DNA of 64,000 nt. It comes from a virus. The position numbers and the translations under genes are program-made. This document shows positions 1-64,000 of this stretch, piece by piece (the first letter of the stretch is position 1; each line of letters starts with the position of its first letter). The stretch covers positions 27,724 through 91,723 of the IMG/VR virus record IMGVR_UViG_3300019742_000002. One strand, written 5' to 3'. Below the pieces are notes generated by a model. That model was given only the letters and a program-made list of their open reading frames with translations. It was not told the DNA's origin and did not search any database.

Positions 1-20
1 TTAAAAAAAATAAGAAAAAA

Positions 21-39
21 GTGGCTAGAAAATAGTCAC
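21..39 (-). terminator. rho-independent terminator
   Basis: GTGGCTA and TAGTCAC form a 7-bp stem with one G-T pair around a 5-base loop. On the minus strand the stem is followed by a T-rich run (top strand 1-20). It sits directly after the stop of the methyltransferase gene and probably ends that leftward operon. Confidence 0.75.
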
Positions 40-41
40 AT

Positions 42-812
42 CTAACTTTCCTCAATCCTTTTTTTAGCTATATTATAAGCTACTTGATTTTGGTCACAAT
101 ATATACCTCTACGACCTAACTTTTTAGCTACTGCTATAGTTGTTCCACTACCACCAAAGAAATCAGCTACTATTGAGTTTTCATTTGATGATGCTTTTAT
201 GATTCGTTCAAGTAATTTTGATGGTTTTTGGGTACTATAAATATAATCCTCACTATCTTTAGTTTTTAAGTATCCACTTCCATCTGCTATAGATTTTATA
301 TTCCAATAATCTTTTATTCTACTTCCATTATCGCTATTTTTTAATAAATTAATTATTGGAATGTTTGTCTTTCTGTAAACATATATATCATCGTGTTTTG
401 TAGCAAACGGTTTTTGTTTTGAACTACCACCCGCACCATAGCACCAAACTATATTATTTAAAAAATTATCTTTACCAAATATCTCATCTAAGAGTATTTT
501 TATATAGTGTCCTACATGCCAATCAATGTGAACATATATCGAACCTTTATCACTAAGTAGCTCTCTCATCTTTACTAATCTAGGATAGATAAAACTTAAA
601 AACTTTAAATCATTTTCATTTAGTATCTTATCAAACATTCCATAAACTAATGGTTCGTAATAGTTAGTTTTCTTCCAAGCTATCATATTAAACTTCTCAT
701 CTTGTTTTATCCCAAAAGGAGGGTCTATGTATATTAAGTCTATAGAATTTTCATCTAACTTATCCATTATTTCTAAGCAATCACCAATATACATATCTAT
801 TTTATTATCCAT
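42..812 (-). CDS. site-specific DNA methyltransferase, beta class
   Basis: This is probably an S-adenosylmethionine-dependent amino-methyltransferase that modifies adenine N6 or cytosine N4 in phage DNA, for example to evade host restriction. The catalytic motif DPPF is at residues 30-33 in the context LIYIDPPFG. The SAM-binding motif FGGSG is at about 219-223 in VADFFGGSGTT. The order catalytic motif, then middle region, then SAM motif is that of the beta class. At 256 aa it is a compact, complete enzyme. The start has AAAAGGAATTTAA in front of it. It is the last gene of a leftward run and is followed by a terminator hairpin. No restriction partner is visible nearby, so it looks like an orphan phage methylase. 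Target specificity cannot be read from the sequence. Confidence 0.9.
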   Translation of the reverse strand: MDNKIDMYIGDCLEIMDKLDENSIDLIYIDPPFGIKQDEKFNMIAWKKTNYYEPLVYGMFDKILNENDLKFLSFIYPRLVKMRELLSDKGSIYVHIDWHVGHYIKILLDEIFGKDNFLNNIVWCYGAGGSSKQKPFATKHDDIYVYRKTNIPIINLLKNSDNGSRIKDYWNIKSIADGSGYLKTKDSEDYIYSTQKPSKLLERIIKASSNENSIVADFFGGSGTTIAVAKKLGRRGIYCDQNQVAYNIAKKRIEES

Positions 813-833
813 TTAAATTCCTTTTATTTTTTA

Positions 834-1019
834 CTAACAAGTTATACCACCTATATAGACTTTCTTTTCATATTTTTCTAAATTACATTCTAAAGTTTCT
901 AAAGTAGCTTCATCACTATAGTTATATTTAAAAGATATATTATCAAATCCTTCATCTTTGAAATGGTTTCTTAAAATCTCTTCTAAGTCATCTAGGGTTA
1001 GTTCAACTTTCAATTGCAT
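834..1019 (-). CDS. hypothetical protein, 61 aa
   Basis: A small acidic protein of unknown function (MQLKVELTLDDLEEILRN at the N-terminus) with an amphipathic first helix. It overlaps the end of the small membrane-protein gene at 1010-1162, so the two are probably translationally coupled within the leftward operon that ends with the methyltransferase. Confidence 0.65.
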   Translation of the reverse strand: MQLKVELTLDDLEEILRNHFKDEGFDNISFKYNYSDEATLETLECNLEKYEKKVYIGGITC

Positions 1020-1162
1020 TTATGTTCCTTTAGTAGTTTAATAATTATCTTTTGGTTATTAATGATAATATTATGATTATTACCTATGTGTTGATTAGTT
1101 ATAACCCAAAGTAAAAAAACCTCTAAAATTATAATTGCTGTTGGAATTACTAAATCTTTCAT
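1010..1162 (-). CDS. small single-pass membrane protein, 50 aa
   Basis: Reading the minus strand gives a 50-residue frame beginning MKDLVIPTAIIILEVFLLWV, a hydrophobic helix long enough to span a membrane, followed by a polar Asn/Lys-rich tail. Its ATG overlaps the TGA of the upstream gene (ATGA at 1159-1162) and its end overlaps the next gene. This tight packing is typical of real phage operon genes. Function unknown; a role at the inner membrane is an inference from the helix alone. Confidence 0.6.
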   Translation of the reverse strand: MKDLVIPTAIIILEVFLLWVITNQHIGNNHNIIINNQKIIIKLLKEHKCN

Positions 1163-1470
1163 ACTATATTCTCATAATTAAAATTATCTACAAATTGGTA
1201 TTCTTTTTCCATAAAAATCCTACCTATCATCATTTCTAAACTTTGTTCGTCTATATACATATCGTTCTCCAAGGCAAACTCCATTAAATCATTAGGCTTT
1301 GGACAATTATCAATCCATCCATAAAAATCTTCTAATTCATAGACATTGTTATTAATATCTACCACAAATAAACTATACCATTTATTTGTATTTTCAACAG
1401 TAATAACTGGTTTTTTATATTCCTCACCACAATATATTAGATTAATATTTCTTGTTGATTTATATATCAT
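1159..1470 (-). CDS. hypothetical protein, 103 aa
   Basis: Unknown small soluble protein with no recognised motif. It follows the 188-aa gene after a 1-bp gap and hands over to the 50-aa membrane protein through an ATGA overlap, so it belongs to the same leftward transcript. The Trp, Tyr and Asp/Glu content suggests a compact globular domain. Confidence 0.65.
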   Translation of the reverse strand: MIYKSTRNINLIYCGEEYKKPVITVENTNKWYSLFVVDINNNVYELEDFYGWIDNCPKPNDLMEFALENDMYIDEQSLEMMIGRIFMEKEYQFVDNFNYENIV

Positions 1471-1471
1471 T

Positions 1472-2038
1472 TTAAACCTCCTTCAATTCTGCATGAAATT
1501 TAGCATATTTTCCTGATATTTCTAATATCTTTGGTTTAACACCTTCAATTTTCCAATCACCATCTTTATACTCAATTTTAGATAACTCGTTTAAAGACAT
1601 ATAAAGGGTGATTATACCGTGTTTAGCTTTGTATTTATAGTTAGAGCTATATTCAATAGTTTCGTCCTTATATGCTAATTTATACCCATCTACATATAGA
1701 CTTTTTTCTGAACCCATACCATAACCATCATCAAGATAGTCTAAAATTCTATGGGCTTTTTCTTTAAGTAGCTTGAATCTTTTAAAAGAGATTCTCTTTT
1801 TAGTTTTGGTTTTTAGATTTAAATATTGTTTTTGGAGTATCTCATTAGCTTTCTTAATCTCATCTTCAACTCTATATAATCTAAACTTTTCATAAAGTTT
1901 AGCTCTATTTCTACTTGTTGAGAAAGTATCTAATAACTTTTTGTCATCATAGTTACCTGTATATTTAGCTAATAATCTAGCCTTTTGTGGAATTGTTTTA
2001 CTCTTTTCTGTTTGTTTTTTGAGTGTTTGTAAGTTCAT
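1472..2038 (-). CDS. hypothetical basic protein, 188 aa
   Basis: Unknown protein. The N-terminal two thirds are Lys/Arg-rich and helical (for example TKTKKRISFKRFKLLKEKA near residue 75), and the C-terminal third is beta-rich. The charge pattern would suit nucleic-acid binding, but no family motif is visible. An AAAAGGA-type ribosome-binding site precedes the ATG. It is first in the leftward run 2038 to 42, behind a weak promoter-like box. Confidence 0.65.
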   Translation of the reverse strand: MNLQTLKKQTEKSKTIPQKARLLAKYTGNYDDKKLLDTFSTSRNRAKLYEKFRLYRVEDEIKKANEILQKQYLNLKTKTKKRISFKRFKLLKEKAHRILDYLDDGYGMGSEKSLYVDGYKLAYKDETIEYSSNYKYKAKHGIITLYMSLNELSKIEYKDGDWKIEGVKPKILEISGKYAKFHAELKEV

Positions 2039-2060
2039 TTTTTATCCTTTTGTTTTTAAT

Positions 2061-2082
2061 ATAATATATTAAACTAACTTAA
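2061..2082 (-). promoter_or_regulatory. candidate TTAAGTT-type promoter
   Basis: Minus-strand TTAAGTTAG is followed about 7 bp later by TATTAT, upstream of the gene at 1472-2038. It is a weaker match to the box-plus-TATAAT promoters seen elsewhere in the window. Confidence 0.4.
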
Positions 2083-2280
2083 TTATAGCTTAAAACTCAT
2101 ATATCTTTTTGAATTCATCTTAACTATATAGTCTACATATCCCTTAATATCTTTAACCCAATGATATATCATATTAGTATTACTTATTTGATATTTTAGA
2201 AGATTAAGATTATATGAATGAAAATCAACAATATAACCGTTATACTCTAGTATTCTCTTAGAGTTGAATTGTCCATATTT
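2083..2280 (-). other. open frame downstream of and in frame with the lipoprotein stop
   Basis: After the TAA that ends the lipoprotein gene (2281-2283) the same frame stays open for a further 65 codons (KYGQFNSKRILEYNGYIVDF and onward) with no good start codon of its own. It is either the former C-terminus of a longer protein cut by a nonsense mutation, or chance. Nothing else is visible between 2039 and 2280 except a weak promoter. Confidence 0.3.
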
Positions 2281-2475
2281 TTATTTACAATTTTGTGGTT
2301 TAAGTGTTTTGGGATTTATCCAAACACTTAATTTCTTAGTACTGTTTAGATAATATATATTATCCACACAAATCTTATTAAATGTACTAAATCCTGAGTT
2401 TCCTTTGGTAGTATAACTATCATCACATCCATTGATTGTCATTAATATTGCCAATATAACTAATACTCTTTTCAT
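2281..2475 (-). CDS. small lipoprotein, 64 aa
   Basis: The N-terminus MKRVLVILAILMTINGC is a short type II signal peptide with a lipobox (TINGC), so the mature protein would start at Cys17 with a lipid anchor. Phage-encoded small lipoproteins often act in superinfection exclusion or block receptors, but nothing here proves that. The remaining 47 residues contain two further cysteines. A promoter box lies directly upstream. The frame continues open beyond the stop (see 2083-2280). Confidence 0.6.
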   Translation of the reverse strand: MKRVLVILAILMTINGCDDSYTTKGNSGFSTFNKICVDNIYYLNSTKKLSVWINPKTLKPQNCK

Positions 2476-2505
2476 CTTTTATCCTTTATTTTGTTTAGAT
2501 AATAT

Positions 2506-2528
2506 ATTATATAATAAGTAAACTTAAA
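2506..2528 (-). promoter_or_regulatory. TTTAAGTTTA / TATAAT promoter
   Basis: On the minus strand TTTAAGTTTA is followed 7 bp later by TATAAT. It lies about 30 bp upstream of the lipoprotein start and matches the family of leftward promoters in this window. Confidence 0.65.
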
Positions 2529-2538
2529 CCAAGATAAA

Positions 2539-2679
2539 ACCATCTAAGATTAAAAAATTATTTATAGTATATAATAAAAACTTATAATAATCAAAATTTG
2601 TAAATAAAAACTCTTATAATAAAGAAAAGAATAATAAATTTTAAAAAATATAAATTATTATATTCAATCGTAGATACTT
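2539..2679. repeat. MITE-like interspersed repeat, copy 1
   Basis: First of seven ~130-bp non-coding repeats. One end reads ACCATCTAAGATTAAAA and the other (reversed) AGTATCTACGATTGAATATA, which are imperfect terminal inverted repeats. The interior contains the conserved block CTCTTATAATAAAGAAAA. It sits between divergent genes and abuts a late promoter. Confidence 0.8.
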
Positions 2680-2681
2680 TT

Positions 2682-2689
2682 TATAAATA
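2682..2689 (+). promoter_or_regulatory. T4-type late promoter TATAAATA
   Basis: Exact TATAAATA, 19 bp before the ATG of the 328-aa gene, with AAAAAGGAG in between. It starts a few bases outside repeat copy 1. Confidence 0.8.
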
Positions 2690-2708
2690 TCAATAAAAAG
2701 GAGTTTAA

Positions 2709-3695
2709 ATGTTAGATTTTAGAGAGGAATTTAAAAACCTACAATTTAATGAAGCTATTATGTTGGAGTTAGAAGATATTGAGTTAGTTGAGCGTATTTT
2801 ACCTTCACAAGCTATTTCATCAGCCTCAAAGAAAGATGTTAGAAAGATGTCAAGAGCTAACTTACAAAAAATCGTAGATAAATTTACGGAGTTTGTGGCT
2901 ATAGAATATCAAAAACATCCCAAAAAACAAAAATATCTAGGTAGAATGAGATTTATTACGGATACAGGAAAGATTGTAGAGTATCCTATTAAATCACTTA
3001 CAAAAGATTCTTATGACAAGATTATAAAAAATAAAGAAGAGGGTAGAGGTAGAGATACATCTACGGATAAAGCTAATAATAAATTAAGAGTTGAGGTTGG
3101 ATATGGTGAATGGATTACTATAAATCTTGATAATGTATTGGGATTGATTTTTAAAGGGAAAGTATTTAGTTTAGAGGATATATCTAGGCAAGATTTAGAT
3201 AATGAAACACAAGAATCAACTATTATGAGATTTGTTAATAATCAAGCTAGAACAAAAACAAAAATAATTAATAATCTTATACCAATTCTAAAAGAGTTCA
3301 ATTTTTCTAAAATACCTGATGAAGCTGACGAAGAAAAGGAAAAAAGAAAAGCTTTAAAAAGTATTAGGTCTATGAGTACAGTTACTAAGTATATTGCTCA
3401 ATCAAAAAGAGAAAAGGCTATGGATGACACCAAAGATAGCTATAGTGTTACTGTTAAAGGATACAATCCAAAAGATGATTTGTTGCAAGTTGAGGTTAAG
3501 ATAAATCTTCAAGAAGTTCTAAGTAATTTTGGTTATGATAATTTGACTTTAGGGAAAGTTCCTGAAGGTTTTTCAAAGAGTGATTGGAAAGAAAAAGTAC
3601 AAAGTATAAAAGATGAGATTAGTGAGGTATTTGTAGCTAATGGGTTTAACTGTAAAGTAGGTAGAGCTTGGATTAATTGTATAGTAGAGGGTTAA
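2709..3695 (+). CDS. late protein of unknown function, 328 aa
   Basis: An isolated rightward gene in a leftward region. It has a perfect late promoter and a strong Shine-Dalgarno (AAAAAGGAG), so it is expressed late and is probably a virion or assembly protein. It is rich in charged residues, with two Lys/Glu-rich helical stretches (roughly 200-240 and 290-315) and Gly/aromatic beta-rich segments between. No family was recognised. A short inverted repeat overlaps its end and may terminate transcription against the convergent gene at 3701. Confidence 0.75.
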   Translation: MLDFREEFKNLQFNEAIMLELEDIELVERILPSQAISSASKKDVRKMSRANLQKIVDKFTEFVAIEYQKHPKKQKYLGRMRFITDTGKIVEYPIKSLTKDSYDKIIKNKEEGRGRDTSTDKANNKLRVEVGYGEWITINLDNVLGLIFKGKVFSLEDISRQDLDNETQESTIMRFVNNQARTKTKIINNLIPILKEFNFSKIPDEADEEKEKRKALKSIRSMSTVTKYIAQSKREKAMDDTKDSYSVTVKGYNPKDDLLQVEVKINLQEVLSNFGYDNLTLGKVPEGFSKSDWKEKVQSIKDEISEVFVANGFNCKVGRAWINCIVEG

Positions 3696-3703
3696 TCCCT
3701 CTA
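3685..3703. terminator. convergent stem-loop
   Basis: TAGAGGG and CCCTCTA form a 7-bp perfect stem around TTAAT at the meeting point of convergent genes. It has no strong T-run, so termination is tentative. Confidence 0.45.
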
Positions 3704-3934
3704 TTGGTATCTAAATAATAAGTCTATTTGATGTTCAAGTTCATTAGCTTCTTCATATATCCAAATCATATAATCTTTAGTTACCTCATCTTGCTCGTAT
3801 AAATCTTTTATAGAATCTACATAACCTCTTAGGTAAGAATCTCTAAAATTATTCAATTCTTTTCTATAATTATGGGAATATTTATAATCATCTCTTAACT
3901 TTTCAAATCTAGCTATTGGCTTAAATATTTTCAT
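3701..3934 (-). CDS. hypothetical protein, 77 aa
   Basis: Small charged, mostly helical protein with no recognised motif. Its start overlaps the stop of the preceding membrane-protein gene by 4 bp, so it is translationally coupled to it. Function unknown. Confidence 0.65.
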   Translation of the reverse strand: MKIFKPIARFEKLRDDYKYSHNYRKELNNFRDSYLRGYVDSIKDLYEQDEVTKDYMIWIYEEANELEHQIDLLFRYQ

Positions 3935-4158
3935 TTTTTGTTCCTTTTAATATAATAGTGTATGTTTAAGTATGTGATATGTATTATAGCAATATCAGTA
4001 ACCAATAATATAATTCCTAAAATTATCATTTTTATCTCCCAAATATTTTCCAAGTAACTTATATACATACCTAAATGCAATAGAGATAAAGGGGTGAATA
4101 TAAGAAGTATAAATAAAGTATCCCATAAAAACCACAATATATTTTTTAATAGTTTCAT
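3931..4158 (-). CDS. two-helix membrane protein, 75 aa
   Basis: Two hydrophobic helices (about residues 5-30 and 40-65) are separated by a short polar turn, with a Lys/Arg-rich C-terminus (YYIKRNKK). This predicts a small inner-membrane protein with the tail in the cytoplasm. It touches its neighbours on both sides (1-bp and 4-bp overlaps) in a leftward operon starting near 4455. Function unknown. Confidence 0.65.
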   Translation of the reverse strand: MKLLKNILWFLWDTLFILLIFTPLSLLHLGMYISYLENIWEIKMIILGIILLVTDIAIIHITYLNIHYYIKRNKK

Positions 4159-4424
4159 TATAAATACTTAGAAAATTTTAAAATAGCATTCACTTCATAT
4201 TCTGAAGGGTCACTATTAGTGATATAATCTTTTATAGATTTATCAGTAATCTCACAATCATCATCTTCAATAGATTCCATACAATCTATAATATCTTCTT
4301 TTAGGTATATAGAAATACTTGAATTCTCTATATAATCTTGCATATCATCGTAGTTATCTATTTCATCATTTTGTCTCATTATATCGTTCATTGTGTTTTC
4401 AAATCTACAATAGCTCATATTCAT
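4158..4424 (-). CDS. acidic hypothetical protein, 88 aa
   Basis: Very acidic small protein (the middle contains CMESIEDDDCEITD) beginning MNMSYCRFENT, a start seen in many phage-encoded small unknown proteins. The high Asp/Glu content could mimic nucleic acid, but that is only a suggestion. It is first in the operon 4424 to 3701, behind a promoter box. Confidence 0.65.
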   Translation of the reverse strand: MNMSYCRFENTMNDIMRQNDEIDNYDDMQDYIENSSISIYLKEDIIDCMESIEDDDCEITDKSIKDYITNSDPSEYEVNAILKFSKYL

Positions 4425-4454
4425 TTTAAATCCTTTTGGTTGTTTAGATAATGT

Positions 4455-4477
4455 ATTGTATAGTAACTAAACTTAAA
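4455..4477 (-). promoter_or_regulatory. TTTAAGTTTA-type promoter
   Basis: Minus-strand TTTAAGTTTA followed by a degenerate -10 (TATACA/TACAAT), 30-50 bp upstream of the gene at 4158-4424. Confidence 0.55.
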
Positions 4478-4508
4478 GTACTATTAAATAGATATTCTAT
4501 ATGGTTAT

Positions 4509-4811
4509 TTAATAATTATTTTGATAACATTCTACATCTTTATTTATACCCTCAAAATAGCACCTAAACCAACAAAACTCTTTTGAATCTTCTCTTATAT
4601 GTTTACAATTATATAGATATGCTTTTTTAGGTTTTATTGTGAATAGGGAATTTATTATAAAATTATCCCAAGTATTATATGGTATTGTATACGAATTGGT
4701 ATATTTCTCTATACCCTTAGAATCAAATACTCTAAAATCTTGTACATATTCAACCTCTATATTCATACTCTCTAATACATCTTTGATATTATCTCTTTTA
4801 AATTCTAACAA
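4509..4811 (-). CDS. late hypothetical protein, 100 aa
   Basis: The first codon is TTG at 4811, preceded at good spacing by GAGGAG, with TATAAATA 20 bp further up, so it is a late gene. The protein is aromatic- and Cys-rich near the C-terminus (CKHIREDSKEFCWFRCYFEG). No family recognised. The opposite strand carries a long open frame here, which I regard as a shadow. Confidence 0.6.
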   Translation of the reverse strand: MLEFKRDNIKDVLESMNIEVEYVQDFRVFDSKGIEKYTNSYTIPYNTWDNFIINSLFTIKPKKAYLYNCKHIREDSKEFCWFRCYFEGINKDVECYQNNY

Positions 4812-4831
4812 AATTCACTCCTCTTTATTAG

Positions 4832-4839
4832 TATTTATA
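4832..4839 (-). promoter_or_regulatory. T4-type late promoter TATAAATA
   Basis: The minus strand reads TATAAATA 20 bp before the TTG start of the 100-aa gene at 4509-4811, with GAGGAG between them. Confidence 0.75.
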
Positions 4840-4864
4840 AAGAAGTTTGGATTTTATTTTACTC

Positions 4865-4963
4865 TCAACTATTTAGAGATGTATTATCAAAATAACCTAA
4901 GTCATATTCTCTCCACTCTTTTATACTATTTTTATCAAACCCACATAAAATTTTAAAATTCAT
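4865..4963 (-). CDS. possible 32-aa protein overlapping the clamp gene end
   Basis: An ATG within the last codons of the clamp-like gene opens a 32-residue frame (MNFKILCGFDKNSIKEWREY and 12 more). Overlap with an upstream stop is common in this genome, but no separate Shine-Dalgarno is obvious. Low-confidence small gene. Confidence 0.35.
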   Translation of the reverse strand: MNFKILCGFDKNSIKEWREYDLGYFDNTSLNS

Positions 4964-6155
4964 TATCTTCATATTTAAGTAATTTATCTTCAAGCTCTTT
5001 TATCCTCGTTCTTAATTCTTTAATTAATTTAGATTCATCTTCTTGAACCTTTGGTTTAGCCTTTATTACCTTTGTGGATTTTATACTATTATAATTGAAA
5101 TCTTTTGGTGTATCTTCAAGTTTTTGTTTTATATCTTTTAAATCATACAAAAATTTTTGTGGTATTGGCATAATCAATGTATATACCTCACTTGAAACTA
5201 TCTTAATAGGATGGTTGTTATCTTGTATAAATATTTCAATTTCATTCGTATCTATAGCCTTATGTACTCTTTTAGCATCTATAACTATCTCTAATGGAGC
5301 GTCTATATTATAATCACAACTCAATCTTTGAGTATAACCTATTTTATTTTTAATATCATCGTATTCTTGAACTATACAAATTCCATCTTGAAAAATTAAT
5401 TTACATTCTTTTATTTTTTCTGTGGCTTTTTTGAGTTCTATACCATTAATTTTTATACTAATATTAAACTCTTGTTTAATAACTCGTTGATAGTCACTAG
5501 TTATATTATTTGTATATAATTTAGATGTTATTTTAATATCGTTATCTACATAGAAAGATACAAACTCTTTACCTATTTTAACTTTTTTAAGTATTATATT
5601 AGGTACAATAGCCTTTTTAGGAATAGCATATAAACCTACAGAATTAGGTGAAAATTCATTTATGGTCATGGATATTGTGTCTGTGCTAATAATTTTATGA
5701 TTATTATAATCTACCAATAATCCTTTATAGACATCTAGCGCATAATTTGGATTTATTCCATCATATATAACCTTAGAGATAGGAATATCATCTTTATTAA
5801 CTAGAACATCATTATTAAACATATCTTCATAATCTTTATATGTTTTGTCTATTTTTGGATTTTTTATGTTTTCAAAAGATTTTTCCAATGTCCCTGATTT
5901 TATTACAATTTGACTATCTTTAAACTCAAATTCTAAATCATCTTTAGAGTTTTTTAAAAAATTCTTAAACTCTAAAAAATCTATCTTGAAATCAGGTAAA
6001 GTTAAGGGTATTGAGCAAGATGTTTTAAATTCATAAGAACCAGTCTCTAGTAGTGTATTATTATCTTTATTTGTAAACAATAATAAGGGTTGAGTATTTT
6101 TGTTGTAACTTTTTTGAAGATATTTCATATATCTTTTAATGTCTTTTATTTTCAT
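4953..6155 (-). CDS. DnaN-like sliding clamp candidate
   Basis: At 400 aa this resembles a three-domain bacterial beta clamp more than the 228-aa T4 gp45. A segment near residue 155 reads KIISTDTISMTINEF, comparable to the stretch of DnaN that begins with STDG. It is followed by IPKKAI, and TLIMPIP near residue 327 is comparable to the conserved C-terminal MPM/MPI of clamps. The last 50 residues are a charged coiled coil (KLIKELRTRIKELEDKLLKY), which clamps lack. If correct, it tethers the replicative polymerase or loads late transcription. The call rests on motif-level resemblance only; an unrelated beta-rich protein is possible. It overlaps the upstream 68-aa gene by 20 bp. Confidence 0.45.
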   Translation of the reverse strand: MKIKDIKRYMKYLQKSYNKNTQPLLLFTNKDNNTLLETGSYEFKTSCSIPLTLPDFKIDFLEFKNFLKNSKDDLEFEFKDSQIVIKSGTLEKSFENIKNPKIDKTYKDYEDMFNNDVLVNKDDIPISKVIYDGINPNYALDVYKGLLVDYNNHKIISTDTISMTINEFSPNSVGLYAIPKKAIVPNIILKKVKIGKEFVSFYVDNDIKITSKLYTNNITSDYQRVIKQEFNISIKINGIELKKATEKIKECKLIFQDGICIVQEYDDIKNKIGYTQRLSCDYNIDAPLEIVIDAKRVHKAIDTNEIEIFIQDNNHPIKIVSSEVYTLIMPIPQKFLYDLKDIKQKLEDTPKDFNYNSIKSTKVIKAKPKVQEDESKLIKELRTRIKELEDKLLKYEDNEF

Positions 6156-6342
6156 AATAATCCCTTCTTATTTCCTTTATTATATTGGATTCTTTATAAT
6201 CCAATAGAAACTTTCCTGATTCATTTTTAATTATATACATAAGACACTCATCTTTATTGTTACATTTGTTAAACATAGACTTAGAATATAATAAAGGTAG
6301 CTGATACTTAGCTTTTAGTTCCATTTGCCATTTATCTAGCAT
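6136..6342 (-). CDS. hypothetical protein, 68 aa
   Basis: Small protein with two cysteines (NKCNNKDECLMY) and a basic C-terminus. It overlaps genes on both sides (20 bp with the clamp-like gene, 11 bp with the 130-aa gene), so it is translated as part of the operon 7153 to 4953. Function unknown. Confidence 0.6.
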   Translation of the reverse strand: MLDKWQMELKAKYQLPLLYSKSMFNKCNNKDECLMYIIKNESGKFLLDYKESNIIKEIRRDYYENKRH

Positions 6343-6724
6343 TTTTAATCTCCTTCACTAAATCGGGTACATAGACACTAGATAGTGGGTTTTTGTCTAT
6401 ATACCCTTGACCTATTTTTTGAATATATCTAATTATATATTCTTTCTCTTTTTCATTCAACTCAGAATTATCAAGGGTATATTCATCAATACTATTTACA
6501 ATTACACCAATTATCTGGTGAGATATATCTTTTAGTTTTCGTGTAGAGATTTTCATATTTTGATTTTTGGTAAAGTATTCATCAATAGACATATCTTTTC
6601 TGGTAAGTATTTTTATTGAGTTATAGTTATTTCCATACTCAGCTCTCACCTCCTTTAAAGTCATTTGTTCTATCTCTAAATACTCAGTCTCTTTATTTTG
6701 ATAAGATATTTCTATAATCATCAT
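6332..6724 (-). CDS. hypothetical protein, 130 aa
   Basis: Unknown protein with a beta-rich N-terminal half and a helical C-terminal half. It lies between the macro-domain gene and the clamp-like gene, 9 bp from the former, in a leftward operon. No catalytic motif seen. Confidence 0.65.
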   Translation of the reverse strand: MMIIEISYQNKETEYLEIEQMTLKEVRAEYGNNYNSIKILTRKDMSIDEYFTKNQNMKISTRKLKDISHQIIGVIVNSIDEYTLDNSELNEKEKEYIIRYIQKIGQGYIDKNPLSSVYVPDLVKEIKNAR

Positions 6725-6733
6725 ACACTCCTT

Positions 6734-7153
6734 TTAAATTTCATAAACTGTTATATTATCAGGTAACTTATTCAGTTTAGATTTAATCATATTCTCATCT
6801 AAACCTCCGTTTAATGTTCCTAAAAGTGTCATAGCAATTGTTTTGTTGCTATTTTCCAAAGCGAATTCATTTAATTTAGAAATAGTTCTATCAATCAAAT
6901 CAATAGGTGACGGATTTTTAAAATGGATTTTAGTTTGAAGTGCTATGATTCTATCTATTACCAATAGATTAAATTCACTTAAATGTTCTATCTTATTCCC
7001 AAATTCTAAAGAAATTCCTTTAAAATTATCTCTAAAAGCCTTCGCTACACCAGCACCCATAACTAATTCACCATTCCTTTTGATAACTGAATTAGCTGTG
7101 AAACATATATAATCCTCTTCGGCTTGTAATATGTTACCTTTTTTATATTTCAT
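6734..7153 (-). CDS. macro-domain protein (ADP-ribose binding or hydrolysis)
   Basis: The segment ICFTANSVIKRNGELVMGAG (residues 17-36) followed by VAKAFRD matches the macro-domain signature: a strand, an Asn, then a Gly-rich loop and a helix that hold ADP-ribose. TLLGTLNGGLD near residue 107 corresponds to the second phosphate-binding loop. Length (139 aa) fits a stand-alone macro domain. Such proteins bind or hydrolyse ADP-ribose groups. In a phage this may undo host ADP-ribosylation or recycle the product of phage transferases. It is first in the operon behind the promoter at 7182-7204. Confidence 0.7.
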   Translation of the reverse strand: MKYKKGNILQAEEDYICFTANSVIKRNGELVMGAGVAKAFRDNFKGISLEFGNKIEHLSEFNLLVIDRIIALQTKIHFKNPSPIDLIDRTISKLNEFALENSNKTIAMTLLGTLNGGLDENMIKSKLNKLPDNITVYEI

Positions 7154-7181
7154 TTTATTCCTTTAATTTTTAGTATTCATA

Positions 7182-7204
7182 ATCATAACCAAATAAAACT
7201 TAAA
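7182..7204 (-). promoter_or_regulatory. TTTTAAGTTTTA / TATGAT promoter
   Basis: Minus-strand TTTAAGTTTTA and TATGAT lie about 30-50 bp upstream of the macro-domain gene and belong to the recurring leftward promoter family. Confidence 0.55.
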
Positions 7205-7210
7205 AGAACA

Positions 7211-7696
7211 TTAACCATCCGTTAAAATAGTCAAAGTACCCCAGTCAATTTTACCTGCTATGAAGACATTAAGATTATCTAAATTAAGAGGTTTCTTAAA
7301 TTTCTTTTTGATTATATTATCCACAAAACTTCTATGAATTTCATCATAATTTAACTCATCTTTTATTACTTTATATTCACAAGTATAAGTAAGTCCAACT
7401 AAAAATGAACCGGATTCATCGTGATAATTTTCATCTTCTATGAATATACATTCATCTTCTAGTCCAAGTTTCTTAATCTCTTTTTGAAAATCTTGTATAA
7501 TTTTTATGTTATTATCTAAATCATCAATATTATAAAAATTTGGTGATGATATAGAACTCCAATCAAAAAATTCTACTCCAAGATACGAATGTTCATATTT
7601 TGTACCTTTTTGATATTTTGACTTTTCTATTTGGAAATAATCCTCTATAGATTTTGCATAAGATTTTAGCTCATTGTGGTATTGTTTTGTTGTCAT
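7211..7696 (-). CDS. hypothetical protein, 161 aa
   Basis: Unknown soluble protein, aromatic-rich (EYHSYLGVEFFDWSSISSPN region) with an acidic middle. It overlaps the upstream 81-aa gene by 26 bp and is co-transcribed with it from the promoter at 7906-7928. No recognised domain. Confidence 0.65.
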   Translation of the reverse strand: MTTKQYHNELKSYAKSIEDYFQIEKSKYQKGTKYEHSYLGVEFFDWSSISSPNFYNIDDLDNNIKIIQDFQKEIKKLGLEDECIFIEDENYHDESGSFLVGLTYTCEYKVIKDELNYDEIHRSFVDNIIKKKFKKPLNLDNLNVFIAGKIDWGTLTILTDG

Positions 7697-7916
7697 TTTG
7701 TTCCTTTTTGGTTTGATTATCTATATCTCTAAGCTCTTCTATGAGTTTGAATACTTCAACAAAATTTGTTCTATAACTAATTGTATCACAGTAAGGAGTA
7801 TCGCATATTATTCCAAAATTATCTTGCTTCAAATACTTATCCATATTCTCATAATCTTCTATACTAAATACCATTTTTAAATCCTTTATTTGTTTTGATA
7901 TTATGATTATAGCCAA
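7671..7916 (-). CDS. hypothetical protein, up to 81 aa
   Basis: The promoter box overlaps its first listed codons (MAIIIISKQIKDLK). The more credible start is the second Met (MVFSIEDYENMDKYLKQDNF) at about 7874, which has AAAGGATTTAAAA in front of it. That gives a 67-aa acidic unknown protein. Confidence 0.6.
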   Translation of the reverse strand: MAIIIISKQIKDLKMVFSIEDYENMDKYLKQDNFGIICDTPYCDTISYRTNFVEVFKLIEELRDIDNQTKKEQNDNKTIPQ

Positions 7917-7928
7917 TTAAAACTTAAA
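7906..7928 (-). promoter_or_regulatory. TTTTAAGTTTTA / TATAAT promoter
   Basis: Minus-strand TTTAAGTTTTAATTGGC then TATAAT; one of the best family members. It implies that translation of the following gene begins at the Met near 7874. Confidence 0.65.
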
Positions 7929-7946
7929 AGAATATTAATTTTAAAT

Positions 7947-8228
7947 CTATTCGTTATGATATTCCCATAAAACAGCATTACAATATGCGTGAACTGCTCC
8001 GATACTTAAATCAGTTTTTCTACAATGATGTAAATGTATGGGATAGTTAAACATACCTTTTGGAAATGGTTTCTTATTTATAGGATGCGTTTTCATAAGT
8101 TCTTTTGGTTTATCTTTTAGAGGATTTTTACAATATATACAAATACCTTTTTGTTCTTGTATATATTGTTCTTTAGCTAATTTTCTTATTGTATAGTGAG
8201 AGGTTTTGTAATTGATTGGAAGTTTTAT
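7947..8228 (-). CDS. HNH endonuclease with apparent AUA start
   Basis: A 93-codon frame immediately after the GIY-YIG gene encodes a typical small HNH nuclease. CIYCKNPL holds the first zinc-type Cys pair, then IHLHHCRKTD supplies the HNH His pair, and GAVHAYCNAVLWEYHNE is the characteristic C-terminal helix. There is no ATG, GTG or TTG before the conserved part. The only codon at proper distance from the AAAGGA ribosome-binding site is ATA at 8226-8228, 1 bp after the upstream stop. So it either starts at AUA or has lost its ATG by one substitution. HNH nucleases of this kind in T4-like phages are usually homing enzymes. Confidence 0.6.
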   Translation of the reverse strand: MKLPINYKTSHYTIRKLAKEQYIQEQKGICIYCKNPLKDKPKELMKTHPINKKPFPKGMFNYPIHLHHCRKTDLSIGAVHAYCNAVLWEYHNE

Positions 8229-8229
8229 G

Positions 8230-9207
8230 TTAGTCCTTTATCTTGTTCTTTCTTCTAATGACACCTGCTATCTTCTTTATAGTAGTTTCAGCCCCATCGG
8301 TATAACCCACTCTATAATGACCTTTACCTTTGACCATATAATGAGTATCTTTTAATTTTGTATAGTATTCTAATTCATTAACTTGTATAGTGTTTTGATT
8401 TTCATTATCGGTAACCCAAACATTCCTGTTACTATGAGATTTTCTATGTCTTGCTAGGTTACTTGTTCCAATTTCCTTATCACAAATTCCACAAGGATGT
8501 CTTTCTTCTATATTTCCTTTATTGACACCTACATACAAATCTTTATTTCTCTTGTACTCTTCTTTTGGTATAGAAACAAATTCACCTGTAGATTTTAACT
8601 TCATAGATATATTATCATTGGGTCTTATGTATAAACATTTATTCTTATGATACTCTTCTTTAGTTACAGTTATCTTCTCATTAGTGGATTTTAATCTAGT
8701 ATGAATTTTACCATGATTAACGCCCTTTAGATTATCATTGGAGTCAAATTCTTCTTTCGATACATTTTTGAAATTATTTGTTTCTATATCTATACAAGTG
8801 ACTTTATCACATTGAACCGATTTATATAGGTGTGGATTTTCCCTAAACTCTTTCACCGATATAGTCATTCTTTCGTTTGTTTCTAGGTTATCAGCTGTAA
8901 CTAAACCTGTCCTATCATCTCTTGAAGCTAATCCTTGGTTTTGTTCATTGAAGAATTTTGGATTAGCTCTTACATCTAATCTCATGTGTACCTTACTTTC
9001 ATACCTAATTGCATCCATTGAATCCTTGCCAATATATAGAATTTTAACTCTAACTTGATTAATATTTGATTTATAGTAATCCTTTAGTTTTCCAGAACTG
9101 AAATATGTAACTCCAACATCCTCTATCTCTCCTGAATGCTTTCCTACATAATACTTTCTATTGTCCCAAGGTTCTAACAGCTCTAGTCTATACACAAAAT
9201 GTTTCAT
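8230..9207 (-). CDS. GIY-YIG homing endonuclease with C2H2 finger
   Basis: The N-terminal ~100 residues (YRLELLEPWDNRKYYVGKHS, then FSSGKLKDYY, KILYIG, and Glu in RYESKVH) form a GIY-YIG nuclease domain of the Seg type. Next come about four ~36-residue repeats with the theme K-S-T-x-E then V-S-K-E-E-Y then N-K-x-L-Y, likely DNA-binding units. Then comes a C2H2 zinc-finger-like motif CGICDKEIGTSNLARHRKSH. I place the start at the second Met (9207): the longer frame begins inside the late promoter, whereas MKHFVYRL has AAAAGG at good spacing. Expected role: site-specific DNA cleavage driving its own spread. Confidence 0.85.
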   Translation of the reverse strand: MKHFVYRLELLEPWDNRKYYVGKHSGEIEDVGVTYFSSGKLKDYYKSNINQVRVKILYIGKDSMDAIRYESKVHMRLDVRANPKFFNEQNQGLASRDDRTGLVTADNLETNERMTISVKEFRENPHLYKSVQCDKVTCIDIETNNFKNVSKEEFDSNDNLKGVNHGKIHTRLKSTNEKITVTKEEYHKNKCLYIRPNDNISMKLKSTGEFVSIPKEEYKRNKDLYVGVNKGNIEERHPCGICDKEIGTSNLARHRKSHSNRNVWVTDNENQNTIQVNELEYYTKLKDTHYMVKGKGHYRVGYTDGAETTIKKIAGVIRRKNKIKD

Positions 9208-9223
9208 AAATACCTTTTGATAA

Positions 9224-9231
9224 TATTTATA
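9224..9231 (-). promoter_or_regulatory. T4-type late promoter TATAAATA
   Basis: Minus-strand TATAAATA, 17 bp before the chosen start of the GIY-YIG gene; late expression is usual for T4 homing endonucleases. Confidence 0.75.
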
Positions 9232-9333
9232 AACCATTTAAATCAACCTATTTGATTAATTTCTACTTCCATATAACACTTTTTATCATCTAAGTATTTT
9301 AATACTCATAATATCATAGGTAAGACTTTCATA

Positions 9334-10719
9334 TCAACCTATATCTATATTATCAAGCTCTTCCAACCAAGTTTCTTTAATATCTTTATTAGTAATATCT
9401 TTAAGTTCTTTTTTCAAAGATGATATTTTCTTTCTAAGTTCTTGTACTTTTTCGTATGTTAAAGAGCTTATACTCATTCTAAGAAGATAATCAAAGGAGT
9501 TATCTACCTTAGTTATACCATCTATGGACTTTAGTTGAGTCTCGATTTCAGTTTTCTTTTTCTTGTGGATAACTATAGAACCATCAACCACTCCCGATAC
9601 AAAAAGAAATTTAGGTTCATTAATTGCTATATCACCCAATATCTTTTTGATTAGATGGTCTTTTCTTTTTTGGTAATATTCTAATCTAATATTAATAAAA
9701 GATTGTAATATTTCATTAGAATCCTCAAAAACTTTTATTGAATTATTTTCGGTCATACATGTATAATTTTCTGTGAATTTAGTAATCAACCCTAAAGAAT
9801 TTAGAATATTATCTTCACTCATATCAAATTTTGAATCAACTTTTACTTCAAACCTAAATTCATCTTTTTTGGTGTCACTCAAATCTTTATAAGACTTTAT
9901 AATTTTATCTTCAACCAAACTCTTTAATTTTTCTATATATGTTGTGAATCGCTTCTTACTCTTATCTGATTCTTTTGATTTTTTATCTGACTTTAGTTGA
10001 TAACCTATAGGAAGTTCGGTTATTAGTATATTCAATTTATCTATCTCGTACTTACCATAGGTCTCGTATTTGCCTTTATCTACTTTCTTTACAATACCTC
10101 TAAATCCTTTCCAATATGGTAATAAATCATCTTGTTGATGTGTTGAGTTTTTAAGTTTTTTATACAAAATGTCTTTAATATCTTTTGGATTTCTAGGTAA
10201 TATTAACTGGGCGTGTCCTGTTCCTATACCCAAAGAACCATTAATTAGAATAAAGGGCAGTACAGGAATAAGGAATTTTGGTTCTATATTTCTTCCTTCA
10301 AATTCTTGCCCTATTAAAACTTCACTATCCAGTGAATTAAAATAGTCATTCAATTGGGATAATAATTTTACCTTTATATATCTTGCCTCACCCGGTTTAT
10401 TATTTAGTCTTTGACCAAAATTTCCTTTAGTTCCCATCATAGATATGTTGTTTGATGTTGAATATCCTCTAGCTATATTTATAATCACCCCTTCAATATT
10501 TTTAGCTCCACCTAAGTACTCAGTAAAATCTGAAGTTGCATTAGCTAAACTATCTACTTTTTTTAACTCTTTTATATTATGACTTATAATAGTAAAGAGA
10601 GACTTTCTAGCTGTTGGTCTAAAACCATCAATATACGAAGCTATATTTTGGTAATTATCATTTTGAGCTTGTTGTTTAAATTCTTTCTCGAAGAAATCTG
10701 ATATACTTCTTTTTCTCAT
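9334..10719 (-). CDS. 52: DNA topoisomerase II medium subunit (gp52-like)
   Basis: This is the DNA-cleaving GyrA/ParC-type subunit of the phage type II topoisomerase, which relaxes and decatenates replicating DNA. The N-terminus DGFRPTARKSLFTI is the conserved start of the winged-helix domain. The catalytic tyrosine is Tyr114, preceded by its Arg in GEARYIKVKL. The C-terminal third is the long coiled coil (KKKKTEIETQLKSI, VQELRKKISSLKKELKDI) expected of the subunit. Length (461 aa) is close to T4 gp52 (442 aa). It lies 15 bp downstream of the large-subunit gene, and the two form an operon. Confidence 0.92.
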   Translation of the reverse strand: MRKRSISDFFEKEFKQQAQNDNYQNIASYIDGFRPTARKSLFTIISHNIKELKKVDSLANATSDFTEYLGGAKNIEGVIINIARGYSTSNNISMMGTKGNFGQRLNNKPGEARYIKVKLLSQLNDYFNSLDSEVLIGQEFEGRNIEPKFLIPVLPFILINGSLGIGTGHAQLILPRNPKDIKDILYKKLKNSTHQQDDLLPYWKGFRGIVKKVDKGKYETYGKYEIDKLNILITELPIGYQLKSDKKSKESDKSKKRFTTYIEKLKSLVEDKIIKSYKDLSDTKKDEFRFEVKVDSKFDMSEDNILNSLGLITKFTENYTCMTENNSIKVFEDSNEILQSFINIRLEYYQKRKDHLIKKILGDIAINEPKFLFVSGVVDGSIVIHKKKKTEIETQLKSIDGITKVDNSFDYLLRMSISSLTYEKVQELRKKISSLKKELKDITNKDIKETWLEELDNIDIG

Positions 10720-10734
10720 TTATTTCCTTTCATT

Positions 10735-12597
10735 TTAAAGTTCTAATATACTAAATTCATATCCATCTAACATATCTTTTCTGTCACTAGCTCGTTTACC
10801 ATTTAAACATTTATCAATAAGCTCATCAGTTAATTCCTCATCTTCAATATACATAACCTCTAGCATTTGTTCTATACCCTCTCTATCTATTATCACTTGT
10901 AATTCTTCTTTATCCCAACTTGATAAACCCTTTTTATATTCATATTTATACTTGCCTTTGGTTTCTTTTTGATGATTTCTTTGAGACTCAAAATCATAGA
11001 ACCAATCAATAATATTATCCTTATTATCCGTACACATAAATAGAGGAGTTTTTAGAACCTTAATCCTCCCTTCTTTAATTAGATTCTTTCCGTACTTATA
11101 AAACATACCAATCAATAATGAGCGAATTTGGTAACCGGCAATATCTTCATCAGCGGCAATAATAATATTTTGAAAATTTATATCTGTTTGTGTAGTTTTG
11201 CTAAATCTAATACCTAGTATATTTGTAAAGTCTCTGAGTTTATCTGATTTTAGGATATTAGACATCGTCATATCATAAGCATTTGGTGGTTTTCCGAACA
11301 TTGCGTAATGTCCAGCTTTGTCTCTACCTATAATAGATGCTAAAGATGAAGAAGCTGAGTCACCCTCGGCAAGATATATATCTCTCCATTCACCAATAGG
11401 TTCAAGAAACTTTTCACTATCAGGTTTTTTCTTAGTAGGTTTCTCCAAACCTTTCAATTCTTGTTGCTTTTTATACTCTTCTTTAATCCTAAAATAATCT
11501 ACAATAGGATTAATAATATCTTTATTTTTGTATATCTTATCTACTAATTTATCAAAATCAATATCCTTAAAATACTCTATAAAATATCTATTAGGTGTTG
11601 TTATACTCTCTTTGGTTTGACCATCCCAATCAATTTCTCTAACATTCTTAGCTATAACCACTAAAGTCAATCTATTTCTAATATCGGCAGGTTTGATTGT
11701 TTTATATTTTTTAATAATCTTCTCTCTAAGTCTATTAACAATATTATCAATAACATAGTTGATATGAGTACCACCTTTTGATGTTTCTAACCCATTTATG
11801 TATGAGATTTGTTTAAAATCATCAGTTTCATTTGGTGTAACAGCTATAAAAAAATCATTATAACTTTCTACTATGTTTATATCATTAAGCATAGATATAA
11901 ATTTTTTAGGAGTATAACTCACAACCTTTGAGTTAAATGTAAATCTAATATTAGGGTAAGTTAATGCTTGTAATAGAGTATATTCATACATTCTTTTTAT
12001 GTGTTCATTGTCTATCTCAATACAATCAAATATATTAAAGTCAGGAGTAAATTTTACGGATACACCTGTTTTACCTGTTTGTTTTTGTTTTGATACTGTA
12101 TGTATTAAGTTATTTTCTTTAACAATTAATTTAACTCTACCATTTATATCTTCCGATACTACAAGTAAATGTGAACTTAAAGTTGTACAAAGTTTTATAC
12201 CTATTCCATTAACACCTTTTTGACCTTGCCCTCTATTATCACCATAATTAGATGAAGTATTATATTTACAAAATGCTTTAAATAAAACACTTTCTCCATC
12301 AATATCTCTAGTATCTATACCATATCCATTATCCTTTACCTCAATGGAGTTACTATCAACTTTAATATCAATCTTATCACATCCACCCTTTATAGCAACA
12401 TCAATAGGATTATCTAAAGATTCCATAAATAATTTTAACAATGCCGGTACTATGGTTGACTCTCCATATTTAATAGATTCGTTAGTTATATTAAATCGTT
12501 CCTTTTTTATAGGATTAATTGAACCAGCTAAGTTGTGTGGTCTATTAATAATAGCTTCTCTTTGTGTCTCTTCTTTAATAATTTCAGGTTTTTTCAT
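10735..12597 (-). CDS. 39: DNA topoisomerase II large subunit (gp39/60 fused)
   Basis: The ATP-hydrolysing GyrB/ParE-type subunit. The N-terminal GHKL ATPase domain shows KDNGYGID and GQGQKGVNGIGIKL (nucleotide-binding loops, residues ~90-135). A transducer domain follows, then a TOPRIM domain with LAEGDSASSS near residue 410 and IIAADEDIAG near 480 for metal binding. In T4 this protein is split into gp39 and gp60; here it is a single 620-aa chain, as in most T4 relatives. It overlaps the upstream 76-aa gene by 4 bp and is followed by gp52. Confidence 0.93.
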   Translation of the reverse strand: MKKPEIIKEETQREAIINRPHNLAGSINPIKKERFNITNESIKYGESTIVPALLKLFMESLDNPIDVAIKGGCDKIDIKVDSNSIEVKDNGYGIDTRDIDGESVLFKAFCKYNTSSNYGDNRGQGQKGVNGIGIKLCTTLSSHLLVVSEDINGRVKLIVKENNLIHTVSKQKQTGKTGVSVKFTPDFNIFDCIEIDNEHIKRMYEYTLLQALTYPNIRFTFNSKVVSYTPKKFISMLNDINIVESYNDFFIAVTPNETDDFKQISYINGLETSKGGTHINYVIDNIVNRLREKIIKKYKTIKPADIRNRLTLVVIAKNVREIDWDGQTKESITTPNRYFIEYFKDIDFDKLVDKIYKNKDIINPIVDYFRIKEEYKKQQELKGLEKPTKKKPDSEKFLEPIGEWRDIYLAEGDSASSSLASIIGRDKAGHYAMFGKPPNAYDMTMSNILKSDKLRDFTNILGIRFSKTTQTDINFQNIIIAADEDIAGYQIRSLLIGMFYKYGKNLIKEGRIKVLKTPLFMCTDNKDNIIDWFYDFESQRNHQKETKGKYKYEYKKGLSSWDKEELQVIIDREGIEQMLEVMYIEDEELTDELIDKCLNGKRASDRKDMLDGYEFSILEL

Positions 12598-12824
12598 AAT
12601 TCTCCTTTGTTTATGGTTCTATAGCTAAAAAAGTATATATTTGAACTTGATTTAAATTTATATAAAAGTTTATCATAACCTATGAATCTTTCGACATTTA
12701 ATCCATTCAATATAATATCTAAAATCCTAGCCTGTCTCTTACTAATAAATTCAACAAATAAAAGTTTAAAACCTCTTTTATTCTTCAAAATAATATCCTC
12801 AAATTTATATAAGTATATATCCAT
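12594..12824 (-). CDS. hypothetical protein, 76 aa
   Basis: Small Tyr/Phe/Lys-rich protein just before the topoisomerase operon. Its C-terminal pattern (GYDKLLYKF then YFFSYR) resembles that of the 53-aa protein encoded immediately upstream, suggesting a tandem duplicate pair. Function unknown. Confidence 0.6.
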   Translation of the reverse strand: MDIYLYKFEDIILKNKRGFKLLFVEFISKRQARILDIILNGLNVERFIGYDKLLYKFKSSSNIYFFSYRTINKGEL

Positions 12825-12829
12825 ATAAC

Positions 12830-12991
12830 TTACTTAAGGTTTCTATAAATATAATATGTTCTAGGTATATTCATAAATATATAAAATTTATTATAACCTT
12901 CCATATAATCAAAAGACCTTGTGTAAAACCATATAAATATATCAACTTCACTTTTAATTAACTTATATTTTACTTCTAACCAATCTATCAT
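12830..12991 (-). CDS. hypothetical protein, 53 aa
   Basis: A 53-residue frame (MIDWLEVKYKLIKSEVDIFI and onward) starts at an ATGA overlap with the stop of the upstream gene and ends 6 bp before the next ATG. GYNKFYIF and TYYIYR near its end align with GYDKLLYKF and YFFSYR of the next protein, so the two are probably diverged tandem copies. Function unknown. Confidence 0.55.
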   Translation of the reverse strand: MIDWLEVKYKLIKSEVDIFIWFYTRSFDYMEGYNKFYIFMNIPRTYYIYRNLK

Positions 12992-13284
12992 ATTAACTCC
13001 TTTTTGTTTATATATACATCATCTAACAACTCATAGGAGTTTGATAAAGTACCATTTATAACCTGTAAATCGTCAATAAATTGTTTAATAGGACTTTTAT
13101 TGAGTCCTAGTGATATAGCCTTAAAAACTGTTGTGGCATCATTAGATTCTATATAAACTACACCATCTTGAAGTATTAAAAAACCAAACTTTTTGAATAT
13201 ATTATATACCTCTTGTTTTATATCCAATCCATTTTCCCCATTTATTACAGAAAATAGGATAAACCATCTTTTTGAACTCTTCAT
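12988..13284 (-). CDS. hypothetical protein, 98 aa
   Basis: Unknown small protein, directly abutting the signal-peptide protein upstream and overlapping the 53-aa gene downstream. The alternating beta and helical pattern (KRWFILFSVI, FGFLILQDGVVYIES) fits a small alpha/beta domain. No catalytic motif seen. Confidence 0.6.
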   Translation of the reverse strand: MKSSKRWFILFSVINGENGLDIKQEVYNIFKKFGFLILQDGVVYIESNDATTVFKAISLGLNKSPIKQFIDDLQVINGTLSNSYELLDDVYINKKELI

Positions 13285-13557
13285 TTACATATAATTTATT
13301 ACAAAAGTTCTTATACCACCACTAACTCTAAGTCTATTATATTCTTGTTCTTGTATATATCTACAATTTCCTCCACATTTAACTCTATATCTTTTGATAT
13401 AGTTTCCATCTTTTGTACTATTTAACCAATTATAATCTCTTTGTTGATATATCCATACTTCATTTTTGGCTATATTATATAGATATTTAGTATTATTTGC
13501 CATAGCAGTACTAGATATTATACTAACTATAGCTAGACTTTGTATTAATTTTTTCAT
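13285..13557 (-). CDS. exported small protein with signal peptide
   Basis: Starting at the second Met (13557), which has AAAGGAAAG at ideal spacing, the protein begins MKKLIQSLAIVSIISSTAMA, a classical signal peptide with an Ala-x-Ala cleavage site. The mature ~70 residues carry two cysteines (VKCGGNCRY) that could form a disulphide in the periplasm. The longer 100-aa reading has no such start and would bury the signal. Exported phage proteins of this size may alter the envelope during infection, but the function is unknown. Confidence 0.65.
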   Translation of the reverse strand: MKKLIQSLAIVSIISSTAMANNTKYLYNIAKNEVWIYQQRDYNWLNSTKDGNYIKRYRVKCGGNCRYIQEQEYNRLRVSGGIRTFVINYM

Positions 13558-13656
13558 TTCTTTCCTTTGGTCAATGTATGACTTCATATTTTATAATAAC
13601 TAATTAGCTATTAACCTCTTTTTATGGGTAAATTATATAGGATATTTATTTAAAAT

Positions 13657-13980
13657 TTACTCATTTTCTATTGTTATTTCTAAATCTCTATAATATGCAA
13701 ATTGTTTCAATTTTATACAATCACCTAGATATGTATCTCTAATATTTTCTTTGGTATATATTATTATACCACTTTGGTTATCTATATCAATCCACTCAAA
13801 AGATATACCCATATTTATAAGAAACTCCTCTAATTTAAGAAGAAAGTATCTATTATATATCATTAGAACCTCATAATTATCTATATGAAAGTTTAATTTT
13901 TGAGTACCTTTTATAGCTAAATTAAATAAATTTTCGGATGTATACTCTAAATCCTCTCTCAATATAAAATATACATTCAT
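13657..13980 (-). CDS. hypothetical protein, 107 aa
   Basis: Unknown protein with a mixed alpha/beta pattern. It lies 5 bp downstream of the 83-aa gene in a leftward operon of small genes running from 16976 to 12594. No recognised motif. Confidence 0.6.
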   Translation of the reverse strand: MNVYFILREDLEYTSENLFNLAIKGTQKLNFHIDNYEVLMIYNRYFLLKLEEFLINMGISFEWIDIDNQSGIIIYTKENIRDTYLGDCIKLKQFAYYRDLEITIENE

Positions 13981-13985
13981 AATAC

Positions 13986-14237
13986 TTAGACTATTTTTTG
14001 AATATTTATATGAGGTCTATTCTTTTCATCAACAAATGGTATAATGATAAAATGTTGTGGATTATTGAAATTAATCTTGATGTATGAATAAACTACTTTC
14101 ATATAACTAAAGAGATGTAGATTACCTATTTCCTCTACAAAAAAAGCCTTAAGCTTAGATTGTTCTTGCATTGTAAAGTTTATTGTTGTTACATCTGGTA
14201 GTATATCTGTAGTATATTCTTTGTTTATTTGTGTCAT
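13986..14237 (-). CDS. hypothetical protein, 83 aa
   Basis: Unknown small beta-rich protein (TINFTMQEQSKLKAFFVEEI near the start). It begins at the base next to the stop of the 117-aa gene, so it is co-translated. No family recognised. Confidence 0.6.
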   Translation of the reverse strand: MTQINKEYTTDILPDVTTINFTMQEQSKLKAFFVEEIGNLHLFSYMKVVYSYIKINFNNPQHFIIIPFVDEKNRPHINIQKIV

Positions 14238-14591
14238 TTATTTTCCTTGTTTTTTAATTTGTTTTGTTAATATCTCTATTCTATTTTCTAAGAAGTTATC
14301 ATATTTAATTTGATTTCTTTCATTTGATTTATCGTAATAGAACCATTCAAAATCTTTTGTTTCTATAATACAACCCAACGAAAAATTATTAATATCTCTA
14401 CTTAAAGCCAATCCTAGCTTATGTAAAACCTCTTTGTTTATTTTCCAAATAAGACCATTTTCACTCATTGTCTTAAAATCCATAGTAGGGTTTGGGTTAT
14501 TATTGTGTAGAAGTTTTTGAAAGAATATTTTAGTTTCCTCTTTAGATAGTTTATCTATAGAATTGATTATATTATCTATCTTGGTGTTCAT
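14238..14591 (-). CDS. hypothetical protein, 117 aa
   Basis: The Asp/Lys-rich N-terminus (INSIDKLSKEETKIFFQKLL) is followed by a segment with GLIWKINKEVLHKLGLALSR. This layout is seen in several phage-encoded unknown proteins of the form 'leader helix then W-x-I-N-x-x-V'. It overlaps the zinc-finger-like gene by 20 bp. No function can be assigned. Confidence 0.6.
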   Translation of the reverse strand: MNTKIDNIINSIDKLSKEETKIFFQKLLHNNNPNPTMDFKTMSENGLIWKINKEVLHKLGLALSRDINNFSLGCIIETKDFEWFYYDKSNERNQIKYDNFLENRIEILTKQIKKQGK

Positions 14592-14811
14592 TTATCTCCT
14601 TTATTTTACCATTCTCTCTATACATCCTTCTAACCTCTTTAATTTTTTCATAATCTCTTATAGCTTTCAAATGTTTTAAATATTGTTTATCAACGCACCC
14701 ATCTTGACAACTACTACAACAAGAAGATACTTCTGTCTTCAATCTATAAAACTTCGATTTATCTTTCAATTTATTACATAATGAACATATTTTTTGATTA
14801 TTATAACTCAT
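14572..14811 (-). CDS. small zinc-finger-like protein, 79 aa
   Basis: Two Cys pairs, CSLC at residues 9-12 and CSSC near 32-35 (with extra Cys beside it), are spaced like a treble-clef zinc finger. KLKDKSKFYRLKT between them is typical of phage CxxC proteins that precede an HNH-like fold. The C-terminal half is a charged helix. It may bind nucleic acid, but no catalytic His is present. Confidence 0.6.
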   Translation of the reverse strand: MSYNNQKICSLCNKLKDKSKFYRLKTEVSSCCSSCQDGCVDKQYLKHLKAIRDYEKIKEVRRMYRENGKIKEINEHQDR

Positions 14812-15116
14812 ATCACTTCCTCTAATTTGTATTCACGAAAACATGTATCTCTATCTACCCGAGTATTATATCTATCTTTTGTAAACTCGTATATAAAATC
14901 ATATAACACATTAAGACTTTCCATATCCATATCTTTTGTTGTAATTCTAATGGTGCCGGGATATTTTTCCTTTATATTAAACTGAATTCCATATCTTTCT
15001 ATATTGTCTATACCAATATAATTTTTAATATCATCAAATTGAGGTGTATTTATAAAACCCCACTTTCTTCCTATAAACTCTCCATAACTAATATTGATTG
15101 GCATATCTATCATCAT
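14808..15116 (-). CDS. hypothetical protein, 102 aa
   Basis: Unknown protein that overlaps the zinc-finger-like gene by 4 bp (ATGA). It has a beta-rich N-terminus with Gly/Trp and a helical acidic middle. No motif recognised. Confidence 0.6.
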   Translation of the reverse strand: MMIDMPINISYGEFIGRKWGFINTPQFDDIKNYIGIDNIERYGIQFNIKEKYPGTIRITTKDMDMESLNVLYDFIYEFTKDRYNTRVDRDTCFREYKLEEVI

Positions 15117-15172
15117 TTTGTTTCCTTTATTTTTGTAATTATATATAATTTTTGTTTAAAATATTCACTTTT

Positions 15173-15997
15173 CTAAACTTCCAAAACACTTATCTCATTA
15201 TATGATTCATTTGGATAACATAAAGGGTTACATATAAACTCTACTCCATCCTTTTTAAAATTAATAGAACTATGAATATGTCCAAAGATATGATATTTAA
15301 CTTTCATTCTTTTAAGTTCATTTAAGTTATCGGAATGGTATAATTTATTTGCCTCAGAACCTAAATATTTTTCATCATTTACTATATCACAAGGAACGTG
15401 ACTTACAAATATATCGCATTCTTTTATTAATTTTATTTTATTTATTTCTGATTTATAGTAAGATTCTGTATCAAATGTAGGTTTAAAATCTTTACCACCC
15501 CATCCATAGTCTATATAATACGGTTCTAATCTGCTCATAATTAACCTAGAATCGTTTGATTGTTCTTTCCAAACCTCATCATCATTCGATACATTATACC
15601 ACATAGGACATCCACCAATTTTGATACAATCAAATTCATATACATTACCATCAAGAACTTTTATATCATTTTCTTGAAGCATTTGTTTAAACTCGTTTAA
15701 TCTATTTAGGGAGTTATATTTATATTTCTTTTGGATAGATTTAGAAATTAAATATAATTCGTGATTTCCAAATGTAACTAAAACTTCCTTGTAATATGTT
15801 TTAAGTTCTTTTAGAACAGCAAGTGATTGATTATTATAGTGACCTATATCTCCTACTATAATAAGAATGTCAGCAGGTTTAGGGACTAGGTAATTATCTA
15901 TATATTTTTGAAGTTCTTTTTTAAATTTAGGTGTATTTGTATCTATAGATTTAATATAAAAATCTATATGTAAATCACTGATGTAAGCTATTTTCAT
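15173..15997 (-). CDS. calcineurin-like metallophosphoesterase
   Basis: The five metal-binding blocks of this superfamily are in order: SDLHID (residues 6-11), GDIGH (~49), GNHE (~77), SHVPCD (~200) and FGHIHSS (~238). At 274 aa it is the size of stand-alone phage phosphoesterases and lacks the extra domains of SbcD/gp47, which is encoded separately at 33633. The substrate is unknown; cyclic nucleotides, RNA ends or dinucleotide polyphosphates are family options. It overlaps the next upstream gene by 4 bp. Confidence 0.85.
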   Translation of the reverse strand: MKIAYISDLHIDFYIKSIDTNTPKFKKELQKYIDNYLVPKPADILIIVGDIGHYNNQSLAVLKELKTYYKEVLVTFGNHELYLISKSIQKKYKYNSLNRLNEFKQMLQENDIKVLDGNVYEFDCIKIGGCPMWYNVSNDDEVWKEQSNDSRLIMSRLEPYYIDYGWGGKDFKPTFDTESYYKSEINKIKLIKECDIFVSHVPCDIVNDEKYLGSEANKLYHSDNLNELKRMKVKYHIFGHIHSSINFKKDGVEFICNPLCYPNESYNEISVLEV

Positions 15998-16356
15998 AAA
16001 TTATCTTTATACTTTTCACACATAATATCGTAAATACCTAAAGATAAACTTTCAAAATAAGTATTATTTCTACTTGAAACTATACCCATAACCTCATTAG
16101 CAAGTTCACCACCTATTTCATAAAAGAAATCATAATCTTGAAAATAGTTTTGGGGTTCGTCTAAGCTATAATCTTCAAGAATTTGTTTAATATATTCCTT
16201 AGTTAAAAATACTATTCTATCATCTGTATAATATGATAGAATCCAATTATCTAAAAAATTATATCCTAGGTTTTCTATAATATTTTCTCTAATCCCTACA
16301 TTGTCGTCTATATCAACATCTTTTGATAAACTCTTTATATCTACTTCTAATTTCAT
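15994..16356 (-). CDS. acidic hypothetical protein, 120 aa
   Basis: Unknown acidic protein (Asp/Glu-rich throughout), translationally coupled to the phosphoesterase by a 4-bp overlap. No recognised domain. Confidence 0.6.
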   Translation of the reverse strand: MKLEVDIKSLSKDVDIDDNVGIRENIIENLGYNFLDNWILSYYTDDRIVFLTKEYIKQILEDYSLDEPQNYFQDYDFFYEIGGELANEVMGIVSSRNNTYFESLSLGIYDIMCEKYKDNL

Positions 16357-16369
16357 TTTTATTCCCTTT

Positions 16370-16522
16370 TTATATTAACCCAAAACTTTTAAAATTAACT
16401 ATTATACCTATAAACTCTAAAGCCGTATTTAAATCCTCAAATAAAGTAAAATTATAACCACCTATTGAGCGTTGCAAAATATGGTCTGTTGGTATATTGT
16501 GCTTATGTCCTACTTCTATCAT
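16370..16522 (-). CDS. small hypothetical protein, 50 aa
   Basis: A 50-residue frame (MIEVGHKHNIPTDHILQRSI and onward) with an excellent AAAAGGAG site 6 bp before its ATG. It lies 1 bp downstream of the gene at 16524-16976. The tight spacing supports a real gene; function unknown. Confidence 0.55.
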   Translation of the reverse strand: MIEVGHKHNIPTDHILQRSIGGYNFTLFEDLNTALEFIGIIVNFKSFGLI

Positions 16523-16523
16523 A

Positions 16524-16976
16524 TTATCTCCTTTTATTGTAATAATATTTCATCTTTGAGTTATATATTCTATCATTGGTTTCACTTATATGAGTTTCAC
16601 CATATCTACTTAAAAATTCACCAACAATCTCTAAAGTATCATCACTCCTATTCCCAAAAATTGACATAACTACTCCCAAAGCTTCACCCTCATTACTGAC
16701 ATAGGTATCAATATCTTTTGGTTCTATATAAACCCAACTATTACTTTCCAATTCATAAAGATTCATTAAGAAACTTGTACAACTTGCTACCTTAAGATTT
16801 TTAACCATTTTAACAAAGTTTTTAGACGCTTCCTCTCCAATTTCTTTGAGAATATTGTCATGAATATGGGTGAGTTTTTCGGAATCTAAGTCCGAGATTA
16901 TAGCTCCTCTTCCTGATGTATAACCGGGTCTTGAACTCATTGAATTTGGTAGAAATTTTTCTGAAATGTAACTCAT
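16524..16976 (-). CDS. hypothetical protein, 150 aa
   Basis: Unknown protein with a Ser/Gly/Arg-rich N-terminal segment (SMSSRPGYTSGRGA) followed by an alpha/beta domain ending in a basic tail (KMKYYYNKRR). It heads the cluster of small genes running left to 12594. No catalytic motif recognised. Confidence 0.6.
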   Translation of the reverse strand: MSYISEKFLPNSMSSRPGYTSGRGAIISDLDSEKLTHIHDNILKEIGEEASKNFVKMVKNLKVASCTSFLMNLYELESNSWVYIEPKDIDTYVSNEGEALGVVMSIFGNRSDDTLEIVGEFLSRYGETHISETNDRIYNSKMKYYYNKRR

Positions 16977-17050
16977 ATTTCATCCTTTTATTTTTTTGAA
17001 TAGTTTAAAATTTAATAGAACTACCTGATAATTTAGATTGGGATATAACT

Positions 17051-17272
17051 CTATATACCCTCTTCATCTTTATAAACAGATATTCCCTTAGTATTGTCAA
17101 ATACATAAGTTGAATTAGAACTAAAATCATTTAATATACCATCTTTAGAATCCAAAATAAAATCATAATACTTCATTTTGGATTCCATCTCTTTTTTAAA
17201 TGAATTAAGTGATAAGCCTATTGAAAATAAAATAAAAATTATCACCAAATATATAATTATTTCAAGTATCAT
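17051..17272 (-). CDS. N-terminally anchored membrane protein, 73 aa
   Basis: One hydrophobic helix at residues 2-22 (LEIIIYLVIIFILFSIGLSL) then a charged cytoplasmic or periplasmic tail. It starts at the base after the 92-aa gene's stop. Function unknown. Confidence 0.6.
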   Translation of the reverse strand: MILEIIIYLVIIFILFSIGLSLNSFKKEMESKMKYYDFILDSKDGILNDFSSNSTYVFDNTKGISVYKDEEGI

Positions 17273-17551
17273 CTATTTTCTCCAAGTTTTTATTGTTAAT
17301 GATTTAAATAAATTAACCAAACTATCTCTATCTTTCCTATACCACTCTCTATTTGCATAAGATTCATCCAATTCATCAAAAAGATTTTTACCTGACATCT
17401 CCATACCTATAAATGCACCAGTAATTATATTGTATAAATCACAATACTCCTTTTTATCTACTTCTACTTCTTGTACTTCACATAATAACTCGTCAAGCTG
17501 ATTGAGTGTTAATAACTCTTCATTCATATATACTTGATAATATATAGCCAT
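17273..17551 (-). CDS. hypothetical protein, 92 aa
   Basis: Acidic helical protein (LDELLCEVQEVEVDKKEYCD near the start). The repeated Glu-x-x-Asp helices faintly recall MazG-type all-alpha pyrophosphatases, but the paired E-x-x-E/D motif is not clear, so no function is assigned. A promoter box is directly upstream. Confidence 0.6.
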   Translation of the reverse strand: MAIYYQVYMNEELLTLNQLDELLCEVQEVEVDKKEYCDLYNIITGAFIGMEMSGKNLFDELDESYANREWYRKDRDSLVNLFKSLTIKTWRK

Positions 17552-17578
17552 TTTATATCCTTTAATTTAATATCTCTA

Positions 17579-17600
17579 ATTATAGCCAAGTAAACTTAAA
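17579..17600 (-). promoter_or_regulatory. TTTAAGTTTA / TATAAT promoter
   Basis: Minus-strand TTTAAGTTTACTTGGC directly followed by TATAAT, about 30 bp upstream of the 92-aa gene; the clearest example of the leftward promoter family. Confidence 0.7.
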
Positions 17601-17611
17601 CTTTTATTAAG

Positions 17612-18313
17612 TTATTTAATATAAGCTATCAATCTATACTCTGATTTATCAGTTTTAGGTGTAATTGACCAAATCTCATCATCTTTCATTCTAGTTAAAT
17701 CATCCGAAATAATTGTAGATGTAATATTATCATAAAGAACTACCGAAATTCTTTTATCGTCTATCATATATTTCCACTCTTGATTGGAATTAATAAAATT
17801 CTTCCAAAGTTTTATAGCGTTTATGTGTTGAACTGAATCGGACATAATTATATCTCCATCAAACATCATAGACTTATATATAGCAGTAGCCATTCTTTTA
17901 CCTCTATGAGATGTATGAGTATCAATAGCTTTTACCTCTTTCACTTCACCAAATTTTTTATTTTTTACTACCTTGAAGTTCATATAACTATATATTTTAA
18001 ACAATCCCTCATTACAAACTCCTAACATAGTTCTTGAAATGTTATTTGTTAATATAACATAATTCTTAAGGTTTTTACCACCTTTATTATATATAGCATC
18101 AAAATTTCTAATATAGGATTGTGAATAATAATCTATATAATCATCAATCCCTTGTAGTTTCATTAAAGTTTCTTGTCCAAATTGACAATCCTCATACTCA
18201 GCAACAGGATTTTCATTAACATATTCAGAAAATGTTTTGAAATGATACCTATCATCCTTATAATTGTTTATATATTTTACAACAAACTCTCTAAAATCCA
18301 TTATATCTTTCAT
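17612..18313 (-). CDS. GNAT-type acetyltransferase candidate
   Basis: The central segment HTSHRGKRMATAIYKSMMFD (residues ~132-151) resembles the acetyl-CoA-binding loop and helix of GNAT enzymes (R-G-x-G/R-x-A then helix). The following ISMSDSVQHINAIKLWKNF matches the C-terminal N-A-x-x-L-W-x-x-F pattern. Length (233 aa) fits one GNAT domain with an extra N-terminal region. The acceptor substrate is unknown. It has its own promoter box (18332-18353). Confidence 0.6.
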   Translation of the reverse strand: MKDIMDFREFVVKYINNYKDDRYHFKTFSEYVNENPVAEYEDCQFGQETLMKLQGIDDYIDYYSQSYIRNFDAIYNKGGKNLKNYVILTNNISRTMLGVCNEGLFKIYSYMNFKVVKNKKFGEVKEVKAIDTHTSHRGKRMATAIYKSMMFDGDIIMSDSVQHINAIKLWKNFINSNQEWKYMIDDKRISVVLYDNITSTIISDDLTRMKDDEIWSITPKTDKSEYRLIAYIK

Positions 18314-18331
18314 CTGATTCTCCTTTTATTT

Positions 18332-18353
18332 ATTATATCCAATTTAACTTAAA
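18332..18353 (-). promoter_or_regulatory. TTTAAGTTAA / TATAAT promoter
   Basis: Minus-strand TTTAAGTTAAATTGGA then TATAAT upstream of the acetyltransferase-like gene; it overlaps the end of the 57-aa gene. Confidence 0.65.
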
Positions 18354-18517
18354 CTATCATAAGATAAATCTTTTAATTTCAAATCATCTATATATTTCAA
18401 TAATTCTATAAATTGATTATAAGTTATCCTATCATTTTTAATCCATTGAAATAAAACATTATATCTTTGTGTACTATTATATAAAGTTTCCTTTAGGTTT
18501 TTGATATTTTTATTCAT
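18344..18517 (-). CDS. small hypothetical protein, 57 aa
   Basis: A 57-residue charged helical frame (MNKNIKNLKETLYNSTQRYN and onward) with AAAAGGAT upstream of its ATG. It occupies the otherwise empty interval between the acetyltransferase-like gene and the polymerase-like gene. Function unknown. Confidence 0.5.
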   Translation of the reverse strand: MNKNIKNLKETLYNSTQRYNVLFQWIKNDRITYNQFIELLKYIDDLKLKDLSYDSLS

Positions 18518-18664
18518 ATAGTATCCTTTTTTTATTTATTGTATCTAAAAATATATTAATATAACCTTAAATCTTAGTAGTTTTAAAATTTGGCACAACT
18601 ATCCCCTTTGATATTTAAGAATACATACTTTTATATGATAATTAGGTGTTAAATTTAACCTTTG

Positions 18665-20458
18665 CTATAGAAGAGCTACCTTGGTGTATATAAATCTATC
18701 AAGAGTCATAAAACCTTTGAGTAACTGTAAACTATAGATAGTATTTGTTATTAGTTTGATAAAGAGCATCTTTCTAATATTGTTCTTAAATCTTTTAACC
18801 CCTATCTTAATACCCTTTTTAATAGAGTGAATTAATTTAGCTCTTTTTCTTCTTTTAATAAACTCTTTTCTCTTTTTTTCTGATTCAAAATATTTAATAT
18901 AACTTCTAGTTTCAGAAAAATCTATTATTTGATTGTTTAATTTCAACATCTTTTGAATTTCTTTAATATCAGTTAATTCAAGTTTAGAAATTTCATTAAT
19001 AGGAATAAGAAGTCCATCATGTACATTTACTATATGTTCAATTTTAATTTTTTTAGTACCTAGGTATGCTTTAAGAGAATTCATAATTTTAGTTTCTTCT
19101 AACATAAACATTCTTGAAATATTTTCATATCCTAAATTTCTAGCTATAATATCTAATTCTTTCATTTCTGAATTAAAATCTTTATAAAAAGTTGAAAGTT
19201 TAAGTGCATCATGTACAGTTTTATCATCTTTTGTATTTCTATTAAAAGGAGTTAAATGTCTTCCAAATATAGCACTAAGATACTCCATTTTAAACATAGA
19301 CCTAAATTCAATCTTTTTGTTAGCTCCTTGTTTACCTCTAATATTATCAATTGTATCTACATTGGACTCAATAATCTTTTTTCTATTTTTTATATATTCA
19401 ATAAGACAAGGATAGTTAATAGGGTCTATATTATGGTTCTCAAAACAATTCTTTATTAATCTTGGTGCGGCATTTTCTAAATCAAATTCAATATAATCTC
19501 TAAATAATCCATTTCTTATTTTTTTAGGAATCTGATTTAAAATATCAAAAATTCTACCAGAAGATGTAAATGTTCTATTAAAATAAATATGTTCATCTAC
19601 TATATTTTTTCTTATTAATTTCATAGAATTAATATATCTTCTTCTTTGAGCTGGGTATCTCATATATCCTATATCATTATCTAATTCATCGAGAATCTCT
19701 AAGTAATTATTGGGTAATTTAAATTTTATAATATCTTTGTAATTTTCCTTAGGAACTTCTCTTGGAATATTTTTAGATTTAGATGTAGTTACATCATCAG
19801 AGAGTCTCATTATAACCATATCAATAGGTTTTAGAGGTTTTTGTTTAGAGGCTATATCATAAAACTCCTGATATTTGGCTAGAGAAATAGTACCATTTAG
19901 AACTTTTTTAAGAATAGTATCTACTTTTTGGACTTTTGAATATACTTGGTTACTGTTGTCATAAGGATTGTTTAAAAATTCATAAGAAGAACAACCTGAA
20001 CCATCAAAAGAATTACCTCTTCTTGTTTGATTAAGATAAAGGTTATAGAAATCTCTATATGATACAAAAGAAGATAGGGATTTTTTAAGGTAGGTATTAC
20101 TAAGAGCAAGGTCACCTGTTAATTCATGAACTGAATGAGCAGAAGAAAGTAGTTTAGAAATAGATTTTAGAACATTGATTGATAGGTTATATTTAATATA
20201 TTTTTTTGCACTTTTAAATTGAATCATATCTTGAACAATACTAGGATGTGGAACTATAGAGTAACTTCTTTTTTGTTTTTCTATATTAGTAAAGGTTTTA
20301 TCTGATTTAATTGCAGTATGAACTTGAATAATAGCCTCTTTTGGATTAAGGATATTTTTAATGTAGTAATAATCCTTGTGGATTGTAAGATATGTTAGGT
20401 CATAATTAAATGGATTGGTAAGTATATAATCTTTGAGGTTTTCTTTTTTAATTTTCAT
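18665..20458 (-). CDS. palm-domain nucleotide polymerase-like protein (family A-like)
   Basis: No close family was recognised, but three polymerase-like blocks occur in the right order. TSSGRIFD (residues 299-305) and IPKKIRNGLF precede IEFDLENAAPRL, where Asp326 would be motif A. KIEFRSMFKMEYLSAIFG (382-399) has the Lys and Gly spacing of motif B. NVHDGLLIP (His480-Asp481) matches the His-Asp of motif C in family A and T7-like enzymes. There is no visible exonuclease domain. The C-terminus is basic (EFIKRRKRAK) with a hydrophobic end. The expected role is template-directed nucleotide polymerisation; whether DNA or RNA is made is unknown. It is expressed from a TATAAATA promoter through a leader containing a long pseudoknot (20494-20566). 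Confidence 0.5.
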   Translation of the reverse strand: MKIKKENLKDYILTNPFNYDLTYLTIHKDYYYIKNILNPKEAIIQVHTAIKSDKTFTNIEKQKRSYSIVPHPSIVQDMIQFKSAKKYIKYNLSINVLKSISKLLSSAHSVHELTGDLALSNTYLKKSLSSFVSYRDFYNLYLNQTRRGNSFDGSGCSSYEFLNNPYDNSNQVYSKVQKVDTILKKVLNGTISLAKYQEFYDIASKQKPLKPIDMVIMRLSDDVTTSKSKNIPREVPKENYKDIIKFKLPNNYLEILDELDNDIGYMRYPAQRRRYINSMKLIRKNIVDEHIYFNRTFTSSGRIFDILNQIPKKIRNGLFRDYIEFDLENAAPRLIKNCFENHNIDPINYPCLIEYIKNRKKIIESNVDTIDNIRGKQGANKKIEFRSMFKMEYLSAIFGRHLTPFNRNTKDDKTVHDALKLSTFYKDFNSEMKELDIIARNLGYENISRMFMLEETKIMNSLKAYLGTKKIKIEHIVNVHDGLLIPINEISKLELTDIKEIQKMLKLNNQIIDFSETRSYIKYFESEKKRKEFIKRRKRAKLIHSIKKGIKIGVKRFKNNIRKMLFIKLITNTIYSLQLLKGFMTLDRFIYTKVALL

Positions 20459-20493
20459 CTAATTCTCCTTTTTTATTTAGTCAAAAGTAGAAT

Positions 20494-20566
20494 GCTGTCC
20501 TACTTCTTAAGAGAGTTCATATCAAGTGGTAGGACAGCAAAAGCACCTGTATATGAACTCTCTTAA
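20494..20566 (-). ncRNA. H-type pseudoknot in the leader of the polymerase-like gene
   Basis: GCTGTCCTAC (20494-20503) pairs perfectly with GTAGGACAGC (20529-20538). TTAAGAGAGTTCATAT (20507-20522) pairs perfectly with ATATGAACTCTCTTAA (20551-20566). The two stems of 10 and 16 bp interleave in the order a-b-a'-b', which is a pseudoknot, not two hairpins. On the minus strand the structure starts about 10 bases after TATAAATA and ends about 35 bases before the ATG at 20458. It is probably a regulatory leader or binding site for the encoded protein. Confidence 0.75.
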
Positions 20567-20577
20567 AGACTTTATGT

Positions 20578-20585
20578 TATTTATA
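20578..20585 (-). promoter_or_regulatory. T4-type late promoter TATAAATA
   Basis: Minus-strand TATAAATA. With the usual spacing, transcription would begin near 20572, just before the pseudoknot in front of the polymerase-like gene. Confidence 0.7.
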
Positions 20586-20596
20586 TATTTATTTCT

Positions 20597-20635
20597 AGTA
20601 AGATATTGGTTTATCTATATTACCAATATCTTACT
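20597..20635 (-). terminator. strong stem-loop (14-bp perfect stem)
   Basis: AGTAAGATATTGGT and ACCAATATCTTACT pair perfectly around an 11-base loop. It lies between the end of the 166-aa gene and the late promoter of the polymerase-like gene and probably stops readthrough. Confidence 0.6.
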
Positions 20636-20671
20636 ATTCTTATTCTCTATACCTTAGCAGAGAATAAGAAT
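20636..20671 (-). terminator. stem-loop overlapping the gene end (13-bp perfect stem)
   Basis: ATTCTTATTCTCT and AGAGAATAAGAAT pair perfectly around 10 bases, overlapping the stop of the 166-aa gene. With the next hairpin it forms a double terminator or RNA-stability element. Confidence 0.55.
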
Positions 20672-21147
20672 ACCATTTCGTCGCTGTTTTTTTTATAACT
20701 GTCAAAATTTGAGTTATTAAATATACTAGAACTACTAACATCTTTAAAAACTTGCTCCATTTCATCTTTAGAGATACTTTTAGTTGATATAGATATATGG
20801 AAATATATCTTTCCATTTTTATAATCAACTAACTTCATATCAAATTTATGTATGTCCATTTTATTTAAAGTATTATTCAAGTATCTAATATCTTTATTTA
20901 TCTTTATGGTTTTATCAAACTCTATATCTTTTGTTGTTATTAAGTCTTTAGAGGTTACTTTATCTATATTACCGTTTTTAATATAGATAACTCTAGCTTC
21001 TGTTGGAGATACAAATTTATCAAAAAAACCTATTTGACCGTCTACAGTTATAAATTTATCGTATACCTCAAATTCATTAAAATTACCTTTACCCTCATTT
21101 AAGCTCATTTTCACAAACTCACTAAATCTCATATTTATTTTTTTCAC
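20647..21147 (-). CDS. hypothetical, possibly processed virion protein, 166 aa
   Basis: The start is GTG at 21147 with AAGGAG five bases before it. The N-terminus RFSEFVKMSLNEGKG has an amphipathic 'F-x-E-F' helix followed by L-N-E-G. This layout is common among T4-like head-associated proteins whose propeptide is cut by the prohead protease after (L/I)-x-E. The rest is beta-rich and unassigned. A double hairpin follows the gene. A virion role is inferred, not shown. Confidence 0.6.
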   Translation of the reverse strand: MKKINMRFSEFVKMSLNEGKGNFNEFEVYDKFITVDGQIGFFDKFVSPTEARVIYIKNGNIDKVTSKDLITTKDIEFDKTIKINKDIRYLNNTLNKMDIHKFDMKLVDYKNGKIYFHISISTKSISKDEMEQVFKDVSSSSIFNNSNFDSYKKNSDEMVFLFSAKV

Positions 21148-21255
21148 CTTAACTCCTTATTTTATATTATAGCCTAAATCTATTTAAAAATAAACTAATC
21201 CGATAAAAGATTTTGATTTAATATCAATCTCTTTTTATTATTTATAAAATTATTT

Positions 21256-21417
21256 TTAATCTAAAATATAAAAATTAGTCCATATTAACCAAGATTTAAG
21301 TTTTTGTTGTTTACAAGCATAACAATATACACCTAAACCTTTTGAAGGATTTGGTATAATTTGGTTACACATTAAACATTCATTAAAAGTATATCCGTAA
21401 AATATAGATTTACTCAT
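21256..21417 (-). CDS. small zinc-ribbon-like protein, 53 aa
   Basis: A 53-residue frame starting at an ATGA overlap with the upstream gene. CLMC (residues 15-18) and CYAC (32-35) give two Cys pairs separated by 13 residues, as in a zinc ribbon, and a hydrophobic/Trp C-terminus follows. Function unknown; it may bind DNA or protein. Confidence 0.6.
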   Translation of the reverse strand: MSKSIFYGYTFNECLMCNQIIPNPSKGLGVYCYACKQQKLKSWLIWTNFYILD

Positions 21418-21686
21418 TTTTTATCTTCTTTATCACAATGTATTTCTAATATGGTGTCTTTTACACAAGTTACAATATCATATAATTCATTTATAGTTGA
21501 TTTTTTAGCATCATACATAAAAATCAAGGTAAATGGAAATATTATTAGTGTAGATACCATCACTAGGAAGGCTTTTGCTGATGTAGGTAAATTAAATCCT
21601 CCACTTACAAAACTCATCATCAAATATAATAAGGTTGTCAATAATAACCAAATTATAACATTTAAAACCAATCTCTTTTTTATCAT
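21414..21686 (-). CDS. two-helix membrane protein, 90 aa
   Basis: Hydrophobic segments at about residues 8-28 and 38-58 are followed by a charged cytoplasmic tail (ILEIHCDKEDKK). A small inner-membrane protein of unknown function, coupled to the zinc-ribbon gene by a 4-bp overlap. Confidence 0.65.
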   Translation of the reverse strand: MIKKRLVLNVIIWLLLTTLLYLMMSFVSGGFNLPTSAKAFLVMVSTLIIFPFTLIFMYDAKKSTINELYDIVTCVKDTILEIHCDKEDKK

Positions 21687-21697
21687 TTTATTCTCCT

Positions 21698-22042
21698 CTA
21701 ATATTGAAAATCACAGTTAATATCATATAGATAATCATTAAAATCCACTTTATACATACAATTCTCAGCTAGATACTCCAACATATCTTTAAATTTAGGG
21801 TCAATTATATAGGAGTCCTTGGTATCATATCTTTGAGATACAATAGCTATATTAGTTTCATTATATGATATAACTGCTACAAAATCGTGACCTTCACCAA
21901 AATCAAAATTCTTTATATCGTTTTCTAATTCAGCTAATAATTCTTCTCTTGTGAATATATAGTCTTCATACATTAAACCTCTGATTGTATCATTTCTACC
22001 TTGAAGATGGTAAAAGGCTTTTTCTTTTATTTCGAGTTTCAT
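21698..22042 (-). CDS. hypothetical protein, 114 aa
   Basis: Unknown acidic alpha/beta protein. It starts shortly after a 49-aa gene and is part of the leftward run from the promoter at 22227. No motif recognised. Confidence 0.6.
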   Translation of the reverse strand: MKLEIKEKAFYHLQGRNDTIRGLMYEDYIFTREELLAELENDIKNFDFGEGHDFVAVISYNETNIAIVSQRYDTKDSYIIDPKFKDMLEYLAENCMYKVDFNDYLYDINCDFQY

Positions 22043-22057
22043 TTATTAGTCCTTATA

Positions 22058-22207
22058 TTATCTACTAAGATATTTTATTATGGATTTTTCACATTCTAAC
22101 TCATCTTGTATAATTTTTAGTGTTTCTTTTGCTTGTATTTCCAATTCTAATAATTTTAGAATTCTTTTCTCTTTACTTGTGATTACATCTTTAATTTTAT
22201 CAGTCAT
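22058..22207 (-). CDS. small coiled-coil protein, 49 aa
   Basis: A 49-residue frame (MTDKIKDVITSKEKRILKLL then LELEIQAKETLKII) that is almost entirely a heptad-like charged helix. It has AAAAGGAT upstream of the ATG and the promoter box directly before. Probably a small oligomerising protein; function unknown. Confidence 0.55.
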   Translation of the reverse strand: MTDKIKDVITSKEKRILKLLELEIQAKETLKIIQDELECEKSIIKYLSR

Positions 22208-22226
22208 AATTTAATCCTTTTAATTT

Positions 22227-22248
22227 ATTATATACTAACTAACTTAAA
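22227..22248 (-). promoter_or_regulatory. TTTAAGTTAG / TATAAT promoter
   Basis: Minus-strand TTTAAGTTAGTTAGTA followed by TATAAT, 20-40 bp before the 49-aa gene; it overlaps the tail of the HD/kinase gene region. Confidence 0.65.
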
Positions 22249-22254
22249 TTCTAC

Positions 22255-23364
22255 CTAAAACTCCCACAAAATCTCATCAAATTCATCATAACATGGCACA
22301 GTAAAACTTCTCATCATACCAAGATATACATTATCATGGATAAATTTACCTTTTCTTTCACTTGCTCTTTGTTTAATAATTTCCAAAGATGTACAAAATA
22401 TGATGGACTTTTTGTGATAGTCTTTAGGGATAGAGTGAAGCCATTTTCGTCTTGATTTAATACTAAGATTTGTCATATCAATAATAATATTTTCTCTATC
22501 TTTAACAGCCTTTTGGAACTTCTTTTGGACTAATTTATCAATCTCTTTGTGTAGGTCATTTTCGGTTAGATATTTCCAAGCTTGATTATAGTTCATATTA
22601 TCGTCTATTTTAGAAATATAATCCATCATAGTATTATCTCTACTAATTACAACCTCATCTTTAATATTGTTTTTTATGTATGTAGATTTACCTGATGAGG
22701 GTAATCCTGTCAATAAAGTTATATTTTTACTTTTATTAATAATAGGTTCATTTGAGGTGTATTTTAGAAAGGTATCTTCATTAAAAATATCTTTACCTAA
22801 TCTAAGAGTATCCTCTTTTTTTGAAAATTCATCACCAAATCTTCCTAAAGAATCATATTTAACTTGATTTACAAGTGTGTAGTAATCCTCTATATCTCTG
22901 AATTTAGAAACTAACTTTTCTGGTTTATATTCCATTCCATCTTTAATATGATTAAAAAGAGTTCCGTGTAATGAAATAGCATTAAGAATTTCTGACTTTT
23001 CTTCATCACTTAATTCAATTTCTTTTTGAAGATTATTAAGAATTTCTATAGCTAACCAAAAGGAGATTCCTTCGTGTCCTTTAAAAAATGTGCGTTGTTT
23101 CTCATTATCAATTTCTAAAGATTTTGGTTTTCCTATATCGTGGAGTAAAGCCACAATTTTGTTAATTTTAGTAGCATTATATAGTTCAGCTACTTTACAA
23201 ACCATCATTAAATGTGTCCATATTTGTCCTTCTATATGATATGGGTTAATACTATCTTTGTAATGATGGGTACAACTTTCCATATCTTTTGTTAGCTTGG
23301 GTTGAGTTACTTGAAACCATTTTATTAGTTCGTTCATAGTTGGGTTTTGTTTATTTTTGAACAT
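22255..23364 (-). CDS. HD phosphohydrolase fused to polynucleotide kinase-like domain
   Basis: The N-terminal half carries an HD domain: HLMMVCKVAE and ALLHDIGKPKS (His-Asp near residue 72) plus the later His in ISLHGTLFNH. The C-terminal half (from ~210) is a P-loop kinase with LLTGLPSSGKSTYIKNN, IIDMTNLS as the Walker B-like strand, and the Arg-rich lid QRASERKGKFI. This pairing matches RNA end-healing enzymes, in which an HD or HAD domain removes 3' or cyclic phosphates and the kinase phosphorylates 5' OH. T4 PseT does the same with a different phosphatase. The likely role is repair of RNA or tRNA cut by host nucleases. No RNA ligase is seen in the window. Confidence 0.75.
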   Translation of the reverse strand: MFKNKQNPTMNELIKWFQVTQPKLTKDMESCTHHYKDSINPYHIEGQIWTHLMMVCKVAELYNATKINKIVALLHDIGKPKSLEIDNEKQRTFFKGHEGISFWLAIEILNNLQKEIELSDEEKSEILNAISLHGTLFNHIKDGMEYKPEKLVSKFRDIEDYYTLVNQVKYDSLGRFGDEFSKKEDTLRLGKDIFNEDTFLKYTSNEPIINKSKNITLLTGLPSSGKSTYIKNNIKDEVVISRDNTMMDYISKIDDNMNYNQAWKYLTENDLHKEIDKLVQKKFQKAVKDRENIIIDMTNLSIKSRRKWLHSIPKDYHKKSIIFCTSLEIIKQRASERKGKFIHDNVYLGMMRSFTVPCYDEFDEILWEF

Positions 23365-23788
23365 TTGTTTCCTTTACAAACCCATAAGCCATACAACCAA
23401 ATCTAACATCTAAATCAATATCATCAATACCTTTAATACTCACCTTACCTGATATTGATGTCAATTTAGTTCCATTTGGTATAAAATTATATAAACTAAG
23501 AGGAATCACAACAAGTCTATTATCCCAATTACCAAATCCTAATTCATAAAGTTCTTCTTTTGAATATATAGAAAAATCAATTCCTTTAACTTGATTAGGT
23601 ATATTATTCATAGCTAATTTAAGCTCTTTTACACAAAAATCAGAACTCCAATTATATGCACAAATCTGTGCAGAAGTTCTTGATAAACTATCATTGTGTA
23701 ACCTAATAATATCTTTTATGGAAACCCTTTCAATTACAATATCGTATCCACTTTTAAACTCTCTTGTGTATATTTTTTTATTAATCAT
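23351..23788 (-). CDS. hypothetical protein, 145 aa
   Basis: Unknown protein that overlaps the HD/kinase gene by 14 bp, so the two are co-translated and may work together. It has a beta-rich C-terminal half (LTSISGKVSIKGIDDIDLDV) and a helix with RLHNDSLSRTSAQI near the N-terminus. No family recognised. Confidence 0.65.
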   Translation of the reverse strand: MINKKIYTREFKSGYDIVIERVSIKDIIRLHNDSLSRTSAQICAYNWSSDFCVKELKLAMNNIPNQVKGIDFSIYSKEELYELGFGNWDNRLVVIPLSLYNFIPNGTKLTSISGKVSIKGIDDIDLDVRFGCMAYGFVKETNVQK

Positions 23789-23862
23789 CTTTATACCTTT
23801 TATTTTTATTAATTATATCAAAATCAAACTTTAATAAAGCTTAATCAAAATCTTCACAAAAA

Positions 23863-24078
23863 CTACTTTATGAGTTTTGTCCTGTTTATATCTTTTGCTA
23901 CTCTTGGTTTACATTTAATAGCAACTATAGTATTAGGGTCTATAAAATATCTCACAAGAGCTACATGGTCTAAATCATATCTATCACATTCGTCAATAGC
24001 ATCTCTAATCTCTTTTGGTGATACAGCATAATCACACCCATTTAGTATTAATATAGCAATTAGTATTATTGTTTTCAT
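23863..24078 (-). CDS. small lipoprotein, 71 aa
   Basis: MKTIILIAILILNGC is a short signal peptide with a lipobox (ILNGC), giving a lipid-anchored mature protein from Cys15. It resembles the lipoprotein at 2281-2475 in layout (short hydrophobic leader, then Cys-Asp). Possible superinfection-exclusion role, unproven. Confidence 0.6.
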   Translation of the reverse strand: MKTIILIAILILNGCDYAVSPKEIRDAIDECDRYDLDHVALVRYFIDPNTIVAIKCKPRVAKDINRTKLIK

Positions 24079-24100
24079 TTATTTAGTCATTTTTTTATTT

Positions 24101-24123
24101 ATTATATCCAAACTAAACTTCAG
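24101..24123 (-). promoter_or_regulatory. GAAGTTTA / TATAAT promoter
   Basis: Minus-strand GAAGTTTAGTTTGGA then TATAAT, just upstream of the small lipoprotein gene. Confidence 0.55.
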
Positions 24124-24143
24124 TATAGTTTAATTGAAAGCTA

Positions 24144-24338
24144 TTATATCAAAGATTTCTCTTCTTTAATATATTTTATCTCATTTTCAATATACTTTAC
24201 CTCTAAATCAGTTAAAATATTTTCGTATTCTACTAATAAACCTATCAAAGATTTCTCTTTATCTACAAGTAGTTGAAGTTTTCCTCTCTTCATGGTATCA
24301 TTAAAACCTTCTATTTTGCTTTTTAAAGATGTTCTCAT
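24144..24338 (-). CDS. coiled-coil protein, 64 aa
   Basis: Charged, almost wholly helical protein (LEVKYIENEIKYIKEEKSLI at the C-terminus). Its own promoter box lies upstream. Function unknown. Confidence 0.55.
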   Translation of the reverse strand: MRTSLKSKIEGFNDTMKRGKLQLLVDKEKSLIGLLVEYENILTDLEVKYIENEIKYIKEEKSLI

Positions 24339-24366
24339 TTTAAATCCTTTTCTTTTTAATTTATTT

Positions 24367-24389
24367 ATTATACCCTCTTTAGACTTTAA
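24367..24389 (-). promoter_or_regulatory. TTAAAGTCTA / TATAAT promoter
   Basis: Minus-strand TTAAAGTCTAAAGAGGG then TATAAT, upstream of the 64-aa coiled-coil gene. A diverged member of the family. Confidence 0.45.
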
Positions 24390-24413
24390 TATAACTTAAA
24401 CTATAAACTATAA

Positions 24414-24677
24414 CTATTTCACTAAAATCATCTCACCATTTTCAACATTATTATCATATATAGTAGTAAATCTATATCCACCTATATTAACATTAAATCT
24501 ACTAATCTTTTCAAAAGGTTTTATATATGATGTACTATTACCGTATTCTTTGAATTGAATATTATAACTAATAATCAAATAAAAGATTTTTGTATTGGCT
24601 AAGATATATTTAAAATCTTCTATACTTGTGTCTATGTTTAAACTTATTTGTCTTATGGCTTCATAATTAAGAGTCAT
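24414..24677 (-). CDS. hypothetical protein, 87 aa
   Basis: Unknown small protein, 9 bp downstream of the TelA-like gene and likely on the same transcript. Tyr/Ile-rich beta pattern in the C-terminal half. No motif recognised. Confidence 0.6.
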   Translation of the reverse strand: MTLNYEAIRQISLNIDTSIEDFKYILANTKIFYLIISYNIQFKEYGNSTSYIKPFEKISRFNVNIGGYRFTTIYDNNVENGEMILVK

Positions 24678-24686
24678 CCAACATCC

Positions 24687-26051
24687 TTATTTAATTAACT
24701 TTACAGCATTTTTAGCCTCTTCTATAGATTTTCCTGATGCTATCGTTGAAATAAATATAGCATCTTGTCGAACCTTAGTCTCGTACTCTTTAGTTTTAGT
24801 TTCCAGCATTTTAGCAAATTTAGTACCTCTATTATTTACATCGGATAAATATTTTGTGGTGTGAGTATCATCAATTTGAATTTGCATAAGATTTTCTACT
24901 ACTGTATGTACCTTTTCAGCCGTTGCTTCGGTTAATCCTGATACCAATATTGATGTCTCTTCCCACATTTTTTGAAAATCATCTACATTGGATAATAAAG
25001 AACCTATAGCTGATTCATCAGTTAAATCTGCTTTCTTAGATGGTAAATCTTGACCTAGTTTTATAATAGTTGCTTGTGTCGCTATAAAAGCTCCTTCTAC
25101 TTTAACTACCCTATCATTTAATTTGGCTATATGTGATTGAATTTGAGATTTAAGTAAAGTATCTCTAATTGGTATATCGGAGGGATTATCATAAACCTCT
25201 AATTCAACATTTAATTTATTGAGAATTTCATTAGATGCTTTTGATTGAGCTACCATATTTGATTTTGCTTCTTGTAAACCCTCAGCTATTACTATTAATT
25301 TCTCGTGCTTATCATAGATGATACCAAACAATTCATCAATATTTACTTGTACAGATTTATGTTCTGTTTGAATATCTTTAACCGAGTTTCCTATAGAATT
25401 GATAAGAGGTATCTTATTAAAATACTTATTAATAAGTGATATTTTTGTTGGTTTATTCGTTTGTAATTCCTCAATCTTACTCTTAGCTTCCATAAAAGAT
25501 TTAACTAATAATTTATTATCCCCTAGCGAATGTTCATTATTAATTTTCTTAGATACTTCGGAGGTTTCCGATATAACCTTTTGAAATTGTTCTTTAAGTG
25601 ATGAGGTGTTGTCTATGTCTATATGAACCTCTTTAGCTTCTTGAATTAGTTCAGTTACGGGTAACATATTTTTACCTTTATTTGTCATTTCTTCTTTCAG
25701 TTGTAGTCTTTTATATTCACTTTTCCTAGCTTGTGAAATAGTTGAATAAATAGAGTCTATAGCTTTTTCTATAATTGTAGATGATACCTCTTGATATATA
25801 CCACATTCCAATTTAAAACCTTCTAACCATTCTTGATTATCATTTATTGGTATAAATTTGATTTTTGTGTCATATAAATATAATCTTCCTTCAATACCTC
25901 CGCATTCCTCTACTATATCAAAATATTCTTTTGAGGTTCTATCTTGGTAGAACTTTAGATAATATCGAGATTTGTCTGCATCAACACTCTCTATAACATC
26001 ATAACTATTATTATATCTCTTTACAATCAAATTTTTATAAACTTCGTTCAT
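24687..26051 (-). CDS. TelA/KlaA-like toxic-anion-resistance family protein
   Basis: The C-terminal ~270 residues are long amphipathic helices matching the TelA theme: LINKYFNKIPLINSI, then a helix pair around NIDELFGIIYDKHEKLIVIA, then IAKLNDRVVKVEGAF and ATQATIIKLGQDL. The first ~120 residues form a separate beta-rich domain. TelA-like proteins are common in bacteria and large phages; their molecular role is unsettled (membrane stress and phage resistance have been proposed). Length (454 aa) is slightly above the usual ~380 aa because of the N-terminal domain. A generic coiled-coil protein is the alternative. Confidence 0.5.
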   Translation of the reverse strand: MNEVYKNLIVKRYNNSYDVIESVDADKSRYYLKFYQDRTSKEYFDIVEECGGIEGRLYLYDTKIKFIPINDNQEWLEGFKLECGIYQEVSSTIIEKAIDSIYSTISQARKSEYKRLQLKEEMTNKGKNMLPVTELIQEAKEVHIDIDNTSSLKEQFQKVISETSEVSKKINNEHSLGDNKLLVKSFMEAKSKIEELQTNKPTKISLINKYFNKIPLINSIGNSVKDIQTEHKSVQVNIDELFGIIYDKHEKLIVIAEGLQEAKSNMVAQSKASNEILNKLNVELEVYDNPSDIPIRDTLLKSQIQSHIAKLNDRVVKVEGAFIATQATIIKLGQDLPSKKADLTDESAIGSLLSNVDDFQKMWEETSILVSGLTEATAEKVHTVVENLMQIQIDDTHTTKYLSDVNNRGTKFAKMLETKTKEYETKVRQDAIFISTIASGKSIEEAKNAVKLIK

Positions 26052-26132
26052 CTCTATTTCCTTTTATTTAAAATCTTTTATAGATTTATTAAATCTAATC
26101 ATTTGTTTCGCAATCATCTTGAACAAATTTTC

Positions 26133-26339
26133 CTAAGGTATATTTTCCATTTCAATATCTTTCAAAAATTTCTTAAGATTAGATGTATAAAATCTATGAG
26201 TTCCTGAAATATATTCAGAGATTATACTTATTTTGTCTATCCACTTTTTTTGAATATCTACTATAAAAGTAGCATCTAATCCCAGAGGTTTGTAATATAT
26301 CTCGTAAACCTCTTTATTTGATTTTATTATCGTTGTCAT
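26133..26339 (-). CDS. hypothetical protein, 68 aa
   Basis: Unknown small protein that overlaps the upstream 89-aa gene by 26 bp. No motif recognised. Confidence 0.55.
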   Translation of the reverse strand: MTTIIKSNKEVYEIYYKPLGLDATFIVDIQKKWIDKISIISEYISGTHRFYTSNLKKFLKDIEMENIP

Positions 26340-26583
26340 ATTTTTCCTTTAGTATATCTATTAATTCTACAAAATTTATCAAAATTAGATTAGGATTTTC
26401 TTTCATTTCTAAATTTAAACTTAATAAATCTATATTATTTAAGGTTTCAAATTGAGCTATATTACCTTTAACTAATGTGTCTTCATTTATTTTAGATAGT
26501 GAATGGTATAAAAATTCATTATATTTATCATAAATAGATACCAAAATCTCCTTGAAATCTTTTGTTACTAAATATTTAGTCAT
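26314..26583 (-). CDS. hypothetical protein, 89 aa
   Basis: Unknown acidic, largely helical protein. It is followed by the overlapping 68-aa gene and preceded by a short AT-rich interval with only a weak promoter-like box near 26650-26680. Confidence 0.55.
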   Translation of the reverse strand: MTKYLVTKDFKEILVSIYDKYNEFLYHSLSKINEDTLVKGNIAQFETLNNIDLLSLNLEMKENPNLILINFVELIDILKEKYDNDNKIK

Positions 26584-26683
26584 CCTTATCTCCTTTGAAA
26601 TATTTTTTTAACCATCTTTTATCCTTTTTTTTATTTTTTAAGATATGTAATTATCTACTAACTAAGCTTATATATAACTTAAA

Positions 26684-26986
26684 CTATAAAAGTATTTCAC
26701 TAATTACCCTACTATCAATATTATTATCTCTAAAAAAATCTATAGTAAACCTCTCTTCATCTAATATACTTTGTAAACCCTCATCTCTTGTTTTATAAAG
26801 TTGAAATTCAAATACTGAATTAGACTTGTTATCTTGGTCTGGATTTGTATGGTAAAAATAATTTATTTGTATATCATCCCCATCCGAGAGAATTTTAATT
26901 CCAATTACCTCTATTTCTATCACCTCACCTTTCTTAGATTCCACAAAACCTATATCACCTACATCATACTTAGTTTCTATTTTCAT
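26684..26986 (-). CDS. hypothetical protein, 100 aa
   Basis: Beta-rich N-terminal part (DVGDIGFVESKKGEVIEIEV) of the kind found in small barrel domains, then a helical C-terminus. No family recognised. It is the last leftward gene before the divergent tail-fibre cluster, with a promoter box upstream. Confidence 0.6.
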   Translation of the reverse strand: MKIETKYDVGDIGFVESKKGEVIEIEVIGIKILSDGDDIQINYFYHTNPDQDNKSNSVFEFQLYKTRDEGLQSILDEERFTIDFFRDNNIDSRVISEILL

Positions 26987-27017
26987 CTTTTATCCTTTTT
27001 TATTTTTAATATTTCTA

Positions 27018-27040
27018 ATTATATACTAACTAAGCTTAAA
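27018..27040 (-). promoter_or_regulatory. TTTAAGCTTA / TATAAT promoter
   Basis: Minus-strand TTTAAGCTTAGTTAGTA followed by TATAAT, upstream of the 100-aa gene. It sits back to back with the rightward late promoter at 27045. Confidence 0.65.
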
Positions 27041-27044
27041 GTTT

Positions 27045-27052
27045 TATAAATA
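27045..27052 (+). promoter_or_regulatory. T4-type late promoter TATAAATA
   Basis: Exact TATAAATA, 20 bp before the first gene of the tail-fibre cluster, with AAAAAGGAG between. Confidence 0.8.
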
Positions 27053-27072
27053 AATATAAAAAGGAGTATAAA

Positions 27073-27321
27073 ATGGCAAATACAGCTTATGAAGAATATC
27101 CTAAATCAAATTCTTGGGTAAAAGTAGATTATATAACAACAGGGTTTCAGGCTAAAAATCCAAGAGGTTTTGAATATGGTATAAAAACTGTTGATTCATT
27201 ACCCTTAGACACCGATGAGATTTTTACTTGTGTATATTTAGAAACTGTTACATACGCAACAGGTAATTTTCTATATGTTAGAAATAAAGAACAAAATATT
27301 AATATTACAGTGAGGGTTTAA
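27073..27321 (+). CDS. small late structural protein, 82 aa
   Basis: First gene of the rightward fibre cluster, behind a late promoter and AAAAAGGAG, ending 2 bp before the large fibre gene. The beta-rich sequence (SWVKVDYITTGF, FTCVYLETVTYATGNFLYV) suggests a small beta-sandwich such as a fibre adaptor or head/tail decoration. Exact role unknown. Confidence 0.65.
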   Translation: MANTAYEEYPKSNSWVKVDYITTGFQAKNPRGFEYGIKTVDSLPLDTDEIFTCVYLETVTYATGNFLYVRNKEQNINITVRV

Positions 27322-27323
27322 TT

Positions 27324-30300
27324 ATGAGTACAGATTGGGACGGAATAGGTGGAGGAGGTACGACTACTCCTGTTGTGGATAACTTAACATCCACCAGTAC
27401 AACAGATGCACTTTCAGCTAATCAGGGAAGGGAACTAAAGGTTTTAGTAGATGGTATAATAACAGGTATAAGAATAATAGATAATTGGAATGCTACTACA
27501 AATACTCCTGATATTTCCATAGTAACTCAATCAGGAGATGCCTATATAGTAAATATAGCAGGTTCTACTGATATTGGAGGAATAACCGATTGGAAAATAA
27601 ATGATATTGCTTTAAAAACTGATTCGGGTTGGCTTAAAATAGACAATACAGAAGATGTCACTATACTTAAAGATGCTGATATTGGCGTAAATGTACAAGC
27701 TTATGATGTAGATATAGTTTCGGATTCAAATTATATACACACTGATAATAACTATACTACAACCGAAAAAACCAAATTAAGTAATATAGAAGAAAATGCC
27801 AAAGATGACCAAAATGCAAGTGAAATTCCTACTACTAATATAATAGGTACTCCTACAATAGCAAATGATGTCAAACAACAATTAGACTATGTTAATACAA
27901 GTGGTATTATTGAAGGTTGTGACTTAACCGATAATGGAGATGGTACAATTTCTACCTCTGATGGACATGCTTTTCTTAGACCTACTAGTGGAGATGATTT
28001 ATCTCCTTTAATATTAGTCCAAGGTACAGGTACAACTAATATCACTTTAATTGATGGTGAAACAAATTATGTCTATTTAGACTATAATGGCGGAAGTCCT
28101 ATTTGTAAATCAACTACAATTCAAAGTGATATAGATTGTCAATCAAAATGTTTAGCTTATATTATTTATAGAAATGGTACTAAACTTCATGTAATAGATG
28201 ATAGACAACATGGATTAGATGCTAGTAGGAAATCAAGAAAAGTTATGAGAAGTCTATCAAGATTTATTCATCAAGGTGATGGTTCTATTTTAGGAGAAGT
28301 TGGTAATCTCGGATTGAGTTTAACATCAGGTAGTTTTTTCTATACAGTCACAGAAATACCTCATCCTGCTTTTGATACAAGTATAGTTGGTACAGCTAAT
28401 GAAAATACTTTTGTACTTCATTATAGAGATGGATTAGGTGGATTCATTGATGTAGAAGGTGTTAAAGTAATAGATTCAACTGTTTATGATAATGGATCGG
28501 GGATTCCTACAAGTATCTCAAATAATAAATATGGTGTATCATGGGTATATATATTGAATGATACTCCTAGTGAACTTCATGTTGTGATGGGTCAAGATGA
28601 GTATGGAAGTCAATCAGAAGCTGAAAATGCTTCGTTACCAAGTACATTACCTAATATATTGGTTGGATTAGGTGCTTTAGTTGGATTTGTAGTTTATCAA
28701 GAGGGTAGTATTAATTTTGATAATATATTAAGTGCTTTAGGTAGAACTTTTAGCTCATCTTCTCCGACTGAACATGACGGATTAAGTGGATTAAATGTAG
28801 GTGATTATCAACATTTAACAGTTGATGAAAAAACTTATATAACTTCTAATATAGAAGATTTGTTACAAATTAATTTAGATACTAATGAACCAACAGGTTT
28901 TATTAGAGAACAAAAACAAACTTTAGGAGTAATAGAATTTAGTCCAGACGGAACTAAAATAATATCCAAAAAAGGAGACGAAACCATTTCTATCAGAACA
29001 GATGGATTATTTTATGACGGTTCTATAGCTACAGCTAGAGAATTTGCTATTAGTCCTTTATCTGTTGTAGATGGTGGAGACGATACATTTTCTATCTACA
29101 TTGAAGGTATAAAATACATTAAAACAAGTACTGAAAAAATTACCTTATTAGATACTAGTGGATTAAAATTTGTATACTTTGATAGAGTAACAAAAACACT
29201 TTCTGTTGGTTCTACATTTAGTTTTGATTATTTTGAAGATTCTCCTATTGTTTCTACATTTTATTGGAATACTAATACACAAAAATTAGTAAATTTTGGA
29301 GATGAAAGACATGGTATAACCATGGACGGATTTACTCATAGATACCTACATTTTACCCAAGGTACTAAATACATATCAGGAATGGAGATTCAAGGAATGT
29401 CAAACGGTTCTCCTACATTTACACAAGTTACATCAGGGTTAGCTTATGATGAGGATGTAGATATGTATCCTTTACAACAATCAACTCTACCATTTCTTCA
29501 TAGAGCTGGTACAAGTTGGACTGTTGAAACTGATAATAACAGTATCGCATATTTGGTTGGTGGAGTTACACAATTTAACTGTGATACAAATTATGTAAAT
29601 TATGGTGTATCAGGTGTTGATTATATTCCATCAAACTCTTATGAATTAAGAGATGTTACTGGTAATGATAGAATGATTATGTTCTTTATACTAACTAATA
29701 ATATTGAATTCCCTTATGTTAAAATATTGGGTCAAAAAACTTATGCTAGTTCTACAACTGCTAGAGCTGATGTTGAGAAAGCAATTGAAGAGCTGAAACT
29801 AGATGGACTTCCTACACCAGAATTTATGCCAATTGGAGCTGTGATAGTAGATAGTTCAGGAAATCTTGATGATATTACTTCTGATGAGATATTTGTAGAT
29901 TTAAGAAAATATATAGCAGGTGGAGTTGGTTCTATATCAGGAGTTGCTAGTATTCATAATGATACAACTGGCAGAGATTCGGCAGACGCTCATCCTATAA
30001 GTGCTATTACAAATTTACAAACAGAATTAGACAGTAAGGCTAATATAGTAGGTGGTAACAATTTTACTGGGGCAAATAAGGTTATCCCAGTTGCTACCAA
30101 TACAATGGCATTAGACTTTGCTATTAACACAAACTTTAGAGTAGATACACTTACTGCTACAACAATTACAGCTTTAAATGTAACTGGAGCAAATGGTTTA
30201 AGTGGCAGGATAGAAATAGGAAGTATGGCAACACCAGCTGATACTATTACTGGATGGAGTACAGAATACAATACTGGTGGATTAGGTACTCTGTCATCTA

Positions 30301-30368
30301 CAGGTTTTACGGTTATCGCTTATGTTGTACGAGATGGTATGATTTATCTATACCAAGTAGGTGTATGA
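27324..30368 (+). CDS. long tail fibre / receptor-binding protein, 1014 aa
   Basis: A large late protein with typical fibre features. Near the N-terminus is a Gly/Thr/Ser-rich leader with LTSTSTTDALSANQGRELK, a motif widespread in phage fibres. A second fibre-type motif follows, YTTTEKTKLSNIEENA (~143-158), then several beta-rich domains. A stalk-like HNDTTGRDSADAHPISAI segment (~873-890) comes before the C-terminal tip. It lacks transmembrane segments and signal peptides. Its stop overlaps the lectin-like gene by 4 bp. The C-terminal region should face the host receptor; sugar or protein specificity cannot be read here. Confidence 0.8.
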   Translation: MSTDWDGIGGGGTTTPVVDNLTSTSTTDALSANQGRELKVLVDGIITGIRIIDNWNATTNTPDISIVTQSGDAYIVNIAGSTDIGGITDWKINDIALKTDSGWLKIDNTEDVTILKDADIGVNVQAYDVDIVSDSNYIHTDNNYTTTEKTKLSNIEENAKDDQNASEIPTTNIIGTPTIANDVKQQLDYVNTSGIIEGCDLTDNGDGTISTSDGHAFLRPTSGDDLSPLILVQGTGTTNITLIDGETNYVYLDYNGGSPICKSTTIQSDIDCQSKCLAYIIYRNGTKLHVIDDRQHGLDASRKSRKVMRSLSRFIHQGDGSILGEVGNLGLSLTSGSFFYTVTEIPHPAFDTSIVGTANENTFVLHYRDGLGGFIDVEGVKVIDSTVYDNGSGIPTSISNNKYGVSWVYILNDTPSELHVVMGQDEYGSQSEAENASLPSTLPNILVGLGALVGFVVYQEGSINFDNILSALGRTFSSSSPTEHDGLSGLNVGDYQHLTVDEKTYITSNIEDLLQINLDTNEPTGFIREQKQTLGVIEFSPDGTKIISKKGDETISIRTDGLFYDGSIATAREFAISPLSVVDGGDDTFSIYIEGIKYIKTSTEKITLLDTSGLKFVYFDRVTKTLSVGSTFSFDYFEDSPIVSTFYWNTNTQKLVNFGDERHGITMDGFTHRYLHFTQGTKYISGMEIQGMSNGSPTFTQVTSGLAYDEDVDMYPLQQSTLPFLHRAGTSWTVETDNNSIAYLVGGVTQFNCDTNYVNYGVSGVDYIPSNSYELRDVTGNDRMIMFFILTNNIEFPYVKILGQKTYASSTTARADVEKAIEELKLDGLPTPEFMPIGAVIVDSSGNLDDITSDEIFVDLRKYIAGGVGSISGVASIHNDTTGRDSADAHPISAITNLQTELDSKANIVGGNNFTGANKVIPVATNTMALDFAINTNFRVDTLTATTITALNVTGANGLSGRIEIGSMATPADTITGWSTEYNTGGLGTLSSTGFTVIAYVVRDGMIYLYQVGV

Positions 30369-30955
30369 TGTTTGGATATTTATTAGGTGCTACTAATACT
30401 CAAAGTGAGATAATACCATACGCTAGATACTTATTGAAAAATGATGCAAATGACAGTATAGGGGATAAAGATGGGGCAATTGTAGGAGGTAACATAACTT
30501 TTGATGGTACACAGGCTACTTTTGATGGCAATTCGATAATTCAAACTCAATTAGCTCTAAATATTTATACATACTCTTTTAATTTTAAATTTACACTATT
30601 CTCAACATCTGGGTACACCTTTTTGACAGACTCAACAACCAGAGTAGTAATAGCTGTATATGAGAATAACCTTTTATTATTCAATAATGGATTTATCACA
30701 ATTGATACAAATGTAATAGACATTAATACTGAGTATAATATCGTAGCTGTATTTGATGGTGATCAATCTACTATCAATTTGAATGGGACTACTTATATTA
30801 ACACCATAATACCAACGCAACTTGCGTCTTTTTTTTTAATGGGTGGGGAAAAGAGCAACACTGCTGGTCTTGCTCTGGATGGAACTATGCGTAACTTTAA
30901 TGTCTATGACAGAGCTTTAACTGAAAGTGAAATAAACATATTAGCAAATCAATAA
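30365..30955 (+). CDS. LamG/concanavalin-like lectin fibre-tip protein
   Basis: The start ATG overlaps the fibre stop (ATGA). The longer open frame further upstream is only readthrough of the fibre gene in another frame. The 196-aa protein has the jelly-roll pattern of laminin-G/concanavalin domains: GGNITFDGTQATFDGNSIIQ, then a strand with YTYSFNFKFTL, AVFDGDQSTINLNGTTY, and the closing MRNFNVYDRALTESEI. That closing motif is characteristic of phage LamG domains. It probably forms a separate carbohydrate-binding fibre tip. Base composition from here to ~31.6 kb looks less AT-rich than in neighbours, consistent with recent acquisition. Confidence 0.75.
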   Translation: MMFGYLLGATNTQSEIIPYARYLLKNDANDSIGDKDGAIVGGNITFDGTQATFDGNSIIQTQLALNIYTYSFNFKFTLFSTSGYTFLTDSTTRVVIAVYENNLLLFNNGFITIDTNVIDINTEYNIVAVFDGDQSTINLNGTTYINTIIPTQLASFFLMGGEKSNTAGLALDGTMRNFNVYDRALTESEINILANQ

Positions 30956-30966
30956 AAGGAAAATAA

Positions 30967-31524
30967 ATGCAAGTATATATATTAAGTACAAAGAAAATAG
31001 AGGATATTAAGATACATAAAAATATGTATTTAAATAAATTGAATGATGTAGAACTTAGAGATTTAGGAGTTCTTAGAGTAGTTATAGACCCTATCTGTAA
31101 TACTAATTTTTATGATATTGAGCAGGTTGGAGTACAAGATGGTAATATTTGGAGAGTTGGTTGTGTATCTACCCCTAAAAGCATTGAAGATATTAAGATA
31201 TATCTTAATGATATAGTTAATAGGGTTGCAAGAGATAAGATTAACGCAATCACTTCAAAATATACTCCAGCAGAGATGGCAGTTTGGTACACGCTAGAAG
31301 CTGAAGCTCTGAATGATGATAGTACAGGAATACTAGGAGCTGAGGCACTTATAGCAGGTATCCCATTTGAAGATTATAGAGATAATATTTTAGCTAAAGC
31401 AACAAGTTTTAAGGATTTCAAGACTCAGGTCTGTGGTACTAGAGCTAAGTTATCTCTACAGATAGAGGCACTCTCTACACTAGAGGAGTGTATTGAGTTT
31501 GAGGTTACTGCTAAGAGTTGGTAA
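30967..31524 (+). CDS. tail-fibre assembly/chaperone-like protein
   Basis: It sits directly after the fibre-tip gene, the usual position of fibre assembly chaperones. The 185-aa protein has a helical C-terminal half with KINAITSKYTPAEMAVWYTL and later LSLQIEALSTLEECIEFEV, a layout like that of phage fibre-assembly proteins of the gp38/Tfa type. No enzymatic motif is present. Assignment rests on position and pattern. Confidence 0.6.
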   Translation: MQVYILSTKKIEDIKIHKNMYLNKLNDVELRDLGVLRVVIDPICNTNFYDIEQVGVQDGNIWRVGCVSTPKSIEDIKIYLNDIVNRVARDKINAITSKYTPAEMAVWYTLEAEALNDDSTGILGAEALIAGIPFEDYRDNILAKATSFKDFKTQVCGTRAKLSLQIEALSTLEECIEFEVTAKSW

Positions 31525-31634
31525 TTGATAAGTGTAGTTCTTGTTTTTGGTGGTTTGATAGAATTTTATGGTTAGATTGATGTAAATGTTGTAAAGAGCA
31601 TGATAGGACACTACTCAAACAAACACATAACTAG
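31518..31634 (+). pseudogene. remnant of small Cys-rich CC-x-x-HD protein with in-frame TGA
   Basis: A TTG inside the chaperone gene's end opens a frame reading VIDKCSSCFWWFDRILWLD, then TGA at 31578-31580, then CKCCKEHDRTLLKQTHN. The C-C-x-x-H-D motif recalls phospholipase A2-like proteins. TGA is an ordinary stop elsewhere in this genome, so this looks like a nonsense-mutated gene, not a recoded one. The rest of 31525-31766 shows no gene. Confidence 0.3.
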
Positions 31635-31766
31635 GTACAAAGCTGATGTTTTGTTGTTCAAGTAATGTTTGTAGAGTTAGACTAGGTTGGATTGTATATT
31701 CTAAGTTTAAGAGTGTACAATTCCTAAAAATAAAAGATTAAAATATACCAAAGCTAATTAATAAAT

Positions 31767-32234
31767 CTATATATAACTCTCAATAGTAAAATTATCATAA
31801 ACTAATCCAATGTCTAGGGTGATTATTTCATCCTCTGATATTGAGTTAAATTCTAAATCACCTATAGATTCTATTCTAGCTGAATGATATGTAACTTTTA
31901 AAATATTATGCCCATTATCATCTTGTAAAACTATCCAAGCTTGACCTTCTAAATCAGAACCTAATCCCTTATCTTGCTCTCTCATTACAAAAATAGTGCT
32001 CATTATACTTTGCCAAGTTTCTAATTTCTCATCAACTATTATATTTACATTCAAAGCATTAAAAACCAAAGTATCACCCGTTAAAAAACCCTCAACAGAA
32101 CTTTTACTAGTTTTAATATGACTAAAAGCAACACCCGGTAAATTTACTTGTTGAATGTTATAAAGTACATTATCTGTAAATAGAGTTGTTCCAAAATAAT
32201 AATTAGAATTATGAGTAAAGTTTTTGTTTGACAT
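31767..32234 (-). CDS. tail tube-like protein (T4 gp19/gp54 family candidate)
   Basis: A 155-aa late protein behind an exact TATAAATA. The sequence has features of the phage tube fold: IQQVNLPGVAFSHI near residue 28, then LVFNALNVNIIVDEKLETWQ (residues ~57-76) matching the conserved strand followed by an acidic turn and helix in tube proteins, and a C-terminal strand EIITLDIGLVYDNF. It may be the tail tube subunit or the tube initiator gp54. T4 gp19 is 163 aa, a good length match. The opposite orientation from its neighbours means it has its own promoter. Confidence 0.55.
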   Translation of the reverse strand: MSNKNFTHNSNYYFGTTLFTDNVLYNIQQVNLPGVAFSHIKTSKSSVEGFLTGDTLVFNALNVNIIVDEKLETWQSIMSTIFVMREQDKGLGSDLEGQAWIVLQDDNGHNILKVTYHSARIESIGDLEFNSISEDEIITLDIGLVYDNFTIESYI

Positions 32235-32251
32235 AAATACCTCTTTGATAA

Positions 32252-32263
32252 TATTTATAAATA
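32252..32263. promoter_or_regulatory. palindromic divergent late promoter TATTTATAAATA
   Basis: One palindrome contains TATAAATA on both strands. The minus copy (32252-32259) serves the tube-like gene; the plus copy (32256-32263) points toward gp55, about 85 bp away. Confidence 0.7.
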
Positions 32264-32268
32264 GTTAT

Positions 32269-32290
32269 ATAATACCAAAATAAACTTAAA
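32269..32290 (-). promoter_or_regulatory. TTTAAGTTTA-type promoter
   Basis: Minus-strand TTTAAGTTTATTTTGG then TATTAT, just upstream of the palindromic late promoter. It could give early transcription of the tube-like gene or the clusters beyond. Confidence 0.4.
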
Positions 32291-32347
32291 ATAACCTTAA
32301 TTTTAAATAAAATTACACTATAATTAATAAAACATAAAGGAGAATGA

Positions 32348-33643
32348 TTGAGTGAAATACCTAAAAAAACCAAAAAATCTATAAGACAATATGTACAAGA
32401 GGATGAGATTAAATTTTATATATACCTTTTTAAATATTCCCAACAATTAAAAAATATTGAAGAAATGACTAAAGAAGAAATATTAGAAAAACATAAAAAG
32501 GCCGTTCAAGCTAGATTGAAAAGAATTAAATCGAGTATTCTAAGGAAATATGAAAATTTTTTAAATGTCATTGAGGCTGGTGATAATGATTTAACTGATG
32601 AGTTTGTCTTATCAAGGTTTAATAAATTAGATAGAGATAATAAAGAAATATATACTGATTCTTTAGAGGGTATTTTTATATATAATAAAAATAAAGAGTA
32701 TGTTAAATGTTGGGAAGCACCTATAGATAGAGATTTAATTATAAAAGAATTTAATGAGAAGAGGAATAATTATATAGAATTTCTTGAAAATACGGACAAT
32801 AAAAGATTTAAAAATGAGTTAGATTATGTAAAAAATATTAAAATATCTTCTAATACATCTAAGGAAAAATTTGGTAAAATTATAATGATTATGGTACATA
32901 ACTTATTAAAAATGCCTAGTTTTAGTTCGTATACAGATAATTGGAGTTCTGATTTTTATTCAAATGCTGTAGAGAAAATATTATTATATACTCATAATTA
33001 TGATGAAAATATACTATCTTCTATATCAGGTCAAAAAAGTAAAGCCTTTGCATATATAACACAAGTTTGTACCAATGCTTTTAGGAATATTATAAATACA
33101 AGAAAAGAAGATGAGGAGTGTCTTAGAGATACTATTTCATTGAGTACATTTCACACCGATGGTGTATTAATAGATTCTACCAACAAAAGTACATATATTA
33201 ATGAACATAACTCAATAAAAATTAGACTAAAAACTAAAGACATTCTTATAGAGATTAAAGATTATATTGATAAAATTAGAGAAACTAATTCTATAAACTT
33301 TGCTAATATATCTATAAAAACTGAGTTAAAATATTTAAAAGAGGATATAGATGAGGTTGATAAAAATAGTGACTATTATGATTATATAGAACAACTAGAA
33401 AATAAAATAAATCATTCTAAGTTGATAGAAGATTTAAGTAACAACGAAGACGAAATTGAAGGTGTTACATTTATAAAAGATTCTAGTATTAGTTTAACTG
33501 AGGATATTTTAAACGAAATAGAGGCTTATAAAGGTTCTCTATATGTATCAATAATAAATTATAAAGAACCTATAGAAATTGAAAAAGAGGAAATTATAGA
33601 AAAAATAGTTAAGAAAAAGGTGGATTTTACAGATGAGTTCTAA
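32348..33643 (+). CDS. 55: late-transcription sigma factor (gp55-like)
   Basis: The segment SGQKSKAFAYITQVCTNAFR (residues ~226-245), preceded by LKMPSFSSYTDNWSSDFY, matches the core of T4 gp55, where NPFAYFTQI and a helix with NAF define the sigma region-2-like domain. gp55 binds host RNA polymerase and reads TATAAATA, which is abundant in this window. At 431 aa it is more than twice the length of T4 gp55 (185 aa), with additional N- and C-terminal charged helical regions. The start is TTG at 32348 with AAAGGAG 6 bp before it. It overlaps gp47 by 11 bp. Confidence 0.8.
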   Translation: MSEIPKKTKKSIRQYVQEDEIKFYIYLFKYSQQLKNIEEMTKEEILEKHKKAVQARLKRIKSSILRKYENFLNVIEAGDNDLTDEFVLSRFNKLDRDNKEIYTDSLEGIFIYNKNKEYVKCWEAPIDRDLIIKEFNEKRNNYIEFLENTDNKRFKNELDYVKNIKISSNTSKEKFGKIIMIMVHNLLKMPSFSSYTDNWSSDFYSNAVEKILLYTHNYDENILSSISGQKSKAFAYITQVCTNAFRNIINTRKEDEECLRDTISLSTFHTDGVLIDSTNKSTYINEHNSIKIRLKTKDILIEIKDYIDKIRETNSINFANISIKTELKYLKEDIDEVDKNSDYYDYIEQLENKINHSKLIEDLSNNEDEIEGVTFIKDSSISLTEDILNEIEAYKGSLYVSIINYKEPIEIEKEEIIEKIVKKKVDFTDEF

Positions 33644-34736
33644 AGTTATTATATTAGGAGATACTCATTTTGGTATCAAGAAGTTTTCGTTAGAATTTCT
33701 TGATAATCAACTAGAACTTTTTAATTCTCAAATATTTCCATATATGCAAGAGAATAATATAAAAGAAATATATCAATTAGGAGACCTTTTTGATAATAGA
33801 ACAACAGCTGAAGTTGGTTGGCTAGAGAGTGTTAAATCTAAATTCTTTGAGACTCTAAAAGAAAAAGATATAGTTCTATATACTCTATTAGGAAATCACG
33901 ATATTTATTTCAGAGAGTCAAGAGAAATATCTTTAATCGAAACATTTTCTGAACTATACCCTAATAATTTTAAGATATTTAAAGAGAGAACTTCAATAAA
34001 TCTTTTGGGTAGAGAAACATATATAGTGCCTTGGATTACTAAAAATGAATCTCTTGAATATAATGAAATAAAAGATAAAGAAATCATTTTAGGTCATTTT
34101 GAAATTAGAGATTTTAGTATGGTTAAAGGTCATGTGGATAAATCGTCAAAACTAACTAAAAACTTTTTTAAAACTGATACTAAAGTAGATAGAGTGTTTT
34201 CGGGTCATTATCATCTAAAAAATACAGATTCTGATATAAAATATTTAGGTACACCTTTTCAACTAACTTTTGCTGACCATAAAGAAGAAAAGGGTTTTTA
34301 TGTATGGGATGGTTGGAATTTAGAATTTATAGAGAATACTTGCACTAAAAGATTTATAGAAATTCATTATAATGATTCAAATTTAGATGGTAATGTTGAG
34401 GTTATAGGATTAGCTAAAGAAAGTTTATATTATACCAAAGACGAGTTTAAGGATACTTTAGAGAGTTTAGAAAAACACGATTGTAAATTTATAGTAAAAG
34501 AATCTAAAAATAGAGATTTTGACGATATTATATTTAACATAAAAGAATCTAAAATAAAAGTATCAATATCTAATCAACAAGAAGTTAAAGAGCTTATAGG
34601 TGATGTAACAAATATTGATGAAAGTGTTCTCAAAGATACTAGAAAATTTATATTAGATAAAGTGAAAGATAGTGATGAAAATTTAGTTCCTACTTTATTG
34701 GAAATTTTTAGTGATTTGGATTCAATTACAAGCTAA
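33633..34736 (+). CDS. 47: recombination endonuclease subunit (gp47/SbcD-like)
   Basis: Mre11/SbcD-type nuclease that with gp46 processes DNA ends for recombination-dependent replication. Phosphoesterase blocks in order: GDTHFG (residues 9-14), QLGDLFDNR (~48), LGNHDIYFR (~86), LGHFEIRD (~152) and FSGHYHLKN (~190). Length (367 aa) is close to T4 gp47 (339 aa). It overlaps gp55 by 11 bp. No gp46 ATPase follows; instead an 820-bp repeat-filled gap begins, so gp46 must lie elsewhere. Confidence 0.88.
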   Translation: MSSKVIILGDTHFGIKKFSLEFLDNQLELFNSQIFPYMQENNIKEIYQLGDLFDNRTTAEVGWLESVKSKFFETLKEKDIVLYTLLGNHDIYFRESREISLIETFSELYPNNFKIFKERTSINLLGRETYIVPWITKNESLEYNEIKDKEIILGHFEIRDFSMVKGHVDKSSKLTKNFFKTDTKVDRVFSGHYHLKNTDSDIKYLGTPFQLTFADHKEEKGFYVWDGWNLEFIENTCTKRFIEIHYNDSNLDGNVEVIGLAKESLYYTKDEFKDTLESLEKHDCKFIVKESKNRDFDDIIFNIKESKIKVSISNQQEVKELIGDVTNIDESVLKDTRKFILDKVKDSDENLVPTLLEIFSDLDSITS

Positions 34737-34783
34737 TTTTTAATATTTTAAACAAGTATTAGCTATAATATAGACAATTAAAA

Positions 34784-34926
34784 AAGATTAACTAAAGTGT
34801 TTATTAGTTTTTCTTATTAATTTATTTTTTTAAAATATGAAAGCAAATTTAAGATAGCTCTATCTTTTTTCATATTTAAAACTTTTTATATAAAATACCT
34901 CCGTTTAATTCCCTTTTTTACATTTC
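34784..34926 (-). repeat. second repeat family, copy X1 (inverted)
   Basis: Read on the minus strand this contains GGGAATTAAACGGAGGTATT and ends in AACACTTTAGTTAATCTT, matching copy X2 at 52888-53049. A 36-base core is identical between X1 and X2, and the rest has diverged. It contains a GGAGGT Shine-Dalgarno-like core with no start codon at the right distance. The whole gap 34737-35556 holds only X1, two MITE-like repeats and X3; I see no gene in it. Confidence 0.65.
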
Positions 34927-35020
34927 ATCTATAAGTTTTAATTCATTAATATATAACTATAAAAAGATACTCTTCAATTAAACATAATAAATAATATCTA
35001 TAGTTTACAGTTGCTCAAAA

Positions 35021-35161
35021 GAGTATCTACGATTAAATATATTAATTTATAACTTTTAAAATTTTTTATTCTTTTCTTTATTATAAGAGTTTTTATTTAC
35101 AAATTTCACTTTTTATAAGTTTTTATTATATTTAAACTATTATATTCAATCGTAGATACTC
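35021..35161. repeat. MITE-like interspersed repeat, copy 2
   Basis: The ends are perfect inverted repeats: GAGTATCTACGATT at 35021 and AATCGTAGATACTC ending at 35161. The interior shares the CTTTATTATAAGAGTTTTTA block with the other copies. Confidence 0.8.
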
Positions 35162-35336
35162 TTTATAAATTTCATATAGTAATTCACTTTATCTACTATA
35201 GTCAATCAAAACAATACTTCAATATAAACTATGTACTATTTAATCATCCATAAACTACCTTTAAACCACTTTAAATAATATATCCTATACCTTACTATTA
35301 AAATCAATTAATAAAGCCTTAAAATACCCAATAAAA

Positions 35337-35463
35337 TCATCTATGATTAAAACTATAATAAAAACTTATAATAATCAAAATTTGTAAATAAAAACTCTTA
35401 TAATAAAGAAAAAGAATTAAAAATTTTAAAAGCTATAAATTAATATATTCAATCGTAGATACT
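35337..35463. repeat. MITE-like interspersed repeat, copy 3
   Basis: It runs from ATCATCTATGATTAAAACTA to AATCGTAGATAC in the same orientation as copies 1 and 5. It is about 175 bp from copy 2 in the same non-coding gap. Confidence 0.8.
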
Positions 35464-35522
35464 TTTTTATTTTAAATGATTAAGTAATTATATACTATAG
35501 ATATTAAATGATGATTATAGAT

Positions 35523-35556
35523 GAAATGTGAAAAAAGGAATTAAACGGAGGTATTT
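35523..35556 (+). repeat. second repeat family, partial copy X3
   Basis: GGAATTAAACGGAGGTATTT, the core of repeat X1/X2, recurs here about 60 bp from a MITE-like copy and directly beside the stop codon of the leftward gene at 35557. Confidence 0.6.
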
Positions 35557-36114
35557 CTATAAAAGTTTCACATTCCAATACTGTATATCACTCTCTTTTA
35601 GATTGTATGGATTTGTATAATATCTTGTTCTATTTCTAAAGGCATTAATTCTACATCTTTTATTTCTTGCCTCAAAATATTTTATAAGCTCATCACCACC
35701 TCTAAAGAATATATTAAATAAAGGTTTTAATATACCCTCAAATCTACTATCACTTATTTCATTTCTTAATTTAACTGATATAATTTGCATACATAAAGGA
35801 TGTGAGTTTTTTGTTTTGTGGCAATAAGAATGTAAATCTTCTAATTTAGGTACTGTTGTATACCCACTAGTTTTAATAGGAGAATTACTCATATTTATTG
35901 TATAATCCTTTCTATCTACCCTTAAATACATATCCAATTTTCTAATATCACCTCTAATATCACCACCGTTAGTATTAAAACTTATACGAAATGACGAACT
36001 TTTATCAATAACTATATATTCATTCAACGAAATATTTTTATAACTAGTATCTTTATCCTCTAAATATTGAACAATATACTCAACTACATTTTCTAATAAA
36101 CTTTTAATTTTCAT
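35557..36114 (-). CDS. hypothetical protein, 185 aa
   Basis: Unknown protein with a basic C-terminal third (YFEARNKRCRINAFRNRTRY) and beta-rich centre. It has its own promoter box (36139-36160) and is flanked by repeats. No motif recognised. Confidence 0.65.
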   Translation of the reverse strand: MKIKSLLENVVEYIVQYLEDKDTSYKNISLNEYIVIDKSSSFRISFNTNGGDIRGDIRKLDMYLRVDRKDYTINMSNSPIKTSGYTTVPKLEDLHSYCHKTKNSHPLCMQIISVKLRNEISDSRFEGILKPLFNIFFRGGDELIKYFEARNKRCRINAFRNRTRYYTNPYNLKESDIQYWNVKLL

Positions 36115-36138
36115 ATTATACCCTTTTATATTTTGTTA

Positions 36139-36160
36139 ATTATACCCACTTAAACTTAAA
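36139..36160 (-). promoter_or_regulatory. TTTAAGTTTA / TATAAT promoter
   Basis: Minus-strand TTTAAGTTTAAGTGGG directly followed by TATAAT, upstream of the 185-aa gene; a strong family member, back to back with a late promoter. Confidence 0.7.
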
Positions 36161-36164
36161 TCTT

Positions 36165-36172
36165 TATAAATA
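36165..36172 (+). promoter_or_regulatory. T4-type late promoter TATAAATA
   Basis: Exact TATAAATA, 20 bp before the ATG of the gp5-like gene, with AAAAGGA between. Confidence 0.8.
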
Positions 36173-36192
36173 ATCCTAAAAGGATACCTAAA

Positions 36193-36969
36193 ATGTCTAT
36201 ACAAGATATAATTAACAATAAAACTACCTCAACATCTCCAACAAATTCTTACAGGGCTACTGTAGTTGATGTTGAAGACCCCGAGAAATTAGGAAGAGTT
36301 AAAGTAAGAATTGATGGAATACATTCTGACGATGTTAATATAGAACATTTACCTTGGTCTGAATGTTCAGCTAGTTTAGACGGTGCCGGACCTAATAATA
36401 AAGGTACTTCTAGTGTTCCTTTAAAAGACGCTAAAGTCAATATAACTCTTGATGAGGGTGATTGGAATAAACCTATAGTTCAATCAGCTTCCAATATAGC
36501 AAGTTCTTCTCAAACAGGTAAAGACCTAGATAAATCTCCTATAACTCTTGTAAAGGGTGCTAATAGAGACCAAGGAGTTCCATCAGGTCAGGGTAAAAGT
36601 TGGGATGAACCTAAAGATACTACAAAAGATTCTAAATATCCTAATAATACTGTAACAGAAACTTCATCAGGTCATATAATTCAACAAGATGATTCATCAG
36701 GAAATAGTAGATTAAATACTATGCACAAATCAGGAACATTTACAGAAATGGCTGATAATGGTGATTATTCTACTAAGGTTATTGGAGTTAAAAAAGAGAT
36801 AGTTCAGGGGGATAATTTTGTGTTAAATAAGAGTAATTATACAAATACTACACAAGGAAGTTCTGAAATAAAAATTGATGGGTCTTCTAAAAGAGTTATA
36901 AATGGTGGTGAAGAGGTGACGGCAGGTTCTTCATTTAAAGTAACTGCTGGTGTTATTTTTTTAAATTAA
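36193..36969 (+). CDS. 5: baseplate central spike protein (gp5-like, no lysozyme)
   Basis: The first ~100 residues form the OB-fold domain of T4 gp5/VgrG proteins: YRATVVDVEDPEKLGRVKVR (residues 22-41), then LPWSECSASLDGAG and LDEGDWNKPIV. The C-terminal ~90 residues (ETSSGHIIQQDDSSGNSRLN, then HKSGTFTEMADNGDYSTKVI) are the start of the triple-stranded beta-helix needle. At 258 aa it lacks the lysozyme domain of T4 gp5 (575 aa), so peptidoglycan digestion must be done by another protein. It is a trimeric cell-puncturing spike at the tail tip. Confidence 0.88.
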   Translation: MSIQDIINNKTTSTSPTNSYRATVVDVEDPEKLGRVKVRIDGIHSDDVNIEHLPWSECSASLDGAGPNNKGTSSVPLKDAKVNITLDEGDWNKPIVQSASNIASSSQTGKDLDKSPITLVKGANRDQGVPSGQGKSWDEPKDTTKDSKYPNNTVTETSSGHIIQQDDSSGNSRLNTMHKSGTFTEMADNGDYSTKVIGVKKEIVQGDNFVLNKSNYTNTTQGSSEIKIDGSSKRVINGGEEVTAGSSFKVTAGVIFLN

Positions 36970-36984
36970 TATATTTTTATAAAA

Positions 36985-37110
36985 AGTATCTACGATTGAA
37001 TATATTAATTTATAACTTTTAAAATTTTTAATTCTTTTCTTTATTATAAGAGTTTTTATTTATAAATTTCACTTTTTATAAGTTTTTATTATATTTTTAA
37101 TCTTAGATGG
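36985..37110. repeat. MITE-like interspersed repeat, copy 4
   Basis: Inverted orientation, from AGTATCTACGATTGAATATA to AATCTTAGATGG. Both flanks carry TTTTTATAAA, which could be a duplicated target site or a split late promoter. Confidence 0.75.
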
Positions 37111-37114
37111 TTTT

Positions 37115-37122
37115 TATAAATA
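37115..37122 (+). promoter_or_regulatory. T4-type late promoter TATAAATA
   Basis: Exact TATAAATA only 5 bp before the gp4-like ATG at 37128. With usual spacing the transcript would begin at or next to the start codon. Confidence 0.7.
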
Positions 37123-37127
37123 TTAGT

Positions 37128-37598
37128 ATGAAAAGAAAATATAAACAAGGTATATATATACCAATAAACCCAAGTAAATTTTATATAACTAAAACATTTG
37201 ATATGAAAGAAATTTGTATAAAATATAGGTCAAGTTATGAGTATAAATTTTTAGTATTTTGTGATATGAACCCTGATATAATAAAGGTAAATTCGGAGGG
37301 GTTAATAATACCATACTATAATCCAATTACAAATAAAAAATCTAAATATTATATGGATTTTGTAGTTAAGAATAAAAAGGGAGTTATATTTATAGTTGAG
37401 GTTAAGCCATACTCACAAACGATTAAACCAAAACCTCCTAAAAATTCATCGGCTAAATCAAGAGAAAATTATGATAAAGCTATAGAGACATTTATTGTTA
37501 ATTCGGCTAAATGGGAGTCAGCTAGAGAATTTGCAAGAAATAATAAATGCAGTTTTATGATAGTTTCAGAAGAAACTTTAGGAATTAAAGTGAGATAG
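37128..37598 (+). CDS. 4: head completion protein (gp4 / gp50-65)
   Basis: The N-terminus KRKYKQGIYIPINPSKF followed by KYRSSYEYKFLVFCDMNP closely matches T4 gp4 (KYKQG-Y-x-P-INP, then YRSSWE-x-KFM-x-YCD-x-NP). FVVKNKKGVIFIVEVKPYSQ carries the E-x-K of its nuclease-like (TnsA-type) fold. The protein acts in the last steps of head maturation before tail joining. The longer frame from 37107 runs through the late promoter, so I start at 37128. No Shine-Dalgarno is visible before it, and the mRNA may be leaderless. Confidence 0.88.
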   Translation: MKRKYKQGIYIPINPSKFYITKTFDMKEICIKYRSSYEYKFLVFCDMNPDIIKVNSEGLIIPYYNPITNKKSKYYMDFVVKNKKGVIFIVEVKPYSQTIKPKPPKNSSAKSRENYDKAIETFIVNSAKWESAREFARNNKCSFMIVSEETLGIKVR

Positions 37599-38031
37599 TA
37601 TTAAAGAATTTTTGAATCTCTTTATTATCTATTTCTTTTAATTTTAATATATCTAACATATATTTATAGTCATTATCTGAGATTTCATATAATTTATTAA
37701 AGTTTTTGATATAGGATAGAGTAAATTTATCGACAAATCTTTTATTGTAATAATGTAATGACAATTTTAATAACCTCTTAAATAAAATCAACCTTTTAAT
37801 TTTCATACTATCTTTTTGACTTATTTTAATATACTCTTTTACTTGTTTCAATACCAAAATCCTATAATTCCAATTATGTTTATATATGCCATTTTTATCT
37901 ATATAGTCTAATAATTGATTTTTAAATGAGATTTTATGATGAATTATCTTTTGTTTCTTTATTGGCGTATTTCTAAAATATCCTAAAGGAGGTATAAATT
38001 CTCCTTTAGGTACTACAAGAGTTGGTTTCAT
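37585..38031 (-). CDS. basic hypothetical protein, 148 aa
   Basis: Very Lys-rich helical protein beginning MKPTLVVPKGEFIPPLGYFR. It converges on gp4 with a 14-bp overlap. It could bind nucleic acid, but no motif is recognised. Confidence 0.6.
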   Translation of the reverse strand: MKPTLVVPKGEFIPPLGYFRNTPIKKQKIIHHKISFKNQLLDYIDKNGIYKHNWNYRILVLKQVKEYIKISQKDSMKIKRLILFKRLLKLSLHYYNKRFVDKFTLSYIKNFNKLYEISDNDYKYMLDILKLKEIDNKEIQKFFNTISL

Positions 38032-38139
38032 TTTATTCCTTTAATTTTTATACTCTCACAATTGGTCTAATTGTACCTTTTGATTTACCTGTTTTAAATC
38101 AACCTCTAATCATAGACCATTTTTATATAGTTTAGATAC

Positions 38140-38217
38140 TCATCTATACCCTAAAGCATCTACTATTGACTTTATGAACCATAATACAAGAATGAATGGT
38201 AAAATTTCCTTTATCAT
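38140..38217 (-). CDS. very small hydrophobic peptide, 25 aa
   Basis: MIKEILPFILVLWFIKSIVD followed by five more residues: one hydrophobic helix. AAGGAGAT precedes the ATG and a promoter box (38238-38259) lies directly upstream. The strong translation signals make it plausible as a membrane micro-protein. Confidence 0.4.
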   Translation of the reverse strand: MIKEILPFILVLWFIKSIVDALGYR

Positions 38218-38237
38218 TTTATCTCCTTATTTTTGTA

Positions 38238-38259
38238 ATTATACTCTAATAGACTTAAA
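38238..38259 (-). promoter_or_regulatory. TTTAAGTCTA / TATAAT promoter
   Basis: Minus-strand TTTAAGTCTATTAGAG then TATAAT, upstream of the 25-aa membrane peptide. Confidence 0.55.
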
Positions 38260-38318
38260 GTATTTGATTATGTACATACATATTTCTAGCCATAATAGGA
38301 ATATCAACATACCTCAAA

Positions 38319-38497
38319 TTATAAACCTTTTGAAAGAGTTCGTCTATTTTGTTCTCTTGCACTTACAAAGGCTAAAGCAGAAGCACAAAAACTTTCTATA
38401 CTTGATTGTGAAGTATTTCCTGGACAAAATTTAATATCAACTAAACCATTTTTTTCTCTTTATCTACCCATTCTTGTAATTTTCTTACATTTGTCAT
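38319..38497 (-). pseudogene. small gene broken by a frameshift at A7
   Basis: The frame starts MTNVRKLQEWVDKEKK with AAGGAAT upstream, then hits a stop after a run of seven A. In the -1 frame it continues NGLVDIKFCPGNTSQSSIES to a stop at 38319, giving about 58 residues. NGLVDIKF reads on sensibly from the first part. It is either a one-base indel, a sequencing error in the homopolymer, or programmed slippage. Confidence 0.45.
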
Positions 38498-38518
38498 TTT
38501 ATATTCCTTATTTTTATA

Positions 38519-38539
38519 ATTATACTATAATAAATTTAA
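38519..38539 (-). promoter_or_regulatory. TTAAATTTA / TATAAT promoter
   Basis: Minus-strand TTAAATTTATTATAG then TATAAT, upstream of the frameshifted small gene. Confidence 0.45.
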
Positions 38540-38546
38540 TTCAAAC

Positions 38547-38846
38547 TTAAAAATATATAGAGTCTCCGTCTAATTCAAATTTAATTCTAAAATTACCTTC
38601 AATCAAATCTAAATAAGCATCATTAGCCTTATCATTACTATAAAACTTAATCCCTAACTTTGTTTTTGTGGGTATTTCTTCTTTAATTTTATATCCTAAA
38701 TCTCTAAGATATTTTTGAGGAGTTAATCTTCTTTCTTGTAGTTTTTGAACCTCTATTTTTGAACCTCTTATAACCTTATCCTGTTCAACAATCTTTTTAG
38801 GTTCTTTATCTTTCAAAAGAACCCTAAAATCCATAGAATTTATCAT
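38547..38846 (-). CDS. hypothetical late protein, 99 aa
   Basis: Charged protein that overlaps the end of the 210-aa gene by 4 bp. MDFRVLLKD near its start resembles MDDFRELMK of that upstream protein, suggesting related leader segments. It may be a head-core or internal protein; not proven. Confidence 0.6.
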   Translation of the reverse strand: MINSMDFRVLLKDKEPKKIVEQDKVIRGSKIEVQKLQERRLTPQKYLRDLGYKIKEEIPTKTKLGIKFYSNDKANDAYLDLIEGNFRIKFELDGDSIYF

Positions 38847-39475
38847 CTACCTATCCTTAGTCTATTTTTGATATGCTTAATAAGTTTTTTGATACCATTA
38901 GCCTTTATAATAACCATATCAGCATCCCAATCATCATCTTTATACATTCTATTATGTTGGTTTGAATATCTTTGTATATAATCCTCATAAGTTATTTTAG
39001 TAGCTTTATTGAAAACATCTCTAAAGTCGTTGAACTCTTCATCATCTTGACCAAATTCCACATATCCTCCTCTGTCATCGTGAACTTCATACATATCATC
39101 TATATATATTATTGTACAATTCTCTTTAAAGCCATGAAATAGAGTACCTAAGCCAATCGTAGGGTTACTCTCATCTAAACCTAGGGATTGTCTTTTTCTT
39201 GCTAATTTCTTAGCTCTCATCTTTAATTTAGAGGCATTTTTCTTTTTTGCTTTTTCTCTTTTTATAGCAGTTTTTTTATTTTTTACTATATCAGCTGGAC
39301 TCATTTTCTTACACTTACCATCTTTTTTTTCGTAATTTAATGCTGGTTTTCCATCATCATCCATACATATTTGTTTAGTAACTTTTTTATAGTTTCCCTT
39401 GTCATCAGGTATCATCTTTCTAATTTTTTGAAGCTTAACCTCATTTATTTTCATTAGTTCTCTAAAGTCATCCAT
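38843..39475 (-). CDS. Lys-rich late protein, possible prohead core component
   Basis: 210 aa, behind an exact late promoter. The leader MDDFRELMKINEVK contains I-N-E, a plausible prohead-protease site. It is followed by a very basic stretch (KKTAIKREKAKKKNASKLKM, then KKLARKRQSLG) of ~60 residues and an acidic C-terminal domain (FGQDDEEFNDF). This alternating charge resembles internal head or core proteins packaged with DNA. No family was recognised outright. Confidence 0.55.
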   Translation of the reverse strand: MDDFRELMKINEVKLQKIRKMIPDDKGNYKKVTKQICMDDDGKPALNYEKKDGKCKKMSPADIVKNKKTAIKREKAKKKNASKLKMRAKKLARKRQSLGLDESNPTIGLGTLFHGFKENCTIIYIDDMYEVHDDRGGYVEFGQDDEEFNDFRDVFNKATKITYEDYIQRYSNQHNRMYKDDDWDADMVIIKANGIKKLIKHIKNRLRIGR

Positions 39476-39494
39476 CTAATATCTCCTTTTTATA

Positions 39495-39506
39495 TATTTA
39501 TAAATA
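39495..39506. promoter_or_regulatory. palindromic divergent late promoter TATTTATAAATA
   Basis: Contains TATAAATA on both strands (minus 39495-39502, plus 39499-39506). It is placed to drive the 210-aa gene leftward and PhoH rightward. Confidence 0.75.
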
Positions 39507-39535
39507 ATTATATAAAACCAAAATTAAGGATGTAA

Positions 39536-40939
39536 ATGTTAAATAAAAAATTAGAAGAAGATTTTAAAAAGGTCTTTATAATCGATACAAACATAATATT
39601 AGATAATGCAAATAATATTTTCCAACTCTCACAGAATAACGAAAATTTAATCGTAATTCCTGAAACTGTATTAGATGAGGTTGATTCTAAGAAAAGTATT
39701 ATGGGAGAAATTGGTTATCAGGCTAGACAATTTGCAAGAACTATTTCTGATATAAATCCTATCAAAGAGGTTAATAATGGATTAACCACAATCAAAGTAA
39801 ATGTAGAGAGTATATCTTTATATATAATTTCTAAAGATAACTATAAAACTGAGGGTGAAGAAAATAATATAAAAAATGATAGAAAAATATTAGAAATTAG
39901 TAACGATTTTATAAAGACATTCAATTTAAATAATGCTTATTTTATATCTCTTGATGTAATGGCTAGAGTTCGTGCTATATCTTTAGGAATTAATACAGAA
40001 TTTTTCAATAATGGAGTAAAGGAAGAAAAATCAATTGAATATATTAAGAATATTATTGTAGATGAACATCCAAAAAATAATACCGATATATTGGAAATTG
40101 ACCCAGAATATAAAATTAGTGATTATTCTTATGTTATAGATAATGGAGCATTTAAGAAAGTAGCTGTTATTCAAAATGGTAAGTTAGTTTATATAGATGA
40201 TGAAGAATTAGCTAAACAAGATGTAAAACCTTTAAATATAGAGCAAAAATTATTTACTCACGCTATATTGGATGATTATTATAAGTTAGTTTTATGTGAG
40301 GCTAAGGCAGGTAGTGGCAAGACTGCTATAGGTATTTCAACTGCTATGAGATTAGTTAGAGATAGAAATAGTCCATATAAGAAAATTATGTATATTAGAA
40401 ATTCTGTTGAGAGTGTTCAAAAAGGTGAAGAGATTGGTTTTTTAAAAGGTGGATTAGAGGAGAAATTAAGTATATACAATTTTCCTTTATACGATACTTT
40501 GTATTTTATAGCTGGTATTCAATTAAAAGCTTCCAATCACAATAAAAATACTAAAAATACAATTACTTCCGAAATGTTAGAAGAAAAGGTTGAAGAGCTA
40601 AAGAGTAGGTATTCTATAGAGACCCAGTGGTCTGGTTCGCTCCGTGGACGTACGATTTCGTCAGATACTATAGTGATTATGGATGAGGTTCAAAATTTTA
40701 GTGCGGCTACAACACAAACAGTTCTTAGTAGAATGGATAAAAGTTGTAAAGTAATTTTAGTTGGTTCATTTAGACAAATAGATAATCCTTATCTAAATAA
40801 ATATAATAACGGATTAAGTATTCTATTGAACTCAGCTCTTGAAAAACACGATGAGGTTAATCTATTTGCTGTAGAGCTTAAAAAAGTTCTTAGAGGCCCT
40901 ATTACTGAATTTGCAGAGAAAGTTTTTAGTAAGGATTAG
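39536..40939 (+). CDS. phoH: PhoH-family protein with PIN nuclease domain
   Basis: The N-terminal PIN ribonuclease domain shows VFIIDTNIILDN (Asp17) and VIPETVLDEVDSKKS. The C-terminal PhoH ATPase domain shows EAKAGSGKTAIGIST (Walker A, ~residue 260), LRGRTISSDTIVIMDEVQNF (Walker B ~383) and LVGSFRQID. PIN-PhoH proteins are ATP-dependent RNA helicase/nucleases and are common in T4-like phages. It is the only rightward gene between 37.6 and 61 kb, from a divergent late promoter. Bases 40621-40660 are 60% G+C (24 of 40), in sharp contrast to the flanks. A convergent terminator follows. Confidence 0.9.
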   Translation: MLNKKLEEDFKKVFIIDTNIILDNANNIFQLSQNNENLIVIPETVLDEVDSKKSIMGEIGYQARQFARTISDINPIKEVNNGLTTIKVNVESISLYIISKDNYKTEGEENNIKNDRKILEISNDFIKTFNLNNAYFISLDVMARVRAISLGINTEFFNNGVKEEKSIEYIKNIIVDEHPKNNTDILEIDPEYKISDYSYVIDNGAFKKVAVIQNGKLVYIDDEELAKQDVKPLNIEQKLFTHAILDDYYKLVLCEAKAGSGKTAIGISTAMRLVRDRNSPYKKIMYIRNSVESVQKGEEIGFLKGGLEEKLSIYNFPLYDTLYFIAGIQLKASNHNKNTKNTITSEMLEEKVEELKSRYSIETQWSGSLRGRTISSDTIVIMDEVQNFSAATTQTVLSRMDKSCKVILVGSFRQIDNPYLNKYNNGLSILLNSALEKHDEVNLFAVELKKVLRGPITEFAEKVFSKD

Positions 40940-40946
40940 ATATTTA

Positions 40947-40977
40947 AATAAGGGGTATAATATCTATAACCCTTATT
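40947..40977. terminator. bidirectional terminator
   Basis: AATAAGGG and CCCTTATT form a perfect 8-bp stem between the convergent phoH and 80-aa genes, with T-rich sequence after it on each strand. Confidence 0.7.
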
Positions 40978-40979
40978 CT

Positions 40980-41222
40980 TTATTTAAACATTGAAGTATT
41001 CTTTTTCATTTCAATCAATTTTTTACCATCAATATCATCTAGTTTATCCTCTTCATTAATTTTAAGTCTCTTTTCTAACTCTCTTAATAATTTAGTAGCT
41101 TGTTCTGTATCTAAAAAATAATCCTCAATTTGTTCATCATCTCTCTTAACTGAAATCATAATATCAGCATCATTGTTTAAACTTCCTATACAACCATAAC
41201 CATAGGCTCTTATTGTTGTCAT
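40980..41222 (-). CDS. hypothetical protein, 80 aa
   Basis: Unknown protein with a beta-rich start (RAYGYGCIGSLNNDADIMIS) and helical C-terminus. A promoter box lies upstream and a terminator downstream, so it may be monocistronic. Confidence 0.6.
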   Translation of the reverse strand: MTTIRAYGYGCIGSLNNDADIMISVKRDDEQIEDYFLDTEQATKLLRELEKRLKINEEDKLDDIDGKKLIEMKKNTSMFK

Positions 41223-41249
41223 TTATATTCCTTTATTTTAATATCTCTA

Positions 41250-41271
41250 ATTATACTCTTTTAAACTTAAA
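41250..41271 (-). promoter_or_regulatory. TTTAAGTTTA / TATAAT promoter
   Basis: Minus-strand TTTAAGTTTAAAAGAG then TATAAT, before the 80-aa gene. Nearly the same ~40-bp block recurs at 42147-42168. Confidence 0.7.
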
Positions 41272-41350
41272 ACTATCTAAAATATTTTTAAAGTTTTTAT
41301 TTTAAAAATATTATCTCTTTCTTTAAATGTAAGCCTTTTTCAAAACAGCA

Positions 41351-41590
41351 CTAATTACATTGAACTATATCAAAATCATTTGTTCTTTGTTGAACTTGTC
41401 TCTTTTGAGTCTCTTTTATATTAGTTCCATCATATTTAATAGGTGAAAATATAAAACCCATCAAAACAAGTATATGAATAATATACGATGTCTTTTTAAA
41501 GCCTTTTTTGTAAATATAAAAAGCTAATCCTATAAATCCTGCTAATATTGTAAATTTAAGTATTGGAAACCAAGCTATTATAAATTCCAT
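41351..41590 (-). CDS. two-helix membrane protein, 79 aa
   Basis: Hydrophobic segments at residues 2-27 and 35-52 are separated by KKGFKKTS, with a polar tail. Small inner-membrane protein of unknown function. Confidence 0.6.
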   Translation of the reverse strand: MEFIIAWFPILKFTILAGFIGLAFYIYKKGFKKTSYIIHILVLMGFIFSPIKYDGTNIKETQKRQVQQRTNDFDIVQCN

Positions 41591-41621
41591 TTGTAATCTC
41601 CTTTAGATTTTATGTTTAACT

Positions 41622-41810
41622 TTAGTAATAGCTATACTGTACCCTATCATATCTATGTTTATATTCTTTTCTCATATCTTTTACATAATCCATATTTACC
41701 TTACGCTCTTCTGTTCCATCATTCCAAAAGATGTCACAAGAATTTCTTCTAACTTTACCAATCTCACCTATATATCCCGTAGGACTTATCACTTTTTTAC
41801 CTTTTTTCAT
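41622..41810 (-). CDS. small KOW/SH3-like protein, 62 aa
   Basis: The first 40 residues (KKGKKVISPTGYIGEIGKVR then CDIFWNDGTEERKVNMDYV) have the spacing of a small beta-barrel of the KOW/SH3 type: V-x-S-P-T-G-x-x-G-x-I-x-x-V. The C-terminus is Tyr/Arg-rich and basic. It may bind RNA, DNA or protein; the role is unknown. Confidence 0.6.
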   Translation of the reverse strand: MKKGKKVISPTGYIGEIGKVRRNSCDIFWNDGTEERKVNMDYVKDMRKEYKHRYDRVQYSYY

Positions 41811-41848
41811 TACATTCCTTTAATTTAATATTTAAAACTATAACTTTC

Positions 41849-42118
41849 TTACAATGACTTTGAAAGCGTTATAATCAACTCCTCAATTTCTTTAGGCATA
41901 GCTTTTCTATCTTCTCTTAAAAATACATCTTGGTCATATAAAGACTTATTATTACTTTTTAGAAATTTTAAAGCCTTTTCCCTTTCGTCAAAAGACTCCT
42001 CTATATTATCATATAATACTGTATATGTAATATGTCTTTTATCCTCTAACTCTTTACCAAGTTTTTTGATATATCTTATATCATCTCTAGTTAAACCTAA
42101 CTCTTGTGGTATTGTCAT
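41849..42118 (-). CDS. hypothetical protein, 89 aa
   Basis: Helical charged protein with LGLTRDDIRYIKKLGKELED near the N-terminus. First gene behind the promoter at 42147-42168. No motif recognised. Confidence 0.6.
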   Translation of the reverse strand: MTIPQELGLTRDDIRYIKKLGKELEDKRHITYTVLYDNIEESFDEREKALKFLKSNNKSLYDQDVFLREDRKAMPKEIEELIITLSKSL

Positions 42119-42146
42119 TTGTAAATCCTTTATTTTAATATCTCTA

Positions 42147-42168
42147 ATTATACTCTTTTAAACTTAAA
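42147..42168 (-). promoter_or_regulatory. TTTAAGTTTA / TATAAT promoter
   Basis: Minus-strand TTTAAGTTTAAAAGAG then TATAAT, upstream of the 89-aa gene; almost a copy of the promoter at 41250. Confidence 0.7.
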
Positions 42169-42181
42169 ACTATATTAAAAA

Positions 42182-42309
42182 TCATCTAAGATTAAAACTA
42201 TAATAAAAACTTATAAAAAGTGAAATTTCTAATTAAAAACTCTTATAATAAAGAAAAAGAATTAAAAATTTTAAAAGTTATAAATTATTATATTCTCATC
42301 GTAGATACT
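42182..42309. repeat. MITE-like interspersed repeat, copy 5
   Basis: From ATCATCTAAGATTAAAACTA to CATCGTAGATAC, between two leftward genes. The right terminus has one base changed in the AATCGTAGATAC motif. Confidence 0.8.
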
Positions 42310-42337
42310 TTTTAAATTTTCTTGCCTCAACTAGCTA

Positions 42338-42868
42338 TCATTTCATAAACCTTTTAAATTTCATATAAAACCACATTCTTACCAATTCATATAAAGAAGA
42401 GTTAAATAATATATCCAAATCTTCTTTTAATTTTACTATTTTATTGTTTGATATGTTTAAATCAGTTTTTAAATCTACTATTTTATTGTTTGATATATCT
42501 AAATTAGCTTTTAAATTTCCGTTAGAATAGTCTAAATCACGAACTTTTGATTTAAGTGCTAGAGTATTCTTTTCTACTAATAATGATACTCTAGCTTCAA
42601 AAGTCATTCTACCTCTATCCTTAACTTTACTAATTGATATACCTTTTAGTAAATTTTCAGCTAAATTATTAGCCATACGACTTCTAACCTCATTATCCGA
42701 AATTATATCAATCATATCTCTATATTGGTCATAAGGAATACTATACATACTTTTGTTAATTTCGGGTTCATAAGTTATGGTATCAATTATTACACCCTCT
42801 CGTGTATATTCCGATTTAACCTCTACAGGGTCACTTGAATAATCTTTTCTTAATATATTTCTTATCAT
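42338..42868 (-). CDS. coiled-coil protein with 14-residue repeats, 176 aa
   Basis: The C-terminal half contains a tandem repeat of the form N-L-D/N-I-S-N-N-K-I-V-x-L-K-x-D/N (14 residues, 42 bp at DNA level, two to three copies around 42420-42510) that would form an extended coiled coil. The N-terminal half is a separate alpha/beta region. The repeat can expand or contract by recombination. Function unknown. Confidence 0.65.
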   Translation of the reverse strand: MIRNILRKDYSSDPVEVKSEYTREGVIIDTITYEPEINKSMYSIPYDQYRDMIDIISDNEVRSRMANNLAENLLKGISISKVKDRGRMTFEARVSLLVEKNTLALKSKVRDLDYSNGNLKANLDISNNKIVDLKTDLNISNNKIVKLKEDLDILFNSSLYELVRMWFYMKFKRFMK

Positions 42869-42870
42869 CT

Positions 42871-43279
42871 TTAAGTCCTTTCTAATGTTCTACATAATTT
42901 ATAATATTTTGGATATTTCTTTAGGTTTTTGATATATTCTTCGTACTTTAACGATTTTATTGTTATTAAAATATAAGTTTCAAACATATCCGTAAGAAAT
43001 AACCTATTATCTTTAGGTATATTTTCTATCATTTTTAAGAATGCAATTCTTTCTAGTTTTGAGTTATATTCCACATTTTTTATATCAATACATTTATTAT
43101 ATATCTTTGGATAACTTTTTAAATTATCTATATAAATAACATTAAAATTTAAACTCTCTTCTATATTATATATACGGTTATAGAATTTATTTAGATATAG
43201 TATTATTTCTCCATTTTTTAAATTTTTTTATAATTTCTTTATATCTTTTTGACCTTATACATAGTTTACAATTACACAT
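42871..43279 (-). CDS. hypothetical protein, frameshifted near 43214-43229
   Basis: The annotated-looking part (GTG at 43074 to 42871, 67 aa) is probably the C-terminus of a longer gene. Upstream, an ATG at 43279 with AAAGGAT starts MCNCKLCIRSKRYKEIIKKF, a Cys-rich beginning seen in a common family of phage unknown proteins. A +1 shift within the A7-TTT-A6 tract is needed to join it to NGEIILYLNKFYNRIYNIEE and on into the downstream part, giving about 135 aa in total. It is a pseudogene, a sequencing error in homopolymers, or a slippage site. Confidence 0.5.
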
Positions 43280-43306
43280 AATTTTATCCTTTATTTAATC
43301 TTAAAT

Positions 43307-43326
43307 GAGGGTATAAAAATACCCTC
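43307..43326 (-). terminator. stem-loop terminator
   Basis: GAGGGTAT and ATACCCTC form a perfect 8-bp stem around AAAA, after the DsbA-like gene on the minus strand. Confidence 0.6.
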
Positions 43327-43340
43327 TATTAAAACTAACT

Positions 43341-43682
43341 TTATTTAGCTATTAAACTTGTAATCATAGCTTGAACATTCACATCATCTTTTAATATTTT
43401 TTGAATATTATTAAACTCTGTTACATCGTCACCCGTTGAGCTTAGTTCATCTTTAAAAGCTTTAATCACTTTATTGACATTAGCAACACTTACACCTAAA
43501 TCTTTGGCGTTAGCTTTATTCTCTTTTTGTAACCCCCTAATCTTTTTAATATCAGCCTCATAACCTAAGTGAATTTTAGCAAACTCTAATATATTTTGAG
43601 CTTCCTCACTATCTTTAGCTTTCATAAAGTTATCCATCTTTTGTTGAAGAGGTGAAACCTCTATATCATTTAATTCGTCCAT
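43341..43682 (-). CDS. possible DsbA-like dsDNA-binding protein
   Basis: Residues ~46-80 (LGYEADIKKIRGLQKENKAN then AKDLGVSVANVNKVIKAF) resemble the core of T4 DsbA (GYNELIKDIR, then AKDELGVDGK-x-FN), which binds double-stranded DNA and helps late promoters. Here the protein is 113 aa against 89 aa for T4 DsbA. The resemblance is modest; a generic helical regulator is the alternative. It overlaps the 235-aa gene by 13 bp. Confidence 0.4.
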   Translation of the reverse strand: MDELNDIEVSPLQQKMDNFMKAKDSEEAQNILEFAKIHLGYEADIKKIRGLQKENKANAKDLGVSVANVNKVIKAFKDELSSTGDDVTEFNNIQKILKDDVNVQAMITSLIAK

Positions 43683-44377
43683 CGTTCTCCTTTATTTGTG
43701 AAATGGTAAAAACTATCTAAAAATTCTTTGTATATATATTTATCTCTTAGATTAAAAAAGATAAAAGCAGATGTAGATGTATATTTGTCAGTTTCTTGTG
43801 GTTGAGAAACACAAAAGTTTAAATTCACAATAAACCTAAGCTTATCCTCTTCTTCCTTAACACTCGCTATACAATTTGGATTAATATAGCTATGATTTGG
43901 GTCGAATGGTCTAAACCAATCTTGACATATATCATCTATATTAGATTTAACCTCGTTGAACTCTTCGTTAGAATCCATAAAGATAAACTCATAATCAGGA
44001 ATTATATCCTCGTCTCTTGATTTGATAGAGTAGTTATAGTTAAATGTAATCTTATTTCTATCACTTTTGAATTTGATTGAGCTTATATTTTTTAAATTTA
44101 TATAATCAGCTTTAGGGCTATTAACTTTTAAAAAACTATCACCTAAATTATCTTTTATATAATTAATCATTTCATCAAATTCTTTTTGATTACTAGCTCT
44201 CCAAAAAATTGAATCTGCTTTTTCTATATTATTTTGTTTAATGGAATAATTCATACTGAATTTTATTTTTCTTGATTTTATAAGTGCCGTAATTGGGTCT
44301 TTCTCTACAAAGATACTTAATCTTGAAACAGCATCCAAATTTACCACTCTATTGTTTTTGTATTTAACGATATTCAT
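43670..44377 (-). CDS. hypothetical protein with internal repeats, 235 aa
   Basis: Three ~75-residue segments look related. Each has a beta strand of the form Y-I-N-L/P-x-x-I/C-x-S-I/V, then F-x-x-N-Y/L-x-S/C, then F-x-N-L/F. Compare VNLDAVSRLSIFVEK, INLKNISSIKFKSDR and INPNCIASVKEEEDK. This suggests a triplicated small domain. Function unknown. Confidence 0.6.
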   Translation of the reverse strand: MNIVKYKNNRVVNLDAVSRLSIFVEKDPITALIKSRKIKFSMNYSIKQNNIEKADSIFWRASNQKEFDEMINYIKDNLGDSFLKVNSPKADYINLKNISSIKFKSDRNKITFNYNYSIKSRDEDIIPDYEFIFMDSNEEFNEVKSNIDDICQDWFRPFDPNHSYINPNCIASVKEEEDKLRFIVNLNFCVSQPQETDKYTSTSAFIFFNLRDKYIYKEFLDSFYHFTNKGERWTN

Positions 44378-44387
44378 TTTAATCCTT

Positions 44388-44702
44388 TTATATAATATTT
44401 TGACTTCTATAATAATTTATTGAGTCATTGAGAGTTTCTTTTTCTGATGAATCCCCACTAAAAGCTATATCATAGATATAGTCATCTATACATTTATTAT
44501 TGTGATGAGATTTTATAAACTCTTCAAAATCATCATACAACCAATATTCTAGTCTATCTTTTATACCTTCATTCACAAACATTTCAAATACTTTCGTAAA
44601 AACAAATGAATTATCTTTTTGAAGTATTTCCTGTATTAGTTTAATTTGTTGGAACTCATCGAATTCCTCTAAAACCTTTTCTCTTGTTTCTTTTACTTGC
44701 AT
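44388..44702 (-). CDS. late hypothetical protein, 104 aa
   Basis: Acidic helical protein behind AAAAGGAG and a late promoter at 44771-44778. The leader between promoter and ATG can fold into a long hairpin (44715-44774). Function unknown. Confidence 0.6.
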   Translation of the reverse strand: MQVKETREKVLEEFDEFQQIKLIQEILQKDNSFVFTKVFEMFVNEGIKDRLEYWLYDDFEEFIKSHHNNKCIDDYIYDIAFSGDSSEKETLNDSINYYRSQNII

Positions 44703-44714
44703 CTTTCTCCTTTT

Positions 44715-44774
44715 AATATTTAATAAATAAAGAACCTATTTTGAAGTAATGTAGTTCTTTATTTATTAAATATT
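44715..44774 (-). other. 21-bp perfect hairpin in the leader of the 104-aa gene
   Basis: Perfectly complementary 21-base arms at 44715-44735 and 44754-44774 with an 18-base loop. The 5' arm overlaps the late promoter, so the late transcript contains only about half of the stem, close to the ribosome-binding site. It may control translation or stability. Confidence 0.65.
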
Positions 44775-44778
44775 TATA
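44771..44778 (-). promoter_or_regulatory. T4-type late promoter TATAAATA
   Basis: Minus-strand TATAAATA about 70 bp before the 104-aa gene, overlapping one arm of the long hairpin. Confidence 0.6.
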
Positions 44779-44782
44779 GCTT

Positions 44783-44901
44783 ATGAAGTGTACAAAAATA
44801 CTTTAGTTGTTAGTATTCCAAAAACATATAGCATTTGTATTATATATGGTCGATTCGACACAATTACAAATACTGAAAAATCTACACTTCATTAACTAAA
44901 G
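44783..44901. ncRNA. candidate structured RNA with interleaved repeats
   Basis: ATGAAGTGTA (44783-44792) pairs with TACACTTCAT (44883-44892). CTTTAGTT (44801-44808) pairs with AACTAAAG (44894-44901). The order is a-b-a'-b', a pseudoknot. Inside, ATTTGTA pairs with TACAAAT, and GTCG pairs with CGAC around ATT. No coding frame fits here, and the strand is uncertain. Confidence 0.5.
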
Positions 44902-45109
44902 GATATAAAATATAAACCCTTAAAGATGATTACACTTTGTTTCGAGGATGTGGTTATATCCTGTAATCTTGTAGATTTCTGCTCTTGGAAATCTACAAGA
45001 TTTATGTACTAACATTATAAAAGGTCGATTCAACACTCTAGCTATGTACTTTCTTGTATGTAAAATACAGAAATTAATCTGTAATCATCTTTAAAGGTTT
45101 ATATCCTTT
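44898..45109. ncRNA. candidate structured RNA closed by a ~32-bp stem
   Basis: AAAGGATATAAA (44898-44909) pairs with 45098-45109, and 44915-44934 pairs with 45080-45099 at 19 of 20 positions. A perfect 15-bp hairpin (44965-44979 with 44988-45002) and a small hairpin around 44945 lie inside. GGTCGATTC at 45023 repeats a motif of the adjacent structure (44848). The 450-bp gap 44703-45154 holds no credible gene; it holds these RNAs. Confidence 0.5.
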
Positions 45110-45154
45110 TTTATGTTATAATTTTACTATAACTTTACTTAAAATATTCTAAAT

Positions 45155-45460
45155 TTACAACTCTTCTATGTAAATATTTTCTAAAGCCTCATCAAACATA
45201 TCATTGATACATTTTATATGTTCTTGTCTATTTCTTTCAATTAGTTTAAGCTTTTTAGTTAAGGCTTCCTCCTTATTGGTAAATAAATAAGAAGCTTTTA
45301 GAATTGTATCATAGTCTCTAGTGTTTTGAGAGCTATCAACCAAATTTTTGTCATTATATGTATATATTTTAATACAACTATTTATATGAGGTAATCCTAC
45401 ACTATTTCTACAAGGTTCATTATTCCTAAATATTCCATATATTATTGTTCCATTTTTCAA
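45155..45460 (-). CDS. hypothetical protein, 101 aa
   Basis: Unknown protein (GTIIYGIFRNNEPCRNSVGL near the start). It lies 12 bp downstream of the 108-aa gene in one operon and directly upstream, on the minus strand, of the structured RNA region. No motif recognised. Confidence 0.6.
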   Translation of the reverse strand: MKNGTIIYGIFRNNEPCRNSVGLPHINSCIKIYTYNDKNLVDSSQNTRDYDTILKASYLFTNKEEALTKKLKLIERNRQEHIKCINDMFDEALENIYIEEL

Positions 45461-45472
45461 GATTTAATCCTT

Positions 45473-45799
45473 TTATTTATAGTCTTTATATACCTTACTT
45501 GTATAATTTGTTTCTACTGATATTGAGTAATTACCTAAATCGACATAACAACCATCTTCATCGTATGACTCTGCAAGAAAACCATAAACATCACAGCCAA
45601 AATAATGTGCTAGTAGTTCATCTTTCCTACCCAGTGTTATTCGTATGTAACAATATTCGTATAATTTATATAGTAAATCATCCTTATCTTTGTATTCAAA
45701 CTCAATTCTCACTTTTTCTTGGTACTGTTTAATTTCTTTATTATCTAGTAGTAGATAAAAGTCTGAGTCTGTTCCTATTGTTAGTAATGCTCTTTTCAT
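45473..45799 (-). CDS. hypothetical protein, 108 aa
   Basis: Acidic, aromatic-rich protein (KLYEYCYIRITLGRKDELLA, then FGCDVYGFLAE). Own promoter box at 45826-45846. Function unknown. Confidence 0.6.
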   Translation of the reverse strand: MKRALLTIGTDSDFYLLLDNKEIKQYQEKVRIEFEYKDKDDLLYKLYEYCYIRITLGRKDELLAHYFGCDVYGFLAESYDEDGCYVDLGNYSISVETNYTSKVYKDYK

Positions 45800-45825
45800 T
45801 TTAAATCCTTTGTTTTAATATTCTA

Positions 45826-45846
45826 ATTATAGCTAATTAAACTTAA
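45826..45846 (-). promoter_or_regulatory. TTAAGTTTAA / TATAAT promoter
   Basis: Minus-strand TTAAGTTTAATTAGC then TATAAT. The same ~50-bp block recurs at 46414-46434. Confidence 0.7.
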
Positions 45847-45861
45847 TATAAGCTTAATTGT

Positions 45862-46011
45862 TTATAGTAATCCACCACTTTTCATTTCAAAAACTGATAC
45901 AGTTCCATATATACTATTAGCATACTCAATAATACCTTTAAGAGCTTTTTGTTTTGTAGTAAATGGTATATCTATAACTCTAATATCATTTAAATTATAT
46001 ACTACCTCTAT
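45862..46011 (-). pseudogene. 49-codon open frame without start
   Basis: The frame EVVYNLNDIRVIDIPFTTKQ continues KALKGIIEYANSIYGTVSVF to a stop at 45862 and has protein-like composition. Two TAA codons lie directly upstream and there is no ATG, GTG or TTG. An AGAGGT precedes it. Probably a gene that lost its start, or a truncated remnant. Confidence 0.35.
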
Positions 46012-46041
46012 TTATTAAACTAAGCAAATATATCTATTATG

Positions 46042-46389
46042 TTATGACATTATTACTTTTTTATTTTCATTGTATATACTAAGTGTTGTCTTTAAGATTA
46101 AGTTCCAGTTATTTTTATTCGTTTTTATATTAAACTTTTTATATTTTTTAATATATTTAACACATATATCCTTAATAAAATAATCAACAGGACAACTTCC
46201 GTCTGCCATTCCCCAAAACCTATCATGATATGATTTATCGCCAACATATTGAATAAATCCTTTGTCATAAGGGGCTATCCTAATATAACCATATTCCACA
46301 TCTAATAATTCTTTCATTAGTTCAATAGGTAAAAATACTTTTTTTAATTTTATACCTTTAGTTTCGTACATTATACATTCACTCATCAT
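46042..46389 (-). CDS. hypothetical protein, 115 aa
   Basis: Unknown protein with an aromatic N-terminal half (YGYIRIAPYDKGFIQYVGDK) and a basic C-terminus. Promoter box directly upstream at 46414-46434. No motif recognised. Confidence 0.6.
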   Translation of the reverse strand: MMSECIMYETKGIKLKKVFLPIELMKELLDVEYGYIRIAPYDKGFIQYVGDKSYHDRFWGMADGSCPVDYFIKDICVKYIKKYKKFNIKTNKNNWNLILKTTLSIYNENKKVIMS

Positions 46390-46413
46390 CTAATCCTTTG
46401 TTTTAATATTCTA

Positions 46414-46434
46414 ATTATAGCTAATTAAACTTAA
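46414..46434 (-). promoter_or_regulatory. TTAAGTTTAA / TATAAT promoter
   Basis: Minus-strand TTAAGTTTAATTAGC then TATAAT. It lies between the reverse transcriptase stop and the 115-aa gene, a duplicate of the block at 45826. Confidence 0.7.
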
Positions 46435-46441
46435 TATAAGC

Positions 46442-47491
46442 TTAATTATTTGATTGATTTTTCCAATTTGTTAATCCACCTAAAGATGAGTTATTAGATT
46501 GATGTTTTGATGCTCGTATCTTTCTCATAATCTTTCTAGTAGCTTGTGTATTTTTATCTCCTACATTTATACCCAAGATTCTTCTAAATCCATACTTAGC
46601 ATATCGTATTCTAGTTTTAGATTTATTAATACTTAAGCCAAAATTATTAAATACATTTGATACTATTTCTATAAGATTATTAATATCTTCGTGGTTTTCG
46701 GTATTTGTGCTTAATTGAATATCATCAGCATAAATAGTCAATTTAAAACTTATATCTAAATCTTTATGATAATATACCAAAATAGGCACTAGAATATCTA
46801 AAATAGGCACAAGTGATATATTAGCTAACATAGGACTTGTAACAAATCCTTGGGCTGTTCTTTCATCATCTACTGTAAAACATTCATCAAAGTTTTTATA
46901 ATCTTTGATGGGTTTAAAAGCTTTATTATCTTTATGAATAGAATCAAAGAAGTTACTTATATCCATCATAATTGTACTTTTAAAACCTATATGTTCTTTG
47001 GCACAAGTAACTGGACTTTTATTTTTAAGAAAACCATGCAAAAGATTTTTATTAGGACTTTCAAGGTTATTGAAGTAAGTATATAGTTGTTTCAACATAC
47101 CTCTTTGAGTCTTTTTAAGTTCTTTTGATGGAATACATATAGTTCTAAATCCTTTTCTCTTCTTTGGTATTTTAGATTCTTTGTATTTTTTGGTTGGTGT
47201 TGGTTTTAAATTTGGTGAAATATCTTCAAATAAATCTTCATACTTAACTTCTTTACAATTTTTGAAGTTTTCTGCATTTATACTCCAATTAAAAAACCAA
47301 CTTTCTTTACATCCATCATCAAATATAAAACACCTATCACAAGGAATTTTTGAATGGTCGTAAGAACATCCCACAAATTCGCATAACCTTATATACTTCT
47401 CTTGTGTCCACTCACCATTACTATAAAAAGCAAGATTTCTAATCTCACCTTTACTATTTCTTAATTTTTCTAATTCTTCTTTTAAAGTCAT
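46442..47491 (-). CDS. retron-like reverse transcriptase with N-terminal module
   Basis: From the start at 47491 (matching the start of the related AAA+ gene) the 349-aa protein has an N-terminal ~88-residue module (MTLKEELEKLRNSKGEIRNL to VKYEDLFE), a linker, then a reverse transcriptase. RT blocks: RTICIPSKELKKTQRGML (RT1), LHGFLKNKSPVTCAKEH, MMDISNFFDSI (Asp177), AQGFVTSPMLANI (RT4), IYADDIQLS (YADD 254-257), GLSINKSKTRI (RT6) and FRRILGINVGD (RT7). CAKEH and ILG occupy the places of NAxxH and VTG in retron RTs. SP in RT4 argues against a diversity-generating RT. It follows an HNH gene by 1 bp. No adjacent msr-msd RNA is evident. Confidence 0.88.
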   Translation of the reverse strand: MTLKEELEKLRNSKGEIRNLAFYSNGEWTQEKYIRLCEFVGCSYDHSKIPCDRCFIFDDGCKESWFFNWSINAENFKNCKEVKYEDLFEDISPNLKPTPTKKYKESKIPKKRKGFRTICIPSKELKKTQRGMLKQLYTYFNNLESPNKNLLHGFLKNKSPVTCAKEHIGFKSTIMMDISNFFDSIHKDNKAFKPIKDYKNFDECFTVDDERTAQGFVTSPMLANISLVPILDILVPILVYYHKDLDISFKLTIYADDIQLSTNTENHEDINNLIEIVSNVFNNFGLSINKSKTRIRYAKYGFRRILGINVGDKNTQATRKIMRKIRASKHQSNNSSLGGLTNWKNQSNN

Positions 47492-47492
47492 C

Positions 47493-48260
47493 CTATAATC
47501 CTTTATATTTCCATCTAAAACCATAAGCAGTATACTTATTAATATCCTTCAATGCTTTTGAAATCCCCACATAAGAGGAGGAAGGTAATTTCAATTCCTT
47601 TCCTGCTTCCGTCATATTTTTAAATTCGTTTAAAACCTCTAAAGAATCTTTATCAAGTTGTAGTATTTCTAACCCAACTCTCTTAGAATATGATTTTTTA
47701 GCCTCTATAAATCTAGTATTATGTAAATCATCGGTAACTTCATCCATAAATATAAAGAAATATTCCCCTACAGTCTTTTGTTTTGTATTTCCTCTAGCTA
47801 CACTAGATATATTAGCCCTATTTAAACCCAATACCCTAGATGCTTGGGAGGCACTAACATACGAATTTAGAAATTTTCCGGTATTGACACAATACTGGTT
47901 TAAAGGTTTAAGCTGTACTCCATATCCATCTTTTCTTGCTTGGTTACCATTTTCATTATTTTCTTTCCATGTCATTAGCTGTATATTGTCGAATGAGTAG
48001 TGTTTATTATTATCTAATCTGTCAAAAGACGGTCTTAAATTTTGCTCAAAACCTGAGTCCTTCCAGTTATTATAAAGTCTAATAAATAAATCACTATCTA
48101 AAAACGTAACTAGTAACTCATTAATTGTATAATCGGGTAGAGGGTGACCTCTTTGCATACTTTTCCTCTCTTGGGATTTAAATAAATCTTTTAGTAATCC
48201 CTCTGGTCTATATTTACCTATTCTTAAAATTAAATTCTCCAGCTTTTGTTCCCTATTCAT
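47493..48260 (-). CDS. HNH homing endonuclease with NUMOD modules
   Basis: The HNH-type core RPSFDRLDNNKHYSFDNIQL then MTWKENNENGN is typical of phage homing nucleases. It is followed by two DNA-binding NUMOD-like units (KFLNSYVSASQASRVLGLNR; LEVLNEFKNMTEAGKELKLP) and the usual ending YGFRWKY. The longer open frame starts inside the late promoter, so I use the internal ATG at 48260 with AAGAGGTG before it. It abuts the reverse transcriptase gene and may have mobilised it or landed beside it. Confidence 0.85.
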   Translation of the reverse strand: MNREQKLENLILRIGKYRPEGLLKDLFKSQERKSMQRGHPLPDYTINELLVTFLDSDLFIRLYNNWKDSGFEQNLRPSFDRLDNNKHYSFDNIQLMTWKENNENGNQARKDGYGVQLKPLNQYCVNTGKFLNSYVSASQASRVLGLNRANISSVARGNTKQKTVGEYFFIFMDEVTDDLHNTRFIEAKKSYSKRVGLEILQLDKDSLEVLNEFKNMTEAGKELKLPSSSYVGISKALKDINKYTAYGFRWKYKGL

Positions 48261-48277
48261 AATCACCTCTTTTATAT

Positions 48278-48285
48278 TATTTATA
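48278..48285 (-). promoter_or_regulatory. T4-type late promoter TATAAATA
   Basis: Minus-strand TATAAATA, 18 bp before the chosen HNH start; the downstream reverse transcriptase is probably co-transcribed from it. Confidence 0.7.
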
Positions 48286-48307
48286 TACATGGTTTATAAC
48301 ATAAATC

Positions 48308-49120
48308 CTACTTTAACAACCTAGGTTTTCTTCTCTTAACCTTAGTTAAAATCTCATCAATTTCTTTATCAAGATTAAAATCAGCTATAGAAACTGTATT
48401 TTTGGGATTACCTACCATTGCCTCAGCATCAGAAATCATTTCATAGGATGCCCATCCAAAAGTTCTTTTGGAATTTGATGTAAAAAATAGAAATTCTTTA
48501 GGTTTTATAGGCATTCTAAACTTCTTTAAATTATAGGAATAACAAGTATTAGATGGTTTACCTGATACATGGTTCACAACATACACCCTCATACCAATAA
48601 CCTTAGATAAAGCCGATACAAGTGCAAATAAAGCATAAGAATTATTCCTTATAGTTGAGTTACTAACCTCCCAACTATAACTAAGGTTAATATAAATATC
48701 GTGGAATAATTTAGAATCATCATAGGTAGAGTTTTTGAAATAACAATCTCTTCTACCCAACATAGCTCTAGTTTTACTCATCATTCCTGTATTCTCAGTT
48801 GAAAACTCTACATTGCCATATAAAAGAGATGTTTTAAATCCTCTTGCTATTAGTTTAGATTTTACTTTTTTAGCTACATCATCATATAACTTATCATAAT
48901 TTGAATCTTTTTCGTCTAATTTCTTATAAGCTTTTATACCCTCTTCAATATAAAATTTACCCTCTTGATTAGCTAACTCTTTATTAGCTATAATAGTATC
49001 CATAAAATCAATTGGATTCTCAAAATGGTTATATATTGTATTATTTGTCCATCTTGTATCAGTACAACCCTCTAAAATTTTAGGTACTTCATTAGGTTTT
49101 GTGTTTAATTTTTGAATCAT
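48308..49120 (-). CDS. hypothetical protein paired with the AAA+ ATPase, 270 aa
   Basis: An alpha/beta protein lying 52 bp downstream of the AAA+ gene. In phages MoxR/CobS-type ATPases are usually followed by a partner with a VWA-like fold. Here SKLFHDIYINLSYSWEVSNS then YALFALVSALSKVIGMRVYV (residues ~140-185) has the strand-helix-strand pattern of such a domain, but a clear D-x-S-x-S is not seen. Function inferred from position only. Confidence 0.55.
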   Translation of the reverse strand: MIQKLNTKPNEVPKILEGCTDTRWTNNTIYNHFENPIDFMDTIIANKELANQEGKFYIEEGIKAYKKLDEKDSNYDKLYDDVAKKVKSKLIARGFKTSLLYGNVEFSTENTGMMSKTRAMLGRRDCYFKNSTYDDSKLFHDIYINLSYSWEVSNSTIRNNSYALFALVSALSKVIGMRVYVVNHVSGKPSNTCYSYNLKKFRMPIKPKEFLFFTSNSKRTFGWASYEMISDAEAMVGNPKNTVSIADFNLDKEIDEILTKVKRRKPRLLK

Positions 49121-49172
49121 TCTCTATTCCTTTTTATTTATTATATATAATATTTACTTAAATCCTCTTTAA

Positions 49173-51593
49173 TTATGAATTAAATATATCCATATCTTCA
49201 AAAAGCATATTATAATCATTCAACTCTTTAGATATAATCAAATTATCTACAATTCTCTCAACATCTCTAGGAGGTAAATCTTTAAATTTGACATTAGATT
49301 TAGTATTAACCAATTCCTTAGCTTCAAGAATATTATCTAATCCATATCTAATAGCTAGATGAGGTTCTTTAAGATTATAAATAACAACTTGAAACCTTGC
49401 TATGGTTGCTTTATCCATTGGACTTCTTGCATTATAATCCTCCGAATAAGTAAGAGTATTTGCTGTAGCAATTAACCTAAAATTAGAATGAACATTAACT
49501 AACTTATCAGGAAATTGTACTGTATCTTTTTTCAATCCATTTAATATTAATAGAGTATTAGGATTACAAGCATCTATTTCATCAAAGATATAAACTTTAC
49601 CATTTTCTACAGCGTCTCTAAGTAGAGGTGATTTATATTCAAGAGTAGTAAAGCTAAAGAAACCTTCTAAATCATCTTTAGTAATTTGAGCATTACCTTT
49701 TTCAATAACATACTCCATATTTTTATCTTTGGCATAATCTATTGCTAAATTTGTTTTACCACTTCCTGAATCACCTACTAACATTACCCATTCTTTTCTT
49801 TTAATTTTTAAAGGATGGTCTAACATTACCTTTACTTTTCTAAGAATTTCTTTATCTTTTGCCTCTAAATCTTGAATATCTATAGAATACTTTTTAGAAA
49901 TATTTGATAACTCATAGGAATATTCTAAAATATTTTCATTTTTCTTTTTAGCTGTTTTAAATTTAGTTTCAAAAGATTCCTTAGAATATATAGTATTATC
50001 TACCATAACATTACCACAAGAATAGTAAGTAGGTTCAATAATATAATCAGTTTTTCTGCCAAATATTCTAATAATTTCATCGTCTTTTATATTACTTGAT
50101 GTAGTTTTATAAGATTTCGAGTTAATTCTTATTACTATATCGGTATATATTTTATTATCTTTTAGGTATACAACTACATCACCTGTACTAATCTTATTCT
50201 TTTCATACACCAACCAACAATCTTCTTGATTCATAATAGATTTTTTAAATTCTTGAATAAGTCTAATATCATTTTCTGAAATAATCAAATCACCTTCATT
50301 AATTTTGTTGAGATTTTTCATCTTTGGTTTTGGGTTTTTCCAACTAGTTTGAATGATAGAAATTTTAAGTAAATTTTTGGAAGATTTTTGTTTGATTTCT
50401 TCTATGTCTAACGGAATGTCTTTAACTATATTACTAAGGTCATCTTCTTGGGTGTCTTTTGTGGTTTGTTTTGTGTTAAATATATCTTCATAAGCTACTT
50501 GTTTAAGGTTTGGGAAATTAGAATGGTGTTCTTGAATATTCCAACTAAAATATGTATTCCTATACTCACTATAGAATATCCACTTAATGCTTATATCTAA
50601 TCCTTTAGAAAACTCTACAGTTTTAGTAAATGTTAATATATTTTTATACTCACTATCCGTCCAATCTTCACCAGATTTCTTATAGAAAGCTAAATCTTTA
50701 ATTTTGCCATCTTTATCTCGTAACTCTTCTAACTCTTCTCTTAGTGAATTTGTAGTTGTCATATTTAATCCTTTTTCGTTTATTATGTCTTTTAGGTAGA
50801 AAATATTATAATTGTTTGCTATGTAACTTACATCTTTTGATGTAGTTCTTAATGTGTTATTTACTCCAATAAATATATATTTATTACTAAAATTATATTC
50901 CCATACGCTTTGACCACTAGACCACCTAAAACCATTCTCATCTAAAAGTTTTAAAATTATATTCTTATCTTCTTCATTATCCCAAGTTATACAAATTTTG
51001 TTATCTTTAGTCCAATTTAACAATTCTTTTTTAAGAGTATATGTATTTTGAGTAGGAACTAAAGGTTTTGGTTTCTTTGAGTACAGTTCTAGGAAATCTT
51101 TTGGTGTGATTAGTTTTGTATCTTCAAGAGGTATAGTATTAGTATTTAGTTTAGTTTCTATATTAAATGTTCTAAAATATTGAAATGATTTACTACCACT
51201 CCACCAATATACACCATTCCCAAAACAACATTCTTGAACCTCTTTGGATTCATTTTCGGTAAGATTTTCTAGTCTAAACTTTCTATCTTTTAATGGGATT
51301 ATGTTAATTTGTGATGATTCAAAAACATCTTCATATCTAACTTTTCTACAATTTTTGAAGTTATCATCACCTTTATTCCAATTATAAAACCAACCATGCT
51401 CTGAATTATTATCAAAGATATATTCTCCTTTACACAAATTTTCAGGTAAAAATCTACCCTTATCACCTATAAATTTATGTACCATTTTGATATTCTCATT
51501 AGTCCACTCACCATCACTATAAAAAGCAAGATTTCTAATCTCACCTTTACTATTTCTTAATTTTTCCAATTCTTCTTTTAAAGTCATATTCAA
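49173..51593 (-). CDS. AAA+ ATPase (MoxR/CobS-like) with duplicated N-terminal modules
   Basis: The C-terminal ~250 residues are an AAA+ domain: VMLVGDSGSGKTNLAI (Walker A ~615), VYIFDEIDACNP (Walker B ~668), LIATANTLT (sensor 1) and ARFQVVIYNL. Ahead of it lie two copies of the module shared with the reverse transcriptase (residues ~3-88 and ~280-375), separated by a region with two GVYWWSGS/GFRWSSGQ-like units. At residue 278 an ATG (50762) preceded by AAAAAGGATTAAAT remains. The protein is therefore probably a fusion of two tandem genes and may still yield a shorter 529-aa product. Its role may be remodelling a protein or nucleoprotein complex with the downstream 270-aa partner. Confidence 0.8.
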   Translation of the reverse strand: MNMTLKEELEKLRNSKGEIRNLAFYSDGEWTNENIKMVHKFIGDKGRFLPENLCKGEYIFDNNSEHGWFYNWNKGDDNFKNCRKVRYEDVFESSQINIIPLKDRKFRLENLTENESKEVQECCFGNGVYWWSGSKSFQYFRTFNIETKLNTNTIPLEDTKLITPKDFLELYSKKPKPLVPTQNTYTLKKELLNWTKDNKICITWDNEEDKNIILKLLDENGFRWSSGQSVWEYNFSNKYIFIGVNNTLRTTSKDVSYIANNYNIFYLKDIINEKGLNMTTTNSLREELEELRDKDGKIKDLAFYKKSGEDWTDSEYKNILTFTKTVEFSKGLDISIKWIFYSEYRNTYFSWNIQEHHSNFPNLKQVAYEDIFNTKQTTKDTQEDDLSNIVKDIPLDIEEIKQKSSKNLLKISIIQTSWKNPKPKMKNLNKINEGDLIISENDIRLIQEFKKSIMNQEDCWLVYEKNKISTGDVVVYLKDNKIYTDIVIRINSKSYKTTSSNIKDDEIIRIFGRKTDYIIEPTYYSCGNVMVDNTIYSKESFETKFKTAKKKNENILEYSYELSNISKKYSIDIQDLEAKDKEILRKVKVMLDHPLKIKRKEWVMLVGDSGSGKTNLAIDYAKDKNMEYVIEKGNAQITKDDLEGFFSFTTLEYKSPLLRDAVENGKVYIFDEIDACNPNTLLILNGLKKDTVQFPDKLVNVHSNFRLIATANTLTYSEDYNARSPMDKATIARFQVVIYNLKEPHLAIRYGLDNILEAKELVNTKSNVKFKDLPPRDVERIVDNLIISKELNDYNMLFEDMDIFNS

Positions 51594-51651
51594 TCCTTTT
51601 TATTAATTTTTATATTAATCTACCGAAATATTCTAATATAAAAATTAATAC

Positions 51652-51669
51652 CAACCCAAAAGAGGGTTG
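51652..51669 (-). terminator. stem-loop after the 126-aa gene
   Basis: CAACCC and GGGTTG form a 6-bp stem around AAAAGA, followed on the minus strand by an AT-rich stretch with TTTTT. Probably a terminator. Confidence 0.5.
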
Positions 51670-51677
51670 ATAGTTTT

Positions 51678-52058
51678 CTAAAGTAATCCACCAATAGGTT
51701 TATTTATTCCTGAAATATTTCTAAGGACAGCATTACTTGCAATGATATTAGCAGTTTCTTGAATAAGAATTTTTTGAGCTAATTCTTCACCTAGTTTTAG
51801 AGTCATAGAATCAATATCTACATTCTCAACAGCATTAAGAACATTAACATATTCAGCTCTAATAAATTCCCATTTTGATTCTTCATCTAAAATAGAAACA
51901 CTCATTGCCCCGTAAGCTGTTTCAACTTTTGGTGATTTTGGTGTAATCTCAATTCCATCAATTTTAGAAATTTCTACAGCTTCTTGAACTACATTGATTA
52001 CAGCCTCTAGGTCTTTTGTTTGGATAGCTTCAGTTAGTGATTTGTTAGTTTTAGACAT
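51678..52058 (-). CDS. hypothetical protein, 126 aa
   Basis: Helical acidic protein (NKSLTEAIQTKDLEAVINVV near the start), Met/Ala/Val-rich and relatively regular, compatible with an abundant structural or scaffold-like protein. It has its own promoter (52203-52225) and terminator. No family recognised. Confidence 0.6.
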   Translation of the reverse strand: MSKTNKSLTEAIQTKDLEAVINVVQEAVEISKIDGIEITPKSPKVETAYGAMSVSILDEESKWEFIRAEYVNVLNAVENVDIDSMTLKLGEELAQKILIQETANIIASNAVLRNISGINKPIGGLL

Positions 52059-52202
52059 TTAAGTCTCCTTTTGTTTTTGTTTTTGAGTATTTGAACTCTT
52101 ATTGGTATTATATCTAAAAGTTACTTAAATGTAACTTAAACCTCTTTAAAATCTTTTAGGATATTTTAACTCATTTTTAATCCTTTATGTTTTGATATTT
52201 AG

Positions 52203-52225
52203 ATTATATAGTAAGTTAGCTTAAA
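52203..52225 (-). promoter_or_regulatory. TTTAAGCTAA / TATAAT promoter
   Basis: Minus-strand TTTAAGCTAACTTAC then TATAAT. It points at the 126-aa gene through a long leader of about 140 bp in which I see no gene. Confidence 0.55.
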
Positions 52226-52247
52226 TCTTACTTAAATATATAATCTT

Positions 52248-52382
52248 TTATGAATTTATTTTTACTGATTTATATGTCATAAAATTTATTTGTAAATTAG
52301 TAACAGTTTTATCGTATTCTATAATATCTTTTTTACTTAATTTAACTCTTCTTTTAAGTAATACCTAGTCTTGTGTTGCCAT
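52248..52382 (-). pseudogene. small gene with in-frame amber codon
   Basis: AAAGGATTTAAA precedes ATG at 52382. The frame reads MATQD, TAG (52365-52367), then VLLKRRVKLSKKDIIEYDKT and 18 more residues to TAA. Good translation signals with an early stop suggest a recent nonsense mutation. TAG ends other genes here normally, so genome-wide recoding is unlikely. Confidence 0.4.
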
Positions 52383-52412
52383 TTTAAATCCTTTGTTTGT
52401 TTTGATACTCTA

Positions 52413-52434
52413 ATTATAGCCATCTAAACTTAAA
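52413..52434 (-). promoter_or_regulatory. TTTAAGTTTA / TATAAT promoter
   Basis: Minus-strand TTTAAGTTTAGATGGC then TATAAT, upstream of the amber-interrupted small gene. Confidence 0.65.
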
Positions 52435-52445
52435 AATAAAATAAA

Positions 52446-52570
52446 AGTATCTACGATTGAATATAATAATTTATATTTTTTAAAATTTTTATTCTTTTCT
52501 TTATTATAAGAGTTTTTATTTACAAATTTCACTTTTTATAAGTTTTTGTTATACTTTTAATCTTAGATGG
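52446..52570. repeat. MITE-like interspersed repeat, copy 6
   Basis: Inverted orientation, from AGTATCTACGATTGAATATA to AATCTTAGATGG. The interval 52435-53085 carries copies 6 and 7 and repeat X2, and no gene that I can see. Confidence 0.8.
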
Positions 52571-52700
52571 TTTTGAATAAAAATGGTTATAATAGAGGAT
52601 GTAAGCTTATTTTAATTGATTTAATAGTATGTATATGGTATTAGATTTAAAGATGTTTAAATGTGTATTAAGGGTATTTAAAAGATATAGAAGTATATAA

Positions 52701-52841
52701 GAGTATCTACGATTGTAATATAATAGTTTAAATATAACAAAAACTTATAAAAAGTGAAATTTGTAAATAAAAACTCTTATAATAAAGAAAAAGAATAAAA
52801 ATTTTAAAAAATATAAATTATTATATTCAATCGTAGATACT
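52701..52841. repeat. MITE-like interspersed repeat, copy 7
   Basis: Begins GAGTATCTACGATTGTAATA and ends AATCGTAGATAC. As in copy 2, both termini are the TATCTACGATT type. Confidence 0.8.
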
Positions 52842-52887
52842 TTTATTTTATTTTAGAATTATACACAAATGAATTAAACTTATATGT

Positions 52888-53049
52888 GAAATGTAAAAAA
52901 GGGAATTAAACGGAGGTATTTTAAATCAAAAGTTAATTTAAAAAGTTTTAATTTTGAAAATTTAAAAAAGACATTACTATCTTAAATTCACTTACATATT
53001 TAAAAAGGGTATTAAAAAGAAAAACTAATAAAACACTTTAGTTAATCTT
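52888..53049 (+). repeat. second repeat family, copy X2
   Basis: Contains GGGAATTAAACGGAGGTATT near 52901-52920 and AACACTTTAGTTAATCTT near its end, matching X1 (inverted at 34784-34926). It lies ~45 bp beyond MITE-like copy 7, the same relative order as copies 3 and X3. Confidence 0.65.
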
Positions 53050-53085
53050 ATTAATTTTTATGTTGTAGCTTATTGTTTGGTATTA

Positions 53086-53634
53086 CTATATAGATTTCCT
53101 AAAAGTTAAAGAAATCCTTGGAGTTAATATCTTATTTTGTTTTGGTATTTCGTGAGTAAAATGTTCTTGAAATCCTTTCTTCATAATAAATAAACTTCCA
53201 TGTTCTACATTAATAGTTTTCTTATAGGTTTTATCATCACTTCTAATAGTAAATTTTCTAGTTGTCCCTAAAGATATTACATAGATTGATTCGTTGGAGT
53301 CCATAGACTTTTCATCGTCTTTATGTTTAGCTATAGAATCACTTCCATCTCTATATAGATTCAATAAACAAGAATTTAAATTATGATTATCTAATTCTTT
53401 CATTATATCCTTTACCACTTCAATCATTTCACAAGGTTCATTATGCAACCCTGAATAGTCATAGGAATTTTTGGAATACCATTTAACCATTCTAGGCATT
53501 TTGACCTCTCTACCATAAAATTGATATGAATGGCTTACCCAATCAACTTGTTTCATAATATCTCTAAAATACTCTTTACCTTTTTGAGGCTCTATATATT
53601 TTGGTAAATATTCAAAATAACTTTCATAATCCAT
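53086..53634 (-). CDS. AlkB-like 2-oxoglutarate/Fe(II) dioxygenase
   Basis: Iron ligands are visible as His104-x-Asp106 in SIAKHKDDE and His161 in FTHEIPK. The 2-oxoglutarate-binding arginines lie at 173 and 179 (PRISLTFR). NLYRDGSDSI and YVISLGTTRKF are hallmark AlkB blocks. AlkB enzymes remove methyl groups from damaged DNA or RNA bases; in a phage this could repair alkylated DNA or counter host modification. The length of 182 aa is typical. It overlaps gmk by 11 bp. Confidence 0.9.
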   Translation of the reverse strand: MDYESYFEYLPKYIEPQKGKEYFRDIMKQVDWVSHSYQFYGREVKMPRMVKWYSKNSYDYSGLHNEPCEMIEVVKDIMKELDNHNLNSCLLNLYRDGSDSIAKHKDDEKSMDSNESIYVISLGTTRKFTIRSDDKTYKKTINVEHGSLFIMKKGFQEHFTHEIPKQNKILTPRISLTFRKSI

Positions 53635-54163
53635 CTAAAATTCCTTTAATTTCTTTTATACATTTTTTATAATCTATATTCTCAACAACATAATCGAATT
53701 CATTTTCTATAATATCTTTTGGATATAATTCTAAATCATCTTTTAGCCTTCTATTAAATTCTTCTTGACAAAATGAACCTCTTGATATAGCTCGTTCTCT
53801 TCTAATTTCTATAGGTGCATCGATAAAAATAGAGATAACTTTAAATTTGTTTCTAATCGCTTTAAGACCTTTTAAATCTAGTACTGATATATAATTACCA
53901 TATTTTATAGAGGATTTATGAATACCATAATACCAAGTATCTGTATTAGTTATATATTTTCTATACTCTAAGAATTCATTATTTTTTATTTTATTTTTGA
54001 AGTTTTCTTTAGAAATAAAATGATATTCTTTACCGTTTATTTCTTTCTTTCTAATAGGTCTTGAAGTATATGATATAATTTCTTTAAATTTATAGAGGTT
54101 TTTTATATTATTTAGGATAGTATCTTTACCTACTCCTGAAAATCCTGATAGAATTATAATCAT
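53624..54163 (-). CDS. gmk: guanylate kinase
   Basis: P-loop GFSGVGKDT (residues 7-15), YTSRPIRKKEINGKEYHF (GMP-binding Ser-Arg-x-x-R), YYGIHKSSI and the lid RGSFCQEEFNRRL match guanylate kinases. It converts GMP/dGMP to the diphosphate, feeding nucleotide supply together with the RNR operon downstream in the genome. The length (179 aa) is slightly shorter than bacterial Gmk. Confidence 0.9.
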   Translation of the reverse strand: MIIILSGFSGVGKDTILNNIKNLYKFKEIISYTSRPIRKKEINGKEYHFISKENFKNKIKNNEFLEYRKYITNTDTWYYGIHKSSIKYGNYISVLDLKGLKAIRNKFKVISIFIDAPIEIRRERAISRGSFCQEEFNRRLKDDLELYPKDIIENEFDYVVENIDYKKCIKEIKGILDGL

Positions 54164-54466
54164 CTAAATCCATTTAGATAATGAAGATTTACCTATAGCA
54201 CCTACAACCTCATCTTTTATTTCATTTAGTGTATAGAAATCCTTTTCTTGAATGAATATATTTTTAGCTAGTTTATCAGTTCCTATACTGGGTACTAAAA
54301 TACTTGTAATAACTTCCTCATCTCCTTCAAACTCTATTTTCTCAATAACACTAAAACCCTCAGCCGTAACTGTATGTTTTTCTATAGTCGTTGTGTTTTC
54401 ATCAATAGAACCAAATCTATATACCTCATCATTTTTAAAATATTTTCTAGTTGGGATTTTGTGCAT
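54164..54466 (-). CDS. hypothetical protein, 100 aa
   Basis: Beta-rich acidic protein (TTTIEKHTVTAEGFSVIEKI) directly abutting gmk and overlapping the zinc-finger-like gene upstream by 20 bp. No motif recognised. Confidence 0.6.
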   Translation of the reverse strand: MHKIPTRKYFKNDEVYRFGSIDENTTTIEKHTVTAEGFSVIEKIEFEGDEEVITSILVPSIGTDKLAKNIFIQEKDFYTLNEIKDEVVGAIGKSSLSKWI

Positions 54467-54710
54467 TATTTTCCTTTGTATATTCTTTGAACCATTTTAA
54501 TATATCTTTATCATAACTAAACATTCCTGTTTTATCGAAATAAAGACTCCTCATTTTTTCATTGACACTGTTATATTCGGTTCCTTTAGTTTTACAAGCC
54601 CTACATTTATAAAGAGGTTCAAGAGTTGTTATATCTCTATCTTTATCATATTTTGTAATATAATCTTGAATTTCTAAAGGTGATTGACATATTGTGCAAA
54701 GTTTATTCAT
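54447..54710 (-). CDS. zinc-ribbon-like protein, 87 aa
   Basis: CTIC near residue 5 and CRAC near 36 make a CxxC pair spaced like a zinc ribbon, with a helical C-terminus ending in a predicted amphipathic helix. May bind nucleic acid; function unknown. Confidence 0.6.
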   Translation of the reverse strand: MNKLCTICQSPLEIQDYITKYDKDRDITTLEPLYKCRACKTKGTEYNSVNEKMRSLYFDKTGMFSYDKDILKWFKEYTKENNAQNPN

Positions 54711-54751
54711 TTAATTCCTTTATAATAATAGATACTTAAATATTCGGGAAG

Positions 54752-54780
54752 TAGTAGAGGGAGTTTATACATCTCTACTA
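54752..54780 (-). terminator. stem-loop after the 223-aa late gene
   Basis: TAGTAGAG and CTCTACTA form a perfect 8-bp stem, just beyond the stop of the 223-aa gene. Confidence 0.55.
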
Positions 54781-54797
54781 TTATCTTATGATGGATA

Positions 54798-55469
54798 TTA
54801 CATATTATCTATATATATCCTACCACTTACTTGTCCACCAGAGTCTGTACGAAGTCCATTAATAAAATTACCTTCAATATCTTTCATAAACATATTCAAT
54901 CTTTTATATGTATCATTAACCAATTGATAATAAAAATGACCTCTTTTAATATCTTCCTCAGTGGCGTAATTAGGTATCATTTGCTCATCTTTATTAATAT
55001 ATAGCACTATACCACCATCTTTAAATTCTATATTATTAAAACCATATTTCTTAGATAGCTTTTCTATATCATTCTCTATATGTTTGAAGGTGAACTCACC
55101 AAATAGTTCACTATCTCCTTGTTCAATCACTTCTTTTGGTTTCTTAATATCATTTACCGATTGTACTTGCTTACCAAAGAATCTACTAAAATCTCTTACA
55201 TTTTTAAGTTCTTTTATGCTTTTTAGATTTCTTGAAACTTCAAAATACTCTCCATCTTCTTTAAATCCAACTAAATACATATCTTTAAATACTAAAGTTA
55301 TATTATCAAAATTAACTAATACATAACCCATTTCTTGTTCCATATCCATAGTTTTTGAACCTAGATATTTCTTTATGATATTAAAATATTTTAATCCTTG
55401 ACCTTGACTAATCTTAACCTCATTCAAACCATCTATCTTTTCTTGTACTATTTGTCTATATAATTTCAT
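54798..55469 (-). CDS. late protein of unknown function, 223 aa
   Basis: Late promoter at 55492-55499. The leader MKLYRQIVQEKIDGLNEVKI contains L-N-E at 15-17, a possible prohead-protease cleavage site, so this may be an internal or head-associated protein. The body is alpha/beta without a recognised motif. A hairpin terminator follows. Confidence 0.6.
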   Translation of the reverse strand: MKLYRQIVQEKIDGLNEVKISQGQGLKYFNIIKKYLGSKTMDMEQEMGYVLVNFDNITLVFKDMYLVGFKEDGEYFEVSRNLKSIKELKNVRDFSRFFGKQVQSVNDIKKPKEVIEQGDSELFGEFTFKHIENDIEKLSKKYGFNNIEFKDGGIVLYINKDEQMIPNYATEEDIKRGHFYYQLVNDTYKRLNMFMKDIEGNFINGLRTDSGGQVSGRIYIDNM

Positions 55470-55491
55470 AACTATACTCCTTATTTTCTTT

Positions 55492-55499
55492 TATTTATA
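55492..55499 (-). promoter_or_regulatory. T4-type late promoter TATAAATA
   Basis: Minus-strand TATAAATA, 22 bp before the 223-aa gene, preceded by a TTTAAGTTTA-type promoter (55505-55526): dual early/late control. Confidence 0.75.
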
Positions 55500-55504
55500 A
55501 ATGT

Positions 55505-55526
55505 ATTATACCACACTAAACTTAAA
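55505..55526 (-). promoter_or_regulatory. TTTAAGTTTA / TATAAT promoter
   Basis: Minus-strand TTTAAGTTTAGTGTGG then TATAAT, directly upstream of the late promoter for the 223-aa gene. Confidence 0.65.
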
Positions 55527-55532
55527 CCTTTC

Positions 55533-56024
55533 TTAACTCCAATCTAAATCCAAATTATCTACCACTTCATTTTCTAAAACTATTTCAAAATCAATCTTAG
55601 GTAATTTAGAAATATCTAAATTTTTACAACTATAGCCTAGTGTAATATGTGGAGAATATTCATCAAAATCTGATATAAAATCATAATCCTGAACAAGCTC
55701 TTTATTTCTATTAACTAAATCCTTTGAATCTAATTCTAAAACAAGTATATCGGAATCTTCTCCAAATTTATTGAAACTTTTGAAAGAACAATTATATTTA
55801 TTTTCATTGGTTTTTATTTGACCTTGATGAATTTTCTTAGAATATATCAGGGTACAATGTAATTTTTTATTAATATCAATATCATCTATTTCCTTTAGAT
55901 ATTTTTCTTGATACTCTTTGAGTTTAGTTTCAGTTTCTTTGTTGGGATTTACTGATATATAAACACCGTCTTTAAATTCTAAACCCTCCTTGAAGAAGTT
56001 TAGAAAGTTTGGTATGTTGTTCAA
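55533..56024 (-). CDS. 2H phosphoesterase, Acb1-like anti-CBASS candidate
   Basis: Two His-x-Thr motifs define the 2H fold: HCT at 56-58 (KLHCTLIYSKK) and HIT at 126-128 (YSPHITLGYS). The general layout, including the C-terminal FEIVLENEVVDNLDLDW, resembles T4 gp57B/Acb1, which degrades the cyclic nucleotides made by CBASS defence. A 2H RNA-end enzyme (LigT type) is the alternative. It starts at TTG (56024) with AAGGAAATAAAT before it and a late-promoter-like TATAAATA overlapping the nrdA stop. T4 Acb1 is of similar size. Confidence 0.68.
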   Translation of the reverse strand: MNNIPNFLNFFKEGLEFKDGVYISVNPNKETETKLKEYQEKYLKEIDDIDINKKLHCTLIYSKKIHQGQIKTNENKYNCSFKSFNKFGEDSDILVLELDSKDLVNRNKELVQDYDFISDFDEYSPHITLGYSCKNLDISKLPKIDFEIVLENEVVDNLDLDWS

Positions 56025-56042
56025 ATTTATTTCCTTTTGGTT

Positions 56043-56050
56043 TATTTATA
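56043..56050 (-). promoter_or_regulatory. possible late promoter TATAAATA
   Basis: Minus-strand TATAAATA at the end of nrdA, 18 bp before the TTG start of the 2H phosphoesterase gene. Confidence 0.5.
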
Positions 56051-56051
56051 T

Positions 56052-58409
56052 CTAGCTACAACTCTCACATTCTTCATCATCACCCTCTTTAGGTTGTTTA
56101 ACATAATATAATGTCTTAAGCCCTAAATAAAACGCGTAAAGATGTATATCCATAAGTTCCTCTAAACTATCGGGTCTCAAAAAATACATATTAACACTTT
56201 GAGATTGGTCTAGCCATTTTTGTCTAACCGCCGCATTTTCCATTAACGAATATTGGTCACAGTCAAAAGCTTTTTTGTAATATTGGTTATTAGTCTTAAA
56301 GTTAGGTACAAGTGTTGGAATGTTTGATGTACCCTCTTCTTTATAGAAAAAATTATTAATAGGTTCAATACTTTCAGTGGCATTAATTGATTTTCCCGAT
56401 GTAGATGTTGGAGCAATAGCCATCAATGTTGCATTTCTTAAACCATATCTCATAATATCCTCGGCTAATTTATTCCATTTATCCATATCAACTTCATATT
56501 TTGTTAAATTGATAGCCTCTTGTTTAGCTTTATGAATAGGTAAAATTCCTTTAGCCCAATCAGTTTCATAAAACTTCTCAAATCTACCCTTTTCTTTGGC
56601 CAACTCCATAGAAACTGATATAATTTTATATGATAAATCATCAAATAATTTATCAGTTTCTTCAAGAGCTTCTTTAGAATCTATGACAATTTTATTAAGT
56701 GCTAAATAGTTTGTATAATTCATAACACCTACACCCATATACCTATACATCATATTAGCATTTTTACCCTCTTTAACAGGGTATGAAGCAACATCAATAG
56801 TGTTGTCAAGACCTCTAAGAAGCACTCTAATAGTATTCCATCTACTATCCTCATCCATATAGTACCATTTTTCAAGATTTACAGAAGTAAGATTACAAAG
56901 TGCTACTTCACCGGCTGTATATTTCTTTTCAATTACTTTAGAACCATCTTCAAGAGTCATAAGACTTTCACTAATTACTTCGGATGGTCTGCTAGATTCC
57001 AAAATTTCCGTGCAAAGATTTGAACATCCTATATATCTATCAGTCATATTTCCATCATTTACATTCTCTTCATGGAAAACATAAATATTACCAGTTTCTG
57101 ACCTCTCTTTTGAAAACTTTTGAAATAACTCTCTAGCATTTACCTTTTTTCTTCTAATAGATGTTTTAGCAACATATTCATTATAATTTCTATTAAACTC
57201 TTCTCCATATACACCTATTAATTTAGGAGTATCTTTTGGGTCAAATAGATAAATGTCTTCATTTGATTGTACTTTATCTATAAATATTTGATTAAGTTTT
57301 AAAGCATATTTAAGACCTCTTGCTCTATTTTCCTCAGTACCTCCATTAGATTTTAGTGAAAGTAAATCAAATACATCTATATGCCACCAAGAGAAATAAA
57401 CTGCTAAACTTCCTGCCCTTTTTCCACCTTGATTCCACGCTTTCATAATACTCTCAAAAAACTTCATAAAAGGTATAGGGCCACTTGAATAACCTTGTGT
57501 TCCCTCAATATATGAACCCTTAGCTCTCATTGAAGTTATATCAAGTGCTGTACCACCTTTATATTTGGAATAAATACCTAAGTTTTTACCAGTATCAAGA
57601 ATGTTATGTGAATCATCAATAAGAGTAGTTAAAACACAACTAGATAACTGTTGATTAGGTGTTAAAGCATTCATATTAATTGGTGTAGCTCTTGTATATA
57701 GATGAGTACTAAGAGCATTATATTCCTCTATAATCCTTTGAACCTTATCGTCCTCTTCAATCATTAAAGCTATAGCTACTCTCATATATGTAATTTGAGG
57801 TAGTTCTAATTTTCTTGTTTTAGTATAATTCAAACAATATTTATCAAAAAATATAGAAAGAGATTTATATGTAAAGTTTAGATCTCTTTCTGGTACTATA
57901 ACACTGTTAAGCCGTTCTATCTCATCATCAGTTAGTTTTTTAAGAGTGTTTTTATCATATATTTTATGTTCTATACCTTTAGCAAAAACATCTTTTAAAT
58001 GAGGATATGATTTAGTATCTTTTAAATTATATGTCTCTTTATAATAAGATAGTAATTGTAGTTTAGCTGAAATAGTTTCCCAAATTGGAAATAGCATAGA
58101 TATTTTATTAACTGCTGTATTGATAAGTTGCTCATACATATCCTGAATTCTTATCTCCTTTTGAAGCTTAATTTTAGTGTCTCTAATAAGTTCATCAGCT
58201 AGACTCCTATTATTATCAGTAGCATACATACATACTCTATCTAACTTTTTAGGACTAAACAATTCTCTTTTGCCATCTCTTTTAATGAGAATAATTTTAT
58301 TAGCTTTCATCTCATCTTGATTAGAAATATCTATTACCTCTTTACTGTTGACAGCTTTTGTTAGTTCGTTTAGTGATAGTTTATTATATCTTTTTTGTTT
58401 TTTAGACAT
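56052..58409 (-). CDS. nrdA: ribonucleotide reductase large subunit, class Ia
   Basis: Reduces ribonucleotides to deoxyribonucleotides. An N-terminal ATP-cone (ILIKRDGKRELFSPKKLDRV) is present, so dATP feedback is possible. Catalytic residues are all visible: Cys258 (SSCVLTT), Asn464/Cys466/Glu468 (SNLCTEI), Cys505 (LCNLTSVNL), the radical-transfer Tyr768-Tyr769, and the C-terminal redox pair Cys781 and Cys784. Length 785 aa is standard (E. coli 761). Its start overlaps nrdB by 8 bp, and it is last in the operon 59984 to 56052. Confidence 0.97.
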   Translation of the reverse strand: MSKKQKRYNKLSLNELTKAVNSKEVIDISNQDEMKANKIILIKRDGKRELFSPKKLDRVCMYATDNNRSLADELIRDTKIKLQKEIRIQDMYEQLINTAVNKISMLFPIWETISAKLQLLSYYKETYNLKDTKSYPHLKDVFAKGIEHKIYDKNTLKKLTDDEIERLNSVIVPERDLNFTYKSLSIFFDKYCLNYTKTRKLELPQITYMRVAIALMIEEDDKVQRIIEEYNALSTHLYTRATPINMNALTPNQQLSSCVLTTLIDDSHNILDTGKNLGIYSKYKGGTALDITSMRAKGSYIEGTQGYSSGPIPFMKFFESIMKAWNQGGKRAGSLAVYFSWWHIDVFDLLSLKSNGGTEENRARGLKYALKLNQIFIDKVQSNEDIYLFDPKDTPKLIGVYGEEFNRNYNEYVAKTSIRRKKVNARELFQKFSKERSETGNIYVFHEENVNDGNMTDRYIGCSNLCTEILESSRPSEVISESLMTLEDGSKVIEKKYTAGEVALCNLTSVNLEKWYYMDEDSRWNTIRVLLRGLDNTIDVASYPVKEGKNANMMYRYMGVGVMNYTNYLALNKIVIDSKEALEETDKLFDDLSYKIISVSMELAKEKGRFEKFYETDWAKGILPIHKAKQEAINLTKYEVDMDKWNKLAEDIMRYGLRNATLMAIAPTSTSGKSINATESIEPINNFFYKEEGTSNIPTLVPNFKTNNQYYKKAFDCDQYSLMENAAVRQKWLDQSQSVNMYFLRPDSLEELMDIHLYAFYLGLKTLYYVKQPKEGDDEECESCS

Positions 58410-59541
58410 TTTCTCTTCTTTCTTTTATTCTATTTAAAATTTTATTCATATCTTGTGGAGTATCTTCCAAATCATTTCTCATAATACCAATCGAATAAAC
58501 AGCTAAATCTGATTCTTGAAGTGCCGCGTTATCAAGATTTAAGTCCTTGTATGTTTCAAACCAACTAACAATATCAGTCTTTTTTTGTCCAAATATTTCA
58601 GGTTGCCCTATAGCTTTTAACCTTAAATCTACATAATACTTTAGAAATTGCTCTAAAATAGGTTCGGTGATACCCGGTATATTTCCGAAAGACATTAGAT
58701 ATTTTCCAAATTCTATCTCATCATCATAAACCTCTTGAAACACTCTTTTAGACATTTCATAAAACCATTTAGATTTTATTAATTCACTAAAACCCTCATC
58801 CTTTTCTTTTTTTAATATATTAATAGTACCTGAACTCATAGCATTATGCAAATCTTCATCATGATTGATTAGTTTAATTATTCTAGTAGCACCTTGTATT
58901 GATGAGCTATAACTATTATTAATTATGTATGTAATAAGAAAAGATACATAAAATTTAACACCCTCCAACGCAAATATAGAAACTAATAATTCAAGAAGTA
59001 ATTTCTTTTTATCTTCTAAAGTTTCTAAATTATTTATATTTTTAACTCTTGAATATAAATCAATTTCTTTATTAACTCTATTTTTAATTTCAGGATAATC
59101 ATCAATTCTATCAAAAATTTCACTAGCGTCACTAAAAATACCTCTAAGAATATGTGAATAGGATAAAGAATGAATCAACTCAAAATATCCCCAAGTTTTT
59201 GCCATAGCTTCAAATTCCGGATTAGTAAATAGTCCAGCAAGTACATCTTCGAGTCCAGAGTTTTGAGCTGAATCCATTAATGTCTGAAATAGCCATACTC
59301 TAATCATAACTTCTTGAATATGTTGGGGTAATTCTGGGAATTTTTGAGAGTCATTATTCATAGAAATTTCGTTAGGATTCCAAAAAGCGTTTCTTTGTCT
59401 CTCCTCTTGAATAACAGCAAATTTATATTTAGGTGAATCATATCTTTGAAATCCTGAATATTTACCAAAGAATATCTTATCGTCTTCTCTTGAATTTACT
59501 AGATTTTTAGTGTCTAGTATTTTATCATAACTAGACCCCAT
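58402..59541 (-). CDS. nrdB: ribonucleotide reductase small subunit, class Ia
   Basis: Diiron-tyrosyl radical subunit. Iron ligands Asp90, Glu121, His124, Glu193, Glu229 and His232 are all present, and the radical tyrosine is Tyr128 in HSLSYSHI. It is a complete 379-aa protein, as in T4 NrdB (388 aa). It overlaps nrdA by 8 bp and the 147-aa gene by 1 bp. Confidence 0.96.
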   Translation of the reverse strand: MGSSYDKILDTKNLVNSREDDKIFFGKYSGFQRYDSPKYKFAVIQEERQRNAFWNPNEISMNNDSQKFPELPQHIQEVMIRVWLFQTLMDSAQNSGLEDVLAGLFTNPEFEAMAKTWGYFELIHSLSYSHILRGIFSDASEIFDRIDDYPEIKNRVNKEIDLYSRVKNINNLETLEDKKKLLLELLVSIFALEGVKFYVSFLITYIINNSYSSSIQGATRIIKLINHDEDLHNAMSSGTINILKKEKDEGFSELIKSKWFYEMSKRVFQEVYDDEIEFGKYLMSFGNIPGITEPILEQFLKYYVDLRLKAIGQPEIFGQKKTDIVSWFETYKDLNLDNAALQESDLAVYSIGIMRNDLEDTPQDMNKILNRIKERRENV

Positions 59542-59984
59542 TATTCAATCTCCATTTCTCTTTGATTTTGTTTATTCTTTTGAGCTATTTTTATAGACTT
59601 TTTCTTATCATCTTTATCCTTAAACTCTTCTAAAGAATTAAGATATTCCTCATCAGAAATAGATTCAAAATAAGCCTGTCTATTTTTTAGGTTTCTTTTT
59701 GCTATATATTCTTTAGTATTATCCAATAATTCACTTCTATCATTAATAAAAGTATTCACAATTTCTTGCTTTATATCATCAGAAATAGGAGGAACTTTTA
59801 CATTTTTTATGTTAGTTTTCTTATATGTTTTTTTAAGTTCTTTTTTAGATTTCCTAATAATTCTACCAGATGGTTGTCCATCTTCTAAAGTCTCTATTTG
59901 AGAAACTATAACACAAGCTCCCGAATCCGAATATAATAGTTCAATTATATCATCTCTATTTTGTTTGTTCATATAAAAATTCAT
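59541..59984 (-). CDS. hypothetical protein at head of the RNR operon, 147 aa
   Basis: Highly charged Lys/Glu-rich protein, mostly helical after residue 50 (KKELKKTYKKTNIKNVKVPP, then the basic C-terminus KIAQKNKQNQREMEIE). It shares its last base with nrdB, so it is translationally coupled to the reductase. No family recognised; an accessory RNR protein is a guess from position. Confidence 0.6.
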   Translation of the reverse strand: MNFYMNKQNRDDIIELLYSDSGACVIVSQIETLEDGQPSGRIIRKSKKELKKTYKKTNIKNVKVPPISDDIKQEIVNTFINDRSELLDNTKEYIAKRNLKNRQAYFESISDEEYLNSLEEFKDKDDKKKSIKIAQKNKQNQREMEIE

Positions 59985-60001
59985 TTATATACCTTTTAGT
60001 T

Positions 60002-60042
60002 TATTTATATCTTTAGAATTATAGCTAATGGATGTTTAAAAT
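60002..60042 (-). promoter_or_regulatory. RNR operon promoter region (TATAAT plus TATAAATA)
   Basis: Minus strand: TTTAAACATCCATTAGC then TATAAT (about 60018-60023), a diverged form of the leftward promoter, followed by TATAAATA at 60002-60009, 18 bp before the first ATG of the operon. Early and late transcription are both possible. Confidence 0.5.
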
Positions 60043-60055
60043 ATTTGGGATTTGG

Positions 60056-60170
60056 TAGGGAGTTTTGGGAAGTTTGTACCCTATCATAATTAACTAGGAC
60101 ACCGAGTTTTGTTAGGTGTGGTTTAATCAAGTCCATAAGGACTTGATTTTATTTCATAATTAACTCCCTA
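60056..60170. ncRNA. branched structured RNA candidate upstream of the RNR operon
   Basis: TAGGGAGTT (60056-60064) pairs with AACTCCCTA (60162-60170), closing a domain with hairpins GGG/CCC (~60068-60082), ACACC/GGTGT (~60100-60120) and AATCAAGTCC/GGACTTGATT (60125-60134 and 60139-60148, perfect). An outer ATAGCT/AGCTAT pair extends it. Two copies of AGTTAATTATGA (minus strand) flank the inner part. It lies between the 60223 gene and the RNR promoter; strand unproven. Confidence 0.45.
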
Positions 60171-60222
60171 AAAGAGCTATATTTCTTTATTAAGAACAAT
60201 TTTTCAACTTTCTTTGGTATAT

Positions 60223-60608
60223 TTATTCTCTCTCTAATACATTCTTAACTCTTTCTACATATTTCATAATACCTGGGTTTTGCCAAATTAAATCACTCAA
60301 AGAATGAGAATCTTCACTGGTTCTAATTTGTCTCTTATCACTTCTCAGTTTCTTTTTTATTTTATCTAATGTATTGTTTTTGATATATTTAAGTGGTAGT
60401 TCTATATCACCCATATTACTTTCAATTTCATCAATAAACATAATATAAAGTGTATCATCATCGACAGTTAATCTTACATCATAATCAAAACCATCTCCGT
60501 CTATATCTTCATACTCTTCAAATCTTGACAAATCAGGTTTGTCACCCTCATTTAAACCTAACTCTCTCTCTCCATAAACTCTCTAAAACCCTCATTTAAT
60601 TTTCTCAT
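60223..60608 (-). CDS. late acidic protein with frameshift in an AG microsatellite
   Basis: The only good start is ATG at 60608 (AGGAGATTAAAG upstream), giving MRKLNEGFREFMERE, then a stop. The run (AG)5 at about 60562-60572 causes this. With one AG fewer the frame reads on as ELGLNEGDKPDLSRFEEYED, then DIDGDGFDYDVRL, to the stop at 60223 (about 127 aa). The part from 60531 alone has no ribosome-binding site. L-N-E-G motifs near the start suggest a processed virion protein. Two tandem late promoters lie upstream. Whether this is phase variation, mutation or sequencing error is open. Confidence 0.6.
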
Positions 60609-60648
60609 CTTTAATCTCCTTAATTTTTAATTTCTTTAAATCTACCTA

Positions 60649-60670
60649 ATTATAGTCTAATAAACTTAAA
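60649..60670 (-). promoter_or_regulatory. TTTAAGTTTA / TATAAT promoter
   Basis: Minus-strand TTTAAGTTTATTAGAC then TATAAT, upstream of the 60223-60608 gene. Confidence 0.65.
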
Positions 60671-60750
60671 CTAACCTTAAATACAAAACCTTTTCTATTA
60701 TTTATAAACTTAAACTAACCTTAAATACAAAACCCTTTCTATTATTTATA
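60661..60750 (-). repeat. 44-bp tandem duplication carrying two late promoters
   Basis: The sequence TAAACTTAAACTAACCTTAA with ~24 following bases occurs twice in a row with one mismatch. Each copy contains minus-strand TATAAATA (60699-60706 and 60743-60750), so the promoter of the 60223-60608 gene has been duplicated. Confidence 0.75.
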
Positions 60751-60805
60751 AAACTTTTTATTCACTCTCCTCTAATTTTAAACAAATTTACCCTAAAATA
60801 AGATA

Positions 60806-60813
60806 TATAAATA
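60806..60813 (+). promoter_or_regulatory. T4-type late promoter TATAAATA
   Basis: Exact TATAAATA on the plus strand. Transcription would start near 60819, five bases before the pseudoknot in the primase-helicase leader. Confidence 0.7.
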
Positions 60814-60823
60814 TTAATGAGAT

Positions 60824-60965
60824 ATGAATAATTTGATTTGGCTTTCGTACGCCATCGTTATCTAAGTTTTATTAGGTCATTTAAAAGGAAGTAAAATCTC
60901 TTTTTAAGTGTACCGAAACCAAATCAAATTATTCATCATAATAAACTTAGATAACGAGAAGTACG
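60824..60965 (+). ncRNA. long H-type pseudoknot in the primase-helicase leader
   Basis: ATGAATAATTTGATTTGG (60824-60841) pairs perfectly, 18 bp, with 60919-60936. GTTATCTAAGTTT (60857-60869) pairs perfectly with 60943-60955, and CGTAC (60846-60850) with GTACG (60961-60965), forming a second helix of 13 plus 5 bp with an internal loop. The helices interleave (a-b-a'-b'). A weaker hairpin lies in the connecting loop. It ends about 65 bases before the ATG at 61032. The 423-bp gap 60609-61031 otherwise holds the promoters listed. Confidence 0.78.
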
Positions 60966-61031
60966 AACACCTCATCTAAAGTTTATTAACTCACATAAAT
61001 CCTATTAAAAGGAATAAAGAGGTAAATAAAA

Positions 61032-63734
61032 ATGTTAGAAGTTACTTTTGGACTAAATGTCAAAAATAGAGGCTTATATAATAGAGCAAGATTTAAAGAT
61101 TTTGGTACTTTTGTATATAAATTAGAAGACCAAAGAAATGATGTTATTAGTACAAGTGCCAATAAAGAGAGAAATAATTGGATAAGTTCTGAAATAACCG
61201 ATGGAGATTTTAAACAAGAAAACTACATAAGAAATGGTGGATTTTTAATTCTTGATATAGATGATGGATTAACTATTCAAGAATCTTTAGAAATTCTTAA
61301 AAATGAAAACTTTCAACACTACATAACAAATTCTACAAATCATGGGAAAGATTCTAAAGATAGATTTAGAATTATGATACCATTAGAAGACCCCAAAGAA
61401 ATTAAAAACCTAGATGAACTAAAAGATACCTTATATTGTATTCATCTTATATTCAATGAAAAGCTTGATAAAAGTTGTTTACACGGTTGTAGACCTTTCT
61501 ATAAACCCGAAAATTGGTTACCATCAATTGACAATCCTAATGCTAAAAATATATCTATTATTGGTTTAGATGGTATAAGTATTAATTCAATAGATTTAAG
61601 AGAAAGATTTAAAGATGAATTAATAACCAAAAAGAAAAATGATATATTAATTCATAAAGAAAATAAAAAAGCCTATAGAAATTTATTAGGAACTGTTAAT
61701 ATAGATAATTGTGAAATCAATCAAGAAGCTAAGGTATATTTTTCTGAAAAATTAGTAAATAAATTTGACTCTCAACATATAAAAGCTAGATATAATAAAT
61801 TACTTAAATTGGCAGTTGATTTATTTAAATTAGGATGTAATGAAAATGATATGGTTCATTTTATGGGTAAATCTAATTATTTTAAAAAGCATACTGATAG
61901 AACACCATTAAGTTATGTGAAAGATGCCTTGGAAATATTTGAAAAAGACAATAGAATGATATTAAATAAAGTAACTAATGATTATAAAGAAGAATTAGAT
62001 ACAAGATTAGAAAATGAGAGATTTAAAGGTGATATAGATTATTATTTGAAAGATGGTGAGAAATTATCGGAGTTGGTGCAATTTAAGAATAATGATATAT
62101 TCAAAAAAGAGGGTGTAAACCTTTTAGATTCACCTACGAATTCAGGTAAAACATATTATGTTCTAAATGAATATAAAGATAGAATAGGTGATGATGAATT
62201 TGTAGTTTTAACAGTTCCTTATTTAAATTTAAGAGATGAATTAGAGAGTTATAATACATACATTTATAGAGCTGGTGAAGATTTTGATATGGAAAAGGCT
62301 AAAAAATATAAAAGTGTAGTATGTGTTTATGATTCAGCTATTAGAGTATTTAATGAATTAGCTTCAAGAAAATGTCATATATTTATAGATGAGGCTCATA
62401 ATTTTTATTCAGCATTCTCATATAGATATAGAGTTCTTAATGAAATTTTTATGTATTGTATAAGAGTACAAAGTCAAATTAAATTAGTTCTTATGTCAGG
62501 GACTTTTGATAATTCAGTTTTTGATGATAATTTTATAACAAATACAATAACTATAAGAAACTCTAAAGAATCTACACCTAAAAAGTTAAAAATAATTGAC
62601 ACCAATAGTCCACAAGAGGATACTATAAAAGATGTCACTAATATACCAAATTCTAAAAAGACAATAGTATTTATTAATGATAAGTATAGAGGTAAGGAAA
62701 TCCAAAAAAGATTAAATGCTAATGGAAAACATTCACTATTCTACAATAAAGAAACTAAATCAAATAAGGATATTAGATATTTAATAGAAAATAATAAGTT
62801 ACCTGATAATATAGATACTTTGATTATGACTCAAAGTGGTTTAGAGGGAATTTCTATATTGGATGATATAGAAACAATACATATTTTAGGATTTTTAAGT
62901 ACACACGAAATAGAACAATTAGGTAATAGACCTAGAAATAATAAAGCAAATGTAAAAATGTATTTAGATATTAATCCTAATTTTAAAAATCTTAAGAAGA
63001 CGGATTATGAAAAGGAAAATAAAGAACTTATGATTATGAGTGAATATATAGTACAAGGATTAAATAAAAATATAGTTAGTTATAATGAAAATGACGAAAG
63101 AATGGTTAAAAATATATGCCAAAATGATGTAACTAATGAATATGAAATGACACCTCTATTAATGGCTTCATATAAATGTGAGGATTCAAAAGATATTGAA
63201 AGGTTCAATTTAAATGATTTTTATTTTTCTAAGAAGATTAAAATGTTATACAATTGGGATACTGAATTTATATATTCTAAAACAGAACATAAAGATACAA
63301 TAAATATAACAAGAGAGATGAGAAAAGAAGAGAATATAAGAAGATTTAAACACGAGGATTCAAATTTAGTTAAAAAGATTAGAAGAATGATAGAAATGGA
63401 ATTATTGAAAGAACAAAATGTATATGATATGATTGATGTTTGTCCTAATGATAAGGATGTTTTTGAATTGATTTTAAAGAGATATACTAATAATAAAACG
63501 GCAGAAGATATATTTATTATAGGTCAATTTACAAAAGGTGAAAGATATACAAATAAAGATATAAAATTTAAATATAATGAATTTAATCAATATAGAAATG
63601 AATTTACTATAAAAGGTAGAAAGAAAATGATAGGTTTTAATAATTATAAAAGAATGATTAGAGCTTTGGTTGAGGTTAAGGATATGAAAGTAACTATAGA
63701 TGATAAAAGATGTTTGGTTATTGAAATTGTTTAA
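61032..63734 (+). CDS. AEP primase-polymerase fused to SF2 helicase
   Basis: The N-terminal part resembles archaeo-eukaryotic primase (PrimPol) domains: FLILDIDD (Asp75, Asp77) is the metal-binding strand and ITNSTNHGKDSKDRFRIMIP (99-118) supplies the conserved His and Arg. The C-terminal half is an SF2 helicase: SPTNSGKT (~367-374, Walker A), IFIDEAHNF (DEAH ~453-456), VLMSGTF (motif III) and EQLGNRPRN (motif VI). The combination is typical of self-contained replication initiators in plasmids, satellites and phages. It is 900 aa, complete. A late promoter and a 140-nt pseudoknot leader precede it. AAAGAGG before the ATG is the ribosome-binding site. A double hairpin terminator follows. Confidence 0.8.
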   Translation: MLEVTFGLNVKNRGLYNRARFKDFGTFVYKLEDQRNDVISTSANKERNNWISSEITDGDFKQENYIRNGGFLILDIDDGLTIQESLEILKNENFQHYITNSTNHGKDSKDRFRIMIPLEDPKEIKNLDELKDTLYCIHLIFNEKLDKSCLHGCRPFYKPENWLPSIDNPNAKNISIIGLDGISINSIDLRERFKDELITKKKNDILIHKENKKAYRNLLGTVNIDNCEINQEAKVYFSEKLVNKFDSQHIKARYNKLLKLAVDLFKLGCNENDMVHFMGKSNYFKKHTDRTPLSYVKDALEIFEKDNRMILNKVTNDYKEELDTRLENERFKGDIDYYLKDGEKLSELVQFKNNDIFKKEGVNLLDSPTNSGKTYYVLNEYKDRIGDDEFVVLTVPYLNLRDELESYNTYIYRAGEDFDMEKAKKYKSVVCVYDSAIRVFNELASRKCHIFIDEAHNFYSAFSYRYRVLNEIFMYCIRVQSQIKLVLMSGTFDNSVFDDNFITNTITIRNSKESTPKKLKIIDTNSPQEDTIKDVTNIPNSKKTIVFINDKYRGKEIQKRLNANGKHSLFYNKETKSNKDIRYLIENNKLPDNIDTLIMTQSGLEGISILDDIETIHILGFLSTHEIEQLGNRPRNNKANVKMYLDINPNFKNLKKTDYEKENKELMIMSEYIVQGLNKNIVSYNENDERMVKNICQNDVTNEYEMTPLLMASYKCEDSKDIERFNLNDFYFSKKIKMLYNWDTEFIYSKTEHKDTINITREMRKEENIRRFKHEDSNLVKKIRRMIEMELLKEQNVYDMIDVCPNDKDVFELILKRYTNNKTAEDIFIIGQFTKGERYTNKDIKFKYNEFNQYRNEFTIKGRKKMIGFNNYKRMIRALVEVKDMKVTIDDKRCLVIEIV

Positions 63735-63737
63735 ATG

Positions 63738-63790
63738 ACTAATTCTAACGAATTAGTTTATCAAATATGGATTACTACATAATCCATATT
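63738..63790 (+). terminator. tandem hairpins after the primase-helicase gene
   Basis: ACTAATTC/GAATTAGT (8 bp) is followed by AATATGGATTA/TAATCCATATT (11 bp, 5-base loop) and then T-rich sequence. Confidence 0.7.
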
Positions 63791-63806
63791 TTCAAGTTTT
63801 TTAAGA

Positions 63807-64000
63807 AGATAAATTATAGGGATTTTTAGATGTCCTTAAAACTAATTAATATAATAAGAGATAGGTATTTGTTTTTCTAAATTAAAGAAATATAAAAAGA
63901 TAAAAAAAAGATAAATTATAGGGATTTTTAGATGTCCTTAAAACTAATTAATATAATAAGAGATAGGTATTTGTTTTTCTAAATTAAAGAAATATAAAAA
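63807..64000. repeat. 102-bp tandem direct repeat, running off the window
   Basis: Unit 63807-63908 is repeated from 63909 and is identical over the 92 bases available. Each unit contains AGATAAATTATAGGGATTTT and a short GGA/TCC hairpin. No coding frame. It may be part of a larger array, an origin or a genome end. Confidence 0.85.

What the first reader, a model, noticed from the sequence alone, without database searches (positions are those of the whole stretch)
18665..63734. Shared architecture: late promoter, pseudoknot, nucleic-acid enzyme
The only two genes in the window with a pseudoknot directly after TATAAATA encode a palm polymerase-like protein and a primase-helicase. Stem sequences differ, but layout, spacing and enzyme type agree. 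This suggests a common, possibly undescribed, control scheme or a late accessory replication system separate from the T4-type replisome. The two loci are ~40 kb apart on opposite strands, so coordinated regulation rather than an operon would link them.
Basis: inference. Interest (0 to 1): 0.85.

Follow-up and report, generated by a model that had tools for sequence, protein, structure and literature searches.

The report
Shared RNA leader on selfish phage genes
Two genes in this T4-like phage fragment start with an elaborate folded messenger-RNA leader just after the promoter, and in related viruses the same leader sits almost only in front of 'homing endonuclease' genes (selfish DNA-cutting genes), so it looks like an undescribed expression-control element of selfish genes rather than a replication-enzyme signal.

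Summary
Both genes have TATAAATA 10-11 nt before two long, interleaved, perfect inverted repeats (16+11 bp; 18+15 bp). They are the strongest such pairs in the 91.7-kb contig; none of 100 shuffles reached either.

The enzyme-type reading does not hold. A scan of about 2 Mb of related T4-like contigs found the same layout repeatedly and never in shuffled copies. Wherever the downstream ORF was long enough to classify, it was a homing endonuclease gene (GIY-YIG, HNH and others), except the two genes in this window. A third copy in the same contig, outside the window, precedes a truncated homing endonuclease gene. The bridge to gene A is a relative's leader that precedes a fusion of a P0001-like domain with an HNH homing endonuclease.

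The leader starts at the predicted transcription start, shows strong compensatory change, matches no Rfam family, and carries an anti-Shine-Dalgarno that can pair with the SD or with the RNA's 5' end. Stem 1 (13-24 bp) and stem 2 (8-12 bp), mostly joined by 0-5 nt, cannot both form fully in cis.

Best model: a portable promoter plus RNA switch controlling translation of selfish genes. Gene B is an AEP primase-helicase. Gene A's polymerase identity is motif-level only.

The parts
20578..20585 (-). Locus A: TATAAATA late-type promoter element
   Evidence: ends 11 nt before stem 1
20569..20573 (-). Locus A: P0a candidate (AAAGU) near the predicted 5' end, complementary to part of the anti-SD
   Evidence: only 5 bp, not significant on its own (p 0.26)
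20551..20566 (-). Locus A: stem 1 (P1) 5' arm, 16 bp perfect
20529..20539 (-). Locus A: stem 2 (P2) 5' arm in the P1 loop, 11 bp perfect
20507..20522 (-). Locus A: stem 1 (P1) 3' arm
20493..20503 (-). Locus A: stem 2 (P2) 3' arm, 3 nt after the P1 3' arm
20483..20490 (-). Locus A: anti-SD CUACUUUU (pairs SD; also pairs P0a and the 5' part of P2b)
   Evidence: SD hairpin p 0.083
20465..20470 (-). Locus A: Shine-Dalgarno AAGGAG
18665..20458 (-). Gene A (P0001, 597 aa): palm-polymerase-like protein; related domain fused to an HNH homing endonuclease in L012:4038-6233
60806..60813 (+). Locus B: TATAAATA late-type promoter element
   Evidence: ends 10 nt before stem 1
60817..60821 (+). Locus B: P0a candidate AUGAG, complementary to CUCAU of the anti-SD
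   Evidence: sequence; only 5 bp, by inspection
60824..60841 (+). Locus B: stem 1 (P1) 5' arm, 18 bp perfect
60846..60850 (+). Locus B: CGTAC, pairs GTACG 60961-60965 (extension of stem 2)
   Evidence: sequence
60855..60869 (+). Locus B: stem 2 (P2) 5' arm, 15 bp perfect
60919..60936 (+). Locus B: stem 1 (P1) 3' arm
60943..60957 (+). Locus B: stem 2 (P2) 3' arm
60961..60965 (+). Locus B: GTACG, partner of CGTAC 60846-60850
   Evidence: sequence
60969..60975 (+). Locus B: anti-SD ACCUCAU
   Evidence: SD:anti-SD fold of the tail, p 0.003
61016..61023 (+). Locus B: Shine-Dalgarno AAAGAGGU
61032..63734 (+). Gene B (P0002, 900 aa): N4 gp43-like AEP primase domain + SF2-type helicase domain

Best explanation
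The two leaders belong to a family of structured 5' leader RNAs that T4-like phages of this group use mainly in front of free-standing homing endonuclease (HEG) genes; gene A, and probably gene B, use the same cassette. A promoter (late TATAAATA or sigma70-like TATAAT) is placed so that transcription should start at or next to the leader (inferred from promoter position). The leader carries, in order: P0a at the 5' end, P1 5' arm, a short L1 loop that resembles the anti-SD, P2 5' arm, P1 3' arm, P2 3' arm, an anti-Shine-Dalgarno (P0b), then the SD and start codon. The conserved pairings are mutually exclusive: P0b pairs either with the 5' end (SD free) or with the SD (SD masked); P0a can pair with P0b or with L1; full P1 and full P2 cannot coexist because only 0-5 nt usually join their 3' arms. 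Inferred mechanism: a two-state translational switch. P1, which is transcribed first, favours the open state; P2 (which breaks the base of P1) favours SD masking. This would limit a potentially damaging nuclease or nucleic-acid enzyme in amount or time. Shown: the architecture, its conservation by compensatory change, its association with HEGs, the SD/anti-SD complementarity. Inferred: transcription start, switching, direction of the switch, any trigger.
For: Specific scan of about 2.0 Mb: 25 strand-wise hits, about 16 distinct elements, 0 in three shuffles of everything. A two-box pattern in viral contigs brought further members, again before endonuclease genes. Downstream ORFs match homing/HNH endonuclease families phrog_3339, 559, 655, 314, 12434, 681, NUMOD3, T5orf172, DUF7487. 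Bridge to gene A: L012 3929-4001, with TATAAATA, precedes a 731-aa ORF = P0001-like domain (blastp E 4e-8 pairwise; top of 9,582 ORFs at 7e-5) + HNH homing endonuclease. Structure: in a MAFFT alignment of 14 leaders P1 is 94% paired with two-sided changes at 15 of 16 pairs, P0 96% paired, covariation 0.444 vs 0.180 +/- 0.018 shuffled and at most 0.14 for slid structures; 26 distinct P1 and 24 distinct P2 arms over 26 leaders. Promoter: TATAAATA ends 10-17 nt before P1 in 17 of 27. SD hairpin more stable than shuffled tails (p at most 0.053) in all 15 relatives tested; 5' end:anti-SD 7-12 bp in those relatives. The two states have similar computed energies. No Rfam family.
Against: No expression or probing data. 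In A and B the 5'-end:anti-SD pairing is only 5 bp (A: not significant, p 0.26; B: found by inspection) and in A the SD hairpin is weak (p 0.083), so the switch logic is best supported in relatives. B differs from the typical members: long L2 with an internal hairpin and two-part P2. Gene B has no homing-type domain or HEG-linked relative; its place rests on leader layout alone. G-U versus A-C counts do not decide between RNA and DNA function (5 vs 4). P2 was part of the scan's definition, so its complementarity is not an independent test, although shuffles gave none. Element collection was partly sequence-guided and some downstream ORFs are truncated and unclassified.
Confidence: 0.66

Rival explanations
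1. Replication-specific control: the leaders mark an accessory polymerase/primase system separate from the T4 replisome.
For: Within the window the only two such leaders precede a polymerase-like gene and a primase-helicase gene; L145, a distant P0001 relative, also has TATAAATA repeats and a 36-bp inverted repeat just upstream.
Against: Outside the window the leader precedes homing endonuclease genes of several families; the same contig's third copy does too. The P0001-like domain itself occurs fused to an HNH homing endonuclease. P0001 and P0002 relatives were not found together in any record.
Confidence: 0.08
2. Plain RBS-sequestering leader of the I-TevI/mobE type: only the SD hairpin matters, and P1/P2 merely insulate the message or stabilise its 5' end.
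For: RBS hairpins with late promoters are established for I-TevI, mobE, segB, and phage 25 seg43 has a strong hairpin just upstream of an unsequestered RBS (PMC2988022, PMC3014915). The leaders have an SD hairpin and probably start at the 5' end of the transcript, where a stable structure could block 5'-dependent decay. One subtype (L012 146-229, L014, and with more spacing L012 9727, L016) has the TATAAATA sequence inside or at the end of the P1 3' arm, like I-TevI.
Against: P1 and P2 are kept complementary through many changes and share one order and spacing across unrelated HEG families, more than a simple insulator or cap would need. In most cases the promoter lies upstream of the whole structure, so late transcripts keep it.
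Confidence: 0.22
3. DNA-level element: the interleaved repeats are recombination, cleavage or protein-binding sites used in movement of the gene cassette, not RNA structures.
For: The leaders travel with mobile genes of different types; long perfect inverted repeats are common at DNA recognition sites; G-U and A-C deviations are about equal.
Against: Fixed position between predicted transcription start and SD, always in sense orientation, and complementarity to the SD argue for RNA; arm sequences differ in nearly every copy, so there is no constant recognition sequence.
Confidence: 0.1
4. Autogenous operators: each encoded protein binds its own leader, as gp32 and gp43 of T4 do.
For: T4 gene 32 has a 5' pseudoknot operator and gene 43 a hairpin operator (PMC3014915); the downstream proteins bind nucleic acids.
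Against: One leader architecture with conserved sequence patches precedes proteins with no common domain (GIY-YIG, HNH, others), so a shared protein-specific operator is unlikely.
Confidence: 0.07

Closest known systems
RBS-sequestering hairpins of T4-type homing endonuclease genes (I-TevI, I-TevII, I-TevIII, Aeh1 mobE, T4 segB)
   Same: Cis-acting leader RNA of phage homing genes, late promoter nearby, SD can be masked (PMC2988022, PMC3014915)
   Different: Here two long interleaved stems, a 5'-terminal strand competing for the anti-SD, and the promoter usually upstream of the whole fold rather than inside it; conserved across several HEG families; also used by a polymerase-like and a primase-helicase gene
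Phage 25 seg43 hairpin
   Same: Very stable hairpin upstream of an unsequestered RBS of a free-standing GIY-YIG gene (PMC2988022)
   Different: Short hairpin between 43A and seg43; the 32-kb stretch of phage 25 searched holds no interleaved element
T4 gene 32 autoregulatory pseudoknot
   Same: 5' leader pseudoknot in a T4-type phage mRNA upstream of the RBS
   Different: Short stems that coexist, a gp32-specific operator; here long stems that cannot both be complete, before unrelated proteins
Translational on/off leader RNAs with anti-SD and anti-anti-SD (riboswitch-like; also the kinetic leader of MS2 A-protein mRNA) - from own knowledge
   Same: Mutually exclusive pairings decide SD access
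   Different: No ligand or trigger is known here; not an Rfam family

Membership tests
HEG-associated interleaved-stem leader (family defined here) | P1 and P2 interleaved, P1 longer than P2, before a start codon | tested here: met
   A; B (too long in L2 for the strict scan)
HEG-associated interleaved-stem leader (family defined here) | Promoter -10 element 10-20 nt before P1 | tested here: met
   A 11 nt, B 10 nt; family 10-17 nt for TATAAATA
HEG-associated interleaved-stem leader (family defined here) | Anti-SD after P2b able to pair with the SD | tested here: met
   B clear (ACCUC/GAGGU, p 0.003), A weak (p 0.083)
HEG-associated interleaved-stem leader (family defined here) | 5'-terminal P0a pairing with the anti-SD (7-12 bp in relatives) | tested here: inconclusive
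   5 bp candidates in A (p 0.26) and B (by inspection)
HEG-associated interleaved-stem leader (family defined here) | Downstream gene is a homing endonuclease | tested here: not met
   No nuclease domain found in P0001 or P0002; P0001-like domain is fused to one in L012
I-TevI/mobE-type RBS hairpin | Hairpin masks the SD in long transcripts | tested here: met
   Predicted SD hairpins in relatives; weaker in A
I-TevI/mobE-type RBS hairpin | Late promoter inside the hairpin so that late transcripts lack its 5' arm | tested here: not met
   In A and B the promoter lies upstream of both stems; a TATAAATA inside the P1 3' arm is seen only in the L012 146/L014 subtype
T4 gene 32 autoregulatory pseudoknot | Leader of an SSB gene, bound by its product | tested here: not met
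   Downstream genes are not SSBs; binding not testable here
Classical H-type pseudoknot | Both stems coexist, loop 3 long enough to span stem 1 | tested here: not met
   3 nt between P1b and P2b for a 16-bp P1 in A; about 6 nt for 18 bp in B; 0-5 nt in most relatives, 10-18 nt in a few. Geometric reasoning, not a 3D calculation
Rfam families | Covariance-model match at gathering score | tested here: not met
   None (chance-level only)
N4 gp43-like AEP primase (P0002 N-terminus) | LDID-type DxD, H and FRIxxPL motifs, local similarity | tested here: met
   blastp E 5e-8 pairwise over 136 aa with motifs aligned; weak in database search (E 0.09)
Family A DNA polymerase / T7-like RNA polymerase (P0001) | Profile similarity to known members | tested here: not met
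   hhalign against T7/SP6 DNA and RNA polymerases gave no support; only motif-like D...HD residues shared with L012 and L145

The most novel reading that the evidence does not exclude
A portable RNA-switch cassette for selfish genes exists in T4-like phages, and it carries not only homing endonucleases but also new kinds of mobile genes: a palm-polymerase-like protein (free-standing here, fused to an HNH homing nuclease in a relative) and a primase-helicase, which may promote their own copying by DNA synthesis during homing.
Probability: 0.3. Interest if true: 0.88.

Novelty: new variant of a known kind. Interest (0 to 1): 0.72.

Why it matters
Free-standing homing endonuclease genes make up about 11% of T4 (PMC2988022, intron-encoded ones included), yet how they are expressed has been worked out gene by gene. 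A conserved leader shared by unrelated nuclease families would show that selfish genes share a regulatory RNA, would give a sequence marker for finding new classes of mobile phage genes (as it did here for a polymerase-like/HNH fusion), and would be a candidate natural RNA switch with two mutually exclusive long stems.

Tried and rejected
Single-sequence AlphaFold of P0001 and P0002: mean pLDDT 35 and 34, unusable, no fold search made. Pfam, PHROGs, PDB and peptide-pattern searches for P0001/P0002 relatives: nothing useful. tblastn in 50,697 phage records: no P0001 match; P0002 only weak primase/helicase matches. P0001 as family A polymerase/T7 RNAP: not supported by hhalign. P0001/P0002 relatives in 39 related records: none by the genome search. 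Empty-site test for gene A: flanking genes have almost no relatives in the loci held. Cultured relatives (Vibrio phage pv27, Campylobacter CP21 and CP81, 32 kb of Aeromonas phage 25) gave no hit in the scans. Leader DNA against cultured phages: only short AT-rich matches. Pattern scan of bacterial genomes: one non-matching hit. Literature searches found RBS hairpins of HEGs and the gene 32 pseudoknot, but no conserved interleaved leader; subscription papers are not held.

Full report
CHECK OF THE OBSERVATION. The window is bases 27,724-91,723 of a 91,723-bp viral contig with T4-type genes (gp23-like capsid protein, sigma factor, topoisomerase II, SbcD-like nuclease, ribonucleotide reductase). 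Its capsid protein is nearest to Vibrio phage Va1/pv27 and Campylobacter phage CP21 groups at about 38-42% identity. Both loci are as described: TATAAATA, then two interleaved perfect inverted repeats, then an SD and start codon. An unbiased search for interleaved repeats ranks these two first in the contig; the weaker arm scores 28 (A) and 34 (B) against a maximum of 23 in 100 dinucleotide shuffles. TATAAATA by itself is near chance (52 found, 41 expected).

THE LAYOUT IS A FAMILY. Loci of related T4-like contigs were collected through the capsid protein, whole records were taken where possible, and about 2.0 Mb were scanned with a strict descriptor. It returned 25 strand-wise hits, about 16 distinct elements, and none in three shuffled copies of the whole set. 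One is in this very contig at 21,135-21,211, between the capsid gene and a 257-aa ORF that is a truncated version of a 550-aa homing endonuclease in L009. Degenerate patterns built from the conserved patches (AAGAGAU ... CUCU ... CCUCUURU) found further members.

WHAT FOLLOWS THE LEADER. Where the downstream ORF is long enough to classify, it is a homing or HNH endonuclease: phrog_3339, 559, 655, 314, 12434, 681, NUMOD3, T5orf172, DUF7487. Several nuclease classes are represented, so the leader is not tied to one protein family. A few downstream ORFs are truncated, unmatched or broken (L093, L014, L016, L229, L356 2167-3021; L276's ORF was not tested). The only two full-length exceptions are the window's own genes.

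GENE A. The leader at L012 3929-4001 precedes a 731-aa ORF whose N-terminal part resembles P0001 (E 4e-8 pairwise; best of 9,582 ORFs at 7e-5) and whose C-terminal part is an HNH homing endonuclease. A third distant relative, L145:614-2341, comes second for both (E 0.18, 0.19) and is itself preceded by TATAAATA-containing repeats and a 36-bp perfect inverted repeat. The three share GR...P..R..LF....E.D and HD motifs, which look like polymerase motifs A and C, but profile comparison with T7/SP6 DNA and RNA polymerases gave no support. 'Palm polymerase' is therefore a motif-level hypothesis.

GENE B. The N-terminus resembles the N4 gp43-like primase over 136 aa, with the LDID and FRIxxPL motifs aligned, and the middle resembles a helicase-like region of a Chryseobacterium jumbo-phage protein. 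No full-length relative was found, so its inclusion rests on the leader: TATAAATA spacing, interleaved stems, AUGAGAU before P1 (compare AAGAGAU) and the anti-SD ACCUCAU (compare CACCUCUUGU).

ANATOMY. Reading 5' to 3' in the common type: AYAAGAG (P0a), AU, P1 5' arm, CUCUU (L1), P2 5' arm, P1 3' arm, P2 3' arm, CCUCUURU (P0b = anti-SD), SD, AUG. In 17 of 27 leaders TATAAATA ends 10-17 nt before P1; 8 of the other 10 have a TATAAT 9-18 nt before it (one of the 8, in L014, is read from the same output as a slightly longer AT run). From the usual distance between such promoters and their start sites, P0a is the 5' end of the transcript (inference). In the 14-sequence MAFFT alignment, P1 is 94% paired with two-sided changes at 15 of 16 pairs, P0 96% paired, and covariation is 0.444 against 0.180 +/- 0.018 in shuffles and at most 0.14 when the partners are slid. 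MAFFT misaligns P2, whose length varies; each leader has its own exact P2 complement, 24 distinct arms among 26 leaders, but P2 was part of the search definition.

WHY A SWITCH. With 0-5 nt between the 3' arms in most members, P2 can form only if about half of a 13-24 bp P1 opens: a duplex of 16 bp spans roughly 45 A and 3 nt cannot bridge it (reasoning from helix geometry). P0b is an anti-SD: in all 15 relatives tested the SD hairpin is more stable than in shuffled tails (p at most 0.053), while P0b also pairs with the 5' end over 7-12 bp. P0a is usually complementary to L1 as well. Computed energies of P1+P0 and of P2 plus the SD hairpin are of similar size. P1 is completed before P2b is transcribed, so new transcripts should start in the P1 state. 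These facts fit a bistable translational switch; the direction, timing and any trigger are inferred. In A and B the 5'-end pairing is only 5 bp, so there the SD may be controlled differently, for example by P2b of A, whose 5' part can also pair with the anti-SD (fold).

COMPARISON WITH THE KNOWN. T4-type homing endonucleases I-TevI, mobE and segB have hairpins that mask the SD in long transcripts, with the late promoter placed so that late transcripts lose the 5' arm (PMC2988022, PMC3014915). The present leaders share the purpose (control of a homing gene near its SD) but keep the whole structure in the transcript and use two interleaved stems. One subtype here (L012 146-229, L014) has a TATAAATA inside the P1 3' arm and so resembles I-TevI more closely. 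T4 gene 32's pseudoknot is the other precedent, but it is an operator for its own product. No Rfam family matches.

VERDICT. Observation confirmed; 'common undescribed control scheme' supported; 'late accessory replication system' not supported. The likeliest reading is a leader cassette of selfish genes, with gene A and possibly gene B as unusual members of the selfish set.

Noticed in passing
window 2549-2697, 35018-35174, 35333-35477, 36966-37108, 42173-42295, 52433-52585, 52697-52855: A dispersed family of about 130-nt noncoding repeats on both strands, core TTCAATCGTAGATACTTTTTATAAA; two pairs of copies face each other as large inverted repeats in coding gaps near 35.0-35.5 kb and 52.4-52.9 kb.
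   Followed up: no
window 63806-64000: A 102-bp tandem repeat (1.9 copies) runs into the contig end, downstream of gene B; not found elsewhere in the contig.
   Followed up: partly
window 46442-47524 and 47493-48290: An ORF matching phrog_2825 (polymerase) and phrog_1423 (reverse transcriptase) overlaps an HNH endonuclease ORF; stretches near its 5' end are duplicated in the ORF at 49173-51593.
   Followed up: no
contig 21245-22018 (outside the window): The homing endonuclease ORF after the capsid gene is 257 aa here but 550 aa in L009, so the contig's own copy seems truncated while its leader is intact.
   Followed up: partly
L145 1-20000 (minus strand, about 17.2-17.7 kb of the reverse complement): A 36-bp perfect inverted repeat and three 44-bp direct repeats containing TATAAATA stand before a distant P0001-like ORF; nrdA in the same record is split into two pieces about 0.9 kb apart.
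   Followed up: partly
IMGVR_UViG_3300033146_003395 (L058, L093, L096, L189, L228, L276): One 81.7-kb viral contig carries at least four of these leaders, suggesting repeated acquisition of the cassette.
   Followed up: partly
window 17558-17625, 41229-41296, 42126-42193, 45804-45863, 46392-46451 and others: Repeated upstream motif, minus strand TTAAGTTTAA...TATAATTAGA, probably the phage's early/middle promoter.
   Followed up: no
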